From Levilactobacillus fujinensis (GTDB lineage Bacteria > Bacillota > Bacilli > Lactobacillales > Lactobacillaceae): a stretch of DNA of 52,378 bases. Shown here in pieces: positions 1 to 52,378 of the stretch (positions within the stretch are counted from its first letter, which is position 1; each line of letters starts with the position of its first letter). Where the stretch lies: NCBI RefSeq assembly GCF_003946335.1, contig NZ_RHNX01000022.1, positions 1 to 52,378 of the forward strand. Reading direction: 5' to 3'. The notes below the pieces were generated by a model. The model saw nothing but the letters and a program-made list of their open reading frames with translations, made no database searches and was not told the DNA's origin. The position numbers and the translations under genes are program-made.

Positions 1-293
1 ATATCTGTCTAACTTTAGTTGAATCAATGAGCATCGTTGAACACCGCCTTAAGGACGGCATCCACAATATAGCCATTGGCTTTATTGTAGATGATGACTG
101 ACTTATTCTTGCCAATTTTTAGTTGGATTGCCCGGCTGGGAACAACTGTCGTTGTTCCAGCAGCCTCATGCGGCATTTTGATTTGAACGATATCTTGTTT
201 CTCCATAATAAAAACCTCACCAATTCTATTTGATGAGATAATCATATCGTGGATTTATTATCAATCATAGACGGTCAGTTATTAGGTGCTTAC
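1..293 (-). mobile_element. End of an IS66-like insertion sequence (continues off the window)
   Basis: On the minus strand the block starts with GTAAGCACCTAATAACTGAC at 293, followed by an untranslated leader and a small ORF with a good ribosome site. IS66-family ends begin with GTAA and are followed by a small first ORF, so this looks like one end of such an element reading out of the window. A second, diverged copy of the first ~65 bases lies at 459-525. The transposase itself is not visible, so the family assignment is inference. Confidence 0.5.
24..206 (-). CDS. Small protein, probable first ORF of an IS66-like element
   Basis: 60-aa ORF. The start was chosen at the ATG at 206 because a GAGG ribosome site lies about 10 bases upstream; an upstream in-frame start at 245 lacks one. 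The protein opens MEKQDIVQIKMP, has a basic middle (KIGKNKSVIIYN) and a short hydrophobic C-terminal segment (IVDAVLKAVF). I do not recognise a catalytic domain. Its position just inside an IS66-like terminus, and the size of IS66 accessory ORFs, suggest it is the accessory (TnpA-type) protein of that element. It could equally be a stand-alone small hypothetical protein. Confidence 0.45.
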   Translation of the reverse strand: MEKQDIVQIKMPHEAAGTTTVVPSRAIQLKIGKNKSVIIYNKANGYIVDAVLKAVFNDAH

Positions 294-387
294 TAAATAC
301 TAGCTAGTATCACAAGTATACTAGAATTTTTTCGCAGATTCGAGCGTTATGTTTTAGTGCGCCCAAATATTCTTTATTTCATATAAA

Positions 388-455
388 AGAGGCCCAATTC
401 GTAAATGAATTGAACCTCTGAAATTCCCTCCATCAACACCGGTTGACAAAGAGCC
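388..455 (-). mobile_element. Remnant of an ISL3-like insertion sequence end
   Basis: On the minus strand the block starts GGCTCTTTGTCAACCGGTG at 455, resembling the GGCTCTTTG-type inverted repeats of ISL3/IS1165-family elements of lactobacilli, and is followed by a hairpin with arms at 388-400 and 407-419 (AGAGG...CCTCT). No transposase remains. It abuts the second IS66-like end, so one element seems to have landed in or beside the other. Family assignment is from memory of terminal sequences. Confidence 0.4.
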
Positions 456-458
456 TTT

Positions 459-525
459 TATTTGATGAGGTAATCATATCGTGGATTTACCGCCAATCAT
501 AGACGGTCAGTTATTAGGTGTTTAC
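459..525 (-). repeat. Second copy of the IS66-like terminus (orphan end)
   Basis: This block repeats 227-293 in direct orientation with only a few substitutions (GTAAAC instead of GTAAGC at the tip, GGCGG instead of ATAAT in the middle). It ends after about 67 bases where the ISL3-like end begins. It lies only ~100 bp beyond the end of polysaccharide copy A, so it marks the left boundary of that copy. Confidence 0.7.
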
Positions 526-622
526 TATCATAGGACTAACTCCGATTGCTACTAAGATCACACTCAACGTTTTACCAATACCATCCACAAAATATTGTAG
601 TTTGGATTTTGATTAGCCTTCA

Positions 623-1594
623 CTAAAACGCCGATGGCAACGCAATCTTCCCTGTATCCTTATGGGAAAGTGCAAGCCCATCACGTACGAAATTAGTAAC
701 CCGTTGTAGTTCAGTCTTATTCATAACCTCAAGACTTTGACCATTAATCATCTTTCCAGTACCTTGCAGATGAGTCTGTTGAATTGAACCAGTAGCTGAA
801 CGATAATTTTTAACTAATGATGTCAAATCATCAAAGGACAAATCCGTCTGTACCTGCTTAGATAAGGAACTAATAAAGTCTTGGTTCAGCAATGTTGAAA
901 CTGAACCGCTTTGCTTAACTAGCGCTGTCAAGACCGCACGTTGTCGTGTCTGACGACCATAGTCTCCCTGTGGATCGTCATACCGCATTCGAGAATATGC
1001 TAGAGCCTTGCTACCATCCATATGAGTTTTGACACCTTTTTTAAACGTGTATCCTTCATAAGTAAAACTAAGAGTAGGCGTAACATCTACCCCCCCAATC
1101 TTATCAATTACTTTTTCCATGCCTCCCATATTAATCAGTGCATAGAAATCAATTGGTACATTTAACATGTCCTGAACTGTTATAATTGTAGTTTTTGCTT
1201 GCCCCCAAGCGTAAGCAGCATTAATCTTAGAGGGCGCTGCATCAGTAAATCCAGGAATACTGACAGCCGTGTCCCTTGGGATACTCGTCATTGTAGTCTT
1301 GTTATCCGATGGATTAACAGTAATAATCATCATACTGTCTGTCCGTCCCTTGTAACTACGACCCAAAGCACCAGTATCAGTTCCTAACAGTAAAATTGAA
1401 ATTGGTTTCTTCGCGCTTAGCTGACTGCTAACATCTCGTTCTTTAGTCATACCTGCTGATTTAAAACTGTTGTTCACTGAGCTCTTAATGCTTTGATAAC
1501 GGGTCATCCCATAAGCACCCGTTCCAATAAGTAATAACAGGATTACAATCAAAATTGTGTTTCGAACCTTATGTGTCTTTTTCCCATGTTGCAT
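623..1594 (-). CDS. LCP-family (LytR-CpsA-Psr) glycopolymer ligase, copy A
   Basis: 323-aa membrane-anchored LCP protein, predicted to transfer undecaprenyl-pyrophosphate-linked polysaccharide onto peptidoglycan outside the cell. A short basic N-terminus precedes one membrane segment (residues 11-30). The LCP core follows: GTDTG (71-75), RTDSMM (R84, D86), SIPRDT (R107, D108) and the Arg-rich segment SRMR...GRQTRQR (201-219), which binds the pyrophosphate lipid in this family. Start set at the ATG at 1594, matching copy B; a TTG 12 bases upstream is less likely. It is the last gene of operon copy A. Compared with copy B the protein ends three residues earlier, and no rho-independent terminator follows, because the downstream sequence has been replaced by IS remnants. 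Confidence 0.9.
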   Translation of the reverse strand: MQHGKKTHKVRNTILIVILLLLIGTGAYGMTRYQSIKSSVNNSFKSAGMTKERDVSSQLSAKKPISILLLGTDTGALGRSYKGRTDSMMIITVNPSDNKTTMTSIPRDTAVSIPGFTDAAPSKINAAYAWGQAKTTIITVQDMLNVPIDFYALINMGGMEKVIDKIGGVDVTPTLSFTYEGYTFKKGVKTHMDGSKALAYSRMRYDDPQGDYGRQTRQRAVLTALVKQSGSVSTLLNQDFISSLSKQVQTDLSFDDLTSLVKNYRSATGSIQQTHLQGTGKMINGQSLEVMNKTELQRVTNFVRDGLALSHKDTGKIALPSAF

Positions 1595-1643
1595 ACTACC
1601 ACTCAACCTTTCATACTCCCCAATAATGTGAACTAATCATATC

Positions 1644-2486
1644 TCACTTGATTTGTCGTTGAAACGCATGCAATGCGTCCTGCCACGAAATAATTTTAAA
1701 TCCCGTCGCTTTAGCTTTATCCAAATTCATTACAGAGTGCTTAGGACGATATGCTTTTTGTGGAAACTGCGTTGAATCGACCGCGTTAACTTTAACATCC
1801 TGATTCTTCAAAATTTCACACGCAAATTCATACCAAGAACAACTACCTTCATTTGATAATTGATACAATCCATAAGCGACTCTTTCATTGACACAATACA
1901 TCATAAATTCAGCAAGCGTCTTAGTCCAAGTAGGTCGACCTACTTGATCATTCACTACAGACAACTCATGATGTGTCTTAGCCAGATCTTGCATGGTATA
2001 CACAAAATTCTTACCATATTCACCAAACACCCATGACGTTCTTATAATATAATGCTTAGACACTGTTTCTTGAACAGCCCGTTCACCAGTAAGTTTTGCA
2101 CGTCCATACTCATTCTTAGGCTTTGGGGTGTCATCCTCCAAGTACTCCGCCAAATTGGTTCCATCAAATACATAGTCTGTACTGATATAAACTAAAGTCG
2201 CACCAATACTTTCAGTCGCATGTGCTAGGTTCTTAGTTCCTTGAACGTTAACCGTTTGGTTTACAGTTCTACCCGGCTCCTCTTCTGCAGCATCTACAGC
2301 TGTAAAGGCAGCACAGTCATAAACCACTTCTGGCTTCTCTTGATTAAAGAAACTAACTACCTGTTCCTTATCAGTGATATCCAACTGAGATGTATCTGTT
2401 GCCTTATAAACAATCCCATTAGCATCTAACAAGTGGCATAGCTCCGTACCAAGCTGGCCACTAGCCCCTGTTATCAAAATTTTCAT
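1644..2486 (-). CDS. rfbD: dTDP-4-dehydrorhamnose reductase, copy A
   Basis: 280-aa SDR-fold enzyme (RmlD) for the last step of dTDP-L-rhamnose synthesis: NAD(P)H reduction of dTDP-4-keto-rhamnose in the cytoplasm. The nucleotide-binding motif GASGQLG is at 7-13, the STDYVFDG segment at 102-109, and the catalytic Y127-x3-K131 in YGRAK. Start chosen at the ATG at 2486 (GGAG about 8 bases upstream, same start as copy B). It lies 49 bp before the LCP gene and 149 bp after rmlB, the largest gap in this part of the operon. AT-rich relative to its counterpart at 20286-21128. Confidence 0.93.
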   Translation of the reverse strand: MKILITGASGQLGTELCHLLDANGIVYKATDTSQLDITDKEQVVSFFNQEKPEVVYDCAAFTAVDAAEEEPGRTVNQTVNVQGTKNLAHATESIGATLVYISTDYVFDGTNLAEYLEDDTPKPKNEYGRAKLTGERAVQETVSKHYIIRTSWVFGEYGKNFVYTMQDLAKTHHELSVVNDQVGRPTWTKTLAEFMMYCVNERVAYGLYQLSNEGSCSWYEFACEILKNQDVKVNAVDSTQFPQKAYRPKHSVMNLDKAKATGFKIISWQDALHAFQRQIK

Positions 2487-2635
2487 TTTAATCACTCCAC
2501 TATTGTCAGCCTTGAATTATTGTGCTTTTCTTATCGGCTTCCCATTTGCGCATAAATAATTGAGCCCACTAACTTACTTCTAGCACGATATCAATCGGCT
2601 CAGGCACAATCTGCTTACAATTAGCATTTCGCAGC

Positions 2636-3676
<1,041 letters not shown>

Positions 3677-4258
3677 TTAAATTTCACCATAAACAAATGG
3701 ATTATTCTTCTCAAATTCAGCAAATGTTGGTTGATTGGCATCCTTCTCTGAAGTGATGGCCTGATCAAAATCAATTGGCCATTGAATTCCTAGCTCCGGC
3801 GTCTTAAATGAAAATCCGCCATCGGCTGCTGCGTCATAATAATTATCGCACTTATACAAGAAGTTAACATTATCCGTCAACGTTACAAATCCATGTGCAA
3901 AGCCCTTAGGAACTAATAATTGTCGATGATTGCTTGCAGAAATAATATACCCTTCCCATTGCTTATATGTAGGTGATCCTGCACGTACATCAACAATTAA
4001 ATCTAAAACAGCTCCTGAAACAACCCGAATCAGCTTAGTTTGTGCAGCCTTTCCTCGTTGAAAATGCAATCCACGTAGTACACCTGCATCAGCTGACAAA
4101 GATTGATTGTCTTGAATAAAATTAAAATTAATCCCAGCTTCTTTAAAATCACGATCTGAATAAGTTTCCGTGAAGAAACCACGCTTATCGCCAAAAATTG
4201 CTGGTTCGATGATCTTAACATCTTGTAATTTTGTTTCAGTTACCTTTAATTTTCCCAT
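3677..4258 (-). CDS. rfbC: dTDP-4-dehydrorhamnose 3,5-epimerase, copy A
   Basis: 193-aa cupin-fold epimerase (RmlC), step three of dTDP-rhamnose synthesis. The conserved catalytic residues are visible: H65 in LRGLHFQ, K75, D90 in LIVDVR and Y135 in FLYKCDNY; PKGFAHGF (117-124) is also a family signature. Good GGAG site before the ATG at 4258. The C-terminus ENNPFVYGEI is shared with copy B. 79 bp separate it from the upstream SGNH gene, against about 200 bp in copy B. Confidence 0.95.
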   Translation of the reverse strand: MGKLKVTETKLQDVKIIEPAIFGDKRGFFTETYSDRDFKEAGINFNFIQDNQSLSADAGVLRGLHFQRGKAAQTKLIRVVSGAVLDLIVDVRAGSPTYKQWEGYIISASNHRQLLVPKGFAHGFVTLTDNVNFLYKCDNYYDAAADGGFSFKTPELGIQWPIDFDQAITSEKDANQPTFAEFEKNNPFVYGEI

Positions 4259-4337
4259 ACAATCTCCTCCAATACCTTTTCATCATAGCACAGCTCCATA
4301 TGACACTAACATAATTTCAGAACTTAATAACCGAACC

Positions 4338-5081
4338 TTAAGCTCCTCCATTCTGTAAAATAAAAGCCGCAACTCGCAAGCCAATGATATGATACCCCTT
4401 CTTATTAGGATGCAGAACACCATCCCAAGTTAGTTGGTCCACATTATTTGCATTTATAACTGAGTCAGGTCGCCAATCCAAGGTCGGAACGTTACTTTTT
4501 TTATATACAGCCGCCAAATTATCACACAGTTCACTTTCAGTATAATTAGCCTTATTCTTAGTCTGCATAGCATCCCCAGCAGTATTCGCTGCAGGTACCG
4601 GAACGATAAATGCATTCTGTGGTAAAACCCCCAGTATTTTTACTTTCGGATATGTTCTTTGAATATACTGAATTGCCGCCAATAACTTTGCTGTAACCGT
4701 ATTTAATTCTGCATTGTCACTATAGTCATTAATGCCATAAGCCAGGACAACTGTGTGCACCCCTTTTAAATTATGCGTTTTTAATGCTGAAAGTAAGTCC
4801 CTATCAGAGTCGCCCGTGTTTTTACCACCGTCACGTCCATAGTTTTTTATTCTGACATTTAAGCTCTTTCCAACCCACCAAGGATAGCTTTTCTGTGCAT
4901 GTTGTCCGCCAGGTAGCAGCCCGGCAGTTATTGAATCGCCAAAAAAAGCAAGGGTCTCTTCTGGTGAAGTTGTCGTTGAATCTGAAGTTGTTCTTTTTTG
5001 AGTACATCCCGTAGAAGACAACAAAATGACAAGTACAGCAAGAAATGAGATAACAACGTTCCTATGCCTTAACATTTTCAT
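4338..5081 (-). CDS. SGNH/GDSL-family lipoprotein hydrolase or acyl transferase, copy A
   Basis: 247-aa exported SGNH protein. A signal peptide with a lipobox-like end (SSTGC, C26) suggests a membrane-tethered lipoprotein. All key blocks are present: GDS with nucleophile S50, GIND (N118) and DGVLH (D220, H224). The gene overlaps the upstream acyltransferase-3 gene by 20 bp. In OatA-type peptidoglycan O-acetyltransferases an AT3 membrane domain and an SGNH domain are fused; here the two parts are separate, translationally coupled genes. This suggests a split system that O-acylates the polysaccharide. A secreted esterase is the alternative. The start may be two codons further in, as in copy B. 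Confidence 0.85.
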   Translation of the reverse strand: MKMLRHRNVVISFLAVLVILLSSTGCTQKRTTSDSTTTSPEETLAFFGDSITAGLLPGGQHAQKSYPWWVGKSLNVRIKNYGRDGGKNTGDSDRDLLSALKTHNLKGVHTVVLAYGINDYSDNAELNTVTAKLLAAIQYIQRTYPKVKILGVLPQNAFIVPVPAANTAGDAMQTKNKANYTESELCDNLAAVYKKSNVPTLDWRPDSVINANNVDQLTWDGVLHPNKKGYHIIGLRVAAFILQNGGA

Positions 5082-6141
5082 TCACACCTTTCCTCTTTCT
5101 AAATGGGTATGCTCTATTAAGAAAGAGAGAGCGCACAACGGGAATGTGGGGTATCACTACTACTGCCAGAATAGGAATCATCATTCTATACAGAATGACC
5201 ATTATAATCTTTAAATATACATTAGTAGTAAACCCAGCCGCCATAATAAGAACCGGAACATTTGAATATATAAGATCAATACTGTAAAAACACAAAATAA
5301 TTATGGAATTTCTTCCCAAAAGGGCTAAAAACCTTGATGTTATCTTCAAGTGCTCTAATAACTGTGACACCTTGACAATCACAAACGTTCCTGCCACAGC
5401 ACTTACAATGGCTAAAAGACTATCTGGCGTTTTAAGTGACACCAAGCCAAAAGTCTGTTGCGTAGAGACTACAAACCAAATAATTAATGCCACCACAAAT
5501 AACTTTCCACTTTTCCATTCGAGTAGTTTTCCCTCCTTCGCCAAATATCCAATATACATAAACACTGACGCAAAGAGTGCAGAGTTGATAGACAATGGTA
5601 AAAGCCAATAAATACTAATAAGCCTACCTAACACCGCTAGTGTACAAAATATGAGCAATCGACTTATATTTTTTGACGGAGAATCTTGTGTCTTCACAAT
5701 TACAAAATTAAAAATTAATTCCGTAATTGCTAATGCCATCAAGAACCATATTGGACCTATAGCGAGAACGGTCGTTGAAAAGGGCATCCGAGGAGGAACG
5801 CCTACGCCATACAAAGTCATATTCAGTAGTGCCTTCACTGACGGAGGAAAGCCGATAGATAAAAACTTCGGAAAAAACTCTCTATATAGAAAAACTAATC
5901 CCATTAGTCCTGCAGTTGTATAGTATGGTAGTAGAATATTCGACCATGCCCCCCGTGCTTCCTTATCAAAAGTTTTCATATGATAAAGGTACCCACTAAA
6001 AATAAAAAAGATTGGCATATGAAAATTATAAATCATTCGTCCAAATGTTGAATCAGTATATTGATACAGTGAGTGCCCAATAATGACACATAGCATAGCA
6101 ATAGCACGTGCGATATCAATCCACATTATTCTTTTTTTCAC
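5062..6141 (-). CDS. Acyltransferase 3 family membrane protein, copy A
   Basis: 359-aa multi-spanning AT3 (OafA/YrhL-like) protein with about ten hydrophobic segments. The N-terminal signature is clear: WIDIARAIAMLCVIIGHS with the conserved H23, then NFHMPIFFIFSGY (39-51). AT3 proteins pass acyl groups, usually acetyl, across the membrane to a sugar acceptor. It lacks the C-terminal SGNH domain of OatA; the adjacent overlapping gene supplies that. Its start follows the GH43-like gene by 23 bp. Predicted to decorate the repeat unit or the finished polymer with O-acyl groups. Confidence 0.88.
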   Translation of the reverse strand: MKKRIMWIDIARAIAMLCVIIGHSLYQYTDSTFGRMIYNFHMPIFFIFSGYLYHMKTFDKEARGAWSNILLPYYTTAGLMGLVFLYREFFPKFLSIGFPPSVKALLNMTLYGVGVPPRMPFSTTVLAIGPIWFLMALAITELIFNFVIVKTQDSPSKNISRLLIFCTLAVLGRLISIYWLLPLSINSALFASVFMYIGYLAKEGKLLEWKSGKLFVVALIIWFVVSTQQTFGLVSLKTPDSLLAIVSAVAGTFVIVKVSQLLEHLKITSRFLALLGRNSIIILCFYSIDLIYSNVPVLIMAAGFTTNVYLKIIMVILYRMMIPILAVVVIPHIPVVRSLFLNRAYPFRKRKGVNENVKA

Positions 6142-6164
6142 TATCTCACCCTTTTTTACGTATT

Positions 6165-7286
6165 CTAACGTATTTCAAACACGCTAAAATGACGAATCAT
6201 AAAGTCAGCTTTCAGCGGATAACGTTTAGACACTACACGATTATTTTTAAAGATAACAGCTTGAACCCCATAAAATGTTTCATGTTTATTGTACAAATCG
6301 AAATATAGAAGATTTCCCTTTCTACGATATAATTCAGTTGGGCCTTCTGGTGTCTGTCCAGATTGAATAGGCAGCGTAACCGATTTAGTCCTTTTAAAAA
6401 CATTTCCATCGATTGATGTTGCTCTCACAATCCGATGCCGCTGTTCATCCTTAGCCCACAATTTATACACACCATGTTGATAAACCACATGTGGATCAAT
6501 TAGATTTGAAAAATCACCGTTTACTTTAATCTTTTGCAAATCACTCAATTCTCCAGTTTGAGAATTAAATGAATAGCTATATAACTGGAATGTTGACCCA
6601 TCTATAGAGTTTGAACTCACGACACGGTAGGCACCACTCTTCAGTCGATAAATTTCAGGAGCCCAAATTCTCTGAAATTGACTACCTAGATTAAAACCTG
6701 GATTAATGACATAATGCCATTTTTGAAAATTTGACGTCCACATGAGCCCTTCTGTATAAATAATCCACCATCGATTCCCAACCTTAGTTATATTCGGATC
6801 ACGGACAGCAATATTAGGGTAGTTTATAGCCAACCGAGTCCACTTGATACCATCATTAGATAGTAAAATACGTAGCCGATCCGTCTCACTAGTCAACTTC
6901 TTGTAATTTTGCTTATATCGACCCAAGCCCTTATTGAGTACTTGAAACGATGCCCCTATATAGTGATAATTAGCTATCTCTCGTTTCAATTGTTTGCTAT
7001 TTGCTGTTGGTTTATACCGAACGACGACTTTTCTTTTCTTAGTCTCAAACCTCTTTTTTGGCTTGAAACCAATCTTATACCCCGTTATAGAAAGCTGTTT
7101 TTGACTTAACCGGCTTCCAACTCTTCCCTCAATCACTTTTTTCGGCTGAATCTGAGTACCCAGCTGGTCCAACATCGTAACTTCAATTGTAGACTTCGGC
7201 CATACTAACCAAGCACAAACACCAATCAATATTAATGAACTCACTATCAGAATTGCTTTTCGCTTTAACTTCAAGTTAATGTTCAC
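6165..7286 (-). CDS. Membrane-anchored MucBP/GH43-like glycosidase with intact catalytic acids, copy A
   Basis: 373-aa protein with an N-terminal signal anchor (about 11-30), a MucBP-like beta domain (about 33-92: VTMLDQLGTQIQP ... GRVGS ... TGYKI ... VVVRYK), and a five-bladed-propeller domain resembling glycoside hydrolase family 43. The three acids expected of GH43 are present in order with plausible spacing: D163 in VRDPN (base), D264 in IDPHV (pKa modulator) and E314 in PEGPTEL (acid). APEIY (209-213) and WAKDEQRH (277-284) are also propeller-like. Predicted to act outside the cell on the polysaccharide; many GH43 enzymes cut furanosides and the locus encodes a galactofuranose pathway. 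Substrate is inference; a transglycosidase is possible. Confidence 0.72.
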   Translation of the reverse strand: MNINLKLKRKAILIVSSLILIGVCAWLVWPKSTIEVTMLDQLGTQIQPKKVIEGRVGSRLSQKQLSITGYKIGFKPKKRFETKKRKVVVRYKPTANSKQLKREIANYHYIGASFQVLNKGLGRYKQNYKKLTSETDRLRILLSNDGIKWTRLAINYPNIAVRDPNITKVGNRWWIIYTEGLMWTSNFQKWHYVINPGFNLGSQFQRIWAPEIYRLKSGAYRVVSSNSIDGSTFQLYSYSFNSQTGELSDLQKIKVNGDFSNLIDPHVVYQHGVYKLWAKDEQRHRIVRATSIDGNVFKRTKSVTLPIQSGQTPEGPTELYRRKGNLLYFDLYNKHETFYGVQAVIFKNNRVVSKRYPLKADFMIRHFSVFEIR

Positions 7287-8156
7287 CTACCCCTTTGGTA
7301 CAAAATGCAGGCCACTAAACGTCCCCTTTAAGACCGTCAAGCTTCTTCTGAAGCGATGATTAGGCGCAACAATAATTACTTTCAGGCTAACATACAAATC
7401 ACGCATAAAAGTTCTTAATGTTGTTATTCGACTTTTATGCTTACGACAAATGTACATTTCATTTCGATAGAGATAGTAATACCGTGAAATTCGACTAGCA
7501 TTATCTCGATATATTAAAGGAGCTTGATTACTAGCTGATTCATGTATCACTATTGCACCAGGAACATAATACCCATTTCCAACCTTGGCTAGACGTAATG
7601 TAAATTCTGTATCATCATGCCAAATAAAAAAGTCCTCAAAAGGCAATCCAACTCTGTTTACACGCGTTCGACTGAAAAATAACGATACAAAGCTTGCTTC
7701 ACGGACCTTGATGATTCCCTTCATTGTCGATTCTGACCAATCGTTAGCGATGGGAGGCACATTCATCGGGGAATTGTCTTTCCAGCGCACATTCGCTGTT
7801 AGAAAGCCAAAATTAGGTACTTGCTTACGGGCCTTGAGTAATTCCTCCAACGCTTTTTCTGTTGGAATAGTATCATCATCCATCACCCAAAAATACTCTG
7901 CTGAAGTTTCACTTATAGCTGAAGAAATTCCCCGTTTGAATCCACCTGCACCACCATAATTATTATCTAGTCGATGATAAATGAGCCGATCATCATCCAT
8001 ATGCTCAACAATATCTTGCGTGTCATCTGTACTATGATTGTCAACCACAAGAACATGCTCCACACTTACCGACTGACTCAGAATAGCATGTAAACATTTT
8101 TGTAGTAGTTTAACCCGGTTGTAGGTAACTACAACCGCACAAACTGAACTTTCCAC
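7287..8156 (-). CDS. GT2 glycosyltransferase, GlfT/rhamnosyltransferase-like, copy A
   Basis: 289-aa cytoplasmic inverting GT-A enzyme. CAVVVTYNR opens the fold (residues 6-14), the metal-binding MDDD lies at 92-95, and the NNYGGAGGFKRG segment at 65-76 is the kind seen in galactofuranosyltransferases (GlfT) and WbbL-type rhamnosyltransferases. With glf in the same operon, galactofuranose transfer is a reasonable guess. Start chosen as the GTG at 8156, preceded by GAAGGG and matching the ATG of copy B; an upstream ATG at 8174 would overlap rmlA by 14 bp. The stop abuts the start of the GH43-like gene directly. Confidence 0.85.
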   Translation of the reverse strand: MESSVCAVVVTYNRVKLLQKCLHAILSQSVSVEHVLVVDNHSTDDTQDIVEHMDDDRLIYHRLDNNYGGAGGFKRGISSAISETSAEYFWVMDDDTIPTEKALEELLKARKQVPNFGFLTANVRWKDNSPMNVPPIANDWSESTMKGIIKVREASFVSLFFSRTRVNRVGLPFEDFFIWHDDTEFTLRLAKVGNGYYVPGAIVIHESASNQAPLIYRDNASRISRYYYLYRNEMYICRKHKSRITTLRTFMRDLYVSLKVIIVAPNHRFRRSLTVLKGTFSGLHFVPKG

Positions 8157-8160
8157 AATA

Positions 8161-9036
8161 CTAAATCCCTTCATCCTTTAAAATTCTAATCAAATACTGC
8201 CCATAATCATTCTTATTGAACCGTTGGGCTAACGCTTCTAGTTGTTGTGCATCAATATAATGCATCCGATAAGCAACTTCTTCAATGGATGCAATCTTCA
8301 AATTCTGCCTACGCTGAATTGTAGAAATAAAGCTAGCAGCGGACAGTAGGGAATCGTGTGTCCCAGTATCTAACCATGCATAACCCCTACCCAGTAAAGT
8401 TACGTTCAACTCATGATGACTTAAATACCACTTGTTCACATCAGTAATTTCAAGTTCTCCACGACCTGAAGGCTGTATATTCTCAGCGATATCAACAACA
8501 TTGTGATCATAAAAGTACAATCCCGTTACTGCATAATTACTCTTAGGACTTTTTGGCTTTTCTTCAATAGAAACTACTTCATGCTTTTTATTAAAGCTCA
8601 CAACCCCAAACCGTTCTGGATCAGTCACTTGATAGCCTAAGACAGAAGCACCACTATCCAATTTTGCTGCCTTTTGTAATAACGTACTCAATCCACTACC
8701 ATAAAAGATATTATCTCCTAACACCAGACAAACGGAATCATTTCCGATAAACTTCCGACCGATAATGAAAGCTTCAGCCAAGCCATTGGGTTTTTCCTGA
8801 ACAGCATACTGCAGGTTAATTCCAATTTGACTACCATCACCTAACAATTTTCTAAATTGGTCTTGATCTTGGGGCCTAGTAATAATTAAAATATCACGAA
8901 TTCCGGCCAACATTAAAACAGAAAGTGGATAATAAATCATTGGTTTATCATACACAGGCACTAATTGCTTAGACACACCCAACGTGATTGGATAAAGTCT
9001 TGTACCGGACCCTCCGGCTAAAATAATTCCCTTCAT
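8161..9036 (-). CDS. rfbA: Glucose-1-phosphate thymidylyltransferase, copy A
   Basis: 291-aa RmlA that makes dTDP-glucose from glucose-1-phosphate and dTTP, the first step toward dTDP-rhamnose. The nucleotide-binding GGSGTRLYP (8-16) and [12 protein letters not shown] (21-32) motifs are present, with PNGLAEAF and [10 protein letters not shown] further on. Full length for class I RmlA. It is separated from rmlCBD by four genes, whereas many gene clusters keep rmlABCD together. 14 bp after the upstream GT2 gene. Confidence 0.95.
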
Positions 9037-9050
9037 AACTAGTCTCCCCC

Positions 9051-10004
9051 TCAGATACTACTTTTCAAGCTTGAGTAATTAAGCATTATTTTTAAGATAA
9101 AGGACGTCGTCGCCAAGAAAGAATGCTTATAAATTCGATTTTTTTTGATTCGCCATAGCGACTTGAACAAAGATACCTTTCCCAGTTGCGATAAAGTTAT
9201 CAGTGTTTTTCTTTCCTCAATACTAAAATAATTACCATATTTCTTTAAAAGCTCTCTTGCCGTCAAAACTGTTGTCATTAATCGATTCTTTTCTGAAATA
9301 GAATTAAATCCTTTAATTTTTGCCATTTTGTTAGTGGTTGACCCCACAACATTGTTCCCATGTTGCCTATATAGCATAGTTGACGCTTTTATATAATCAA
9401 CATTACCAAACTGAGCTGCTATCAAACCTAACCACATATCATGCATACATGGGATACTTATTTGGTACTTAACTAAATCTCTCAACTTACGATTTATCAT
9501 TACTGTACAACCAGTAATGTCATTCGCTAAAAGTATTGACTGAACATCATCAAAGGCTGTTTTACTAAAACTGGGAGCAGATACCTCTAACTCCCTATCC
9601 GTCAATGATAAATTCGTATGCACTAAATTAGGTTCATGTTGATTTAACCGTTTCATAACTAGCAACGTCTTTTCAACCTTATCACTTAGCCAAAAATCAT
9701 CTTGATCCGAGAATAAATAGTAATTTGCATCGATTCTTGACAGCATCGTCATAAAAGACTCAGCTGGTCCTAAATTAACTGGCTTTTCCTCCTCGTACAA
9801 TACAATTCGATGATCATTTTTCATAAACTTACGAATAATATTTAATGTTTCATCAGTCGAACCGTCATCGCGTATATAAAGTGTCCATCCTTCATAACTT
9901 TGCTCACAAATAGATTCGATTTGTTGCTCAATAAAATCTGCTCCATTAAAAGTCGACATTAAGATAGCAACATTTTCTATACTTTTCAACTCACTCAACT
10001 CCAT
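9051..10004 (-). CDS. GT2 glycosyltransferase, rhamnosyltransferase-like, copy A
   Basis: 317-aa GT-A transferase. [10 protein letters not shown] (12-21), the DDGS motif (46-49) and SDQDDFW (99-105) are typical of RgpB/WapR-type rhamnosyltransferases of Gram-positive rhamnopolysaccharide loci. The C-terminal ~80 residues are basic and hydrophobic ([12 protein letters not shown]), consistent with membrane association. The ATG directly follows the stop of the GT4 gene, so translation is probably coupled. Acceptor and linkage cannot be read from sequence. Confidence 0.85.
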
Positions 10005-11156
10005 CTACTGCTGACTGTAAATATCTTCAAATGCACTTATAAACCTTTGCGGAGAATATTGTTGTACAGCCCGCTTTCGTGAAGCCGTCCCCATTTTAGA
10101 ACGCAAGTTTTCATTTACAACTAACTTTTGAATACAGCGCGTTAAATCATCAATCTCAATTGGATTAACAAGAAAGCCATTGACGTCTGCCTGAACCATT
10201 TCAATTACGCCACCATGCCGGAACCCCACAACGGGTTTTCCCGACGCCATAGCCTCCAAAACGACCGTAGGTAGCGGATCAGGATTCGTACTTGGTAAAA
10301 CAAAAACATCAAATAGTTGATATACACTAGGTAAATCGTTTCTAAAATCTTTTAATACGATTTGGCTGGCTACTCGACTCTGCTCAATTGCCATCACCAA
10401 CTCTTTCTTTCTCTTTTCCTCACCAGCAAAAACACCACCAATAAAAATGAGCTTTAACTTCGAATTTTTCTTTAACAAGGGAATCATCGCCTGCAGTAAT
10501 GTTGATTGTCCCTTCCAAGCGTTGATTCGGCCTATCATCCCCACCACAATATCATCATCGCTCACTTGAAATTCTGATTTCAAACCCGCCGAGACTGGCA
10601 TTGGTTTGAATTTTTCCGTATCCACACCATTATAAATAACTTTAATTTTTCGCGGATTAACTAACCTAGAACTCACTAAATGATTCTTAACTTCCTTTGA
10701 AACTGCTACAATCTGATTTGCAAATCGTCCAACCATAAACGAAGTCACTAGGAACGCAATGCGTGGACTAGTAATGATTTCATGAACATGCCAAACCAGT
10801 TTAGCTCGAAATAACTTTTTGAGGTAGATTCCCTCTAAAACAGCTAAAGTATTTGCATGAATAATTGTCACATCTTGATCTTTAATTAAATCAAATATTT
10901 GTCGACAACTATGCCGATATTGTTGCAAATAGCGTAGCATTCCACGTAAATTAAAGTACTTCCGTCTCAAAATAGGGTATTCAACGATATGAACCTCAAT
11001 GTGTTGTTTCCTCAACTCATCGACCAATGGCCCCTCAGTTGGTAAGACCACGATTGAATGGAATTTTTGAGGATTCAACTCAGTTACCAAGTTTATTAGA
11101 ATCCGATCAGCGCCATAGAGTTCTGCTCCGGCATGAAGAAATAAAATTGTCTGCAT
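10005..11156 (-). CDS. GT4 family glycosyltransferase, copy A
   Basis: 383-aa GT-B retaining transferase. The N-terminal domain begins ILFLHAGAELYGADR (4-18); the C-terminal nucleotide-sugar domain shows GRINAWKG (209-216) and the E-x7-E-type region around VVLEAMASGKPVVGF (298-312). Its ATG shares one base with the stop of the upstream gene (TAATG). It probably adds an internal sugar of the repeat unit on the cytoplasmic face. Confidence 0.88.
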   Translation of the reverse strand: MQTILFLHAGAELYGADRILINLVTELNPQKFHSIVVLPTEGPLVDELRKQHIEVHIVEYPILRRKYFNLRGMLRYLQQYRHSCRQIFDLIKDQDVTIIHANTLAVLEGIYLKKLFRAKLVWHVHEIITSPRIAFLVTSFMVGRFANQIVAVSKEVKNHLVSSRLVNPRKIKVIYNGVDTEKFKPMPVSAGLKSEFQVSDDDIVVGMIGRINAWKGQSTLLQAMIPLLKKNSKLKLIFIGGVFAGEEKRKKELVMAIEQSRVASQIVLKDFRNDLPSVYQLFDVFVLPSTNPDPLPTVVLEAMASGKPVVGFRHGGVIEMVQADVNGFLVNPIEIDDLTRCIQKLVVNENLRSKMGTASRKRAVQQYSPQRFISAFEDIYSQQ

Positions 11157-12316
11157 TATCTCTCCCCTAGAAAAATGTCTTCATACTTACTAACAATGTC
11201 GTCCCAATTATAAGCTTGCCTAATTCTATTTTTTGCAAGATCACCATAGTGTTTACGTTTTATTTCATCCCACGTATCAACTTCATTAATTAAATTAGAC
11301 AATACTCCCTTGTCCTTAGTCCAATACTTAGCTGCATCTTCACCTACCTCATGATTAAAACCAACATTTAATAATAAGTTTAATGACGTTGAAGCTAGTG
11401 CTTCAAGTAGAGACGGATTTGTTCCACCAACTTCGTGACCGTGAAAATACGCTAACGCATTTTCTCGAATTACTTTTAGCAACTTTTGATCATAAACTGT
11501 ACCCACAAATTGTATGCGTTTATCCTGACTAAAATGTGTTTTTTGTTCCAAATAATTGTAGAACTTGTTATGCACTACATTGGTGACAATGACCAGCTTC
11601 CGTTGTGTTTTACTCTGCATAAACTCTGTAATCATCGTTTCATAATTATTTTCTGGTACAAATCTACCAACAATCAAATAATAATTATTAAGCTCTACGT
11701 GATGCTTGTCAAACCAACCTTGTTCCTTCTCTGTAATGATACTTTTTTGGTTTTCTACAGTTGCACCATAGGGCACAAAACAAGTCTTTAAACGGTCATT
11801 TTCATAATTTCTATGAATATATTTCTCAATATTTAGGCTATCACAAATTACCAGGTCCGCCTGTCGAACCATCTTTTTCTCGGATATCTTCCAATAATGA
11901 CGTACTGGTTTGCTCCACTTAGCACGTAACCATTCATGACCATCTGGATTAAGATAATAAGTAACTCCTAATTGGCGCAACTTCTTTAAATACGGTGCCA
12001 GAAACGGTCCAATTCTACATGCCAATATGTATACTACAGCTGATTTGACATTATTTTTTTGGACGTGGTTAATGATCCATTTTAAAGACTTTAAATCATA
12101 TAGGATTGCCTTTCCCGGTCCCACATTAGGGACGGGAATATTAAAACATGTTGCGCCATTATACGTAAATGTATTATTTTTTTTGCTATTCAAACAAGCG
12201 ACATAATAATGTAGGTCTTGCGATTTCTTTAATAGTGTTAAATTTTCAACAAATGTTTCGAACCCACCATATTTAGCTGGAATACCCTTTGAACCGATAA
12301 TATAAACATTTTTCAT
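11156..12316 (-). CDS. DUF1972/GT4-type glycosyltransferase (Cps2T-like rhamnosyltransferase), copy A
   Basis: 386-aa GT-B protein opening MKNVYIIGSKGIPAKYGGFE (1-20), the hallmark of the DUF1972 N-terminal domain found in Cps2T-type beta-1,4-rhamnosyltransferases. The C-terminal half carries HGHEVGGTNPSLLEAL, the donor-binding segment. In streptococci such enzymes add L-rhamnose to the first sugar on the lipid, so it may act second after the phosphoglycosyl transferase. It overlaps the wzy stop by four bases (ATGA). Confidence 0.87.
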   Translation of the reverse strand: MKNVYIIGSKGIPAKYGGFETFVENLTLLKKSQDLHYYVACLNSKKNNTFTYNGATCFNIPVPNVGPGKAILYDLKSLKWIINHVQKNNVKSAVVYILACRIGPFLAPYLKKLRQLGVTYYLNPDGHEWLRAKWSKPVRHYWKISEKKMVRQADLVICDSLNIEKYIHRNYENDRLKTCFVPYGATVENQKSIITEKEQGWFDKHHVELNNYYLIVGRFVPENNYETMITEFMQSKTQRKLVIVTNVVHNKFYNYLEQKTHFSQDKRIQFVGTVYDQKLLKVIRENALAYFHGHEVGGTNPSLLEALASTSLNLLLNVGFNHEVGEDAAKYWTKDKGVLSNLINEVDTWDEIKRKHYGDLAKNRIRQAYNWDDIVSKYEDIFLGER

Positions 12317-13476
12317 TCTCTAACGCCGTCCTCAATATTATTAGCTAAAACACAGATAACAAATGGATTATAGGCTATATCCAGCAAGTGATGATCAATA
12401 ATGCTAGAGATACAAATAATTCCTAAAACTAATGGCAACAAATATTCTTGATGTTCTACGTTAAATCGAATAGCATTAATCATTCCTGACAGATAGAACA
12501 CTAGAAAAACCACACCAAACCCTAGTAACATCTTAATGTATGAAGAATCAATAAAGAAGTATGATAAATTAATTCCATCTGGTGTTAACCCCGTTGGAAA
12601 TGTAAGTCCCCCACTTCCTTGCTGTGAAATATATTGTCCAAACCACCGAATAGGATACTCATACAGGGCTAAATGTCCCATTGCTAATCGATGCGTAAAT
12701 ATACTATCAAGCTTTACAAAGATTGAATTTGTTGGTGAAAACAACCATGACAGCACAACCGACAAAAACGCCATAAATACTGGGAATAGATACAACCAAC
12801 GATTAAACTTCTTCATTTGTAAGTTTGAAAGTCTCCGATAATCTATCGCAGCCAGTAAGACCAAAAATAATAACAATGTATCTAACTTAGCCCTCGTAAA
12901 CAGAAACACAAGAGCTGCTAATACAATCGGAATTAATAGTTCCACGTTCCTCAGATTTTTCCCTCGAACGTACACATATGTCAAGCAAAGATAAAAAATA
13001 TGGGCCGCAAAGTCCGTAGTGTACAGGAATCCCAATGCATAGCGTGTGCTACCGTTAACGAGATAATGATAATTACTGAGTACACCAACAAGGGAACTAG
13101 CAATGGTTACAACACTCAACACTAATGCAATCCAGAAATATATTCTAACTACATCACGTAATTTACAATTAAAACTACTTAACAAAAAAGTCATCAAAAC
13201 GATAATAGAAGTATCTCCAGAGCTTTGATAAATTAGAATACTCATTAACAAGCCACTCAAAATAATCAGTAACTGCTTGTCAATATATTTATTCGTTAAG
13301 ATTCGTATAATAAATAATGCTAAGCATATGTACTTGGCCATACTAAACAGTGCATTGGGGACCAGTGTTGAAAAGAGTGTCGTCTGCAAGAAGGTATATA
13401 TGATATATATAAACGTCCCCAAATAATAGGCACCTAATGACCAGTTAAGTTCTCTGCCTCTTACATGACTAGTCAT
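12313..13476 (-). CDS. Wzy-type polysaccharide polymerase, copy A
   Basis: 387-aa integral membrane protein with about ten to twelve hydrophobic helices and a larger extracytoplasmic loop after residue ~230 (HRLAMGHLALYEYPIRWFGQ). Low sequence conservation and this topology are typical of Wzy/O-antigen-ligase-like polymerases, and the position between Wzz and the transferases fits. Predicted to join lipid-linked repeat units outside the membrane. Overlaps wzz by 8 bp. Ends IEDGVRE; copy B carries a 15-residue longer, unrelated-looking tail. Confidence 0.8.
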   Translation of the reverse strand: MTSHVRGRELNWSLGAYYLGTFIYIIYTFLQTTLFSTLVPNALFSMAKYICLALFIIRILTNKYIDKQLLIILSGLLMSILIYQSSGDTSIIVLMTFLLSSFNCKLRDVVRIYFWIALVLSVVTIASSLVGVLSNYHYLVNGSTRYALGFLYTTDFAAHIFYLCLTYVYVRGKNLRNVELLIPIVLAALVFLFTRAKLDTLLLFLVLLAAIDYRRLSNLQMKKFNRWLYLFPVFMAFLSVVLSWLFSPTNSIFVKLDSIFTHRLAMGHLALYEYPIRWFGQYISQQGSGGLTFPTGLTPDGINLSYFFIDSSYIKMLLGFGVVFLVFYLSGMINAIRFNVEHQEYLLPLVLGIICISSIIDHHLLDIAYNPFVICVLANNIEDGVRE

Positions 13477-14041
13477 CCAACTCCCCCTCTACCCTTTTAT
13501 GCAATGTTATTTGTAAAATTTTACCGATAATAAGTCCCAATAAAGTTGATATTAAAATTGAGTAAGCAACACTAGCGCCTTGCTTTTTTAAATCCGTATT
13601 CTCACTAATTCTAATTTTTTTTGTTGGTAAATATGATTTCAAAGTAAAGTACATACTTTTCGTAACCTGCTTACCCATTGCAATCGCTAACTGTGAATCC
13701 CTTGACTTGGATTCAACCAATATTGTATTTCCATGAACAACTGGCTTCGTAAAAATGCTTTGAACTAGTTGTTCTTGACTTACATCGATATTGTAGTCTT
13801 TCTTCAACGCAGACTGTGCTGCCTTAATAACAACTGGATTTTTTAGCATTGTTTGGTAGACCGGTATTGAAAGTGAATCCCACTGTCTCGTTCCCTTATT
13901 TTGAACACTAATTCGACTAACAAAAACAGACTGGTTATTACCAATAAAAATACTTGCAAATGCTAAACAAAAAATTATCGGGAAAAGGAATAATGGCCAA
14001 TCTCTTTTAACACTTTTAAAAAAAGTATATAAATTCTCCAA
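13469..14041 (-). CDS. Short Wzz/YveK-like chain-length determinant, copy A
   Basis: 190-aa protein with two membrane segments (about 15-34 and 157-179) enclosing an extracytoplasmic domain, the layout of Wzz-fold chain-length regulators. It is short, and neither a cytoplasmic tyrosine-kinase domain nor separate wzd/wze/wzh (CpsBCD) regulatory genes accompany it, unlike most lactobacillus exopolysaccharide clusters. The N-terminal side carries the sequence RDWPLFLFP just before and into the first helix. Ribosome site AGGAGGAAG upstream. Confidence 0.75.
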   Translation of the reverse strand: MENLYTFFKSVKRDWPLFLFPIIFCLAFASIFIGNNQSVFVSRISVQNKGTRQWDSLSIPVYQTMLKNPVVIKAAQSALKKDYNIDVSQEQLVQSIFTKPVVHGNTILVESKSRDSQLAIAMGKQVTKSMYFTLKSYLPTKKIRISENTDLKKQGASVAYSILISTLLGLIIGKILQITLHKRVEGELDD

Positions 14042-14052
14042 GCGTCTTCCTC

Positions 14053-15168
14053 CTAATCAGCACCTAACTTCATTAGTCCAAACTTTTGAAAAGCAAAGTC
14101 TCCCCTTAAAAGGATAGGCTTAGCCTTAACCGCAACTTTTGACTGGAAAAAGGCACCATTATAAGCCAAATCATTTGAATCATTATAATAATATGAACTA
14201 TATGTTAAACCTTTGACTTTTCCAGCTTCATCTAGTGCAAAGCCCGGTGCATAATAATAGCTACCCTTTTTGGGTATTATCTTTCTAACTAATTGATATT
14301 TTCCAGTAATCTTTTTCGATTTTTTAATATAGACAACGCCCGATGCTTTTTCACTATAGGCCAAGTAATAGGCCCTCTTGCCTTTATATAGACTTAAAGA
14401 ACTACTTTCCCCGTTAGTTCCTTTGATTTGCTTAGCCTTTTTCAAATTGGGCTGTCCTGTCACATAATCAAAAGGCGCAATGTAGTTTTCTACTTCATCA
14501 CCCACAGAAGCAGTAAATACCATGCTCGTCTTATTATTCAAGTGTACCAGGGAAGGAGACATAATTTCTTGGTATCTTTTTGAAGTGTGCGTTTCAATTG
14601 CATCCCAATTACTTAGGTCAGTAGAACGTAAGACCCCCCCACTATATGCTACAAACCAAAAATTACCTAGCTTGAATAGTGTTGGATCTTGAATTTCTAC
14701 ATTGGGATAATTAGTAGTAAAAGTATGCCATTTATCCATCTTATCAGCATATAAGACTCGTAATCGATTATGACTATGATCATATGAAACCGACTGTATT
14801 TCATCCGAGCTGTTTGTTGTGACGTCTTGCGCAGATACCCCAACATATTTAGCCTGTAACAGTTTTGTAAGAGACTCCATTGTCTTAGGGTGGTACACAA
14901 CATTACGTTTTACCTCTCCATACGTGTACTTCAATTCATAATGATACCGTCCCAACGTGTACCCTGGAAGGTGAGCAATGTTCAATTTATAAGTTGAATT
15001 GACTCTACCAACAGCCTTCAGTGGTGCCATAACTGGTGTACCATTCTCATCTATAAAATTAATAACAATTGTACTTTTCATATTGAAATAATTTATCAGG
15101 CCGACAATCATAAAAAAAGAGGCCACAATCAAACTATTATATATAACTCTTCGTCGCTTAGAACTCAT
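14053..15168 (-). CDS. Membrane-anchored MucBP/GH43-like protein lacking catalytic acids, copy A
   Basis: 371-aa paralogue of the GH43-like gene at 6165-7286 with the same architecture: signal anchor (10-28), MucBP-like domain (33-93: INFIDENGTPVMAPLKAVGR ... LPGYTL ... VVYHPK) and a propeller domain. The first acid is kept (D161 in IQDPTLF). The second position reads GESSSLSLY instead of IDPHV, and no EGP motif exists; SYYYAPGFAL stands nearby. It is therefore probably not a hydrolase but a sugar-binding or structural partner. Start set at the ATG at 15168 by alignment with copy B and AGGAG spacing; another ATG lies three codons upstream. Confidence 0.68.
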   Translation of the reverse strand: MSSKRRRVIYNSLIVASFFMIVGLINYFNMKSTIVINFIDENGTPVMAPLKAVGRVNSTYKLNIAHLPGYTLGRYHYELKYTYGEVKRNVVYHPKTMESLTKLLQAKYVGVSAQDVTTNSSDEIQSVSYDHSHNRLRVLYADKMDKWHTFTTNYPNVEIQDPTLFKLGNFWFVAYSGGVLRSTDLSNWDAIETHTSKRYQEIMSPSLVHLNNKTSMVFTASVGDEVENYIAPFDYVTGQPNLKKAKQIKGTNGESSSLSLYKGKRAYYLAYSEKASGVVYIKKSKKITGKYQLVRKIIPKKGSYYYAPGFALDEAGKVKGLTYSSYYYNDSNDLAYNGAFFQSKVAVKAKPILLRGDFAFQKFGLMKLGAD

Positions 15169-15205
15169 ATACCACATGATCTCCTATCTTTTAATATAAG
15201 CGGGC

Positions 15206-16633
15206 CTATTCTCTTTTACGTTTTTTAAAAAAATAGATCCCATCTTGGAGAATGTCTGGTTTTAATATAAATATAATTCCAAAATAAATTGCAATTCCCA
15301 GAACAACTTGTAGGGCCAAACTAAAAACTGAAATACTCATGTTAAGATTCAACCAAAAAACCGGAATAAACATTAATACAGATGCAACCAGAAACTTCCA
15401 CATATCTGCAAACAGATAGCGATAACTAATCATATCTCGAATGGAAAAAAGTTGATATGCAGTCACAACAAGCTCCGAAATAACTGTGGAAATGGTTGCC
15501 CCACGTACTCCTAATGTCATAATTAATGGAATATTAATTACGATATTGGCCAATGCACCATACGTTACCGAAGCAGTATAATCCTTAACCCTACTTAAGG
15601 GCATCAAGTACTGCAATCCAATTACGTTACTCCATCCTATGAGCAACGCTACTGGGGCCTCAATTATAATCAATTGTCCAACGACATTAAACTTTGGACC
15701 ATAATACAATGGAACTAGTGAACTGGCGATTCCTGCTAAACCAAACATCAACGGCATCGCCAGAAAGCTTGAAAAACTAAAAGACTTATACAGTAACCTG
15801 TTTAGCCTCCGTAAGCTTCCCTGTGCAGCAAGATGCGACATATGAGGCAACATAACTGTACCCGTGGCCGTAATAACAGCTAAAACCATTTTTACCAGTT
15901 TATCAGCATAATCATAATATCCTGATGCAGTAACCGAGTCCAATTGACCCAGCATTGTTCTATTAAGTTGCAAGTATACTTGTGTTGCAATTTGTGGAAT
16001 AAATAGCATCATTGTCGGCTTAAAGTGACTGAAGACACCTGACAAATCAATTTTAGGTTTACCCACAACCGAATGCAAATACGGCCAAAGTGTTAGATTT
16101 CCTAAGACCTGTGCCAAGCCTAAAATCATAATGTAAACACCAATATCAGACTTGCTTTTGACAAAAACAAATATCGCAATTAAAGACGCTATTTTGACCA
16201 ATGTATTTCGTAAAACTGTCTTTTTAAAATCTTCCATTCCCATAAATAACCATGAAATATCTAATGCTCCCGAAATGATCCACAAGGACTGGAGAAAGAA
16301 ATAGACTTTATACTTTGTCTGAAATAAAATGAAGATTAAAAACAATGCATACGCCACTACCACAGTTATGATTTGTAGCAATTCAATTTCCCAGAAGGTT
16401 TTTGTCCGTTGCTCAAAATCATCTCGATGATAAGCAATCTCTCGATTACCATAAACTGTTATCCCTAAAGTCCCCAACAATAAAAAATAAGTAATTATTG
16501 AATTAGTATATGAATTAATTCCGACACCCTGGGGTCCTAAAACACGGGCAATATATGGCACCGTAATAAGGGGAACTATCAGAGTAAGCAATTGATATCC
16601 CGCATTATACAAATAATTCCGAACAACTTTCAT
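15206..16633 (-). CDS. Wzx-type lipid-linked repeat-unit flippase, copy A
   Basis: 475-aa polysaccharide transporter of the MOP superfamily with about 12-14 hydrophobic helices. It begins MKVVRNYLYNAGYQLL and continues PYIARVLGPQGVG, a common opening for Gram-positive repeat-unit flippases. Start chosen at the ATG at 16633 (GGAG about 9 bases upstream, and alignment with copy B); an in-frame start at 16699 would add a 22-residue hydrophobic leader not found in copy B. Moves the undecaprenyl-linked repeat across the membrane. Confidence 0.9.
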   Translation of the reverse strand: MKVVRNYLYNAGYQLLTLIVPLITVPYIARVLGPQGVGINSYTNSIITYFLLLGTLGITVYGNREIAYHRDDFEQRTKTFWEIELLQIITVVVAYALFLIFILFQTKYKVYFFLQSLWIISGALDISWLFMGMEDFKKTVLRNTLVKIASLIAIFVFVKSKSDIGVYIMILGLAQVLGNLTLWPYLHSVVGKPKIDLSGVFSHFKPTMMLFIPQIATQVYLQLNRTMLGQLDSVTASGYYDYADKLVKMVLAVITATGTVMLPHMSHLAAQGSLRRLNRLLYKSFSFSSFLAMPLMFGLAGIASSLVPLYYGPKFNVVGQLIIIEAPVALLIGWSNVIGLQYLMPLSRVKDYTASVTYGALANIVINIPLIMTLGVRGATISTVISELVVTAYQLFSIRDMISYRYLFADMWKFLVASVLMFIPVFWLNLNMSISVFSLALQVVLGIAIYFGIIFILKPDILQDGIYFFKKRKRE

Positions 16634-16767
16634 GCAATAGACTCCAATCAGGATTAAATATGGACCATATAACCAAAAAACTAAGGCCATCTTTAACATA
16701 ATAGTTTCCGCTAAAGATGACCACTATATTTCTATACATTATTCAAAGCTTAAGATACCATAACAGC

Positions 16768-17406
16768 TTAATAGGCATCATTAGGACTGACAATGATGCG
16801 AAATGTCTTAAGAAGGATAACAAAATCAATCCATATATTAGCCTCTCCAATATACTTCAAGTCCAGTGCAACCATCGTATCAAAACCAACATTATTTCTT
16901 CCACTAACTTGCCACAGTCCTGTACACCCAGGCACAACTAATAATCGTTGCACATCAGACAGCCCATACTGCTTTACCTCTCTAGGTAACGGTGGCCGCG
17001 GTCCGACAAGCGACATATCACCCAAAAGTACGTTCACTAATTGCGGTAGTTCATCCAAACTATGTTTCCTAATAAATTTTCCAACCCTTGTAATTCGAGG
17101 GTCCTCTTTCATTTTAAACATTGCACCATCAACTTCATTATATTTCAGGAGTGCTTTTAGCTTTTTATCCGCGTCATTTATCATCGAACGGAACTTAAAC
17201 ATTTTAAATTTACGTCCATCTTTGCCAATTCTGATTTGAGAATAGAACACCCCTCCATTTGGATCATCAAGCTTAATTGCTATAGCAATCACTAAAAAGA
17301 TAGGTGATAAGACAATTAACGCAATCAGGCTAACAAGAAAATCAAATACCCGTTTGCAAAAATGATAAATCTTTTTTTTCTGTACTCTATCTGTATCAAT
17401 TGTCAC
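16768..17406 (-). CDS. Undecaprenyl-phosphate sugar phosphotransferase (monotopic PGT), copy A
   Basis: 212-aa initiating enzyme that transfers a sugar phosphate from a nucleotide sugar to undecaprenyl phosphate. It is the minimal form: a membrane hairpin (21-43), the catalytic Asp-Glu pair in HSLDELPQ (D118, E119), and GPRPPLP (135-141). Start is GTG at 17406, preceded by GGGGGA, and conserved in copy B. The gene follows glf by 23 bp. A gap of 134 bp separates it from the flippase. The identity of the first sugar (Glc, Gal or an amino sugar) cannot be told. Confidence 0.92.
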   Translation of the reverse strand: MTIDTDRVQKKKIYHFCKRVFDFLVSLIALIVLSPIFLVIAIAIKLDDPNGGVFYSQIRIGKDGRKFKMFKFRSMINDADKKLKALLKYNEVDGAMFKMKEDPRITRVGKFIRKHSLDELPQLVNVLLGDMSLVGPRPPLPREVKQYGLSDVQRLLVVPGCTGLWQVSGRNNVGFDTMVALDLKYIGEANIWIDFVILLKTFRIIVSPNDAY

Positions 17407-17429
17407 TACGAAAATCCCCCAGACCTTAA

Positions 17430-18548
17430 CTAACCCAATTCCTTTTGCGCCATTACTAATGCCGAATGTATCACCTGGTGCATATCAAAATATCGATACT
17501 GGCCAAGCCTTCCACCGAAGATTACATTCTTTTCATTCTTAGCTAATGTCGCATACTTTTTATAAAGTTCATTGTTTTTTACGTTATTTACCGGATAGTA
17601 CGGTTCATCCCCACGTCTCCAAGTTTTAGGATATTCACGCGTAATGATCGTTTTCCCCTTGTCTCCTTTACCAAATTCGAAATGTTTATGTTCGATTATT
17701 CTGGTGAAGGGGGTCTCCGCATCTGTATAATTAACTACAGCATTTCCTTGATAGTTATCAGTATCTAACTCTTCAGTTTCAAAATGCAGAGAACGATATT
17801 CCAGTGCGCCAAGTTGATAATTAAAATATTGATCAATCATACCGCTGAAAATGACTTTCGGATAACCACTAAGATATTCATCCTTATTATTGAAAAAATC
17901 CACTCCAGTTTCGACGTCAATGAGTTCACTATCAAGCATCTTTTCAACTATCTGTGTATACCCTCCGATTGGGATTCCTTGGTATACATCGTTAAAATAA
18001 TTATTATCAAATGTATACCTGACTGGCAATCGGCGAATTATAAAAGCTGGTAAATTCTCAGCACTCTGTCCCCATTGTTTTTCTGAATACCCTTTAATTA
18101 ATTTTTCATAGATATCCATCCCAACAAGAGAAATAGCCTGCTCTTCTAAGTTTCTTGGAGTACCTGTTAGCTTCAAACTAGCACGTTGTTTTTCAATCTC
18201 CTTCTTAGCTTCCTCTGGTGTTCTAACTCCCCACAATTCACTAAAAGTATTCATGTTAAACGGAAGATTGTACATTTTCCCCTTATAGTTAGCTACTGGA
18301 CTATTCGTATATCGGTTAAACGTAGCAAATTGACTCACATAATCCCATATTTTTTTATCGGAAGTATGGAAAATATGTGCACCATACTGATGTACCTGAA
18401 TACCATCAATCTCTTTAGTATATATGTTTCCAGCAACGTGATTTCTCTTTTCAATAACTTTAACCCGCTTATTATGTAACGCCGCTTCACGTGCAAAAAC
18501 TGCTCCAAAAAGGCCAGCCCCTACAACCAGGTAATCATATTTAATCAA
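17430..18548 (-). CDS. glf: UDP-galactopyranose mutase, copy A
   Basis: 372-aa flavoenzyme that interconverts UDP-galactopyranose and UDP-galactofuranose, so the polymer very likely contains galactofuranose. The FAD-binding GAGLFG (10-15) and the substrate-site GAHIFHT (56-62) are clear, and the C-terminal GGRLGQYRYFDMHQVI is diagnostic for Glf. First gene of the operon; CCTCC/GGAGG site just upstream of the ATG. A promoter-like block lies about 288 bp upstream. Confidence 0.96.
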   Translation of the reverse strand: MIKYDYLVVGAGLFGAVFAREAALHNKRVKVIEKRNHVAGNIYTKEIDGIQVHQYGAHIFHTSDKKIWDYVSQFATFNRYTNSPVANYKGKMYNLPFNMNTFSELWGVRTPEEAKKEIEKQRASLKLTGTPRNLEEQAISLVGMDIYEKLIKGYSEKQWGQSAENLPAFIIRRLPVRYTFDNNYFNDVYQGIPIGGYTQIVEKMLDSELIDVETGVDFFNNKDEYLSGYPKVIFSGMIDQYFNYQLGALEYRSLHFETEELDTDNYQGNAVVNYTDAETPFTRIIEHKHFEFGKGDKGKTIITREYPKTWRRGDEPYYPVNNVKNNELYKKYATLAKNEKNVIFGGRLGQYRYFDMHQVIHSALVMAQKELG

Positions 18549-18835
18549 CTTAACCTAATCCTCCTAAACACAATGTCTTATGTACACTATTTTAACCCAA
18601 ACAAATAGACAAAAATTCATGTTCTTTCATTCGCTCAAAAGTACTTATCTTCCCAATAGCATTGTAAATAAATCATTAACAGATCACGAATCATCACCAC
18701 ATTAACTATAAAGCCACAACAGTACTGCCAAATACGCAACGTAATAGCATCTTCCGTAATCAATCACAAGCATATTTCTTATATCATTTTTAATTTTCTT
18801 TAGGCTTTACTACACTTCTTAATTTTTCCTTGACT

Positions 18836-18865
18836 ATTATACTATAGTTCAGTGTCTTTGATTAA
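18836..18865 (-). promoter_or_regulatory. Putative promoter of polysaccharide operon A
   Basis: Perfect TATAAT (-10) at 18836-18841 on the minus strand, with a weak TTAATC at 18860-18865 (18-bp spacer). The same TTAATy-18-TATAAT arrangement, flanked by similar bases (GTCTTAATCAAAGA against GTTTTAATTAGAGA), lies at nearly the same distance before glf of copy B, which is the main support. Confidence 0.55.
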
Positions 18866-18937
18866 GACAATCTTATTACGTTTTTTATGATGGCCTTAAG
18901 GATTCAACTACTCCTACGTTCGGATTTTTCTACAAAT

Positions 18938-18984
18938 AAAAAAGGAATGTCTCCACACTATCATGAAGTGAGACATTCCTTTTT
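18938..18984 (-). terminator. Terminator of operon B (bidirectional)
   Basis: Arms AAAAAGGAATGTCTC and GAGACATTCCTTTTT form a ~15-bp stem with A and T tracts on both sides, so it can act in either direction. It ends transcripts coming from the LCP gene of copy B before the operon A promoter. Confidence 0.85.
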
Positions 18985-19264
18985 ATAATCATTGCTACGT
19001 TGTCATTGCTTATATCTGCTATTCTGCTGACCTTCGAGCCTGTCTGAGTAACTCGACTTGTTTTCTGATATAGTTTAGCATTTGTTATCGTTCGTATTCT
19101 GAACTCATTCTCATACTCTACTACTTGTTTAACAAGCCCACAATAACCCTTCATCGATGTATTTTCTGACTGTAGTTCACTTAGGTCAGTATATTTTGTA
19201 AAGTACCAGTAATAAACGGGAATTCTATCACTCTTGAAATTCTTTGCTTGAACTCACTAGTCCT

Positions 19265-20248
19265 TTAATTCTCACCAAACGCCGACGGCAACGCAATCTT
19301 CCCCGTCGCCTTATGTGGCAACGCCAGTCCATCCCGCACAAAGTCCGTGACACGTTGCAATTCAGTCTTGTTCATGACCTCCATGCTCTGACCGCCAATC
19401 ATCTTACCAGTTCCCTGCAAGTGGGTTTGTTGGATGGCCCCCGTCGCCTTACGGTAATTCTTAACTAACGACGTCAAATCGCTAAAGGTCAAATCCGTCT
19501 GCACCTGACTCGACAACGAGCTAATGAAGTCTTGATTTAGTAAGGTCGAAATCGATCCACTCTGTTTGACCAGTGCCATCAAAACCTGCCGTTGCCGCGT
19601 TTGCCGACCGTAGTCACCTAATGGATCCTCGTACCTCATCCGCGAGTAGGCCAGCGCTCTGCTACCATTCATATGCAGCTTGACGCCCTTCTTGAACGTA
19701 TAGCCCTCGTACGTAAAGCTAAGCGTTGGCGTCACATCGACACCACCAATCTTATTGATAACCTTTTCCATGCCGCCCATGTTGATCAGCGCATAGAAAT
19801 CGATCGGCACATTTAACATATTCTGCACGGTCGTAATGGTCGTTCCCGCTTGGCCCCAATCATAAGCGGCATTGATCTTCGACGGTGCCACGTCCGTAAA
19901 GCCCGGAATGCTGACCGCCGTATCCCGGGGAATACTGGTCATCGTCGTCTTGTTTGTGCTGGGGTTAACGGTAATAATCATCATGCTGTCCGTCCGTCCC
20001 TTATAACTCCGGCCAAACTCGCCCGTATCCGTCCCCAGCAACAAGATGGAGATGGGCTTTTTGCCGCTTAATTGACCGTTCACGTCGCGTTCCTTGGTAA
20101 TGCCCGCCGATTTAAAGGTCTTCGCCACCGAACCCTTAATGCTCTGATACCGGACCATCCCGAAGGCTCCGGTCCCCACCAGTAACAACAGAATCACGAT
20201 TAGAATGGTGTTTCGCACCTTGTGCTGCGTCTTTTTTCCATGTTGCAT
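19265..20248 (-). CDS. LCP-family (LytR-CpsA-Psr) glycopolymer ligase, copy B
   Basis: 327-aa counterpart of the LCP gene at 623-1594, with the same anchor helix and the conserved GTDTG, RTDSMM, SIPRDT and GRQTRQR elements. Start chosen at the ATG at 20248 (GGTGGAG upstream, MQHGKK opening shared with copy A); a longer in-frame extension to 20320 would run into rmlD and is not conserved. It keeps the GEN C-terminus that copy A has lost and is followed by a true terminator. Predicted to anchor the polymer made by operon B. Confidence 0.92.
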   Translation of the reverse strand: MQHGKKTQHKVRNTILIVILLLLVGTGAFGMVRYQSIKGSVAKTFKSAGITKERDVNGQLSGKKPISILLLGTDTGEFGRSYKGRTDSMMIITVNPSTNKTTMTSIPRDTAVSIPGFTDVAPSKINAAYDWGQAGTTITTVQNMLNVPIDFYALINMGGMEKVINKIGGVDVTPTLSFTYEGYTFKKGVKLHMNGSRALAYSRMRYEDPLGDYGRQTRQRQVLMALVKQSGSISTLLNQDFISSLSSQVQTDLTFSDLTSLVKNYRKATGAIQQTHLQGTGKMIGGQSMEVMNKTELQRVTDFVRDGLALPHKATGKIALPSAFGEN

Positions 20249-20285
20249 ATTACCGCTCCACCTTTCTACTCCCCACAGTATGGGC

Positions 20286-21128
20286 TTACTTGATCTGTGC
20301 TTGAAACGCATGCAGCGCATCCCGCCACGACATGAGTTTAAACCCCGTCGCTTCGGCTTTGGCCAAACTCATCACAACATGTCTCGGCCGATACGCCTTC
20401 TGCGGAAACTGTGCCGACTCGACCGCGTTAACCTTGACGTCCTGGTCCCGCAAAATTTCACACGCAAATTCATACCAGGAACAGCTCCCCGTATTCGACA
20501 ACTGGTACAGTCCATAAGCCACCTTTTCATTCAGGCAATACACCATAAATTTTGCCAACGTCCGCGTCCAAGTCGGCCGCCCCACCTGATCATTCACGAC
20601 AGCCAGTTCATGGTGGGTTTGCGCTAGCTTCTGCATCGTGTAGACGAAGTTCTTACCGTACGCGCCAAACACCCAAGACGTTCTGACAATATAGTAGGCA
20701 GACATCGTCGTCTGCACTACCCGTTCGCCCGCCAGTTTTGCCCGACCGTACGCATTCTGTGGATTAGGCGTATCGCTTTCCAGGTATTCTACTGGATTGG
20801 TCCCATCGAACACATAGTCCGTGCTGACATACACCAGCGTTGCGCCAACGCTTTCCGCCGCGGTCGCCAAGTTTTGCGTGCCCCGCACGTTGACCGCTTG
20901 ATTGACGGCTCGTCCCGGTTCTTCCTCCGCCGCATCGACCGCGGTATACGCCGCGCAATCGTAAACGACGGTCGGTCGCTCGCGGGCAAAGTAACCAGCC
21001 ACCTGCTGGCGATCCGTGATATCCAGCTGTGCACTGCCTGTCGCCGTGTAGTCGATTCCCTTAGCGTCCAGCAGGTGGCAAAGTTCTGTCCCCAACTGCC
21101 CATTGGCCCCCGTTATTAAAATCTTCAT
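20286..21128 (-). CDS. rfbD: dTDP-4-dehydrorhamnose reductase, copy B
   Basis: 280-aa RmlD with GANGQLG (7-13), STDYVFDG and YGRAK motifs in the same places as copy A. Codon usage is GC-rich (many GCC, CGC and GTC codons) and matches the flanking housekeeping genes, unlike copy A. Functionally redundant with 1644-2486, since dTDP-rhamnose is a shared precursor pool. Confidence 0.94.
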   Translation of the reverse strand: MKILITGANGQLGTELCHLLDAKGIDYTATGSAQLDITDRQQVAGYFARERPTVVYDCAAYTAVDAAEEEPGRAVNQAVNVRGTQNLATAAESVGATLVYVSTDYVFDGTNPVEYLESDTPNPQNAYGRAKLAGERVVQTTMSAYYIVRTSWVFGAYGKNFVYTMQKLAQTHHELAVVNDQVGRPTWTRTLAKFMVYCLNEKVAYGLYQLSNTGSCSWYEFACEILRDQDVKVNAVESAQFPQKAYRPRHVVMSLAKAEATGFKLMSWRDALHAFQAQIK

Positions 21129-21232
21129 TCAGAACACATCCCCGCATTTTTTACTGGTCCCAAATTCACCCCATACCTTAGCACGTCTTCCGTGCCAGGA
21201 CACAATCTAACTCGCAATTCTCATTCAAAAGT

Positions 21233-22273
<1,041 letters not shown>

Positions 22274-22855
22274 TTAGATTTCTCCATAAACAAATGGATT
22301 GTTCTGCTCAAATTCCGCAAATGTCGGTTGATTGGCGTCCTTGACCGACGTTATTGCCTGATCAAAGTCGATTGGCCAGTGCAACCCCAGTTCCGGCGTC
22401 TTAAACGAAAAGCCACCGTCGGCCGCCGCATCGTAATAATTATCGCACTTATAGAGAAAATTAACATTCGCCGTTAACGTCACGAAGCCATGAGCAAACC
22501 CTTTTGGCACCAACAGTTGGCGATGATTACTGGCCGAAATGATGTAGCCTTCCCACTGCTTATAGGTCGGTGAACCCGCCCGCACGTCAACGATTAAGTC
22601 TAAAACTGCTCCCGAGACCACGCGAATCAGCTTAGTCTGTGCCGCCTTACCCCGCTGAAAGTGCAAACCACGCAGGACCCCCGCATCGGCTGACAAAGAT
22701 TGGTTATCTTGAATGAAGTCATAATCAATGCCCGCCATCTTAAAATCTCGATCCGAATAGGTTTCCGTGAAGAAACCCCGTTGATCACCGAACACGGCTG
22801 GTTCGATAATTTTGACGTCCTGTAACTTGGTTGTCGTTACTTTTAGTTTTCCCAT
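22274..22855 (-). CDS. rfbC: dTDP-4-dehydrorhamnose 3,5-epimerase, copy B
   Basis: 193-aa RmlC, same length and same catalytic residues (H65, K75, Y135) as copy A. About 200 bp separate it from the upstream SGNH gene, roughly 127 bp more than in copy A; the extra DNA contains an inverted repeat (22954-23056). Confidence 0.95.
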   Translation of the reverse strand: MGKLKVTTTKLQDVKIIEPAVFGDQRGFFTETYSDRDFKMAGIDYDFIQDNQSLSADAGVLRGLHFQRGKAAQTKLIRVVSGAVLDLIVDVRAGSPTYKQWEGYIISASNHRQLLVPKGFAHGFVTLTANVNFLYKCDNYYDAAADGGFSFKTPELGLHWPIDFDQAITSVKDANQPTFAEFEQNNPFVYGEI

Positions 22856-22953
22856 ATTATTTCCTCCAATACTGCCCCACTCGTAAGCTACTGCGCAACT
22901 CTATAGCTGAAATCACCAGGTTATTTGAATTTCCAGCCGCTCCTTATCAAACC

Positions 22954-23056
22954 GGGTGCCTGTGGGTGGACAGACTTGCTGCCACCTGACGAGACGACCA
23001 AAGCCCACCACGTGCTGGCCCCATAATCTTCATCGACTAATCGCTCGTTGGCACCC
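22954..23056. repeat. Structured 103-bp insertion bounded by an inverted repeat
   Basis: GGGTGCC at 22954-22960 is mirrored by GGCACCC at 23050-23056, and the interior can form further pairings (GGGTGG with CCACC). This DNA accounts for most of the length difference between copies A and B at this junction. It may be a small non-autonomous insertion or an RNA processing or attenuation structure inside the operon. Confidence 0.4.
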
Positions 23057-23061
23057 ACTTC

Positions 23062-23796
23062 TTAAGCGTCACCGTCCTGCAGGATAAACGCCGCCACGCG
23101 TAACCCAATGATTTGATACCCCTTGGCGTTCGGATGCAACTCGCCATCCCAGGTAAGTTGATCAACGTTATTCGCATTGATGACCGAATCTGGCCGCCAG
23201 TCTAGGACCGGTACATTCAGTTTCTGATAGACGGTCGCTAAGTTGTCACACAATTCACTTTCCGTATAATTGGCCTTATTCTTGGTCTGCATGGCAACCC
23301 CAGCGGTATTTGCCGCGGGAACCGGGACGACAAAGGCACTCTGTGGAAGAATACCGATTATTCTGATCTTGGGGTAGCTTTTCTGAAGATACTGAATGGC
23401 CGTTAGCAGTCTGGCCGTCACGGCATTTAAGTTCGAATTGCCACTATAGTCATTGATTCCATAAGCGAGAACCACCGTGCGAACGCCCTTCAGATTATGC
23501 GCCTTCAGTGCCGGTAACAAGTCGCTATCGCTGTCGCCAACGATTTTACCGCCATCACGCGCATAGTCGCTGACCTTGACCCCCAGACTCTTGCCGACCC
23601 ACCACGGATAATTTTTCTTGGCGTGTTGGCCGCCGGGTAATAGCCCCGCCGTGATTGAATCACCAAAGAAGGCGATTTGTCCCGGCGGCGTCGTTACTGA
23701 ATCCGATGCCGTTTGTTTATGCGTACAGGCCGTGGCGGTCAACAACACGATAACTGCCACCAACAGTGACACGATAATATTTCTAGGTTTTAGCAT
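23062..23796 (-). CDS. SGNH/GDSL-family lipoprotein hydrolase or acyl transferase, copy B
   Basis: 244-aa counterpart of 4338-5081. The signal peptide ends TATAC, a plausible lipobox, and the GDS, GIND and DGELH blocks are all present. It overlaps the AT3 gene by 14 bp. The spacer between the lipobox Cys and the SGNH fold is a short Ser/Thr-rich linker that varies between copies, as expected for a surface tether. Same role inferred: partner of the AT3 protein in O-acylation, or an esterase. Confidence 0.85.
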   Translation of the reverse strand: MLKPRNIIVSLLVAVIVLLTATACTHKQTASDSVTTPPGQIAFFGDSITAGLLPGGQHAKKNYPWWVGKSLGVKVSDYARDGGKIVGDSDSDLLPALKAHNLKGVRTVVLAYGINDYSGNSNLNAVTARLLTAIQYLQKSYPKIRIIGILPQSAFVVPVPAANTAGVAMQTKNKANYTESELCDNLATVYQKLNVPVLDWRPDSVINANNVDQLTWDGELHPNAKGYQIIGLRVAAFILQDGDA

Positions 23797-24862
23797 TTTT
23801 ATTCACACGGCCCCTCTTTTTAAATGGATAGACTCTATTGAGGAAAAGCGAACGCAGAACGGGAATGTGGGGGATCACGATGGCCGCAATAATCGGAATG
23901 ATCATTCTGTACAGCACGACTAACACAATTTTTAAATAGTCATTGGTCGTGAATCCAGCCGTCATGATCAGATTCGGGACGTTTGAAAACATAATATCGA
24001 TGCTGTGGAAGCACAAAATGATGATCGAATTTCGTCCCAAGAACGCCATGACCCGTGACGTTAGTTTTAAGTGCGTCAATCCCTGCGCTAACTTGACAAC
24101 CGCAAACGTTCCCGCGACAGCACCCACAATGGCTAAGAGGGTGTCTGGGGTCTCGAGCGACACCAGATAAAATGTCTGTTGGGTCGAAACGGCCAGCCAG
24201 ATAAGCAACGCCATAATGAATAATTTGCCACTCTGACGTTCAAGTAGCGCCCCATCCTTTGCCAAATAGCCAATGTACATGAATACCAGCGCGAAAAGTG
24301 CGGAATTGATCGACAACGGCAGTAACCAATAGGTACTGATCAGCCGGCCCACCCCTGCCAGCGTGCCGAAGATGAGAAGCCGACTAATGTTTTGTGAAGG
24401 AGACCCTTGTGTCTTAATCATCACAAGGTTAAATACCATATCGGCAATGGCCAGTGCCATTAAAAACCAGATGGCACCGATAGCCAGTACGGTCGTAGGA
24501 AAAGGCGTTCGCGGCGTCACACCCACCCCGTACAAGGTCATATTCAGCAGTGCCTTAGCCGATGGTGGAAACCCGACGGCCAAAAACTTCGGAAAAAATT
24601 CCCGATACAGAAAAACTAATCCCATTAGCCCAGCGGTCGTATAGTACGGTAGAAGGAGATTTAATCCTGCACCACGGGCTTCCTTATCCCAATGCTTCAT
24701 ATGATAGAGATACCCACTAAAGATAAAGAACAGTGGCATGTGGAAATTATAAATCATGTTCCCAAATGTTGAATCCGTATATTGATATAAGGAGTGCCCA
24801 ATGATGACACACAGCATCGCAATCGCCCGCGCAACATCGATCCACATGATTCTTTTCTTCAC
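23783..24862 (-). CDS. Acyltransferase 3 family membrane protein, copy B
   Basis: 359-aa AT3 protein, identical in length to copy A, with the conserved IGHS (H23) and NFHMPLFFIFSGY motifs. Multi-spanning and without an SGNH domain. Starts 23 bp after the GH43-like gene. Most differences from copy A fall in the later transmembrane helices and in codon choice. Confidence 0.88.
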   Translation of the reverse strand: MKKRIMWIDVARAIAMLCVIIGHSLYQYTDSTFGNMIYNFHMPLFFIFSGYLYHMKHWDKEARGAGLNLLLPYYTTAGLMGLVFLYREFFPKFLAVGFPPSAKALLNMTLYGVGVTPRTPFPTTVLAIGAIWFLMALAIADMVFNLVMIKTQGSPSQNISRLLIFGTLAGVGRLISTYWLLPLSINSALFALVFMYIGYLAKDGALLERQSGKLFIMALLIWLAVSTQQTFYLVSLETPDTLLAIVGAVAGTFAVVKLAQGLTHLKLTSRVMAFLGRNSIIILCFHSIDIMFSNVPNLIMTAGFTTNDYLKIVLVVLYRMIIPIIAAIVIPHIPVLRSLFLNRVYPFKKRGRVNKNAKT

Positions 24863-24885
24863 GATCTCACCTTCCTTACCCGGAC

Positions 24886-26007
24886 CTAGCGCATGACGAA
24901 CACGCTAAAGTGACGAACCATAAAGTCGGCCTGCAGCGGATACCGCTTGGACACGGCTTGATTGTTTTTAAAGACCACGGCCTGCACACCATAGAACGTC
25001 TCTCGCTGGTCATACAAATCGAAATACAGGAGATTCTGCCGGCCATGCTGTAATTCGGTCGGCCCTTCTGGTGTCTGCCCAACTTTGATGGGTAACGCCA
25101 CCGCCCGCGTCCCTGTAAAGGTGTTGCCATCAGATGAGACGGCCCTCACGAGTTGATGACGCTGCTCATCTTTTGCCCACAACTCATAGCTTCCATGTTG
25201 ATAGGTAATGTGGGGGTCAATTAAATTCGGAAAGTTTCCCCTCACGTTTAGTGCTTGCGGAGCAGTCATTGCCCCAGTTTGGGGGTTAAACCCATAATCG
25301 TACAGCTGAAAGGTCACCCCGTCTGTGGAGTTGGCACTGACGACGTGGTAAGCCCCATCCTTGGCACGATAGATTTCCGGTGCCCAAACCTTCTGGAACT
25401 GCTGATTCGGGTCAAATCCCGGATTGACGACCTGATGCCACTTTTGAAAGTCGGTCGTCCACATGAGCCCTTTCGTATAGATCACCCACCATCGATCGCC
25501 AATCTTGATGATGTTGGGATCACGGACCGCGAGATTCGGATAGTTTACGGCTAGCCGGTCCCAGTGGATGCCGTCGTTAGACAGCAGAATTCGTAAGCGG
25601 TCCATCTCGCTTTCAAGCTTGTTGTAGTTCTGTTCATGGCGACCTAACCCCGCGTTGAGCACTTGAAACGACGCGCCGATATAGCGATAGTCCCGCAACT
25701 TTTGGTTTAGGCGTTTTCCAGTTAAGGCTGGTTGATAGCGGATAATGCGAGCTTGCGGGGTGGTCTTAAACTTTATTTTTGGCCTAGCACTAATCTGGTA
25801 GCCCGTCTCGGCGAGTTGTCGTTGACTTAACCGACTGCCGACCCTACCCCTGACCGTTTTGACCGGTTGAATCTGCGTGCCCAGCTGATCCAGCATCGTC
25901 AGTTTAATGGTTGATTGTGGCCACAGTAACCAGGTGCCCGCGCCAATCAGCAATAACGCGCTCACCGCCAGCAGCATCTTCTGCCAAAATTTCAAGTCAC
26001 CGTTCAC
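24886..26007 (-). CDS. Membrane-anchored MucBP/GH43-like glycosidase with intact catalytic acids, copy B
   Basis: 373-aa counterpart of 6165-7286, same anchor, MucBP-like domain and propeller. The catalytic acids are kept at identical positions: D163 (VRDPN), D264 (IDPHI) and E314 (PEGPTEL). Retention in two diverged copies argues for selection on enzymatic activity. The MucBP-like part is less conserved between copies than the propeller. Confidence 0.72.
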   Translation of the reverse strand: MNGDLKFWQKMLLAVSALLLIGAGTWLLWPQSTIKLTMLDQLGTQIQPVKTVRGRVGSRLSQRQLAETGYQISARPKIKFKTTPQARIIRYQPALTGKRLNQKLRDYRYIGASFQVLNAGLGRHEQNYNKLESEMDRLRILLSNDGIHWDRLAVNYPNLAVRDPNIIKIGDRWWVIYTKGLMWTTDFQKWHQVVNPGFDPNQQFQKVWAPEIYRAKDGAYHVVSANSTDGVTFQLYDYGFNPQTGAMTAPQALNVRGNFPNLIDPHITYQHGSYELWAKDEQRHQLVRAVSSDGNTFTGTRAVALPIKVGQTPEGPTELQHGRQNLLYFDLYDQRETFYGVQAVVFKNNQAVSKRYPLQADFMVRHFSVFVMR

Positions 26008-26880
26008 CTACCCTTTTGGTACAAAGTGCAAGCCGCTCATCGTTCCCCGTAAGACTGTGATGCTCCGACTCAAACGATGGTCGGGGGCGACCAGGATGAC
26101 CTTTAAGCTCACATAGATGTCACGCACAAATGTCTTGACCAGCGTCAAACGACTCTTATGCTTGCGACAAATGTACATTTCGTTGCGATACAAATAGTAA
26201 TAGCGTGGAATCCGGTCGGCCACATCCCGGTAGATCAAAGGGGCCTGGTTGCTCTGTGATTCGTGGATCACGATGGCACTCGGTACATAGTAACCGTTCC
26301 CCGCCTCGGCCAACCGCAAGGTAAATTCGGTATCATCATGCCAAATATAGAAGTCCGCAAACGGTAAACCCACCTCATGAACCCGCGCCCGACTAACAAA
26401 TAGCGAGACAAAACTGGCCTCATGCACCTTGATGACGCCATTACGCGTTGACTCCGCCCAGTCACTGGCGATGGGAGGCACGTTCATTGGCGAATCATCC
26501 TTCCAGCGCACATTGGCCGTTAAGAAGCCAAATTGGGGAACCTGTTCACGTGCCTGAAGTAACGCCGCCAGTGCTGTCTGGGTTGGCATCGTATCATCGT
26601 CCATGAGCCAAAAGAAGTCGTCTGCCGTCTCGCGGATGGCCGCAGAAATCCCGCGTTTAAACCCACCGGCACCCCCATAATTAGCATCTAGCCGCCGATA
26701 AATAAGGCGACTGTCCGTCATGCCGGCAACGACTTTGGGCGTCCCATCCGTACTATGATTATCTACGACGAGAACGTGGGCCACCCCCACAGACTGTGTT
26801 AAGATGGCGTGCAAACATTTCTGAAGTAGGCCAACGCGATTATAGGTCACGACCACGGCGCAAACTGAACTTTCCACCAT
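26008..26880 (-). CDS. GT2 glycosyltransferase, GlfT/rhamnosyltransferase-like, copy B
   Basis: 290-aa GT2 enzyme with CAVVVTYNR, a YGGAGGFKRG segment and a DDD metal site. Start chosen at the ATG at 26880, which follows GGGGGAT with ideal spacing; it begins right after the rmlA stop. The equivalent position in copy A is an ATT followed by GTG. Galactofuranose or rhamnose transfer is inferred from motif and context. Confidence 0.86.
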   Translation of the reverse strand: MVESSVCAVVVTYNRVGLLQKCLHAILTQSVGVAHVLVVDNHSTDGTPKVVAGMTDSRLIYRRLDANYGGAGGFKRGISAAIRETADDFFWLMDDDTMPTQTALAALLQAREQVPQFGFLTANVRWKDDSPMNVPPIASDWAESTRNGVIKVHEASFVSLFVSRARVHEVGLPFADFYIWHDDTEFTLRLAEAGNGYYVPSAIVIHESQSNQAPLIYRDVADRIPRYYYLYRNEMYICRKHKSRLTLVKTFVRDIYVSLKVILVAPDHRLSRSITVLRGTMSGLHFVPKG

Positions 26881-26881
26881 A

Positions 26882-27757
26882 CTATCCCCCATCGTCCTTC
26901 AGGATTCTCAGCAAATACTGACCATAATCATTCTTCTCAAACCGGTGCGCTAAAACCGCTAACTGCGACGCATCGATATAGTGCATTCGGTAAGCCACCT
27001 CCTCGATCGCGGCAATTCTTAGATTCTGGCGGCACTGAATGGTCGCAATAAAGCTGGCGGCGGCCAACAAGGAATCGTGCGTTCCGGTATCCAACCAGGC
27101 ATAGCCCCGGCCCAGTAAAGTGACGTTCAGCTCATGATGGGCCAAGTACCACTTATTCACATCGGTAATCTCAAGCTCTCCACGACTAGACGGCTGCATA
27201 TTCTCCGCAATGTCGACAACGTTGTGATCATAGAAGTACAACCCGGTGACGGCGTAATTACTCTTGGGTTGCTTGGGTTTTTCTTCGATCGAGACGACCT
27301 CGTGCTGATCATTAAAACTCACAACACCAAAACGTTCCGGATCCGTGACCTGGTAGCCCAGTACGGAAGCTCCGCTTTTTAACTTTGCCGCCCGCTGTAG
27401 GAGCGTGCTTAGCCCACTACCATAGAAGATATTGTCGCCTAGCACCAGACAGACCGCGTCATTGCCGATAAAGGTTTTTCCAATGATAAATGCCTCGGCC
27501 AGGCCATTGGGCTTTTCCTGAACGGCATAGTCTAAATGAATCCCCAGCTGACTGCCATCCCCCAAAAGATTTTTAAATTGCGCTTGGTCCTTCGGCTTCG
27601 TAATAATCAAGATGTCACGAATCCCCGCCAACATCAACACGGACAGTGGATAATAGATCATCGGCTTATCATATACGGGCACGAGTTGTTTAGATACCCC
27701 TAATGTGACCGGATAAAGCCGCGTTCCAGAACCCCCAGCTAAAATAATCCCCTTCAT
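26882..27757 (-). CDS. rfbA: Glucose-1-phosphate thymidylyltransferase, copy B
   Basis: 291-aa RmlA, same length as copy A, with GGSGTRLYP and [12 protein letters not shown] motifs. It lies between two GT2 genes as in copy A. Second source of dTDP-glucose in the window. Confidence 0.95.
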
Positions 27758-27770
27758 ACACAGTCTCCCC

Positions 27771-28724
27771 CTAGATGTTACTTTTCAAACTTGAATAGTT
27801 TAGCGTTAATTTTAAGATGAAAGACGCCGTTGCTAAAAAAGAATGTTTGTAGATGCGATTCCTTTTGATTCGCCATAGGGACCTCGGCAAAGACACCTGC
27901 CCTAGTTGTGCTAACGTTAGCAAGGTCTGTCTCTCCGCTGCGCTGAAATGGTTCCCGTACCGTTTCAGTAGTGTCCTTGCTGTTAAGACAGTTGTGACCA
28001 ACCGCTCTTTTTCTGCCGGGGAATTAAAGGTCCTGACCTTAGCCACTTTACTGGTGGTTGACCCCACGACATTGCTCCCATGCTGCCGGTACAGGATCGT
28101 CGGTTCCTTGAGATAGGCAACGTTGCCAAACATGACAGCTCGCAATCCTAACCACATATCGTGCATGCAGGGAATATCGCAATCTTGTCTAACCAGTTCG
28201 CGCAGCTGACGATTGATCATGACGGTACACCCCGTGATGTCGTTCGCTAACAGCAGCGACTGAACATCGTCATAGGCGACGTCGTTAAAGCTAGTGACCA
28301 GCACGTTTAGGTCCTTGTCCGCCAATGATAAGTTGGTATGCACGAGGTTCGGGTCATGCTGGTTCAACCGCCGCATCACGTTCAGCGTCTTTTCAATCTT
28401 ATCAGGCAACCAAAAATCGTCCTGATCCGCGAATAAATAGTAGTCCGCCTCAGTCTGCGCCAGCAACGTCATAAACGACCGCGCCGGCCCCAAATTAACA
28501 GGATTCGGTTCTGCACACAGCACGATTCGTTGGTCGGTCAACATGAGCTGACGAATGAGACTGACCGTGGTATCGGTTGACCCGTCATCGCGGATATAAA
28601 GGGTCCACGCCGTATAACTCTGTGCCCGAATCGTATTGATCTGCTGTTCAATATAGTCTGCGCCATTAAAAGTCGACATTAAGATAGCAACATCTTCTGC
28701 TTTTTTCAACCCATCCAACTCCAT
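27771..28724 (-). CDS. GT2 glycosyltransferase, rhamnosyltransferase-like, copy B
   Basis: 317-aa transferase, [14 protein letters not shown] and ADQDDFW motifs. Same start context as copy A: the ATG immediately follows the GT4 stop. This pair is among the more diverged in the clusters, particularly between residues 60 and 80 and in the C-terminal half. Confidence 0.85.
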
Positions 28725-29876
28725 CTACTGTTGATTGTAAATATCTTCGAATGCCCTGATAAACTTCTGCGGCGAATAGCACCGTATAGCCCGTGCGCGT
28801 GAAGCAGCCCCCATTCGGGAACGCAGGTCAGCGCTGTCAACCAATTTTTGAATACACTGGGTCAGCTCGCCCACGTCAATCGGGGTGGCGAGAAAACCAT
28901 TAAGGCCTTCCTGAACCATCTCGATTACGCCCCCCTGTCGGAATCCCACGATTGGCTTGCCCGCCGCCATTGCTTCCAAGACGACTGTCGGCAGCGGGTC
29001 GGGATTCGTACTGGGCAACACAAAGACATCGAACAGGTGATACACGCTGGGGAGGTCGTTCCTAAAATCCTTTAAGACTATCTGATTGGCCACCTGACTC
29101 CCAGCAATCGCTGTCTCCAAATCTTGCTTACGCTTTTCTTCACCGGCAAAGACACCACCGATAAAGATAAGTTTTAGCTTGGGATTGCTCTTCAGTAAGG
29201 GAATCATTGCCTGGAGCAAGGTCGTTTGCCCCTTCCAAGCATTGATGCGTCCAACCATACCGATGACGATAGCATCGGTATGCACTTGAAATTCCGCTCT
29301 CAGGTTCGCCGAAACCGGCATTGGGCGAAACTTTTCCGTATCGACGCCATTGTAGACGACCCGAATTTTTCGCGGATTCACCAGTTTCGAGCTCACCAAA
29401 TGGTCCCGAACTTCCTTTGAAACGGCCACAATTTGATTGGCAAACCGGCCGACCGCAAACGACGTTACCAAGAATGCAATCCGGGGACACGTAATGATCT
29501 CATGGACGTGCCAGACTAGCTTTGCTCGCAATAACCGTTTGAGATAAATGCCCTCCAAAACGGCTAACGTGTTGGCATGGATAATGGACACGTTCTGCTG
29601 TTTAAGCAACGCAAATATCTGGCGACAGCTATGCCGATACTGCTTCAAGTAACGTAACATCCCCCGTGGATTGAAGTATTTTCGCCGCAGGATAGGGTAG
29701 TCGATGATGTGGACCTCAATGTGTCGTTGCCGTAGTTCATCGACCAACGGCCCCCGTGTTGGCAAGACCACGATTGGATGAAATTCGTGTGGATTCAACT
29801 CGGTGACCAAGTTCAATAGGATTCGATCGGCACCGTAGAGTTCCGCACCAGCGTGGAGAAATAGAATTGTCTTCAT
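28725..29876 (-). CDS. GT4 family glycosyltransferase, copy B
   Basis: 383-aa GT-B enzyme with HAGAELYGADR at the N-terminus, GRINAWKG, and LEAMAAGKPIVGF in the donor site. ATG overlaps the previous gene's end by four bases. Same predicted role as 10005-11156. Confidence 0.88.
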   Translation of the reverse strand: MKTILFLHAGAELYGADRILLNLVTELNPHEFHPIVVLPTRGPLVDELRQRHIEVHIIDYPILRRKYFNPRGMLRYLKQYRHSCRQIFALLKQQNVSIIHANTLAVLEGIYLKRLLRAKLVWHVHEIITCPRIAFLVTSFAVGRFANQIVAVSKEVRDHLVSSKLVNPRKIRVVYNGVDTEKFRPMPVSANLRAEFQVHTDAIVIGMVGRINAWKGQTTLLQAMIPLLKSNPKLKLIFIGGVFAGEEKRKQDLETAIAGSQVANQIVLKDFRNDLPSVYHLFDVFVLPSTNPDPLPTVVLEAMAAGKPIVGFRQGGVIEMVQEGLNGFLATPIDVGELTQCIQKLVDSADLRSRMGAASRARAIRCYSPQKFIRAFEDIYNQQ

Positions 29877-31033
29877 GATTTCTCCCCCAGAAAAATCGCC
29901 TCGTACTCGCTGACAATGTTGTCCCAGTTGTAGGCTTGGGTAATTCTATCCTTGGCAAGCGTCCCGTACGCCTGGCGTTGGGGGTCATCCCAGGTATCAA
30001 CCTCATTGATCAGCTTCGACAACGAGCCCTGATTCTTGGTCCAATACTTCGCCGCTGCTGCCCCGACCTCATGGTTGAAGCCAACGTTCAGCAAGAGATT
30101 TAAGGGCGTCGACGCTAAGGCCTCCAGCAAAGAGGGATTCGTCCCCCCCACTTCATGGCCATGCAGGTACGCGAACGCATTCTCCCGGATAACCTTTAAT
30201 AACTTTTGATCATAGACCGTGCCGACAAATTGGATGCGGCTATCCTGACTGAAATGCGTTTCTTGTTCCAAATCGTCGTAAAACCTATTCTGTTCGACGT
30301 TGGTGACGATGACCAATTTACGCTGCGTCTTGCTTCGCATGAACTCCTTAATCATGGTTTCATAGTTGTTCTCTGGGACAAACCGCCCCACGACTAAGTA
30401 ATACGCGTTCAGCTCTACCTGACGATGATCAAACCACGCTTGTTGGTCCACCGTGACCTGGCCTTTTCCGTGCGCCACGGTTGCTCCGTACGGCACGAAA
30501 CAGGTCTGCAACCGGTTACTCTCATAGTTCTTGTGAATGTATTTTTCGATATTGATACTGTCACAGATGACCAGGTCAACCTGACGAACCATCATTTTCT
30601 CGGACAACTTCCAGTAATGACGCACGGGCTTGCTCCATTTCGCACGCAGCCACTCATGACCATCCGGATTGAGATAACAAGCGACGCCCAGTTGATGTAA
30701 CTTTCTTAGGTACGGGGCCAGAAAGGGACCAATTCTACAGGCCAGAATGTACACCACCGCCGACTTCACGTTATTTTCTTTGACGTGGGCAATCACCCAT
30801 TTCAAAGCCTTCAAATCATACAGAATCGCTTTCCCCGGCCCAACGTTTGGCACGGGCACATTGAAACAGGTGGCGTCATTATACGAAAAGGTGCTCTCTT
30901 CTTCGCTTAAGCAAGCCACATAGTAATGTAATGCCGGTGACTTCTTTAGCCCCGTCAAGTTCTCAACAAACGTTTCAAACCCACCATAATTAGCGGGAAT
31001 CCCTTTTGAACCAATGATATAAACGTTCTTCAC
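29873..31033 (-). CDS. DUF1972/GT4-type glycosyltransferase (Cps2T-like), copy B
   Basis: 386-aa counterpart of 11156-12316. Start set at the GTG at 31033 (protein VKNVYIIGSKGIPANYGG), because this matches the ATG of copy A exactly and a GGGGAG-type site lies upstream; an ATG at 31054 would add seven unconserved residues. It overlaps the extended end of wzy by 44 bp, against 4 bp in copy A. Confidence 0.85.
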   Translation of the reverse strand: MKNVYIIGSKGIPANYGGFETFVENLTGLKKSPALHYYVACLSEEESTFSYNDATCFNVPVPNVGPGKAILYDLKALKWVIAHVKENNVKSAVVYILACRIGPFLAPYLRKLHQLGVACYLNPDGHEWLRAKWSKPVRHYWKLSEKMMVRQVDLVICDSINIEKYIHKNYESNRLQTCFVPYGATVAHGKGQVTVDQQAWFDHRQVELNAYYLVVGRFVPENNYETMIKEFMRSKTQRKLVIVTNVEQNRFYDDLEQETHFSQDSRIQFVGTVYDQKLLKVIRENAFAYLHGHEVGGTNPSLLEALASTPLNLLLNVGFNHEVGAAAAKYWTKNQGSLSKLINEVDTWDDPQRQAYGTLAKDRITQAYNWDNIVSEYEAIFLGEKS

Positions 31034-32198
31034 TTCCAACACTCCCCACAGCATTATTAGCTAAGACACAGATGACAAACGGATTGTAAGCAATATCTAG
31101 CAGATGATGATCAATGATGCTTGAGATACAAATGATGACTAAGACCAGTGGTAATAAGTACGCTTGATGTTCCACGTTGAAACGAATGGCATGACTCAAG
31201 CCAAACAGGTAACACCCCAGAAAAACGATTCCAAAACTCAGTAAGACCTTGATATACGAGGAATCAATGAAGAAGTACGACAGGTTTGTGCCGGCCGTTG
31301 TTAGTCCTGTTGGAAAGGTCAGCCCCCCACTTCCCTGCTGGAAAACATACTGGCCAAACCACCGCATGGGATACTCGTAAAGCGCCAAATGCCCCATTGC
31401 CAAGCGATGCGTAAAGAAGCCATCGATTTTGACAAAAATTGTATTTGTTGGCGTAAAGAGCCACGACGCACCAATCGATAAGGCGGCCATGAGTACGGGA
31501 AATAGGTATAGCCAGCGATCGAACTTCTTCATCTGCGTGTTCGACAGTCGCCGGTAGTCCATCGCGGCTAACAGAATTAAGATCAGCAGTGCAGTATCCA
31601 ACTTCGCCTTTGTCAGCAGGAACACGAGTATGGCCAATACCACTGGAATTAGGAACTCCAACTTTTTTAGACGTTTCCCGCGAACGTACACGTACGCTAG
31701 ACACAGATAGAAAATATGCGCCGCAAAGTCGGTGCTGTACAAAAAACCGAAGGCATAACGCGTACTCCCGTTAACCTGATAGTGATAGTTATCGACGATG
31801 CCGACCAAGGCACTTCCAATTGTGAGTGCAATCAGTCCCAGTGCCGTCCAAAAGTAAATTTTAATCACGGTACTGGACCGACAATTCAGGCTGCTGAGCA
31901 GAAACAGCATCAACACCACGATTGACGTGTCCCCCGAGTTTTGATAGATCAATACCGCCAGTAGCAAGCCCCCAAAAACACCTAATAGCTGCCGGTCGCT
32001 GTATCTATTCGTCAAAATTCGCCCGACAAATAGTGCCAAACAGAGGTACTTAGCCAGACTAAAGACGGCGTTTGGGATCAGAGCGGAGAAGAGGGTTGTT
32101 TGCAGGAAGGTATACGCAATATACAGGAACGTTCCCAGGTAATAGATGCCCAGCGACAACTGCGCTATTCGCTGCGGATGTTTCAAATGATTAGACAT
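30990..32198 (-). CDS. Wzy-type polysaccharide polymerase, copy B
   Basis: 402-aa membrane polymerase, similar topology to copy A. The last ~20 residues (from about VGSVGSEERLYH) have no counterpart in copy A, because the reading frame stays open into the next gene; the change looks like loss of the original stop or an indel near 31040. The TM core, including the HRLAMGHLALYEYP loop, is well conserved. Confidence 0.8.
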   Translation of the reverse strand: MSNHLKHPQRIAQLSLGIYYLGTFLYIAYTFLQTTLFSALIPNAVFSLAKYLCLALFVGRILTNRYSDRQLLGVFGGLLLAVLIYQNSGDTSIVVLMLFLLSSLNCRSSTVIKIYFWTALGLIALTIGSALVGIVDNYHYQVNGSTRYAFGFLYSTDFAAHIFYLCLAYVYVRGKRLKKLEFLIPVVLAILVFLLTKAKLDTALLILILLAAMDYRRLSNTQMKKFDRWLYLFPVLMAALSIGASWLFTPTNTIFVKIDGFFTHRLAMGHLALYEYPMRWFGQYVFQQGSGGLTFPTGLTTAGTNLSYFFIDSSYIKVLLSFGIVFLGCYLFGLSHAIRFNVEHQAYLLPLVLVIICISSIIDHHLLDIAYNPFVICVLANNAVGSVGSEERLYHWFKRDSR

Positions 32199-32763
32199 CT
32201 AACTCCCCCTTTCCCCGCCGCCTGATCAGTAGCCGTAACACCTGGCCAATTTCCAATCCCAAGAGAAGTGATATTATCAACGCATAGCCGACACTGGCGC
32301 CTTGCTGCTTGAAACTCGTGTGCTGATCAATTCGCACGTCTTTGGTTGGTAAGTAGGTCGTTAACGTGTAATACATGCTCGCCGTGACCTGTTTTCCCAT
32401 GGCCATCGCCAACTGGGGGTCACGCGCTGTCGATGTAATTGTCAGCGCGTTGCCGTGAACAACGGGTTGCGTCTCGATGCTACGAATCAATTGCGCTTGG
32501 CTGACCTCAACGTTGTAGTCCTTTTTCAAGGCAGTCTGCGCCGAGCGAATCACCGTTGGATTCTTTAACATCGTCTGATACACCGGAATCGATAGCGAAT
32601 CCCACTGCCGGTTCCCCCTATTTTGAACGCTAATGCGGCTCACAAAAACCGACTGATTATCGCCAATAAAGATGCTAGCAAATGCCAGACACGCGATGAT
32701 TGGGAAAAGGAATAGTGGCCAGTCCTTTCTAATGGTTTTAAAAAAGGTGTATAAAGTTTCCAA
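32191..32763 (-). CDS. Short Wzz/YveK-like chain-length determinant, copy B
   Basis: 190-aa two-helix protein with the same sizes and 8-bp overlap with wzy as copy A. Here too no tyrosine kinase accompanies it. The extracytoplasmic SVFVSRISVQN segment after helix 1 is almost invariant between copies. Confidence 0.75.
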   Translation of the reverse strand: METLYTFFKTIRKDWPLFLFPIIACLAFASIFIGDNQSVFVSRISVQNRGNRQWDSLSIPVYQTMLKNPTVIRSAQTALKKDYNVEVSQAQLIRSIETQPVVHGNALTITSTARDPQLAMAMGKQVTASMYYTLTTYLPTKDVRIDQHTSFKQQGASVGYALIISLLLGLEIGQVLRLLIRRRGKGELDV

Positions 32764-32774
32764 CCGACTTCCTC

Positions 32775-33896
32775 CTAATCAGCGCCTAGCTTGATAACGC
32801 CAAATTTTTGAAAAGCAAACTGACCACCTAACGTGATTGGCGTGGTCTTCGTCAAAATCTTGGACTGCATAAACGCGCCATTGTAAGCCAGATCACTCGA
32901 TTCATCGTAATAGTATGAGCTATAGACGATGCCCCGAACCTTGCCAGCCTCATTCAAAGCAAAACTCGGCGCATAATAGCAACTGCCTTTTGCTGGAACA
33001 ATCTTCCGGACCAACTGATATTTTCCAGTAAGCGTTTTGGATTTTTTAATGTAAATAATCCCCGAATCTTGCGCGCTATAGGTCAAGTAGTAGGCATCGC
33101 GGCCCTTATACAGGCTGGCGGACATACTTGCCCCATCGACGCCGCGAATCCGCTTCGCCTTTGTCAATTTGGGCTGACCGGTACTATCGTTGAAGGGGGC
33201 CACGAAACTTTCCAACGTATGGCCCTTAGGCGCCGGTGCCATAAACACCATGCTGGTCTTCGTATCAACGTGCACCAAGGCCGGCGCGATAATCTCTTGA
33301 TACTTCTTGGACGGATTCGTCTTAATCACTTCCCAGTTACTCAGATCCGTAGAACGGAGGACGCCACCGGTATACGCGATGAACCAAAACTCCCCTAGCT
33401 TGAATAAGGTTGGATCTTGAATATCAACGTTGGGATAGTTGATACTGAAGGTATGCCAGTCACTCAACTTGTCGGCGTATAGAATCCGTAACCGGTTATC
33501 ACTTTGGTCGTATGGCACCGACTGGACACCATTGAACGTTTTGGTTGTGACGTCCTGCGCGGAAACGCCAATGTATTTGGCCTTCAACAAGTTGTCCAGT
33601 GACGCCACCGTCTTGGGATGATAGACCACTTGTCGCTGCGTGGTCCCGTACGCATACCTAAACTTGTAGTGGTCCCGCTTGAGGGTGTACCCAGGAATCC
33701 GTGAAGCCGTCAACTTGTAAATTGAATTCGTTCGCCCAACCGTCTTTAGCGGTGCCGTCATCGGTGTCCCATTCTCATCCACAAAATTAACAATAATGGT
33801 ACTGCTCGAATTAAAGTAACTTACTAGACCGATGACGAGCAGGAGGGCGGTCACAATCAGGCTATTCCACATAACACTTCGTTGTTTCGGATTCAT
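32775..33896 (-). CDS. Membrane-anchored MucBP/GH43-like protein lacking catalytic acids, copy B
   Basis: 373-aa counterpart of 14053-15168: anchor helix, MucBP-like domain (VNFVDENGTPMTAPLKTVGR ... IPGYTL) and propeller. As in copy A, only the first acid is retained (IQDPTLF); the second site is GASMSASLY and the EGP motif is absent. Loss of the same two acids in both copies means the non-catalytic form predates their divergence. Start ATG at 33896, GGAGG upstream. Confidence 0.68.
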   Translation of the reverse strand: MNPKQRSVMWNSLIVTALLLVIGLVSYFNSSSTIIVNFVDENGTPMTAPLKTVGRTNSIYKLTASRIPGYTLKRDHYKFRYAYGTTQRQVVYHPKTVASLDNLLKAKYIGVSAQDVTTKTFNGVQSVPYDQSDNRLRILYADKLSDWHTFSINYPNVDIQDPTLFKLGEFWFIAYTGGVLRSTDLSNWEVIKTNPSKKYQEIIAPALVHVDTKTSMVFMAPAPKGHTLESFVAPFNDSTGQPKLTKAKRIRGVDGASMSASLYKGRDAYYLTYSAQDSGIIYIKKSKTLTGKYQLVRKIVPAKGSCYYAPSFALNEAGKVRGIVYSSYYYDESSDLAYNGAFMQSKILTKTTPITLGGQFAFQKFGVIKLGAD

Positions 33897-33921
33897 CTAA
33901 CAAGGACCTCCACTTCTCCCA

Positions 33922-35346
33922 TCACTTCTGTCGGCTTTTCAAAAAGTAAAGACCATCCCGAAGAATATCTGGCTTCAATATCGACAAAATCCCAAAGTAG
34001 ATTCCGATTCCTAATGTCACTTGTAGTGCTAAACTAACGGCCGTGACACTCATGGTCATGTTCAGCCAAAACACAGGAATAAACATTGTCACAGCGGCAA
34101 CTAGAAACTTCCACCCATCGGCAAATAGATTGCGGTAACTAACCATATCTCGAATCACAAACAGCTGATACGCCGTCACGACCACTTCCGAAATAACCGT
34201 CGCAATCGTCGCGCCACTCACCCCTAAGGTCATGATCAACGGCACGTTGATGACAATATTAGCCAACGCCCCGTACGTGACCGAGGCGGTATAATCCTTG
34301 ACGCGTTTCAAGGGCATCAGGTACTGCAAGCCGATGACATTACTCCACCCAATCAGCAGAGCGACCGGCGCCTCGATGATGATCAACTGGCTGACAATGC
34401 TAAACTTTGGCCCGTAGTACAGGGGAACCAGCGAGTTGGCAATCGCCGCTAAACCAAACATCAAGGGCAACGCCAACAGGCTTGAAAAACTAAATGATTT
34501 ATACAGCAGTCGGTTCAATCGCCGCTGACTTCCCTGCGCCGCTAGATGTGCCATGTGTGGTAACATCACCGTCCCGGTGGCAGTAATCACCGCCAAGACC
34601 ATCTTGACCAGCTTATCCGCAAAATCGTAGTAACCGGCTGCCGTCACGGAGTCGAATTGTCCCAGCATGGTTCGATTCAGCTGCAGATAGACTTGCGTCG
34701 CAATCTGTGGAATAAATAACACGATAGTTGGTTTAAGATGACTTATCATGCCTGCAAAATTAATTTTCGGTTTTCCCACGACAGTGTGTAAATACGGCCA
34801 AAGCGTTAGGTTACCTAAAACTTGGGCTGCACCTAAAATCATGATGTAAATGCCAACGTCAGACCTACTCTTAACCAGCGTGAATATCGCGATCAAAGAG
34901 GCAATCTTCACCAATGAATTCCGCAAAACCGTCTTTTTAAAATCCTCCATCCCCATAAACAACCATGAGATATCGAAGACACCCGCGATGATCCACAGCG
35001 ACTGGAGCAGAAAATAACCTTTATAGGTGGTTTGAAATAAAACGAAGATTACAAACAACCCATACGCGACAACGACCGTGACTACTTGCAGGAGCTCAAT
35101 CTCCCAAAAAGTTTTGGTGCGTTGTTCGAAATCATCACGATGATACGCAATCTCTCGGTTACCATAAACCGTGATTCCTAAGGTTCCCAGTAGCAAAAAG
35201 TACGTCATTATGGAATTGGTATACGAATTAATGCCGACACCCTCAGGTCCGAGAACCCGGGCAATATAAGGGACCGTGATAAAGGGAACTATCAGCGTCA
35301 GCAATTGATATCCCGCGTTATACATATAGTTGCGAACAACATTCAT
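33922..35346 (-). CDS. Wzx-type lipid-linked repeat-unit flippase, copy B
   Basis: 474-aa MOP-superfamily flippase, MNVVRNYMYNAGYQLL start. ATG at 35346 chosen (GGAG upstream); a TTG five codons earlier is possible. The upstream gap to the PGT gene is about 270 bp against 134 bp in copy A because of an inserted dispersed repeat (35524-35612). Confidence 0.9.
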   Translation of the reverse strand: MNVVRNYMYNAGYQLLTLIVPFITVPYIARVLGPEGVGINSYTNSIMTYFLLLGTLGITVYGNREIAYHRDDFEQRTKTFWEIELLQVVTVVVAYGLFVIFVLFQTTYKGYFLLQSLWIIAGVFDISWLFMGMEDFKKTVLRNSLVKIASLIAIFTLVKSRSDVGIYIMILGAAQVLGNLTLWPYLHTVVGKPKINFAGMISHLKPTIVLFIPQIATQVYLQLNRTMLGQFDSVTAAGYYDFADKLVKMVLAVITATGTVMLPHMAHLAAQGSQRRLNRLLYKSFSFSSLLALPLMFGLAAIANSLVPLYYGPKFSIVSQLIIIEAPVALLIGWSNVIGLQYLMPLKRVKDYTASVTYGALANIVINVPLIMTLGVSGATIATVISEVVVTAYQLFVIRDMVSYRNLFADGWKFLVAAVTMFIPVFWLNMTMSVTAVSLALQVTLGIGIYFGILSILKPDILRDGLYFLKSRQK

Positions 35347-35523
35347 GCCATTAAACTCCAATCGCCCTTACGTATCAGTGAATCATTTAATTATCGTCAC
35401 CATTAACGTCCTGTTTTCCAGCAAGGATGACCATTATCTGTCGGCGCCGGGTTCAGCTGACTAAGTTACTTACCAGTAAGAATCAATCCCGTCCGCCAAA
35501 CATTCATACCATTAGGTTCATGT

Positions 35524-35612
35524 GAGTTGCCCGTACCCTTCCGGTCCATATCCGGCGGCCGGTAAGGCGTAGGGCTCACTGAACTGCCCCCCAACATCAG
35601 TAAGTCACCGCG
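35524..35612 (+). repeat. Dispersed intergenic repeat, copy 1 (inside operon B)
   Basis: The core CCATATCCGGCGGCCGGTAA and flanks align with 48786-48882 (plus strand) and with 42365-42460 (minus strand). It lies between the PGT and flippase genes of copy B and is absent from copy A, so it seems to have inserted after the copies diverged. Confidence 0.6.
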
Positions 35613-35619
35613 AAGCTTA

Positions 35620-36258
35620 CTAATAGGCATCATTGGGACTAATAATGATGCGAAATGTCTTGAGCAGAATCACAAAATCGACCCAGATGTTGGCCTCTCG
35701 GATATACTTCAGGTCCAACGCAACCATCGTCTCAAAGCTCACATTGTTTCGCCCACTGATCTGCCATAAACCGGTACAGCCTGGCACGACTGACAACCGC
35801 TGCACGTCTGCCAAGCCATACTCCTTTACCTCCCTAGGCAGTGGTGGTCGCGGTCCGACCAGTGACATGTTACCCAAAAGGACGTTCACCAGCTGGGGAA
35901 GTTCATCCAGACTGTGCTTGCGAATAAACTTTCCCACCCTGGTGATTCGGGGATCCTCTTTCATCTTGAACATGGCGCCATCAACATCGTTGTACTTTAA
36001 CAACATTTTTAATTTTTTGTCGGCATCCGTCACCATTGACCGGAATTTAAACATCTTAAATCGACGGCCATCCTTGCCGATCCTGGTTTGAGAATAGAAC
36101 ACACCCCCACGCGGATCGTCGATTTTAATCGCAATCGCGATGACTAAAAAAACTGGCCACAAAATAATTAAGGCAACCAAACTCATAATCAAATCAAAGA
36201 CACGTTTACAAATGTGATAAGCTCGTTTTTTCTGGACGCCATCTGGATCAGCTGTCAC
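35620..36258 (-). CDS. Undecaprenyl-phosphate sugar phosphotransferase (monotopic PGT), copy B
   Basis: 212-aa initiating transferase with HSLDELPQ and GPRPPLP motifs. GTG start at 36258 chosen because it matches the GTG start of copy A and has GGGGGAT upstream; an ATG at 36291 would overlap glf by four bases and add 11 residues. Both copies end PNDAY. Priming enzyme of operon B. Confidence 0.92.
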   Translation of the reverse strand: MTADPDGVQKKRAYHICKRVFDLIMSLVALIILWPVFLVIAIAIKIDDPRGGVFYSQTRIGKDGRRFKMFKFRSMVTDADKKLKMLLKYNDVDGAMFKMKEDPRITRVGKFIRKHSLDELPQLVNVLLGNMSLVGPRPPLPREVKEYGLADVQRLSVVPGCTGLWQISGRNNVSFETMVALDLKYIREANIWVDFVILLKTFRIIISPNDAY

Positions 36259-36287
36259 TTTGGAGATCCCCCTTCCCCAAACTTTCA

Positions 36288-37406
36288 TCACTCTAATTCC
36301 TTTCTTGCCGCTACCAACGCCGAATGAATGACCTGGTGCATGTCAAAATACCGATATTGCCCCAGTCTGCCCCCAAAAATGACATTCTTTTCATTCTTAG
36401 CCAAGGCTGCATATGCCTTATAAAGGTCATTGTTTTTTACAGTATTGATTGGATAGTATGGCTCATCGCCCCGTTGCCAGGCCTTTGGATACTCGCGGGT
36501 GATAATCGTCTTGCCTGCGTCACCTTGACCAAATTCGAAATGCTTATGCTCAATGATTCTGGTAAACGGCGTTGCTGCGTCCGTGTAATTAACCACGGCA
36601 TTTCCTTGATAGTTGTCAACGTTTAACTCTTCCGTTTCAAATTTCAGGGACCGATACGCCAGCTCACCCAGCTGATAGTTAAAATATTGGTCGATCATGC
36701 CACTGAAAATAATTTTGGGATATGTCTTCAGGTATTGCGCCTGGTTATCAAAAAAATCCACACCCGTTTCAACCGTAATCAGGTCGCTAGCCAGCATCTT
36801 TTCCACAATCTGGGTATAACCCCCGATTGGAATACCCTGATAGGTGTCATTAAAATAATTGTTATCAAACGTGTACCGGACCGGTAAGCGCCGAATGATA
36901 AAGGCGGGCAAGTCCTTGGCCTGTTGGCCCCACTGCTTTTCTGTGTACCCTTTGATCAATTTTTCATAAATATCCGTGCCTACCAACGAAATTGCTTGTT
37001 CTTCCAGGTTTCTCGGTGCACCGGTCAATTGCAGACTGGCCCGCTGACGTTCAATCTCTTGCTTAGCCTCAGCCGGTGTCCGAACACCCCACAGCTCACT
37101 AAAGGTATTCATATTGAAAGGCAAGTTGTACATTTTCCCCTGGTAACTCGCCAGCGGACTATTCGTATAGCGATTAAACGTCGCAAATTGATTCACATAA
37201 TCCCAGATTTCCTGATCGGAAGTGTGGAAAATATGGGCGCCATACTGATGGACCTGAATCCCATCGATTTCTTTGGTATAAATGTTCCCAGCAACGTGGT
37301 CCCTTTTCTCAATCACTGTGACCCGCTTATGATGTAACGCCGCTTCATGCGCAAAGACCGCACCAAAGAGACCAGCCCCGACAACTAGGTAATCATCCTT
37401 AGTCAA
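36288..37406 (-). CDS. glf: UDP-galactopyranose mutase, copy B
   Basis: 372-aa Glf with GAGLFG, GAHIFHT and the C-terminal GGRLGQYRYFDMHQVI block. First gene of operon B. Same length as copy A and highly similar, apart from codon choice. Two Glf enzymes supplying the same UDP-Galf pool are biochemically redundant, which makes the retention of both operons notable. Confidence 0.96.
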   Translation of the reverse strand: MTKDDYLVVGAGLFGAVFAHEAALHHKRVTVIEKRDHVAGNIYTKEIDGIQVHQYGAHIFHTSDQEIWDYVNQFATFNRYTNSPLASYQGKMYNLPFNMNTFSELWGVRTPAEAKQEIERQRASLQLTGAPRNLEEQAISLVGTDIYEKLIKGYTEKQWGQQAKDLPAFIIRRLPVRYTFDNNYFNDTYQGIPIGGYTQIVEKMLASDLITVETGVDFFDNQAQYLKTYPKIIFSGMIDQYFNYQLGELAYRSLKFETEELNVDNYQGNAVVNYTDAATPFTRIIEHKHFEFGQGDAGKTIITREYPKAWQRGDEPYYPINTVKNNDLYKAYAALAKNEKNVIFGGRLGQYRYFDMHQVIHSALVAARKELE

Positions 37407-37680
37407 CTTAACTTAATCCCCCTAACTACAATGCCAGTCGTGCACCATGCCTAGCGTGGACACAAAAAAATGGCGTTCTATTACTCCCCCAAGACTGCTT
37501 GTTGTTCTCAATAATGATGTAAACCAAACTGTAGCCTAAAACCGAGTATAAATTGACACTCGTAAAAGTAAATCACAAGTACCCTATAAATGGTATATAT
37601 GTTAGTTAATCGTCATAACATATCCCCACTATCACTAGACTAAACGCTGTTTACAACAGAAATTCCAATTTTTCTCCATC

Positions 37681-37710
37681 ATTATACTATGGATGAACTT
37701 CTCTAATTAA
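37681..37710 (-). promoter_or_regulatory. Putative promoter of polysaccharide operon B
   Basis: TATAAT at 37681-37686 on the minus strand and TTAATT at 37705-37710 with an 18-bp spacer, in a context (CATAGTATAAT) that matches operon A. The weak -35 element suggests a need for an activator or an extended contact. Confidence 0.55.
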
Positions 37711-37779
37711 AACGATTACGTTACACTTTTGCTTATATGTGTATCTCGTTAACTGATGTTATCCTTATCTTTTCAGGTA

Positions 37780-37829
37780 CACAAAAAGTCTGCCCCAACA
37801 CCGTTTTGGTGTGAGACAGACTCTTTGTG
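37780..37829 (-). terminator. Terminator of the third LCP gene
   Basis: Nested stem: AGTCTG with CAGACT outside and ACACC with GGTGT inside, followed on the minus strand by TTTTTGTG. It lies 9 bp after the LCP stop and separates that gene from operon B. Confidence 0.85.
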
Positions 37830-37837
37830 ATGCTATG

Positions 37838-38908
37838 CTAATAACCGCTGTTCGGGTCCCCATTGTTGGTATTACTATCACCGGTCGACCCTGAATTACT
37901 CGTGGTCCCATTACTATCCGTGTCCATCTGGGCAATCGTTCCCGTCGTGGCATGACTCAGCCCCAGGGCCTTGCGAATGTAGTTTGTCACCCGCTGGAGT
38001 TCGGACTTCGAAGCCACTTCCATGCTCTGATTGTTGATGGTCTCGCTTGACCCCTGAATATGGGTCGTTTTAATGTTCTTGGCTTGTGTCGCCTTGCGGT
38101 AGTTGGTCGCCAAGGCCGTTAAGTCGTCAAACGTCAGATCCGTTTGTGTCTGCTTCGTCAGTGAACTGATGAATTCCTCATTTAGCAGCGAGGATACCGA
38201 CCCCGACTTGTTCAATAGGGCCATAATGACCTTCCGTTGCCGCGTTTGCCGACCATAGTCCCCCTTGGGATCGTCGTCGCGCATTCTGGAGTAGGCCAAC
38301 GCCTTCTTACCGTTCATGTGGGTCTTCACGCCCTTTTTGAACGTGTACCCCCCATAACTAAAGCTCAACGTTGGTTTCACGGTCACACCACCGACCTCAT
38401 CGATGATCTTTTCCATGCCACCCATGTTGATAATGGCGTAGAAGTCGATGGGGATGTTCAACATCTTCTGAACCGTGGTAATCGCCGTCTTAGACTGCCC
38501 CCATGCGTAGGCCGCATTGATCTTCGCCACACCGTAATCCGCAAAACCCGGTACGTTGACCGCCGTATCCCGTGGAATACTGGTGATCGTCGTCTTATTG
38601 GTCTTGGGATTAATGGTCACGACCATCATACTATCCGTCCGGCCCTTAAAGTTTCGCCCCAAGGCCCCCGTATCCGTCCCTAACAGGAGGATGGAGACCG
38701 GCTTCTTCGCCTGCAGGACTGCACTTGCATTTCGCAGCTTGGTCGCTCCTGAGGCTTTATACGTCGTTTTAACGGTATTTTTAATACTCTGGTATTTATT
38801 CATCCCGTAGGCCGACCCTCCCGCAACTAAGGCGAGAATCAAGACGATGATGATGTTGCGAATGGGATGACGCTTTTTATGCGGCCGTTGCCGCCGTTTC
38901 ATATCCAT
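37838..38908 (-). CDS. LCP-family (LytR-CpsA-Psr) ligase with Ser/Asn/Gly-rich tail
   Basis: 356-aa third LCP paralogue, separate from both operons. Basic N-terminus, anchor helix (about 18-35), then the LCP core with GTDTG, RTDSMM, SIPRDT and GRQTRQR. The C-terminus has an extra ~29-residue low-complexity tail rich in Ser, Asn, Gly and Thr (from DSNGTTSN), not found in the two operon LCPs. Own promoter and terminator are likely. It may attach a constitutive polymer such as teichoic acid, or be the ancestral gene beside which the operons assembled. Confidence 0.92.
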   Translation of the reverse strand: MDMKRRQRPHKKRHPIRNIIIVLILALVAGGSAYGMNKYQSIKNTVKTTYKASGATKLRNASAVLQAKKPVSILLLGTDTGALGRNFKGRTDSMMVVTINPKTNKTTITSIPRDTAVNVPGFADYGVAKINAAYAWGQSKTAITTVQKMLNIPIDFYAIINMGGMEKIIDEVGGVTVKPTLSFSYGGYTFKKGVKTHMNGKKALAYSRMRDDDPKGDYGRQTRQRKVIMALLNKSGSVSSLLNEEFISSLTKQTQTDLTFDDLTALATNYRKATQAKNIKTTHIQGSSETINNQSMEVASKSELQRVTNYIRKALGLSHATTGTIAQMDTDSNGTTSNSGSTGDSNTNNGDPNSGY

Positions 38909-39287
38909 GGTTTGTAACCACCCTTTCAGTCCGTCCGCAAGACTACCGGGCGGTTGATGCTTTTAATTATTCTGGTCATTATCGACTTGACCATTATAGG
39001 GGTTGAGACTTAATACTTCCTAATCTCTGGTGAAGCTTAAGGAAAATATAGAAATATTTGTGGTACGAGTGACCTTGGCAAAAGCTGGCGATGAGCGTTA
39101 TTACCGGCCAGTCTAATGCGCAGTTGACCATCATCCTTGCCTGGTCTACCCCGCTGAACCTCTTGCTACCATCGTACCGGGTTCAACGCCGCTAATCGCT
39201 TTACCCATTTTGCAATCAACACCCCACACTACTGGCTTAAAAACGAAGCGTTACCGTCTCTGCAGTAACGCTTCAAGTCTGCTGTCT
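38909..39287. other. Intergenic region between lplA and the third LCP gene
   Basis: 379 bp. It holds the likely LCP promoter: TATAAT on the minus strand at 38993-38998, followed by a TGGTCA/TGACCA inverted repeat (38973-38978 and 38988-38993) that could be an operator or leader hairpin. The lplA terminator is at 39245-39274. I see nothing else between about 39010 and 39240. Confidence 0.4.
39245..39274 (-). terminator. Terminator of lplA
   Basis: Perfect 10-bp stem GAAGCGTTAC / GTAACGCTTC with a 10-base loop, followed on the minus strand by GTTTTT, 14 bp after the lplA stop. Confidence 0.88.
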
Positions 39288-40310
39288 TTACTTCCCCTGC
39301 GGCTGACGCGTCAACAGGTCGACCAGCTCCTTAGCCGAAATCTTGCCAAAGTAGCTCGGCACATCTAAACCGTCGAAGACTGCTTGGACGGCCGCAGACG
39401 TGTACGTCACTCCGGTCAGCTTGGCCGTGACGTCTGCAATCGGCAGTTGACCGAAGAAGTCGCCGTGAATTTGGATGGCTTGAATCTTCCCCTGATCAAC
39501 GTTCAAATCAAATTCAACCGTCCCCGCCGTAAAGTGTTGCCGCCGTTTCAACCTGTAAGCCGGGTCATTGCCGTAGATCCAGTCCCAGTTCTTGAAATAT
39601 TGGGCACTGAGATTCGCCACACCTTGTTTGTCGGCCGCGGTCAGGTGATACTGATGGGCTTCTTGCAGGTCCGTCACGTTCAAAATTTCCTTGGCTAACG
39701 TATCCCGGAACTCCGCAATTGTCAGGTGTTGGTAAGCGGCATCAAAGTACGGTCGTAGATTGGTCACCCGGCTTCGTACCGACTTGACGCCTTTGGACGC
39801 TAGCTTATCGGCTGGCACCCGCAGCGACTTGGCGATTTGTGTCTGATCGACGTCGTACATCAACGTCCCATGAGAGAACATTCGGCCGTTCTCCACGTGC
39901 ATGGCATTGCCAGAGAACTTCTTGCCGTCAATGGTCAAGTCGTTGCGTCCGGTCATCGCCGCTCCGGTCGCGCCCATCTTATGCAGCGCGGCAATCACAG
40001 GGTCGGTGAAGCGTTTAAAATTGCCCACGGCATCGCCATCGTCCTTGGTGATAAAACTAAAGCTGACGTTACCGAGGTCGTCATACACGGCGCCCCCGCC
40101 GGACGTCCGCCGCGTCAAGATGATGTGGTTGTCATCGACATACTGCTGGTTGATCTCCGCCAACACGTTTTGGTAGCGGCCCACAATGATACAGGGCGAA
40201 TTGATGTAGAAATACAGAATCGGTTCCGTGAGATCGGCGTGTTCCATCAGATAAGTCTCCAACGCCAGGTTCTCTCGAATGTCTAAACTCTCACTTGCTA
40301 GGTAACGCAA
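39288..40310 (-). CDS. lplA: Lipoate-protein ligase A
   Basis: 340-aa LplA that adenylates free lipoate and attaches it to lipoyl domains of 2-oxoacid dehydrogenases in the cytoplasm. RRTSGGGAVYDD (67-78) and DGKKFSG with the catalytic lysine (about K130/K131) are present, and the C-terminal accessory domain is included. Start is probably the TTG at 40310, after GAGGGAT. A cre-like element lies about 320 bp upstream. Monocistronic with its own terminator. Confidence 0.92.
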   Translation of the reverse strand: MRYLASESLDIRENLALETYLMEHADLTEPILYFYINSPCIIVGRYQNVLAEINQQYVDDNHIILTRRTSGGGAVYDDLGNVSFSFITKDDGDAVGNFKRFTDPVIAALHKMGATGAAMTGRNDLTIDGKKFSGNAMHVENGRMFSHGTLMYDVDQTQIAKSLRVPADKLASKGVKSVRSRVTNLRPYFDAAYQHLTIAEFRDTLAKEILNVTDLQEAHQYHLTAADKQGVANLSAQYFKNWDWIYGNDPAYRLKRRQHFTAGTVEFDLNVDQGKIQAIQIHGDFFGQLPIADVTAKLTGVTYTSAAVQAVFDGLDVPSYFGKISAKELVDLLTRQPQGK

Positions 40311-40720
40311 CTTAGGTCATCCCTCTTAGGTTTACTTATTTTTGGCGGTGTTTGCTCGTGGTAAAAACAAGGTAGTGGTTGTGTTCGCTCGCTTCTGGCC
40401 TTGATGGACTGGAACGCTGTGAGCGCAGCTTTCAGCTGAAGGACCGTTCTTAAAGCTCGGCTTTCCCTACCCGGAGAAGTTTACTCCGTCAAGAGAATTC
40501 AACGGCTAATCCCCGGCCGCCAGAGCGCTGAATACTAACCGTCACTGCCTAGCTAGTTAATACCACAACTTTAGCGCAATGACAGCCCCTAGCCAGCAGT
40601 TGACCACTACGCTACTCGCAAACACTGAAAGCGCTAAAACTATTCTACCACGAATGTAAGCGCTACACATTAGACGACTTACAATCCGTGACCGACTTCA
40701 TGGACTAACGATTTCTACGC
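40311..40720. other. Long intergenic region upstream of lplA
   Basis: 410 bp without a gene. It holds cre-like sites (40626-40668), and segments such as GTTGTGTTCGC (near 40379) and GGCGGCCGG on the minus strand (near 40515) that resemble parts of the dispersed repeat, so a degraded copy may be present. No clear terminator was seen for the permease. Confidence 0.4.
40626..40668 (-). promoter_or_regulatory. Possible CcpA (cre-like) sites around an lplA promoter
   Basis: TGAAAGCGCTAAAA (40626-40639) fits the cre consensus with one mismatch. A second AGCGCT-centred element (TGTAAGCGCTACA, from 40655) is weaker. A TAGAAT -10-like hexamer on the minus strand (40642-40647) lies between them, the layout of a CcpA-controlled promoter. 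Confidence 0.4.
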
Positions 40721-42130
40721 TTAGTCCATCAGTTCGCGCACCCGGCTGTGATGATAGCCGTAGGCGGCGTAAACGATGAGACCCAACACGACCCACACGC
40801 CAAACGCTTCCCACGTGAACGGCTGTAGTTGCGTCATCAAGTACAGACAAGCTAAGAACGACGCAATTGGCAGGAACGGATACCAAGGTACCTTGAAGGA
40901 GGTATCTAATTTCTTGAATCGCTCGTCGTGACGCAGGAATACGATGCCTAGCGATACCATGGCAAACGCCGACAACGTCCCGATGTTGACCAATTCCGCA
41001 ATTTTATCGATTGGAATCACGGCCGCAAAGATGCTGGCGATAATCCCAAAGATCCAGGTATTGGCCACCGGTACGTGTGTTTTAGGATTTAATTTCATCA
41101 GCGACTTTGGCAACAGGCCGTCACGACTAATAGCAAACAACAACCGCGTACCACCGTAAGACATGACAATAAGCACGGTCGTCATCCCCACGATAGCTCC
41201 AAATGAGATCACGCCGGACGCCCAGTTTTGATGGATCAGTGTCAGCGCCAAGGCGACCGGATCGGCCACGTTTAATTTCGTATAGTGAACCACCCCGACC
41301 AACACTGCCGACAGACTGATGTAAAGCACGGCGGCTACCAACAGCGAGCTGATGATCCCGATGGGCATGTTACGCTTGGGATTCTTGACTTCCTCACTAG
41401 CGGTGGACACGGCGTCAAATCCGATGTAGGCGTAAAAGGCGACTGCGGCCCCCTTGAAGATTCCTTGTGTCCCAAATGGGAGAAACGGGTTGTAATTGGC
41501 TGGCTTCACGTAAAACACCGCAATCCCGATAAACAGAAGAATAACTAGAATCTTAACGATGACCATGATGTTATTGATGCGTGCAGACTCACGAATCCCC
41601 TTGGACAAGAGCCAAGCAACAATCATGGTGATTGCCAGGGCTACGATATCGATACCGCCACCCTTAACACCCGCGGTCCCCGCCGCAGCTTGGAAAAATG
41701 GTGGCAATTTTAACCCGAAGCCCGCCAGCAGATTTTGAAAATACGACGACCAACTCACGGCCACCGATGACACAGCGAAGAGATACTCGGAAATGAGCGC
41801 CCAGCCGAGAATCCAAGCGGCGAACTCACCGAAGACGGCGTAAACATAGGTATAGGCACTCCCCGCTAGTGGAATCGTCGAGGAAAACTCGGAATAACAC
41901 AGCGCGGCCATGGCACAGACGACCACGGCAATCAGGTAGGAGAGCATGACGCTGGGACCGGTATAGTTCGCGGCAATCAGGCCGGGCGTGATGAAGATCC
42001 CGGACCCAACGATGGCACCGATTCCCATCGTGGTCAGGCTGAACGCCGTTAAGGTCTTCTCCAACCCCGTTTTCTTATACAAGTCCGTTTGTACTTGTTT
42101 TTTGATAAATAGTTGATGTGGTCGTCCCAA
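40721..42130 (-). CDS. APC-superfamily amino acid permease (CAT/YfnA-like)
   Basis: 469-aa transporter with 12 predicted helices. The N-terminal GIGAIVGSGIFITPG is the unwound TM1 substrate site of APC permeases; GFDAVSTASEEVKNPKRNMP is the classic TM6-TM7 loop of cationic/neutral amino acid carriers (CAT group). Start is a TTG at 42130 with a strong AAGGAGG 8-10 bases upstream, so the TTG is convincing. A cation or neutral amino acid substrate is inferred from the family; exact specificity is unknown. An AT-rich promoter region lies at 42140-42200. Confidence 0.9.
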   Translation of the reverse strand: MGRPHQLFIKKQVQTDLYKKTGLEKTLTAFSLTTMGIGAIVGSGIFITPGLIAANYTGPSVMLSYLIAVVVCAMAALCYSEFSSTIPLAGSAYTYVYAVFGEFAAWILGWALISEYLFAVSSVAVSWSSYFQNLLAGFGLKLPPFFQAAAGTAGVKGGGIDIVALAITMIVAWLLSKGIRESARINNIMVIVKILVILLFIGIAVFYVKPANYNPFLPFGTQGIFKGAAVAFYAYIGFDAVSTASEEVKNPKRNMPIGIISSLLVAAVLYISLSAVLVGVVHYTKLNVADPVALALTLIHQNWASGVISFGAIVGMTTVLIVMSYGGTRLLFAISRDGLLPKSLMKLNPKTHVPVANTWIFGIIASIFAAVIPIDKIAELVNIGTLSAFAMVSLGIVFLRHDERFKKLDTSFKVPWYPFLPIASFLACLYLMTQLQPFTWEAFGVWVVLGLIVYAAYGYHHSRVRELMD

Positions 42131-42364
42131 GCCAATTCCTCCTTTTTGATTAATGATTAAAATTCGATTAGACTAATTATCATAGTTTAATTATTTTTGT
42201 GTGAATTGTCAAGGGGAAAGTGGCTTAAAAACGCATACTGCGGGGATTGTTGGGGTAGTTGCAGTGACATTAGCACCAAGCCCAACAACGGTCGGCTGAC
42301 CAGTCGAAATGGCAGATCTTCCGTCGCTAAACACCTTGAAAGGTCTAAAACACCTAGTGCGACT

Positions 42365-42460
42365 GTTGGAGCAGCAATACTGCAGCTAGAATTAGGCAAC
42401 ACAGTCCAATTGCCGCCTTACCGGCCAGCAGATATGGGCGAGATTGGGCGAACGCAACTT
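42365..42460 (-). repeat. Dispersed intergenic repeat, copy 2
   Basis: On the minus strand it reads AAGTTGCGTTCGC ... CCCATATCTGCTGGCCGG ... TTGCCTA ... AGTATTGCTG, aligning over about 96 bp with 48786-48882 with one small indel and roughly 70% identity. It lies in the 437-bp intergenic region between the permease and DsrE-like genes, which otherwise holds only a distant TTGTTGGG/CCCAACAA inverted repeat (42247-42288). Confidence 0.65.
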
Positions 42461-42567
42461 AAATTTTTAAAACGATTTTTGTCCTTATGTACAATCTCAA
42501 TCATTTCAGTATCCCCGCCCAAGCACATATGATACGATTAATGAAAAGCCGAAAGAAGCTGATACCG

Positions 42568-42888
42568 ATGAAGTTAGGTGTGATTTTGGAAAGCAGGGAT
42601 CCGGAAACGGTGTGGAACGCGCTACGCTTTGGCGTTGCTGGCTTGGCGGCTGGGCACACGGTCCATTTGTTTCTGATGGGTGGCGGCGTTGAAATCGAAT
42701 CCGTTGGCAATGCCCGCTACGACGTGACCGGCGAGCTAGCACATTTTGAAACTGCTGGCGGTATCGTGCTCGCCTGTGGCACTTGTCTCAAGAATCGTCA
42801 GCTGACAGGTTCTGCTGCTTGTCCCGCTGGTACCATGACTGACTGTGTCGATTTAGTCGTCTGGGCGGACAAGACCGTCACGTTTTAA
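42568..42888 (+). CDS. DsrE/DsrF-like family protein
   Basis: 106-aa small cytoplasmic protein with the DsrE fold: KLGVILESRDPETVWNALRF, then GHTVHLFLMGGGVE. A CGTC pair (about residues 71-74) and two further cysteines resemble the sulfur-carrying or redox cysteines of the family. Start at the ATG at 42568 chosen by family alignment; earlier in-frame starts at 42487 and 42541 would add an unconserved basic extension. The ribosome site is weak (AAGAAG). Role in sulfur transfer is inference. Confidence 0.75.
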   Translation: MKLGVILESRDPETVWNALRFGVAGLAAGHTVHLFLMGGGVEIESVGNARYDVTGELAHFETAGGIVLACGTCLKNRQLTGSAACPAGTMTDCVDLVVWADKTVTF

Positions 42889-42978
42889 AAAAATTTCAAA
42901 ATCCCGTTGCGCCTATTTCTGGCGTGGATTTGCACGCTCATCTTTGGTGAGAATTCTTGCCGATTTTTAATTTAGTTA

Positions 42979-43006
42979 TTTACATCTGACCAAAACGTGC
43001 TAGGAT
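42979..43006 (+). promoter_or_regulatory. Putative promoter of the asnA T-box transcript
   Basis: TTTACA at 42979-42984 and TAGGAT at 43001-43006 with a 16-bp spacer, about 20 bp before the T-box stem I. Confidence 0.5.
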
Positions 43007-43027
43007 TAAGCCCATAAGATAAAAAAC

Positions 43028-43299
43028 GGAGGAAAGAGGAGTACGTTAAGTCGACCTGCCAGTGAGTTGGGAGTTAGTGCAAACCCAATCAGTGTTCACC
43101 TTAGCCGAAAAACACTTTCTTAGTTGCTACCTGAAATGACGTTGTCAGAGTAGGCGTGGCCGTTAACCGGTACGTTACCATCGGTGGAGTATGTTTGTAC
43201 TCTATTTTTGAGCTGGTCTATCCTGCAGGTAGACAACTTGGGTGGTACCGCGAGAGTTTCTCGTCCCTTGATTTTCGGGATGAGAGACTCTTTTTATTT
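43028..43299 (+). promoter_or_regulatory. T-box leader with Asn specifier, controlling asnA
   Basis: Complete T-box riboregulator. Stem I starts GAGGAAAGAGGAGTAC; its 3' side reads CGAAA-AAC-A-CTTTC, placing an AAC (Asn) specifier at 43111-43113. The apical loop contains AGTGCAA. The T-box bulge region GGGTGGTACCGCG is at about 43240-43252, and the terminator stem (43252-43290) ends in a T run. Uncharged tRNA-Asn should favour the antiterminator and raise asnA transcription. Confidence 0.93.
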
Positions 43300-43327
43300 T
43301 ATCTAAAACCCAAAGGAGATTATGACC

Positions 43328-44335
43328 ATGCATTTAATTATTCCAAAGGACTACGATCCAAAATTATCCGTTAAAGAAACGCAAGCAGCTATCCGCTACA
43401 TTCGTGAAACCTTCCAAGAAGAATTTGGAAAGCAACTGAACCTCTCCCGGCTGTCCGCTCCTATGTTCGTTGAGAAGTCGACCGGCCTCAACGACAACCT
43501 GAACGGCGTGGAAAAGCCCGTTTCATTTACCATGGCCGACATGGGCGACGAAACTATTGAAATCGTCCATTCCCTGGCAAAATGGAAGCGTGTGGCGTTG
43601 CAGCGTTATGGTTTTAACATGCACGAAGGCCTCTATACCAACATGAACGCCATTCGTAAGGACGAGGACCTCGACAACTACCATTCCGCCTACGTTGACC
43701 AATGGGATTGGGAAAAGGTCATTAGCAAAGACGAACGAACCATCGAGACGTTGCAGACTACCGTCCGGACTATTTTCAAGGTCATCAAGCACATGGAACA
43801 CGAAGTTTGGTACAAGTTCCCCCAAGCCGTTCACCATTTGCCAGACGAGATCCATTTCGTGACGACGCAAGAACTCGAAGACATGTATCCCACGATGACA
43901 CCGAAGGAACGGGAAAACGCCATTACGAAGAAACTCGGTTGTGTCTTTCTGATGAAAATCGGCGGCGCATTGAAGAGTGGCAAGCGCCACGATGGCCGGG
44001 CTCCCGACTACGACGACTGGGAAATGAACGGTGATATTCTATTCTGGTACGAACCCTTAAACCAGTCAATGGAAATCTCCAGCATGGGAATCCGGGTCGA
44101 CGCCGCCGCCATGTTGAAACAACTGAAGATTGCGCACGCCGAAGACCGCCTGAGCCTTCCCTACCACAAGATGGTCATGAACGAAGAAGTGCCGTTCACG
44201 ATTGGCGGTGGGATCGGCCAATCTCGGCTGTGCATGCTGCTACTAGGCAAGGCCCACGTCGGTGAGGTTCAAGCTGCCCTGTGGCCACAAGAAATGATTA
44301 CCAAGTGTGAAGCTGGAAACATTCACTTACTGTAA
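43328..44335 (+). CDS. asnA: Aspartate-ammonia ligase (asparagine synthetase A)
   Basis: 335-aa AsnA, which makes asparagine from aspartate, ammonia and ATP. Class II aminoacyl-tRNA-synthetase fold with [22 protein letters not shown] near the N-terminus, [16 protein letters not shown] in the middle, and the C-terminal [14 protein letters not shown] motif 3. Start at the second ATG (43328), since AGGAG is too close to the first at 43322. Preceded by the Asn T-box and followed by a terminator; monocistronic. Confidence 0.96.
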
Positions 44336-44444
44336 ACCCGAGTGATTGCGAGTGGCTAGTCGCAAGTCCTGCCAGCCAGATCATCGGTTGCCGAGTTGCG
44401 CAGACTATTCGTGACCAAACTCCACATTATATATAGAAGAAAGT

Positions 44445-44490
44445 GCTACTCACTGGACCGAAGTTTATCGGTGTGGTGGGTAGCCTTTTT
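44445..44490 (+). terminator. Terminator of asnA
   Basis: GCTACTCAC (44445-44453) pairs with GTGGGTAGC (44476-44484), followed by CTTTTT. About 110 bp after the asnA stop. Confidence 0.8.
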
Positions 44491-44546
44491 GGGTTTTAGT
44501 ATATTTGTATTGGATTCTCAGTGGAATTAGAGAGATGGCTTAATCT

Positions 44547-44873
44547 TTAAGTCAGAACGTGATCAAGGATTGTGTTAGCGGCAACGATGACAATATATGT
44601 TGATGCCACTTTCCAATCAAAGGAAAGCGCGATTAGGAAAGCTGTACTGCCAAAGATAAGAAATTCAGCAATCATACGAGCGGATTCAGTCAATCTGGCG
44701 GCCGACATTGGTGCCATGTAATGTGACCAAAATAGCATGATGATTACTGGCATGATGATCCCAATGCCTATTTTTAAAACAAGGTTACCATTTTTAAGGC
44801 CACTAGCGACGAGTAAGCCAAGACTTGTCATTTCTACTAAAAAACGAATAACGTTATTAATTTCTTTAAACAT
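44547..44873 (-). CDS. YrdB-like small membrane protein (DUF2568)
   Basis: 108-aa protein with four hydrophobic segments. The pattern NVIRFLVEMTSLGLL ... LKIGIGIIMPVIIMLFWSHY ... AEFLIFGSTAFL matches the YrdB/DUF2568 family of small membrane proteins of unknown role. Start at the ATG at 44873, overlapping the upstream ORF's end by 8 bp, so the two may be coupled. Lower GC than asnA. Confidence 0.7.
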   Translation of the reverse strand: MFKEINNVIRFLVEMTSLGLLVASGLKNGNLVLKIGIGIIMPVIIMLFWSHYMAPMSAARLTESARMIAEFLIFGSTAFLIALSFDWKVASTYIVIVAANTILDHVLT

Positions 44874-45060
44874 TCGAAGAATCACCCAAGCTTGCTAGCA
44901 AGCCGCTGAACTTAGTGTCATTCTTGCTTTTAAGGGCCAATGATAACTGGGTTGCCATGTCAGCTAACTTGACATCAGATAAAGATAATTCTGCACGCTG
45001 TAGAAAACGGCGTGTGCCATGTGTCGTGTTTATCTTGGTGCAGACCTTGGATATATTCAT
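44866..45060 (-). CDS. Small hypothetical protein upstream of YrdB-like gene
   Basis: 64-aa ORF starting MNISKVCTKINTTHG at 45060; an in-frame TTG at 45108 would extend it. The C-terminal half (LSLSDVKLADMATQLSLALK) looks alpha-helical. I do not recognise a family. It lies between the MarR-like gene and the YrdB-like gene on the same strand and overlaps the latter. It may be the C-terminal remnant of a longer protein. Confidence 0.35.
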   Translation of the reverse strand: MNISKVCTKINTTHGTRRFLQRAELSLSDVKLADMATQLSLALKSKNDTKFSGLLASLGDSSNV

Positions 45061-45108
45061 GGTTGGTTGACTGCCCTTCTTTTTTGTGCCGATTGATGAG
45101 CATGCCAA

Positions 45109-45522
45109 CTAACGATCTTTTTTGACATGCTGATGCGTATGTGTCGTCGTAAAGGCTGAACTAATCGACGTGAGGTTGATATAAGTGGTCTCGAAAGTTG
45201 GTCCCAACAAGTGTTGCAAGCGGCGTTCACTCGCTTCAAAGAAAGCTTCGATTTGGGCGGCAAGTTGGCGGGCTTTGGGCGTTAATAATAGTCGTTTATA
45301 TCGGGCGTCATTAGTGGCCGGTACGCGGATCAGGAGTTCTTTAGTCACCATTGTTGTGCCTAAGCTAGAAGCGGTGGCTTTACGCATGTTGAATTCATGT
45401 TCTAAATCACGCTGAAAGATATCTTGCGTCGTTTCATGATCGGCAATAAAGTTAATGGTGCTAATTTGCATGCCGGTCAGTCCGAGTTGCTTGGCAAAAT
45501 AATCAGAATCACGGGCCAACAC
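45109..45522 (-). CDS. MarR-like transcriptional regulator, possibly 5'-truncated
   Basis: 137-aa winged-helix protein. YFAKQLGLTGMQISTINFI resembles MarR helices 1-2, and DIFQRDLEHEFNMRKATAS with NDARYKRLLLTPKA the recognition helix, wing and following strand. The only start is a GTG at 45522 directly after an in-frame TAA, with no clear ribosome site; family members usually carry about 15-25 further N-terminal residues for the dimer helix. The codons just before the TAA read LAN, compatible with a lost N-terminus through a CAA to TAA change. May be a pseudogene. Confidence 0.5.
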   Translation of the reverse strand: MLARDSDYFAKQLGLTGMQISTINFIADHETTQDIFQRDLEHEFNMRKATASSLGTTMVTKELLIRVPATNDARYKRLLLTPKARQLAAQIEAFFEASERRLQHLLGPTFETTYINLTSISSAFTTTHTHQHVKKDR

Positions 45523-45612
45523 TTAGTTAGCTAATCGCTAATGTCTCCCATTCTAGGTCATTTTCTCCTTCTGCCTACCGCAGACTATCGAACACACAAC
45601 GCCTTCGCCATC

Positions 45613-45723
45613 TTACTTACTCAGATAACTTAGCACCAACGGAATCATAACACCCAAAACTGTCGCAATTTCGGCCAAATGTTCGACGTCAATCGAAGAC
45701 GCCTTATGTGGATGTTGTTGCAT
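45613..45723 (-). CDS. 36-aa ORF resembling the end of an XRE-type HTH
   Basis: Short ORF, ATG at 45723 with a good GAGGTGA site 6-7 bases upstream. It starts MQQHPHKASSIDVEHLAEIA and continues TVLGVMIPLVLSYL. The SIDVEHLAEIATVLGV part resembles the last helices of Cro/C1-type repressors (typically SLDTLxKIAxxLGV). It lies 30 bp after the 160-aa gene on the same strand, so it may be the third member of a small operon or a repressor remnant. Confidence 0.35.
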   Translation of the reverse strand: MQQHPHKASSIDVEHLAEIATVLGVMIPLVLSYLSK

Positions 45724-45753
45724 GCGACTCACCTCGCTTACGTTTAGTCAGAC

Positions 45754-46236
45754 TTAGGACAAGGGCCACTCCCGTCGCCGACTACGCGACGGTTGATTCG
45801 GTGTGGCGCGGTCAAAGAATTGACTGAGTTTATTTTCAAACGCCGCCTCTTTACTTGGAAGTTGGCGGTGAACCTTGGCGGTGCGCACCAACTGCTGGTA
45901 CCCTTGTGCGCCTAATGCAGCAACTTCTCGATCACGATCATAAATGACTTTCTCAACGACACTCAGGGCATTTTGCTGACCATACTGAAAACAGCGGTTC
46001 TCCAGCTGGAAGCACAGTCGCCGGTCACGGTCCGTGCGGATGTCGTACCCCACTCTATGCCAAGATTTTTTCCCGATACCATGGTCACTGATCCGGATTT
46101 CTTTTAAGATATCGTTGTCCAGGTGTAGGTACAGGCTAGTTGTCTTGTGGCGGGTCACATTGACGTGAATTCCCGCATTACGTAAACGAGCAATAAGCGT
46201 CTGAATCAGGTTGTCGGTCGTGGTGTCGCGCGTCAT
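45754..46236 (-). CDS. Hypothetical protein next to a Panacea-domain gene
   Basis: 160-aa soluble, strongly charged protein. The motif LKEIRISDHG (about 44-53) followed by HRVGYDIRTD resembles a conserved patch in uncharacterised Firmicutes and phage proteins, but I cannot name the family. The C-terminus is very basic (PSRSRRREW). GGGGGATGG gives a strong ribosome site. It lies 156 bp downstream of the Panacea-like gene on the same strand, with a 10-bp perfect palindrome AGCGATCGCT (46359-46368) between them. It could be the toxin partner, but that rests only on position. Confidence 0.6.
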   Translation of the reverse strand: MTRDTTTDNLIQTLIARLRNAGIHVNVTRHKTTSLYLHLDNDILKEIRISDHGIGKKSWHRVGYDIRTDRDRRLCFQLENRCFQYGQQNALSVVEKVIYDRDREVAALGAQGYQQLVRTAKVHRQLPSKEAAFENKLSQFFDRATPNQPSRSRRREWPLS

Positions 46237-46392
46237 TGTTCCATCCCCCTAGTCGATCGGTTGCTTACCTTTAGGATAACGCAGAGTGTCGTTGATTGGG
46301 TGGTTGAGGACTTGGCTATGCGGAAACTTAAGGTCTTACGAATTTAATTATCGTTTTAAGCGATCGCTAATAAAATCACCCCCTGCCGCCAG

Positions 46393-46860
46393 CTAATCTT
46401 GGTTCACGACATGCTCACGAAAATATGTCGTAACCACGTCCAAATCTAAAGCCTCTCCCCGCGTTGTCTGTTGCCACGGATCATCTCGCCGCACCCGCCA
46501 CATTAACTGCAGGGCCGACAAGTCTCCCAGATTTTGCCAAACGCCTTCCAAAATGGACGTAAATGGCTCACAGGTCGCTAACTCATCATAGTCGGCCAAT
46601 GTCCGTTCGGTCAGATAGCCAACGATGCCCCGGACCCCCGGATACTGAGTATTCAATCTTGCAAGTTCCACACCCCGTTTGCCAGCAATCATCTTGTCCG
46701 TAAAGGCACTCACACCATAGATGGCCAAACAGGTCCCCTGAACATAATAGAGTAGCTGGGCGGCCCGCGCACGGTTTAGTTCATCGCCCTCCTGGGTGAC
46801 CATCTGTTGCTGGCTCTTGACGCGTAGCCAATTGGTGATTTTGAATAGGTCATCGTTCAT
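46393..46860 (-). CDS. Panacea/SocA-like (DUF4065) putative antitoxin
   Basis: 155-aa protein that fits the Panacea domain (SocA/GepA, DUF4065): LFKITNWLRVKSQQQ, then RARAAQLLYYVQGTCLAIYG, then the TDKMIAGKRGVELARLNTQY segment. Panacea proteins neutralise unrelated toxins encoded next to them, and some link toxins to ClpXP. GGGGGATGATCC precedes the ATG. A promoter (46895-46923) and the adjacent 160-aa gene suggest a two-gene unit. Some Panacea proteins are solitary or phage-derived, so the antitoxin role is inferred. Confidence 0.7.
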   Translation of the reverse strand: MNDDLFKITNWLRVKSQQQMVTQEGDELNRARAAQLLYYVQGTCLAIYGVSAFTDKMIAGKRGVELARLNTQYPGVRGIVGYLTERTLADYDELATCEPFTSILEGVWQNLGDLSALQLMWRVRRDDPWQQTTRGEALDLDVVTTYFREHVVNQD

Positions 46861-46894
46861 TGGATCATCCCCCGCCTAGTAGCCATTTAATCCA

Positions 46895-46923
46895 ACTATA
46901 CCCACTCGAATGACGAGAGGCAA
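46895..46923 (-). promoter_or_regulatory. Promoter of the Panacea-like gene with internal dyad
   Basis: TTGCCT (46918-46923) and TATAGT (46895-46900) on the minus strand with an ideal 17-bp spacer. The spacer contains CTCG-tcatt-CGAG, an inverted repeat that could be an autoregulatory operator. Confidence 0.55.
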
Positions 46924-46989
46924 CGGCAACCGCACCGACCCCGTTAGTCGTCAAATGACTGTACAAGAAACGGGCGACCGCATAAGAAA

Positions 46990-47013
46990 GGCGCTCACCC
47001 TTCAGTAAGCGCC
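46990..47013 (-). terminator. Terminator of the flavin oxidoreductase gene
   Basis: GGCGCT (46990-46995) pairs with AGCGCC (47008-47013), followed on the minus strand by TTTCTT. A longer 10-bp inverted repeat GAAACGGGCG/CGCCCGTTTC (46967-46976 and 47010-47019) surrounds and partly competes with it. Confidence 0.65.
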
Positions 47014-47028
47014 CGTTTCCCGTCCAAA

Positions 47029-48024
47029 CTAGGCTTTTACTTGACACTCTGGTAAATCCGCCGTCTGCCGTAAGATACGGATACCATCCCGGTACGTCTC
47101 TTCTAAAATCTGTGCGACCGGTTCGACCTGTTTCACCAATGGTACGACCTGTCCAGCCATAACAGCACCCCGATCGGTGACATTGCCCTTCTCCGAAGCC
47201 TGGCGTAGCGAACTCACAGCAATCGTCTGCAGTTTTTCAGCTGCTACACTCGGCTTATCGGCACGTTCGATAGCGGCCATTTGATCCGATAGCTGGTTTT
47301 TCAGCTGCCAGCACGGTGCACCAGTCGAGGCCCCAGTCATGACAACATCCCCGTCTTGAGCCGCCACGACAGCACGCTTAACGTTCTCGTGCGTACTACC
47401 TTCCGTCGCAGCCATGAACCGCGTGCCCATTTCAATACCGGCACAGCCAAACATTCTGGCAGCTGCATACCCACGACCATCGGCGATACCCCCGGAAGCC
47501 ACAACTAGTGCATGCTTGACCACATCCATCACTTGCGGTAAGAGTGCCATAGTGCCTTCCAGCGAGATGTGACCGCCACCTTCCCAGCCTTTGGCGATGA
47601 TGACGTCGGCACCACAGTCATCCGCGACCTGCGCTTCATTACTGGTCATAACTTTGGTCAGCACAGTCATCCCCAACGCATGCCATTTGTCGAACCATTT
47701 CTGGGTGAAATCACGTTCGAGTCCGGCCCCATTGTCCGCGTAAATGTAGCCAACGCCCTCACGTGCAGCAATGGCTGTCACCCGTTCCAGATTCTCCTCG
47801 ACTTCCGGAAAAATAGTGACATTAATGGCAAACGGCTTGTCCGTCAACTGTTGTGTCGCCTCAATCTCGTGCGCAACGACTTCACTGGGTGAAAAGCCAA
47901 CCCCGAGAACACCGAAACCACCAGCATTGCTGACGGCACCAACGAGCGGCGCCATCGAGGTCCACGCCATGGGGCCACTAATAATCGGGTACTTAATGTG
48001 CAACGTTTCCTGTAAACTCTTCAT
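47029..48024 (-). CDS. NAD(P)H-dependent flavin oxidoreductase (nitronate monooxygenase / FabK-like)
   Basis: 331-aa TIM-barrel FMN enzyme. PIISGPMAWTSMAPLVGAVSNAGG opens the barrel (positions about 14-37), followed by IIAKGWEGGGHIS and VVASGGIADGRG, which bind FMN in nitronate monooxygenases and enoyl-ACP reductase II (FabK). It stands alone rather than in a fab operon, so a nitronate monooxygenase or related oxidoreductase is more likely than FabK. Strong AAGGAG site. The TetR gene lies 66 bp upstream on the same strand. Confidence 0.85.
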   Translation of the reverse strand: MKSLQETLHIKYPIISGPMAWTSMAPLVGAVSNAGGFGVLGVGFSPSEVVAHEIEATQQLTDKPFAINVTIFPEVEENLERVTAIAAREGVGYIYADNGAGLERDFTQKWFDKWHALGMTVLTKVMTSNEAQVADDCGADVIIAKGWEGGGHISLEGTMALLPQVMDVVKHALVVASGGIADGRGYAAARMFGCAGIEMGTRFMAATEGSTHENVKRAVVAAQDGDVVMTGASTGAPCWQLKNQLSDQMAAIERADKPSVAAEKLQTIAVSSLRQASEKGNVTDRGAVMAGQVVPLVKQVEPVAQILEETYRDGIRILRQTADLPECQVKA

Positions 48025-48028
48025 AAAT

Positions 48029-48052
48029 TGTCACTCCTTGTTAAGAATGACA
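48029..48052. promoter_or_regulatory. Inverted repeat between TetR and oxidoreductase genes
   Basis: TGTCA (48029-48033) and TGACA (48048-48052) flank the oxidoreductase ribosome site. Position and symmetry suggest an operator for the neighbouring TetR protein, or an RNA hairpin hiding the ribosome site. Confidence 0.35.
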
Positions 48053-48090
48053 CAAGTATAACTAACCCCTCTAAATACCGGTAGACACTT

Positions 48091-48639
48091 TTACGATTGT
48101 GTCAGGAGCCCTGACATCCCTTGGAAAACACAGGTATCAATGGCCGCAACCACCTCAGCTTCAGTCGCATCTTCGTGTTGAAAGAACCAGAGGATGGTGG
48201 TGATCATGGAGGACGCGAAGAGCTGCGCAAAGTAATCAACCTTGCGGGCAGGTGTTTGTGGCCAATATTGTTGGACTTGCGCGCGGATCAGATTGGCCAC
48301 TTGTTGCTGAAACTCGGCCCGTAGATGGACTTCTCCCTGCTGTACCGCAAACAATAGGCGAATTTCGTGACGATGATCCCGCAACACTTGCAAGCTAGCC
48401 AGTGTGGTCGCCGTATTCATGGTCCGGTTCGGGGTAAATACCTTGCTAGCCCGCAAGATAACGCCTTCCAACAAGGTGCTCAACGTCACTCGTGCCAAGT
48501 CATCCTTATTATCAAAATACTCATAGAAAACGGTCCGTGTTAACTCAGCGTGGCTCATAATCGTCCGCACGTTGAGCTTCGCGTATGGCTGCTCCGCGAG
48601 TAAGTCGAGAAACGCCGCAATAATTTTATCTTCTGCCAT
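48091..48639 (-). CDS. TetR/AcrR-family transcriptional regulator
   Basis: 182-aa repressor-type protein. The N-terminal HTH is clear: KIIAAFLDLLAEQPYAKLNVRTIMSHAELTRTVFYEYFDNKDDLARV (5-51), with the YEYFDNKDDL signature. The C-terminal ligand/dimer domain is diverse, as usual. Same strand and 66 bp upstream of the flavin oxidoreductase, which it probably controls. Confidence 0.88.
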   Translation of the reverse strand: MAEDKIIAAFLDLLAEQPYAKLNVRTIMSHAELTRTVFYEYFDNKDDLARVTLSTLLEGVILRASKVFTPNRTMNTATTLASLQVLRDHRHEIRLLFAVQQGEVHLRAEFQQQVANLIRAQVQQYWPQTPARKVDYFAQLFASSMITTILWFFQHEDATEAEVVAAIDTCVFQGMSGLLTQS

Positions 48640-48785
48640 TGATTCTCACCTGATTTCATATTCGCTCACAATACGTGTTAGTCAAAAGGACGGTTGGCCG
48701 GCGAGCATTAAGACTGCTAGCTGAACAATTCAGTTCCGGGCTTATTAGAAAATCAAGCTTGGAGACTCGGTCCTTTCGAGGCTTC

Positions 48786-48882
48786 AAGTTGTGTTCGCAC
48801 CGATTCGGCCCATATCTGCCGGCCGGTAAGACGATGGTTAGACAACGTTGCCTACTTTTAGACCCAGTATCGTTGTGACAAC
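48786..48882 (+). repeat. Dispersed intergenic repeat, copy 3
   Basis: AAGTTGTGTTCGC ... GCCCATATCTGCCGGCCGG ... GTTGCCTA ... AGTATCGTTG. Best-preserved copy of the family also found at 35524-35612 and 42365-42460. Lies in the 319-bp gap between tetR and ktrA, which otherwise holds only the ktrA terminator and the region upstream of tetR. Confidence 0.65.
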
Positions 48883-48920
48883 CGTCATAACGTATGTTGG
48901 GACTTTCAGCTTGAAGCTAC

Positions 48921-48957
48921 AAAAAAGGGAGCCTGGACTTTTCCCCAGACTCGCCCC
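48921..48957 (-). terminator. Terminator of ktrBA
   Basis: GGGAGCCTGG pairs with CCAGACTCGCCC, and on the minus strand the stem ends in CTTTTTT. It begins directly after the ktrA stop. Confidence 0.85.
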
Positions 48958-48958
48958 A

Positions 48959-49621
48959 TTATTTTTTCAAAGATTCATCCAACGACTCCACGCTCTTTAT
49001 CGGCCCAACCACCGTCAACACGTCATGTAATTGCACAACAGCGGATGGTTGCGGCGAAATGTTGATCTTACCGTCATGTTGAATCGCAATGACGGTCAAA
49101 TCGAACCGTTGTCGCAGATTCAGCGCGACCAAGTCTTGATTCACAAAGTTCGGGTCCGTGATGACCACTTCGGCCAGTGTGTATTCGTCGCTGAGGTCGA
49201 TGAAGTTCAGAATGTGATTGGACAGCAATTTCCGCACAATGCCGTGCCCCATGTCACGTTCAGGAAAGGTCACCTGGTCGGCCCCCACCCGCTTGAGCAC
49301 CCGCCCGTGGTCGCTGGTTTCAGCTTTGGCAATGACTTTCTTGGCGCCGAGTTCCTTGGCAAGCATGGTAGTCAGGATACTGGCCTCCATGTTATTGCCG
49401 ATACCAATGATGACGTAATCAAAGGTATCGATGTTCAGGCCGCGCAAGACGTCCTCATCACGCGTATCCGCAATCAGCGTCTGGGTGGCGATATCCATCA
49501 TCGCATTGACTGGCTCCTCTTTGACGTCGACAGCCAAGACGTCCTGATGCGCAGACGCCAACGTTTGAACCACACTCTGACCGAAACGACCGAGGCCGAG
49601 GACCGCAAAACTCTTCTTCAT
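48959..49621 (-). CDS. ktrA: Potassium uptake regulatory subunit KtrA (TrkA-like)
   Basis: 220-aa cytoplasmic gating ring protein: RCK-N Rossmann domain (FAVLGLGRFGQSV, 5-17; acidic D after the second strand in AVDVKEE, consistent with NAD/ATP-type binding) and RCK-C domain (about 135-215). Start at the ATG at 49621, with AAGGAG 9 bases upstream; a GTG two codons earlier is too close. RCK-C domains of KtrA bind cyclic di-AMP in Firmicutes. 13 bp after ktrB. Confidence 0.92.
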   Translation of the reverse strand: MKKSFAVLGLGRFGQSVVQTLASAHQDVLAVDVKEEPVNAMMDIATQTLIADTRDEDVLRGLNIDTFDYVIIGIGNNMEASILTTMLAKELGAKKVIAKAETSDHGRVLKRVGADQVTFPERDMGHGIVRKLLSNHILNFIDLSDEYTLAEVVITDPNFVNQDLVALNLRQRFDLTVIAIQHDGKINISPQPSAVVQLHDVLTVVGPIKSVESLDESLKK

Positions 49622-49634
49622 TTTCACATGCTCC

Positions 49635-50987
49635 TTAACCGATTAAGATATTTTCTTCAGGATAACGAATCTGGTTGAACTTAGTCTGACGCTTCGACAG
49701 CGAGTACAGCGACGTGAAAATGCCGACCCGACCGATGAACATCAGCAACATAATGATGACCTTGCCGATAACCGTTAAATGTGGCGTGAGGCCAAGACTC
49801 AGCCCGACCGTCCCAAACGCGGAAAGTACCTCAAAGACGATATACTCGAGACCAAACTCCTTGGGAATCCGCTCCGTTTGCGTCAGAATCAACGTGGCCA
49901 AAGCAATGACGACGCTGGCCAAGAAAACCAGTAGTAGTGCCCGACTGATGTTGGATTGACTAAATCGTCGATGACTGAATTCGACATCTTTTTTCCCACG
50001 AAGTTGCGCGATACTTTGCAGCATCAGCACCCCAAACGTGGTCGTCTTGATCCCACCAGCGGTCGACCCGGGCGTCCCACCGACAAACATCAAAACCATT
50101 AGGATGAAGACACTCCCAGACTGTAGACTACTCGTCGGTAACGTGATGAGGCCGGCCGTTCGGGGCGTCACACTGAGAAATAACGTGTTGATAGTCCGAT
50201 TAAACCAAGAAGTTCCCTTTGGCAACAACGACAAGTCCTTTTCCGTCACCAACAACAGAACGAAGCCGGCAACAAACAGTGTCCCGGTAGTCATCAGCGT
50301 TAACTTCGAGTTTAGGCTTAGACGGTGCCGTTCATGAAACAACAGTAGATCGCGCCAAACCAAGAAGCCTAGACCGCCGCCGATAATTAAAATGATGGTT
50401 ACAATAAGCAGGTAGCTGTCGTCGCGAAAGCCCATCAGGCTATTGCCGAAGACGTCAAAACCGGCGTTACAAAAGGACATGACTGCGTGGTAAACGGACA
50501 CGTACAGCCCCCGTTTCCACCCAAAACGACCGACAAAGTCGAAGGACAATAAGACGGCCCCACCAATTTGAAAGAGCGCAGAGAGGCCCACAACGTACTT
50601 CATGACACTTTTGGTATCGCTTAAATTTTCTAGGTTCAGTGATTCCTTGACCATCAGTTGTGTGGAGAGGTCGAGATTGCGCCGAATGATGTTAAAGAGT
50701 AAGACGGCAAACGTCATATACCCCAGCGCACCGACCTCAGATAGAATCAAAATGACGACCTGACCAAAAAAAGACCAGTGCTGCGCGGTATTAACCACCG
50801 TGAGGCCAGTGATACAAGTTGCGGACGCCGCAGTAAACACGGTGTCGATAAAGGATGTTCCTTGCATCCCCCGTGTGGCCACCGGCAAGCTCAAAAAAAT
50901 TGTCCCCAACGTGATCAGGAAGATAAACCCCCAGACCATTTTTTTGGATAATGTATCAAATAACTTAGATTGCTTAATTTTTTCCAT
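49635..50987 (-). CDS. ktrB: Potassium uptake membrane subunit KtrB
   Basis: 450-aa K+ translocating subunit with the four pore-loop repeats visible: SATCITGLTV, CNAGFDVFG, VTPRTAGL and FGTVGLSLG, each with the filter glycine. First gene of the ktrBA operon; a promoter-like pair lies ~110 bp upstream. Forms a dimer sitting on the KtrA octameric ring and takes up K+, probably with Na+. Confidence 0.94.
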   Translation of the reverse strand: MEKIKQSKLFDTLSKKMVWGFIFLITLGTIFLSLPVATRGMQGTSFIDTVFTAASATCITGLTVVNTAQHWSFFGQVVILILSEVGALGYMTFAVLLFNIIRRNLDLSTQLMVKESLNLENLSDTKSVMKYVVGLSALFQIGGAVLLSFDFVGRFGWKRGLYVSVYHAVMSFCNAGFDVFGNSLMGFRDDSYLLIVTIILIIGGGLGFLVWRDLLLFHERHRLSLNSKLTLMTTGTLFVAGFVLLLVTEKDLSLLPKGTSWFNRTINTLFLSVTPRTAGLITLPTSSLQSGSVFILMVLMFVGGTPGSTAGGIKTTTFGVLMLQSIAQLRGKKDVEFSHRRFSQSNISRALLLVFLASVVIALATLILTQTERIPKEFGLEYIVFEVLSAFGTVGLSLGLTPHLTVIGKVIIMLLMFIGRVGIFTSLYSLSKRQTKFNQIRYPEENILIG

Positions 50988-51102
50988 GATTTTCCTATCC
51001 TGTCAAAGACTTCCCATTCAGCTTAAGACAAAGCGCCGGGGAAAACAATACCTACTTTGCACAAAGGACAGTGTGGTGAGAGGTGAATTAGACACTGATA
51101 CT

Positions 51103-51131
51103 CTATATAGATGGGTGAAAGCTAGTGACAA
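51103..51131 (-). promoter_or_regulatory. Putative promoter of ktrBA
   Basis: TTGTCA at 51126-51131 and ATATAG at 51103-51108 on the minus strand with a 17-bp spacer. The rest of the 316-bp intergenic region (50988-51303) is AT-rich. I looked for a c-di-AMP (ydaO-type) riboswitch before ktrB and could not recognise one. Confidence 0.5.
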
Positions 51132-51303
51132 AGTATCTTCTACGACCCTTGTCCCCTCAAAATTTACTTTTAAAAAATCCAATATTCAAAATAAAAGACT
51201 CCTAATCTGATTTTGGGTGAAATAAAGCTACCACAGGAAAAAATCAAACTATGAGTCTTATATGAATTAACTTAACAAAGTGTTACGCTACTAATCCGTT
51301 ATA

Positions 51304-52044
51304 CTATGGCGTCGTCAATCCACCATCAATCACAAACTCTTGACCGGTAGCATAACTGGCCTCGTCCGACGCCAAGAAACTAACCATGTTCGCTAATTCA
51401 GCCGGACGACCTACGCGTCCCATTGGAATTGCGGACTCAGTGGCTTTCAATGATTCTTCACTAGTTGTATCCAGAATTGGCGTCTTGATAACGCCTGGGT
51501 GGACAGAATTTACACGAATTCCGTACTTAGTAAACTCAAGTGCTGCACCTTTACTCATACCGCGGACAGCCCATTTGCTTGATACATAACCACTCAGGTC
51601 TGCGAAACCTGCCATCCCAGCAACCGAAGAGATATTGATAATTGATCCATTACCATTTTTCTTAAGTGATGGTAAAGTATACTTCATCCCGTAAAAGACA
51701 CCATATTGATTTATCTTAACAACTTTATCATAATCTGCGATTGAAACGTCCTCAATAGAGTTTTGAATCGCAATCCCGGCATTGTTTACTAAAATATCAA
51801 ATGACGTGGAAAAGTGCTTTTCACCCTCACTAACAACCTTTGGCCAAGTTTCAGCCTCAGATACATCCTGCTTGATGAAATAAGAATTTTTGCCTAACTG
51901 ATCTTGAATTTTTTTACCAGCCTCAACATTACGACCGGTAAATACTACTTTGGCACCATTCTTAATAAAGTTTTCTACAATAGCGGTCCCAATACCACTT
52001 GTGCCACCCGTAACTAATGCTGTTTTACCTGATAAATTTGCCAT
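51304..52044 (-). CDS. Short-chain dehydrogenase/reductase
   Basis: 246-aa classical SDR. TGGTSGIG (12-19), NNAG (87-90), catalytic S140, Y153 and K157, and a C-terminal GQEFVIDGG typical of tetrameric SDRs. Arg38 after the second strand (TGRN) suggests NADP(H) preference, as in the related R-specific alcohol dehydrogenase of L. brevis, which it resembles in length and C-terminus. GGAGG upstream of the ATG. Markedly more AT-rich than its neighbours, a hint of transfer. Confidence 0.9.
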   Translation of the reverse strand: MANLSGKTALVTGGTSGIGTAIVENFIKNGAKVVFTGRNVEAGKKIQDQLGKNSYFIKQDVSEAETWPKVVSEGEKHFSTSFDILVNNAGIAIQNSIEDVSIADYDKVVKINQYGVFYGMKYTLPSLKKNGNGSIINISSVAGMAGFADLSGYVSSKWAVRGMSKGAALEFTKYGIRVNSVHPGVIKTPILDTTSEESLKATESAIPMGRVGRPAELANMVSFLASDEASYATGQEFVIDGGLTTP

Positions 52045-52378
52045 GCTTTTACCTCCATAAACCCATAAATAGCAACAAACATCCTGATAAATCGAACATC
52101 TTAGTAAAGTGAAAACACTAACATTACGAGATTATTTTAGCATACCTTTTTCAAATTGCACGCAGAGAATTTAGAAACATGAAAATAACAGATAATGTTC
52201 TTCCATGCAATGTTAAGCTGCCAAGCACTTACCATCTGTTTTAGAATTTAATGTTGTTACGGTTCTATGATATTTGGTGTTGATAGAGAAATCTGTCGAC
52301 GCCATTTTCTGTATAATAAAAGGGGCACACTGCCCCACATCAACATCGTCGACCAAAACTAATTGAAAGTGAGAATGA
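52045..52378. other. Right-hand intergenic region
   Basis: 334 bp. The left part is the AT-rich upstream region of the SDR gene (possible -10 TAAAAT on the minus strand near 52135). At the right, TATAAT (52312-52317, plus strand) is followed by a GGGGCA-cac-TGCCCC hairpin (52322-52336), which suggests the 5' region of a gene reading out of the window. No ORF is visible. Confidence 0.4.

Follow-up and report, generated by a model that had tools for sequence, protein, structure and literature searches.

The window, a 52,378-nucleotide contig of Levilactobacillus fujinensis (NZ_RHNX01000022.1), carries two surface polysaccharide operons of 18 genes each in tandem, operon A (623..18548) and operon B (19265..37406), both on the minus strand. 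They are a deeply diverged pair and not a recent duplication; by its synteny B is the native operon, while A is probably of foreign origin. It is likely that the pair arose by exchange of a cassette into a variable slot, with both sets functional and directing the synthesis of the same or related polymers.

Gene order and intactness

The original prediction that all 18 genes recur in the same order and on the same strand holds throughout, with 18 of 18 pairs colinear on the minus strand, and every pair is an uninterrupted frame in both sets; widespread frameshifts, for which A and B were checked, were not found in either. The gene lengths had been described as near-identical; the pair given as 212/212 residues measures 212/223 by the longest-frame rule. 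The overlaps, described as nearly the same, are alike at most of the 17 junctions and differ at some (A: 37, 140, 12, 79, -20, 23, 0, -14, 14, 0, -1, -4, -8, 11, 28, 68, 23; B: -35, 104, 9, 206, -14, 23, 0, -11, 13, 0, -4, -65, -8, 11, 25, 258, -4), where some of the larger differences may reflect the choice of start codon. The pairwise alignments that had been proposed as a check cover nearly the whole protein in each pair (190-479 aligned residues) and give identities from 65.0% for the MucBP protein to 93.8% for RmlC, with 84% for Wzx.

Gene content and predicted polymer

The two sets had been described as self-sufficient assembly lines, and each indeed includes a priming transferase, a flippase, a putative polymerase and an LCP ligase of its own and is apparently functional. 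Each operon would prime synthesis with a hexose-1-phosphate transferase, PGT (A17, 16768..17406; PF02397, 227.9 bits), a family that the genome search detected in either operon. Rhamnose would be added by way of RmlD (A2, 1644..2495), RmlB (A3, 2636..3664), RmlC (A4, 3677..4258) and RmlA (A9, 8161..9036), which exceed the cut-offs of TIGR01214, TIGR01181, TIGR01221 and TIGR01207, respectively, and a Cps2T-type beta-1,4-rhamnosyltransferase (A12, 11156..12316; NF046071, 583 bits against a cut-off of 500). Galactofuranose would probably be added by the UDP-galactopyranose mutase Glf (A18, 17430..18548; PF03275, TIGR00031) together with a GT2 protein (A8, 7287..8174), whose nearest named model is the galactofuranosyltransferase GlfT1 at 87 bits, well below the cut-off of 330. 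A second GT2 (A10, 9051..10004; PF00535) and a GT4 (A11, 10005..11156; PF00534/PF13439) are also encoded; the Pfam matches in A include, besides PF03816, the glycosyltransferase families PF00535 (twice), PF00534 and PF09314. O-acetylation would involve a membrane acyltransferase of family 3 (A6, 5062..6141; PF01757), next to a GDSL/SGNH acylhydrolase (A5, 4338..5081; PF13472), and the polymer would be flipped by Wzx (A16, 15206..16699; PF01943, 106 bits), polymerised, and attached to the wall by an LCP-family ligase (A1, 623..1606; PF03816, 159 bits).

The names of two further proteins were assigned here. The putative polymerase Wzy (A13, 12313..13476) is so called, like its B counterpart, from its size, position and look; it has no Pfam match in A or B and no NCBIfam match in A, and a distant tblastn match (26%) leads to a protein annotated "polymerase". 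The short Wzz-like membrane protein (A14, 13469..14041) has no family match. No kinase or phosphatase of a Wzd/Wze/Wzh (EpsBCD) tyrosine-kinase control module appeared among the 18 A proteins in the Pfam or NCBIfam scans. A membrane-anchored GH43-type propeller, GH43p (A7, 6165..7286), carries the motifs RDPN, WAPE and EGPT; GH43 glycoside hydrolases are described as five-bladed propellers with Asp, Asp and Glu in the active site (PMC9278983). By alignment, the membrane-anchored MucBP protein, MucBPp (A15, 14053..15177; PF06458), is a paralogue of A7 that lacks its two later catalytic motifs; its predicted structure (pLDDT 36) is unusable, and no fold is claimed for it. Judged by this gene content, A and B probably make the same or a related rhamnose- and galactofuranose-containing, O-acetylated, wall-linked polymer, and the repeat unit is most likely the same or closely related.

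Divergence of the two operons

Synonymous sites between A and B are saturated (pS 0.71-0.87), with an identity at four-fold sites of 23-42%. Nucleotide differences amount to 20-33% per gene and the longest exact run common to both operons is 31 nt, so recombination between the two should be rare, which would help the pair to persist stably. The GC content is 0.374 in A, 0.496 in B and 0.489 in the right flank, and the codon-usage distance to seven flanking genes is 0.173 for A versus 0.070 for B. The variable parts of EPS clusters often have a low GC content, which therefore, taken alone, is no proof of a foreign genome. A recent tandem duplication of the Haemophilus influenzae type b cap kind was rejected, given the saturated synonymous sites, the synteny of B elsewhere and the lack of near-identical copies. 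Along the same lines, mutual blastn of the boundary regions 1-622, 18549-19264 and 37407-37837 gave no qualifying direct repeat; the best match, 51 nt at 71% (E 0.13), is the shared promoter block.

Divergence is uneven among the genes. The ratio of A-B dN to the mean dN between B and its relatives has a median of 1.6 and reaches 4.2 in LCP, 2.2 in Wzy, 2.2 in the Wzz-like protein, 2.0 in MucBPp and 1.95 in PGT; an excess peculiar to the polymerase module was dismissed, as PGT and LCP stand out too. Since these values are raised, the polymers of A and B may differ. It is conceivable, if rather doubtful, that the pair makes clearly different polymers. In this version of the main reading, nature would maintain a "binary capsule", and it would matter that the polymerase, the length control, the ligase and the surface proteins have diverged. 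In favour of it, the glycosyltransferases and the acyltransferase are only 71-81% identical between A and B, below the identity between B and its relatives in each gene except GT4. On the other hand, the sugar-adding steps show no excess divergence, with ratios of 0.97-1.70 in the four glycosyltransferases and 1.32 in the acyltransferase, so that an altered sugar or linkage is not required. A stable same-type "diploid" may be pictured only tentatively, in which two xenologous lines under different promoters exchange parts at the protein level and the cell sets dosage or chain length by their ratio; undecaprenyl-phosphate and sugar nucleotides would be shared, and possibly mixed Wzy/Wzz or LCP. 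If so, foreign counterparts of a fixed operon can be accepted into a variable capsule slot adjoining it.

A hot spot combining an inherited operon and a variable slot

In Levilactobacillus, a polysaccharide hot spot adjoins asnA-permease-LCP2, in which exchangeable content lies beside a conserved right anchor (LCP2, 37838..38908, minus strand). Among eight genomes read, three hold B with a variable cluster and one, that of L. fujinensis, B with A; of the other four, read over about 40 kb, two hold no cluster and two one classical cluster. Emptiness was judged in G025 by tblastn with the queries of this study and in G003 also by the ORF list; G005 and G018 were read over 20 kb, G018 yielding only asnA.

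A close Wzy occurs in 4 of 35 genus genomes, namely that of L. fujinensis and those of Levilactobacillus enshiensis, L. koreensis and L. andaensis, all three of which have a B-type operon with largely the same upstream neighbours. Directly downstream of B, all three relatives carry a different, low-GC wzz-wze-wzh cluster, with a GC content of 0.32-0.34 in the variable genes and 0.38-0.40 in wzz-wze-wzh, compared with 0.515-0.533 in the fetched parts of their B operons. This slot cluster contains the kinase module (the Wze L043 matches TIGR01007). In 53 of 53 gene-by-genome comparisons the relative resembles B more than A (AT3 of the relative G013 being missing), while in two of the 53 B resembles the relative no more than it resembles A (a tie for RmlC with G002 and a lower value for GT4 with G007). 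The shared operon and neighbours in three species, together with these comparisons, argue for B as the native operon. The framing of the pair as an operon and its second copy, as originally proposed, is thus not supported, in view of the saturated synonymous divergence and the different base composition, of the closeness of B to the single-copy operons of the three species, and of the position of A, which sits where these species keep a different, variable cluster.

Of the 18 unrooted gene trees, 16 give A the longest branch, as does the concatenated tree, and the Wzy tree has a B-type clade without A (support 99/99). In the GH43p tree of eight rows, the place of A among six Levilactobacillus-type rows is not settled. 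The LCP of A takes a position basal to the B-type LCP clade, and its Wzy is 72-74% identical to those of Levilactobacillus B operons but 51-54% to those of Lactiplantibacillus and unnamed relatives. Both observations, like the common gene order and the adjacency of the operons, would fit a tandem duplication before the species split, after which one copy drifted to low GC and was lost in the relatives. This is nevertheless improbable, as the three relatives hold B with another cluster behind it; the duplication would have to predate the whole group, because A-B synonymous sites are saturated whereas dS between B and its relatives is 0.59-1.77, and it would further demand the loss of A in all three relatives and a GC shift of an entire operon.

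DNA between and around the operons

The favoured reading, exchange into the slot, is consistent with the DNA between A and B. This interval contains no visible insertion sequence and, over 716 bp, no ORF of 90 aa or more. Its segment 18756..18944 (minus strand), the slot-type promoter region of A, is 77-81% identical to DNA upstream of the slot clusters in L. koreensis and L. andaensis (190 nt at 77% and 157 nt at 81%), and the third relative matches over 60 nt at 82%. The promoter and leader region of B (37407..37837, minus strand) is likewise conserved in the three relatives. A conserved TATAAT block lies in either promoter region, at 18836-18841 for A and at 37681-37686 for B (minus strand). 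A promoter consensus scan gave about as many sites as in shuffled sequence, so the promoter assignment rests on conservation. A 15-nt perfect inverted repeat with a 16-nt loop at 18939..18984 is the likely terminator behind B; it is absent from the terminator scan list, the loop limit of the scan being 8. No other inverted repeat was found in 18400-19400 or 37300-37900, and a phase-variable promoter was accordingly discarded for both operons. The leader of A (18549..18593, minus strand) resembles that of B at 31 of 45 bases, a likeness that blastn did not list at E up to 1 and that is too weak to call it B-type. A weak terminator-like site lies within the B leader (37583-37555).

It is likely that the hot spot of this species group held the inherited operon B followed by the variable slot, and that in this strain the slot cluster was replaced by A, a diverged, low-GC version of the neighbouring operon. 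A would then be read from the slot-type promoter and B from its own; the former could also have arrived with A from a donor of the same arrangement. The IS66 and IS30 elements of the far end probably contributed to the loss of the previous slot cluster. Positions 1-294 of the window are one end of an IS66-family element, whose first ORF of 60 aa (24..206, minus strand) itself has no Pfam match, and a second terminal IS66 remnant lies at 456..531. The 60-aa ORF was rejected as a unique synteny anchor, since copies occur elsewhere (matches in 7 of 35 genus genomes). Contig C29, too, starts with this IS66 end. Contig C61 of the same genome holds the relatives' slot-downstream genes, IS30, a glycosyltransferase and, at its edge, the opposite IS66 end. 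The join of C61 to the left end of the window across IS66 is not contiguous, with the left-anchor genes on C61. In the relative G007, too, IS66 comes after the slot LCP, and the two contig ends have 99 identical bases within it in common.

Soundness of the assembly and search for a donor

The genome is a draft of 103 contigs, 100% complete and 0.66% contaminated, in which the abrupt GC change coincides with the A/B boundary and the contig ends at the IS66 repeat adjoining A, as might be expected if A came from another organism by assembly chimaera or mixed culture. The GH43-type protein of B, moreover, is listed in the protein database on one contig only, of 52,378 bases. Such an artefact is very improbable, however: A and B lie on one contig free of ambiguous bases, contamination is low, the DNA at the A/B boundary is similar to the promoter region of the slot in this clade, and two contigs, the longest of 53,996 bases in every case, are listed for each Wzy, for each MucBP protein and for the GH43-type protein of A. 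As the same longest contig is listed for proteins of both operons, A and B appear to lie together on a second, slightly longer contig, which could be another assembly of the same reads.

Outside the genus, nothing near A was detected in 397 family genomes, the next Wzy scoring 193 bits. No donor was found in 72,556 plasmids or in 395 order genomes, a draw that could miss a donor because it also missed the three known relatives. The protein database held no relative of A beyond the two contigs (in the Wzy search, scoring covered the 7,999 candidates with the most words in common), and the partial protein P0043, considered as one, falls beside G002 and G013 (80/90). The foreignness of A therefore rests on composition, codon usage and trees.

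Relation to known systems

The diversity of capsules and EPS is usually described as one locus with swapped content; here the swap seems to have yielded two complete, homologous, deeply diverged operons in tandem. A 1969 paper on binary-capsulated pneumococci reportedly calls the transformants unstable in its title. Such transformants, bearing two capsules after genetic exchange, are described as laboratory-made with an "undefined" merodiploid structure (PMC3784515), unlike the A/B pair, which was met in the genome sequence of a natural strain and has no long stretches of identity. In the tandem cap-b of Haemophilus influenzae, two capsule locus copies lie side by side with insertion sequences, a duplication thought to be driven by the flanking IS1016, and one copy usually has a truncated bexA (PMC6535587); A and B, in contrast, are both intact, show saturated divergence and have neither a shared boundary repeat nor a visible insertion sequence between them. 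The foreign Wzx/Wzy cluster cpsWc of L. plantarum LTC-113, with its own LCP, is reported to derive from Weissella cibaria and to be plasmid-borne with three truncated genes, whereas A is chromosomal, intact, situated in the slot and homologous to the neighbouring operon (PMC8256895).

Lactiplantibacillus plantarum WCFS1 carries cps1-cps2-cps3 in one variable 49-kb region with transposase genes between them (PMC3539956). Its cps1 is described with glf, an acetyltransferase, wzx, wzy and a wzd homologue but neither wze nor wzh, and rhamnose is lost when cps1 is deleted (PMC3539956); the likeness to A and B is one of gene content as described. Gene content varies among the WCFS1 clusters, and cps1 and cps3 are described without a priming transferase (PMC3539956), whereas A and B are of the same 18-gene type and each complete. 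The literature on tandem, binary or horizontally acquired clusters, mostly listings and abstracts and including few subscription papers, contained no such pair in lactobacilli; its parts are known in kind, and a natural tandem pair of same-type, deeply diverged polysaccharide operons is unusual.

The pair provides a natural test of mixing between assembly proteins from two related lines, and of persistence where near-identical tandem copies would recombine. It points to an asnA-adjoining hot spot that, in one species group of Levilactobacillus, combines a fixed operon with a variable slot, and illustrates that composition and synteny need checking before tandem homologous operons are called duplications. 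A third cluster of the L. fujinensis genome, with a kinase module by look, lies on contig C46; it is unlikely to be the displaced slot cluster, as its Wze and Wzz are 49-51% and 40-45% identical to the slot-type proteins, which among themselves reach 81-83% and 69-81%, respectively.

Layout and divergence of the two operons

The 3.0 Mb draft genome of Levilactobacillus fujinensis (103 contigs) carries two 18-gene operons in tandem on contig C19, all 52,378 bases of which make up the window. Both lie on the minus strand and are transcribed in the order B (19265-37406, −), then A (623-18548, −). From the promoter, both read glf, priming transferase, wzx, MucBP protein, short Wzz-like protein and wzy, followed by a Cps2T-type rhamnosyltransferase, GT4, GT2, rmlA, GlfT1-like GT2 and a GH43-type propeller protein, and finally acyltransferase, GDSL hydrolase, rmlC, rmlB, rmlD and LCP. 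Pfam or NCBIfam scans covered every one of the 18 A proteins and eight of the B proteins, the other B proteins being named from identity to their A counterparts. The Wzy and Wzz-like proteins matched no family in these scans, and their names are our own and putative. Both sets had been predicted to be complete, and indeed all 36 frames are open, with no widespread frameshifts in either set. A membrane-anchored paralogue pair, one member with GH43-like catalytic motifs and the other without, is present in all five operons of the A/B type read (A 6165-7286 and 14053-15177; B 24886-26007 and 32775-33896). In the protein database, the B GH43-type protein is listed on one contig only. Another contig, 53,996 bases long, seems to contain both operons, but it may derive from the same reads.

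The pairwise recurrence of the genes in the original prediction was borne out by alignment of all 18 pairs, which gave identity, pS and dN for each. Protein identity ranges from 65.0 to 93.8%, third codon positions agree at just 41-51% and four-fold sites at 23-42%, pS is 0.71-0.87 and dN 0.04-0.24, and the longest exact run in common is 31 nt. A has a GC content of 0.374, against 0.496 for B and 0.489 for the right flank; GC3 of single genes lies at 0.25-0.35 in A and at 0.52-0.66 in B, and the codon-usage distance to seven flanking genes is 0.173 for A and 0.070 for B. The boundary regions, compared with each other, have no direct repeat in common beyond a weak promoter block. Judged by sequence, the pair is not a recent duplication.

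B as the native operon

A two-row Wzy alignment, used as query against 35 genus genomes, found matches in five, close in four, namely the host (two) and L. andaensis, L. enshiensis and L. koreensis (one each), and weak in the fifth (G028). The operons of these three relatives are colinear with B and have upstream neighbours in common with it: LCP2 (an LCP-family gene, 37838-38908 in the window), permease and asnA in all three, lipoate ligase in two (partial in one of these), and TrkH in two, the L. enshiensis stretch stopping short of it. All 53 comparisons (18 genes, three genomes; the L. koreensis acyltransferase enters with just a 54-residue match) place the relative nearer to B than to A. 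In 51 of them B is more similar to the relative than to A, RmlC with L. andaensis being a tie and GT4 with L. enshiensis lower. The branch leading to A is the longest in 16 of the 18 unrooted trees of single genes, the exceptions being RmlC and GT4, and again in a tree of the concatenated alignment (6,104 columns); the Wzy tree has a B-type clade without A (support 99/99), and the eight-row tree of the GH43-type protein gives A no settled placement. Among 397 sampled family genomes, the best Wzy match beyond the genus reaches 193 bits, compared with at least 785 within the genus, and the protein database adds proteins at 51-55%, from Lactiplantibacillus or unnamed. By these comparisons B is the native set.

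In L. koreensis, the B-type operon retains just the 54-residue match of its acyltransferase gene (record L039, about 33607-33796), and the polymer of this species may for that reason be less acylated.

The slot occupied by A

All three relatives carry a second cluster directly behind the B-type operon. In this cluster, wzz, wze, wzh and a priming-transferase gene are followed, according to ORF lists, by glycosyltransferases and by flippase- and polymerase-like membrane proteins that are unlike among the three; an LCP gene comes last. Its variable genes have a GC content of 0.32-0.34 and wzz-wze-wzh of 0.38-0.40, the fetched parts of the relatives' B operons having 0.515-0.533. From its position, A is assigned to this variable slot behind B. 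As the slot is low in GC in the relatives too, the low GC of A fits a slot cassette and names no donor; Wzy searches of 35 genus genomes, 397 family genomes and the protein database found none. That gt, wzx and wzy genes of lactobacilli have a lower GC content is already described in a published study (PMC6843789).

Between the operons, window 18756-18944 resembles DNA upstream of the relatives' second cluster, with 77% identity over 190 nt in one species, 81% over 157 nt in another and 82% over 60 nt in the third, and A therefore seems to be transcribed from a promoter of the slot type. The 45 bases immediately upstream of glf of A weakly resemble the leader of B (31 positions alike). Taken together, the pair probably arose by a cassette exchange that placed A into the slot, rather than by recent duplication; confidence in this exchange was lowered slightly because the arguments from leader and divergence turned out weaker than at first put. 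An ancient tandem duplication of one operon gains slightly and is still considered very unlikely.

A promoter-like block on the minus strand, TTAAT...CNATAGTATAAT (18836-18885 and 37681-37730), lies ahead of A, of B and of the two clusters in each of the three relatives, a hint of shared control. The B leader contains a weak terminator-like stem-loop (37555-37583, −).

The far end of A

The contig terminates beside A, with one end of an IS66 element at 1-294 and a second IS66 end remnant at 456-531; a complete copy with TnpB- and TnpC-type genes is found in genome G030. Contig C61 (6.9 kb) of the same genome carries the genes that come after the slot in relatives, together with IS30, the opposite IS66 end at the contig edge and, between the two, a lone glycosyltransferase gene of GC 0.33 (5782-6795). 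It matches glycosyltransferases of the clusters read at just 23-32%, and is possibly what is left of a cluster displaced by A. In L. enshiensis the slot LCP is followed by IS66, and the two contig ends there have 99 identical bases in common inside that IS66. Given the IS66 ends on both contigs and the L. enshiensis arrangement, the order B-A-IS66-remnant-downstream genes is likely, the window and C61 not being contiguous in the assembly. Contig C29 likewise begins with the same IS66 end as the window.

The asnA anchor and a third cluster

The same anchor was inspected over about 40 kb in G003, G025, G030 and G032, and over 20 kb only in G005 and G018. Over about 40 kb, G003 (also checked by ORF list) and G025 (tblastn only) have no cluster; G030 and G032 have one classical cluster behind LCP2, with rmlB in between in G032, and the 20-kb read of G018 shows asnA only. 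By this comparison, the region beside asnA and LCP2 is regarded as a hot spot.

A third, classical cluster lies on contig C46 of the host genome (333-8654), with LCP, wzz, wze, wzh, epimerase, priming transferase, glycosyltransferases and a wzy-like gene; its Wze and Wzz are unlike the slot type, and its neighbours look phage-derived by eye. In the window, asnA (43322-44335) lies directly downstream of a T-box leader (43020-43271, +; Rfam score 93.4 against a gathering score of 93).
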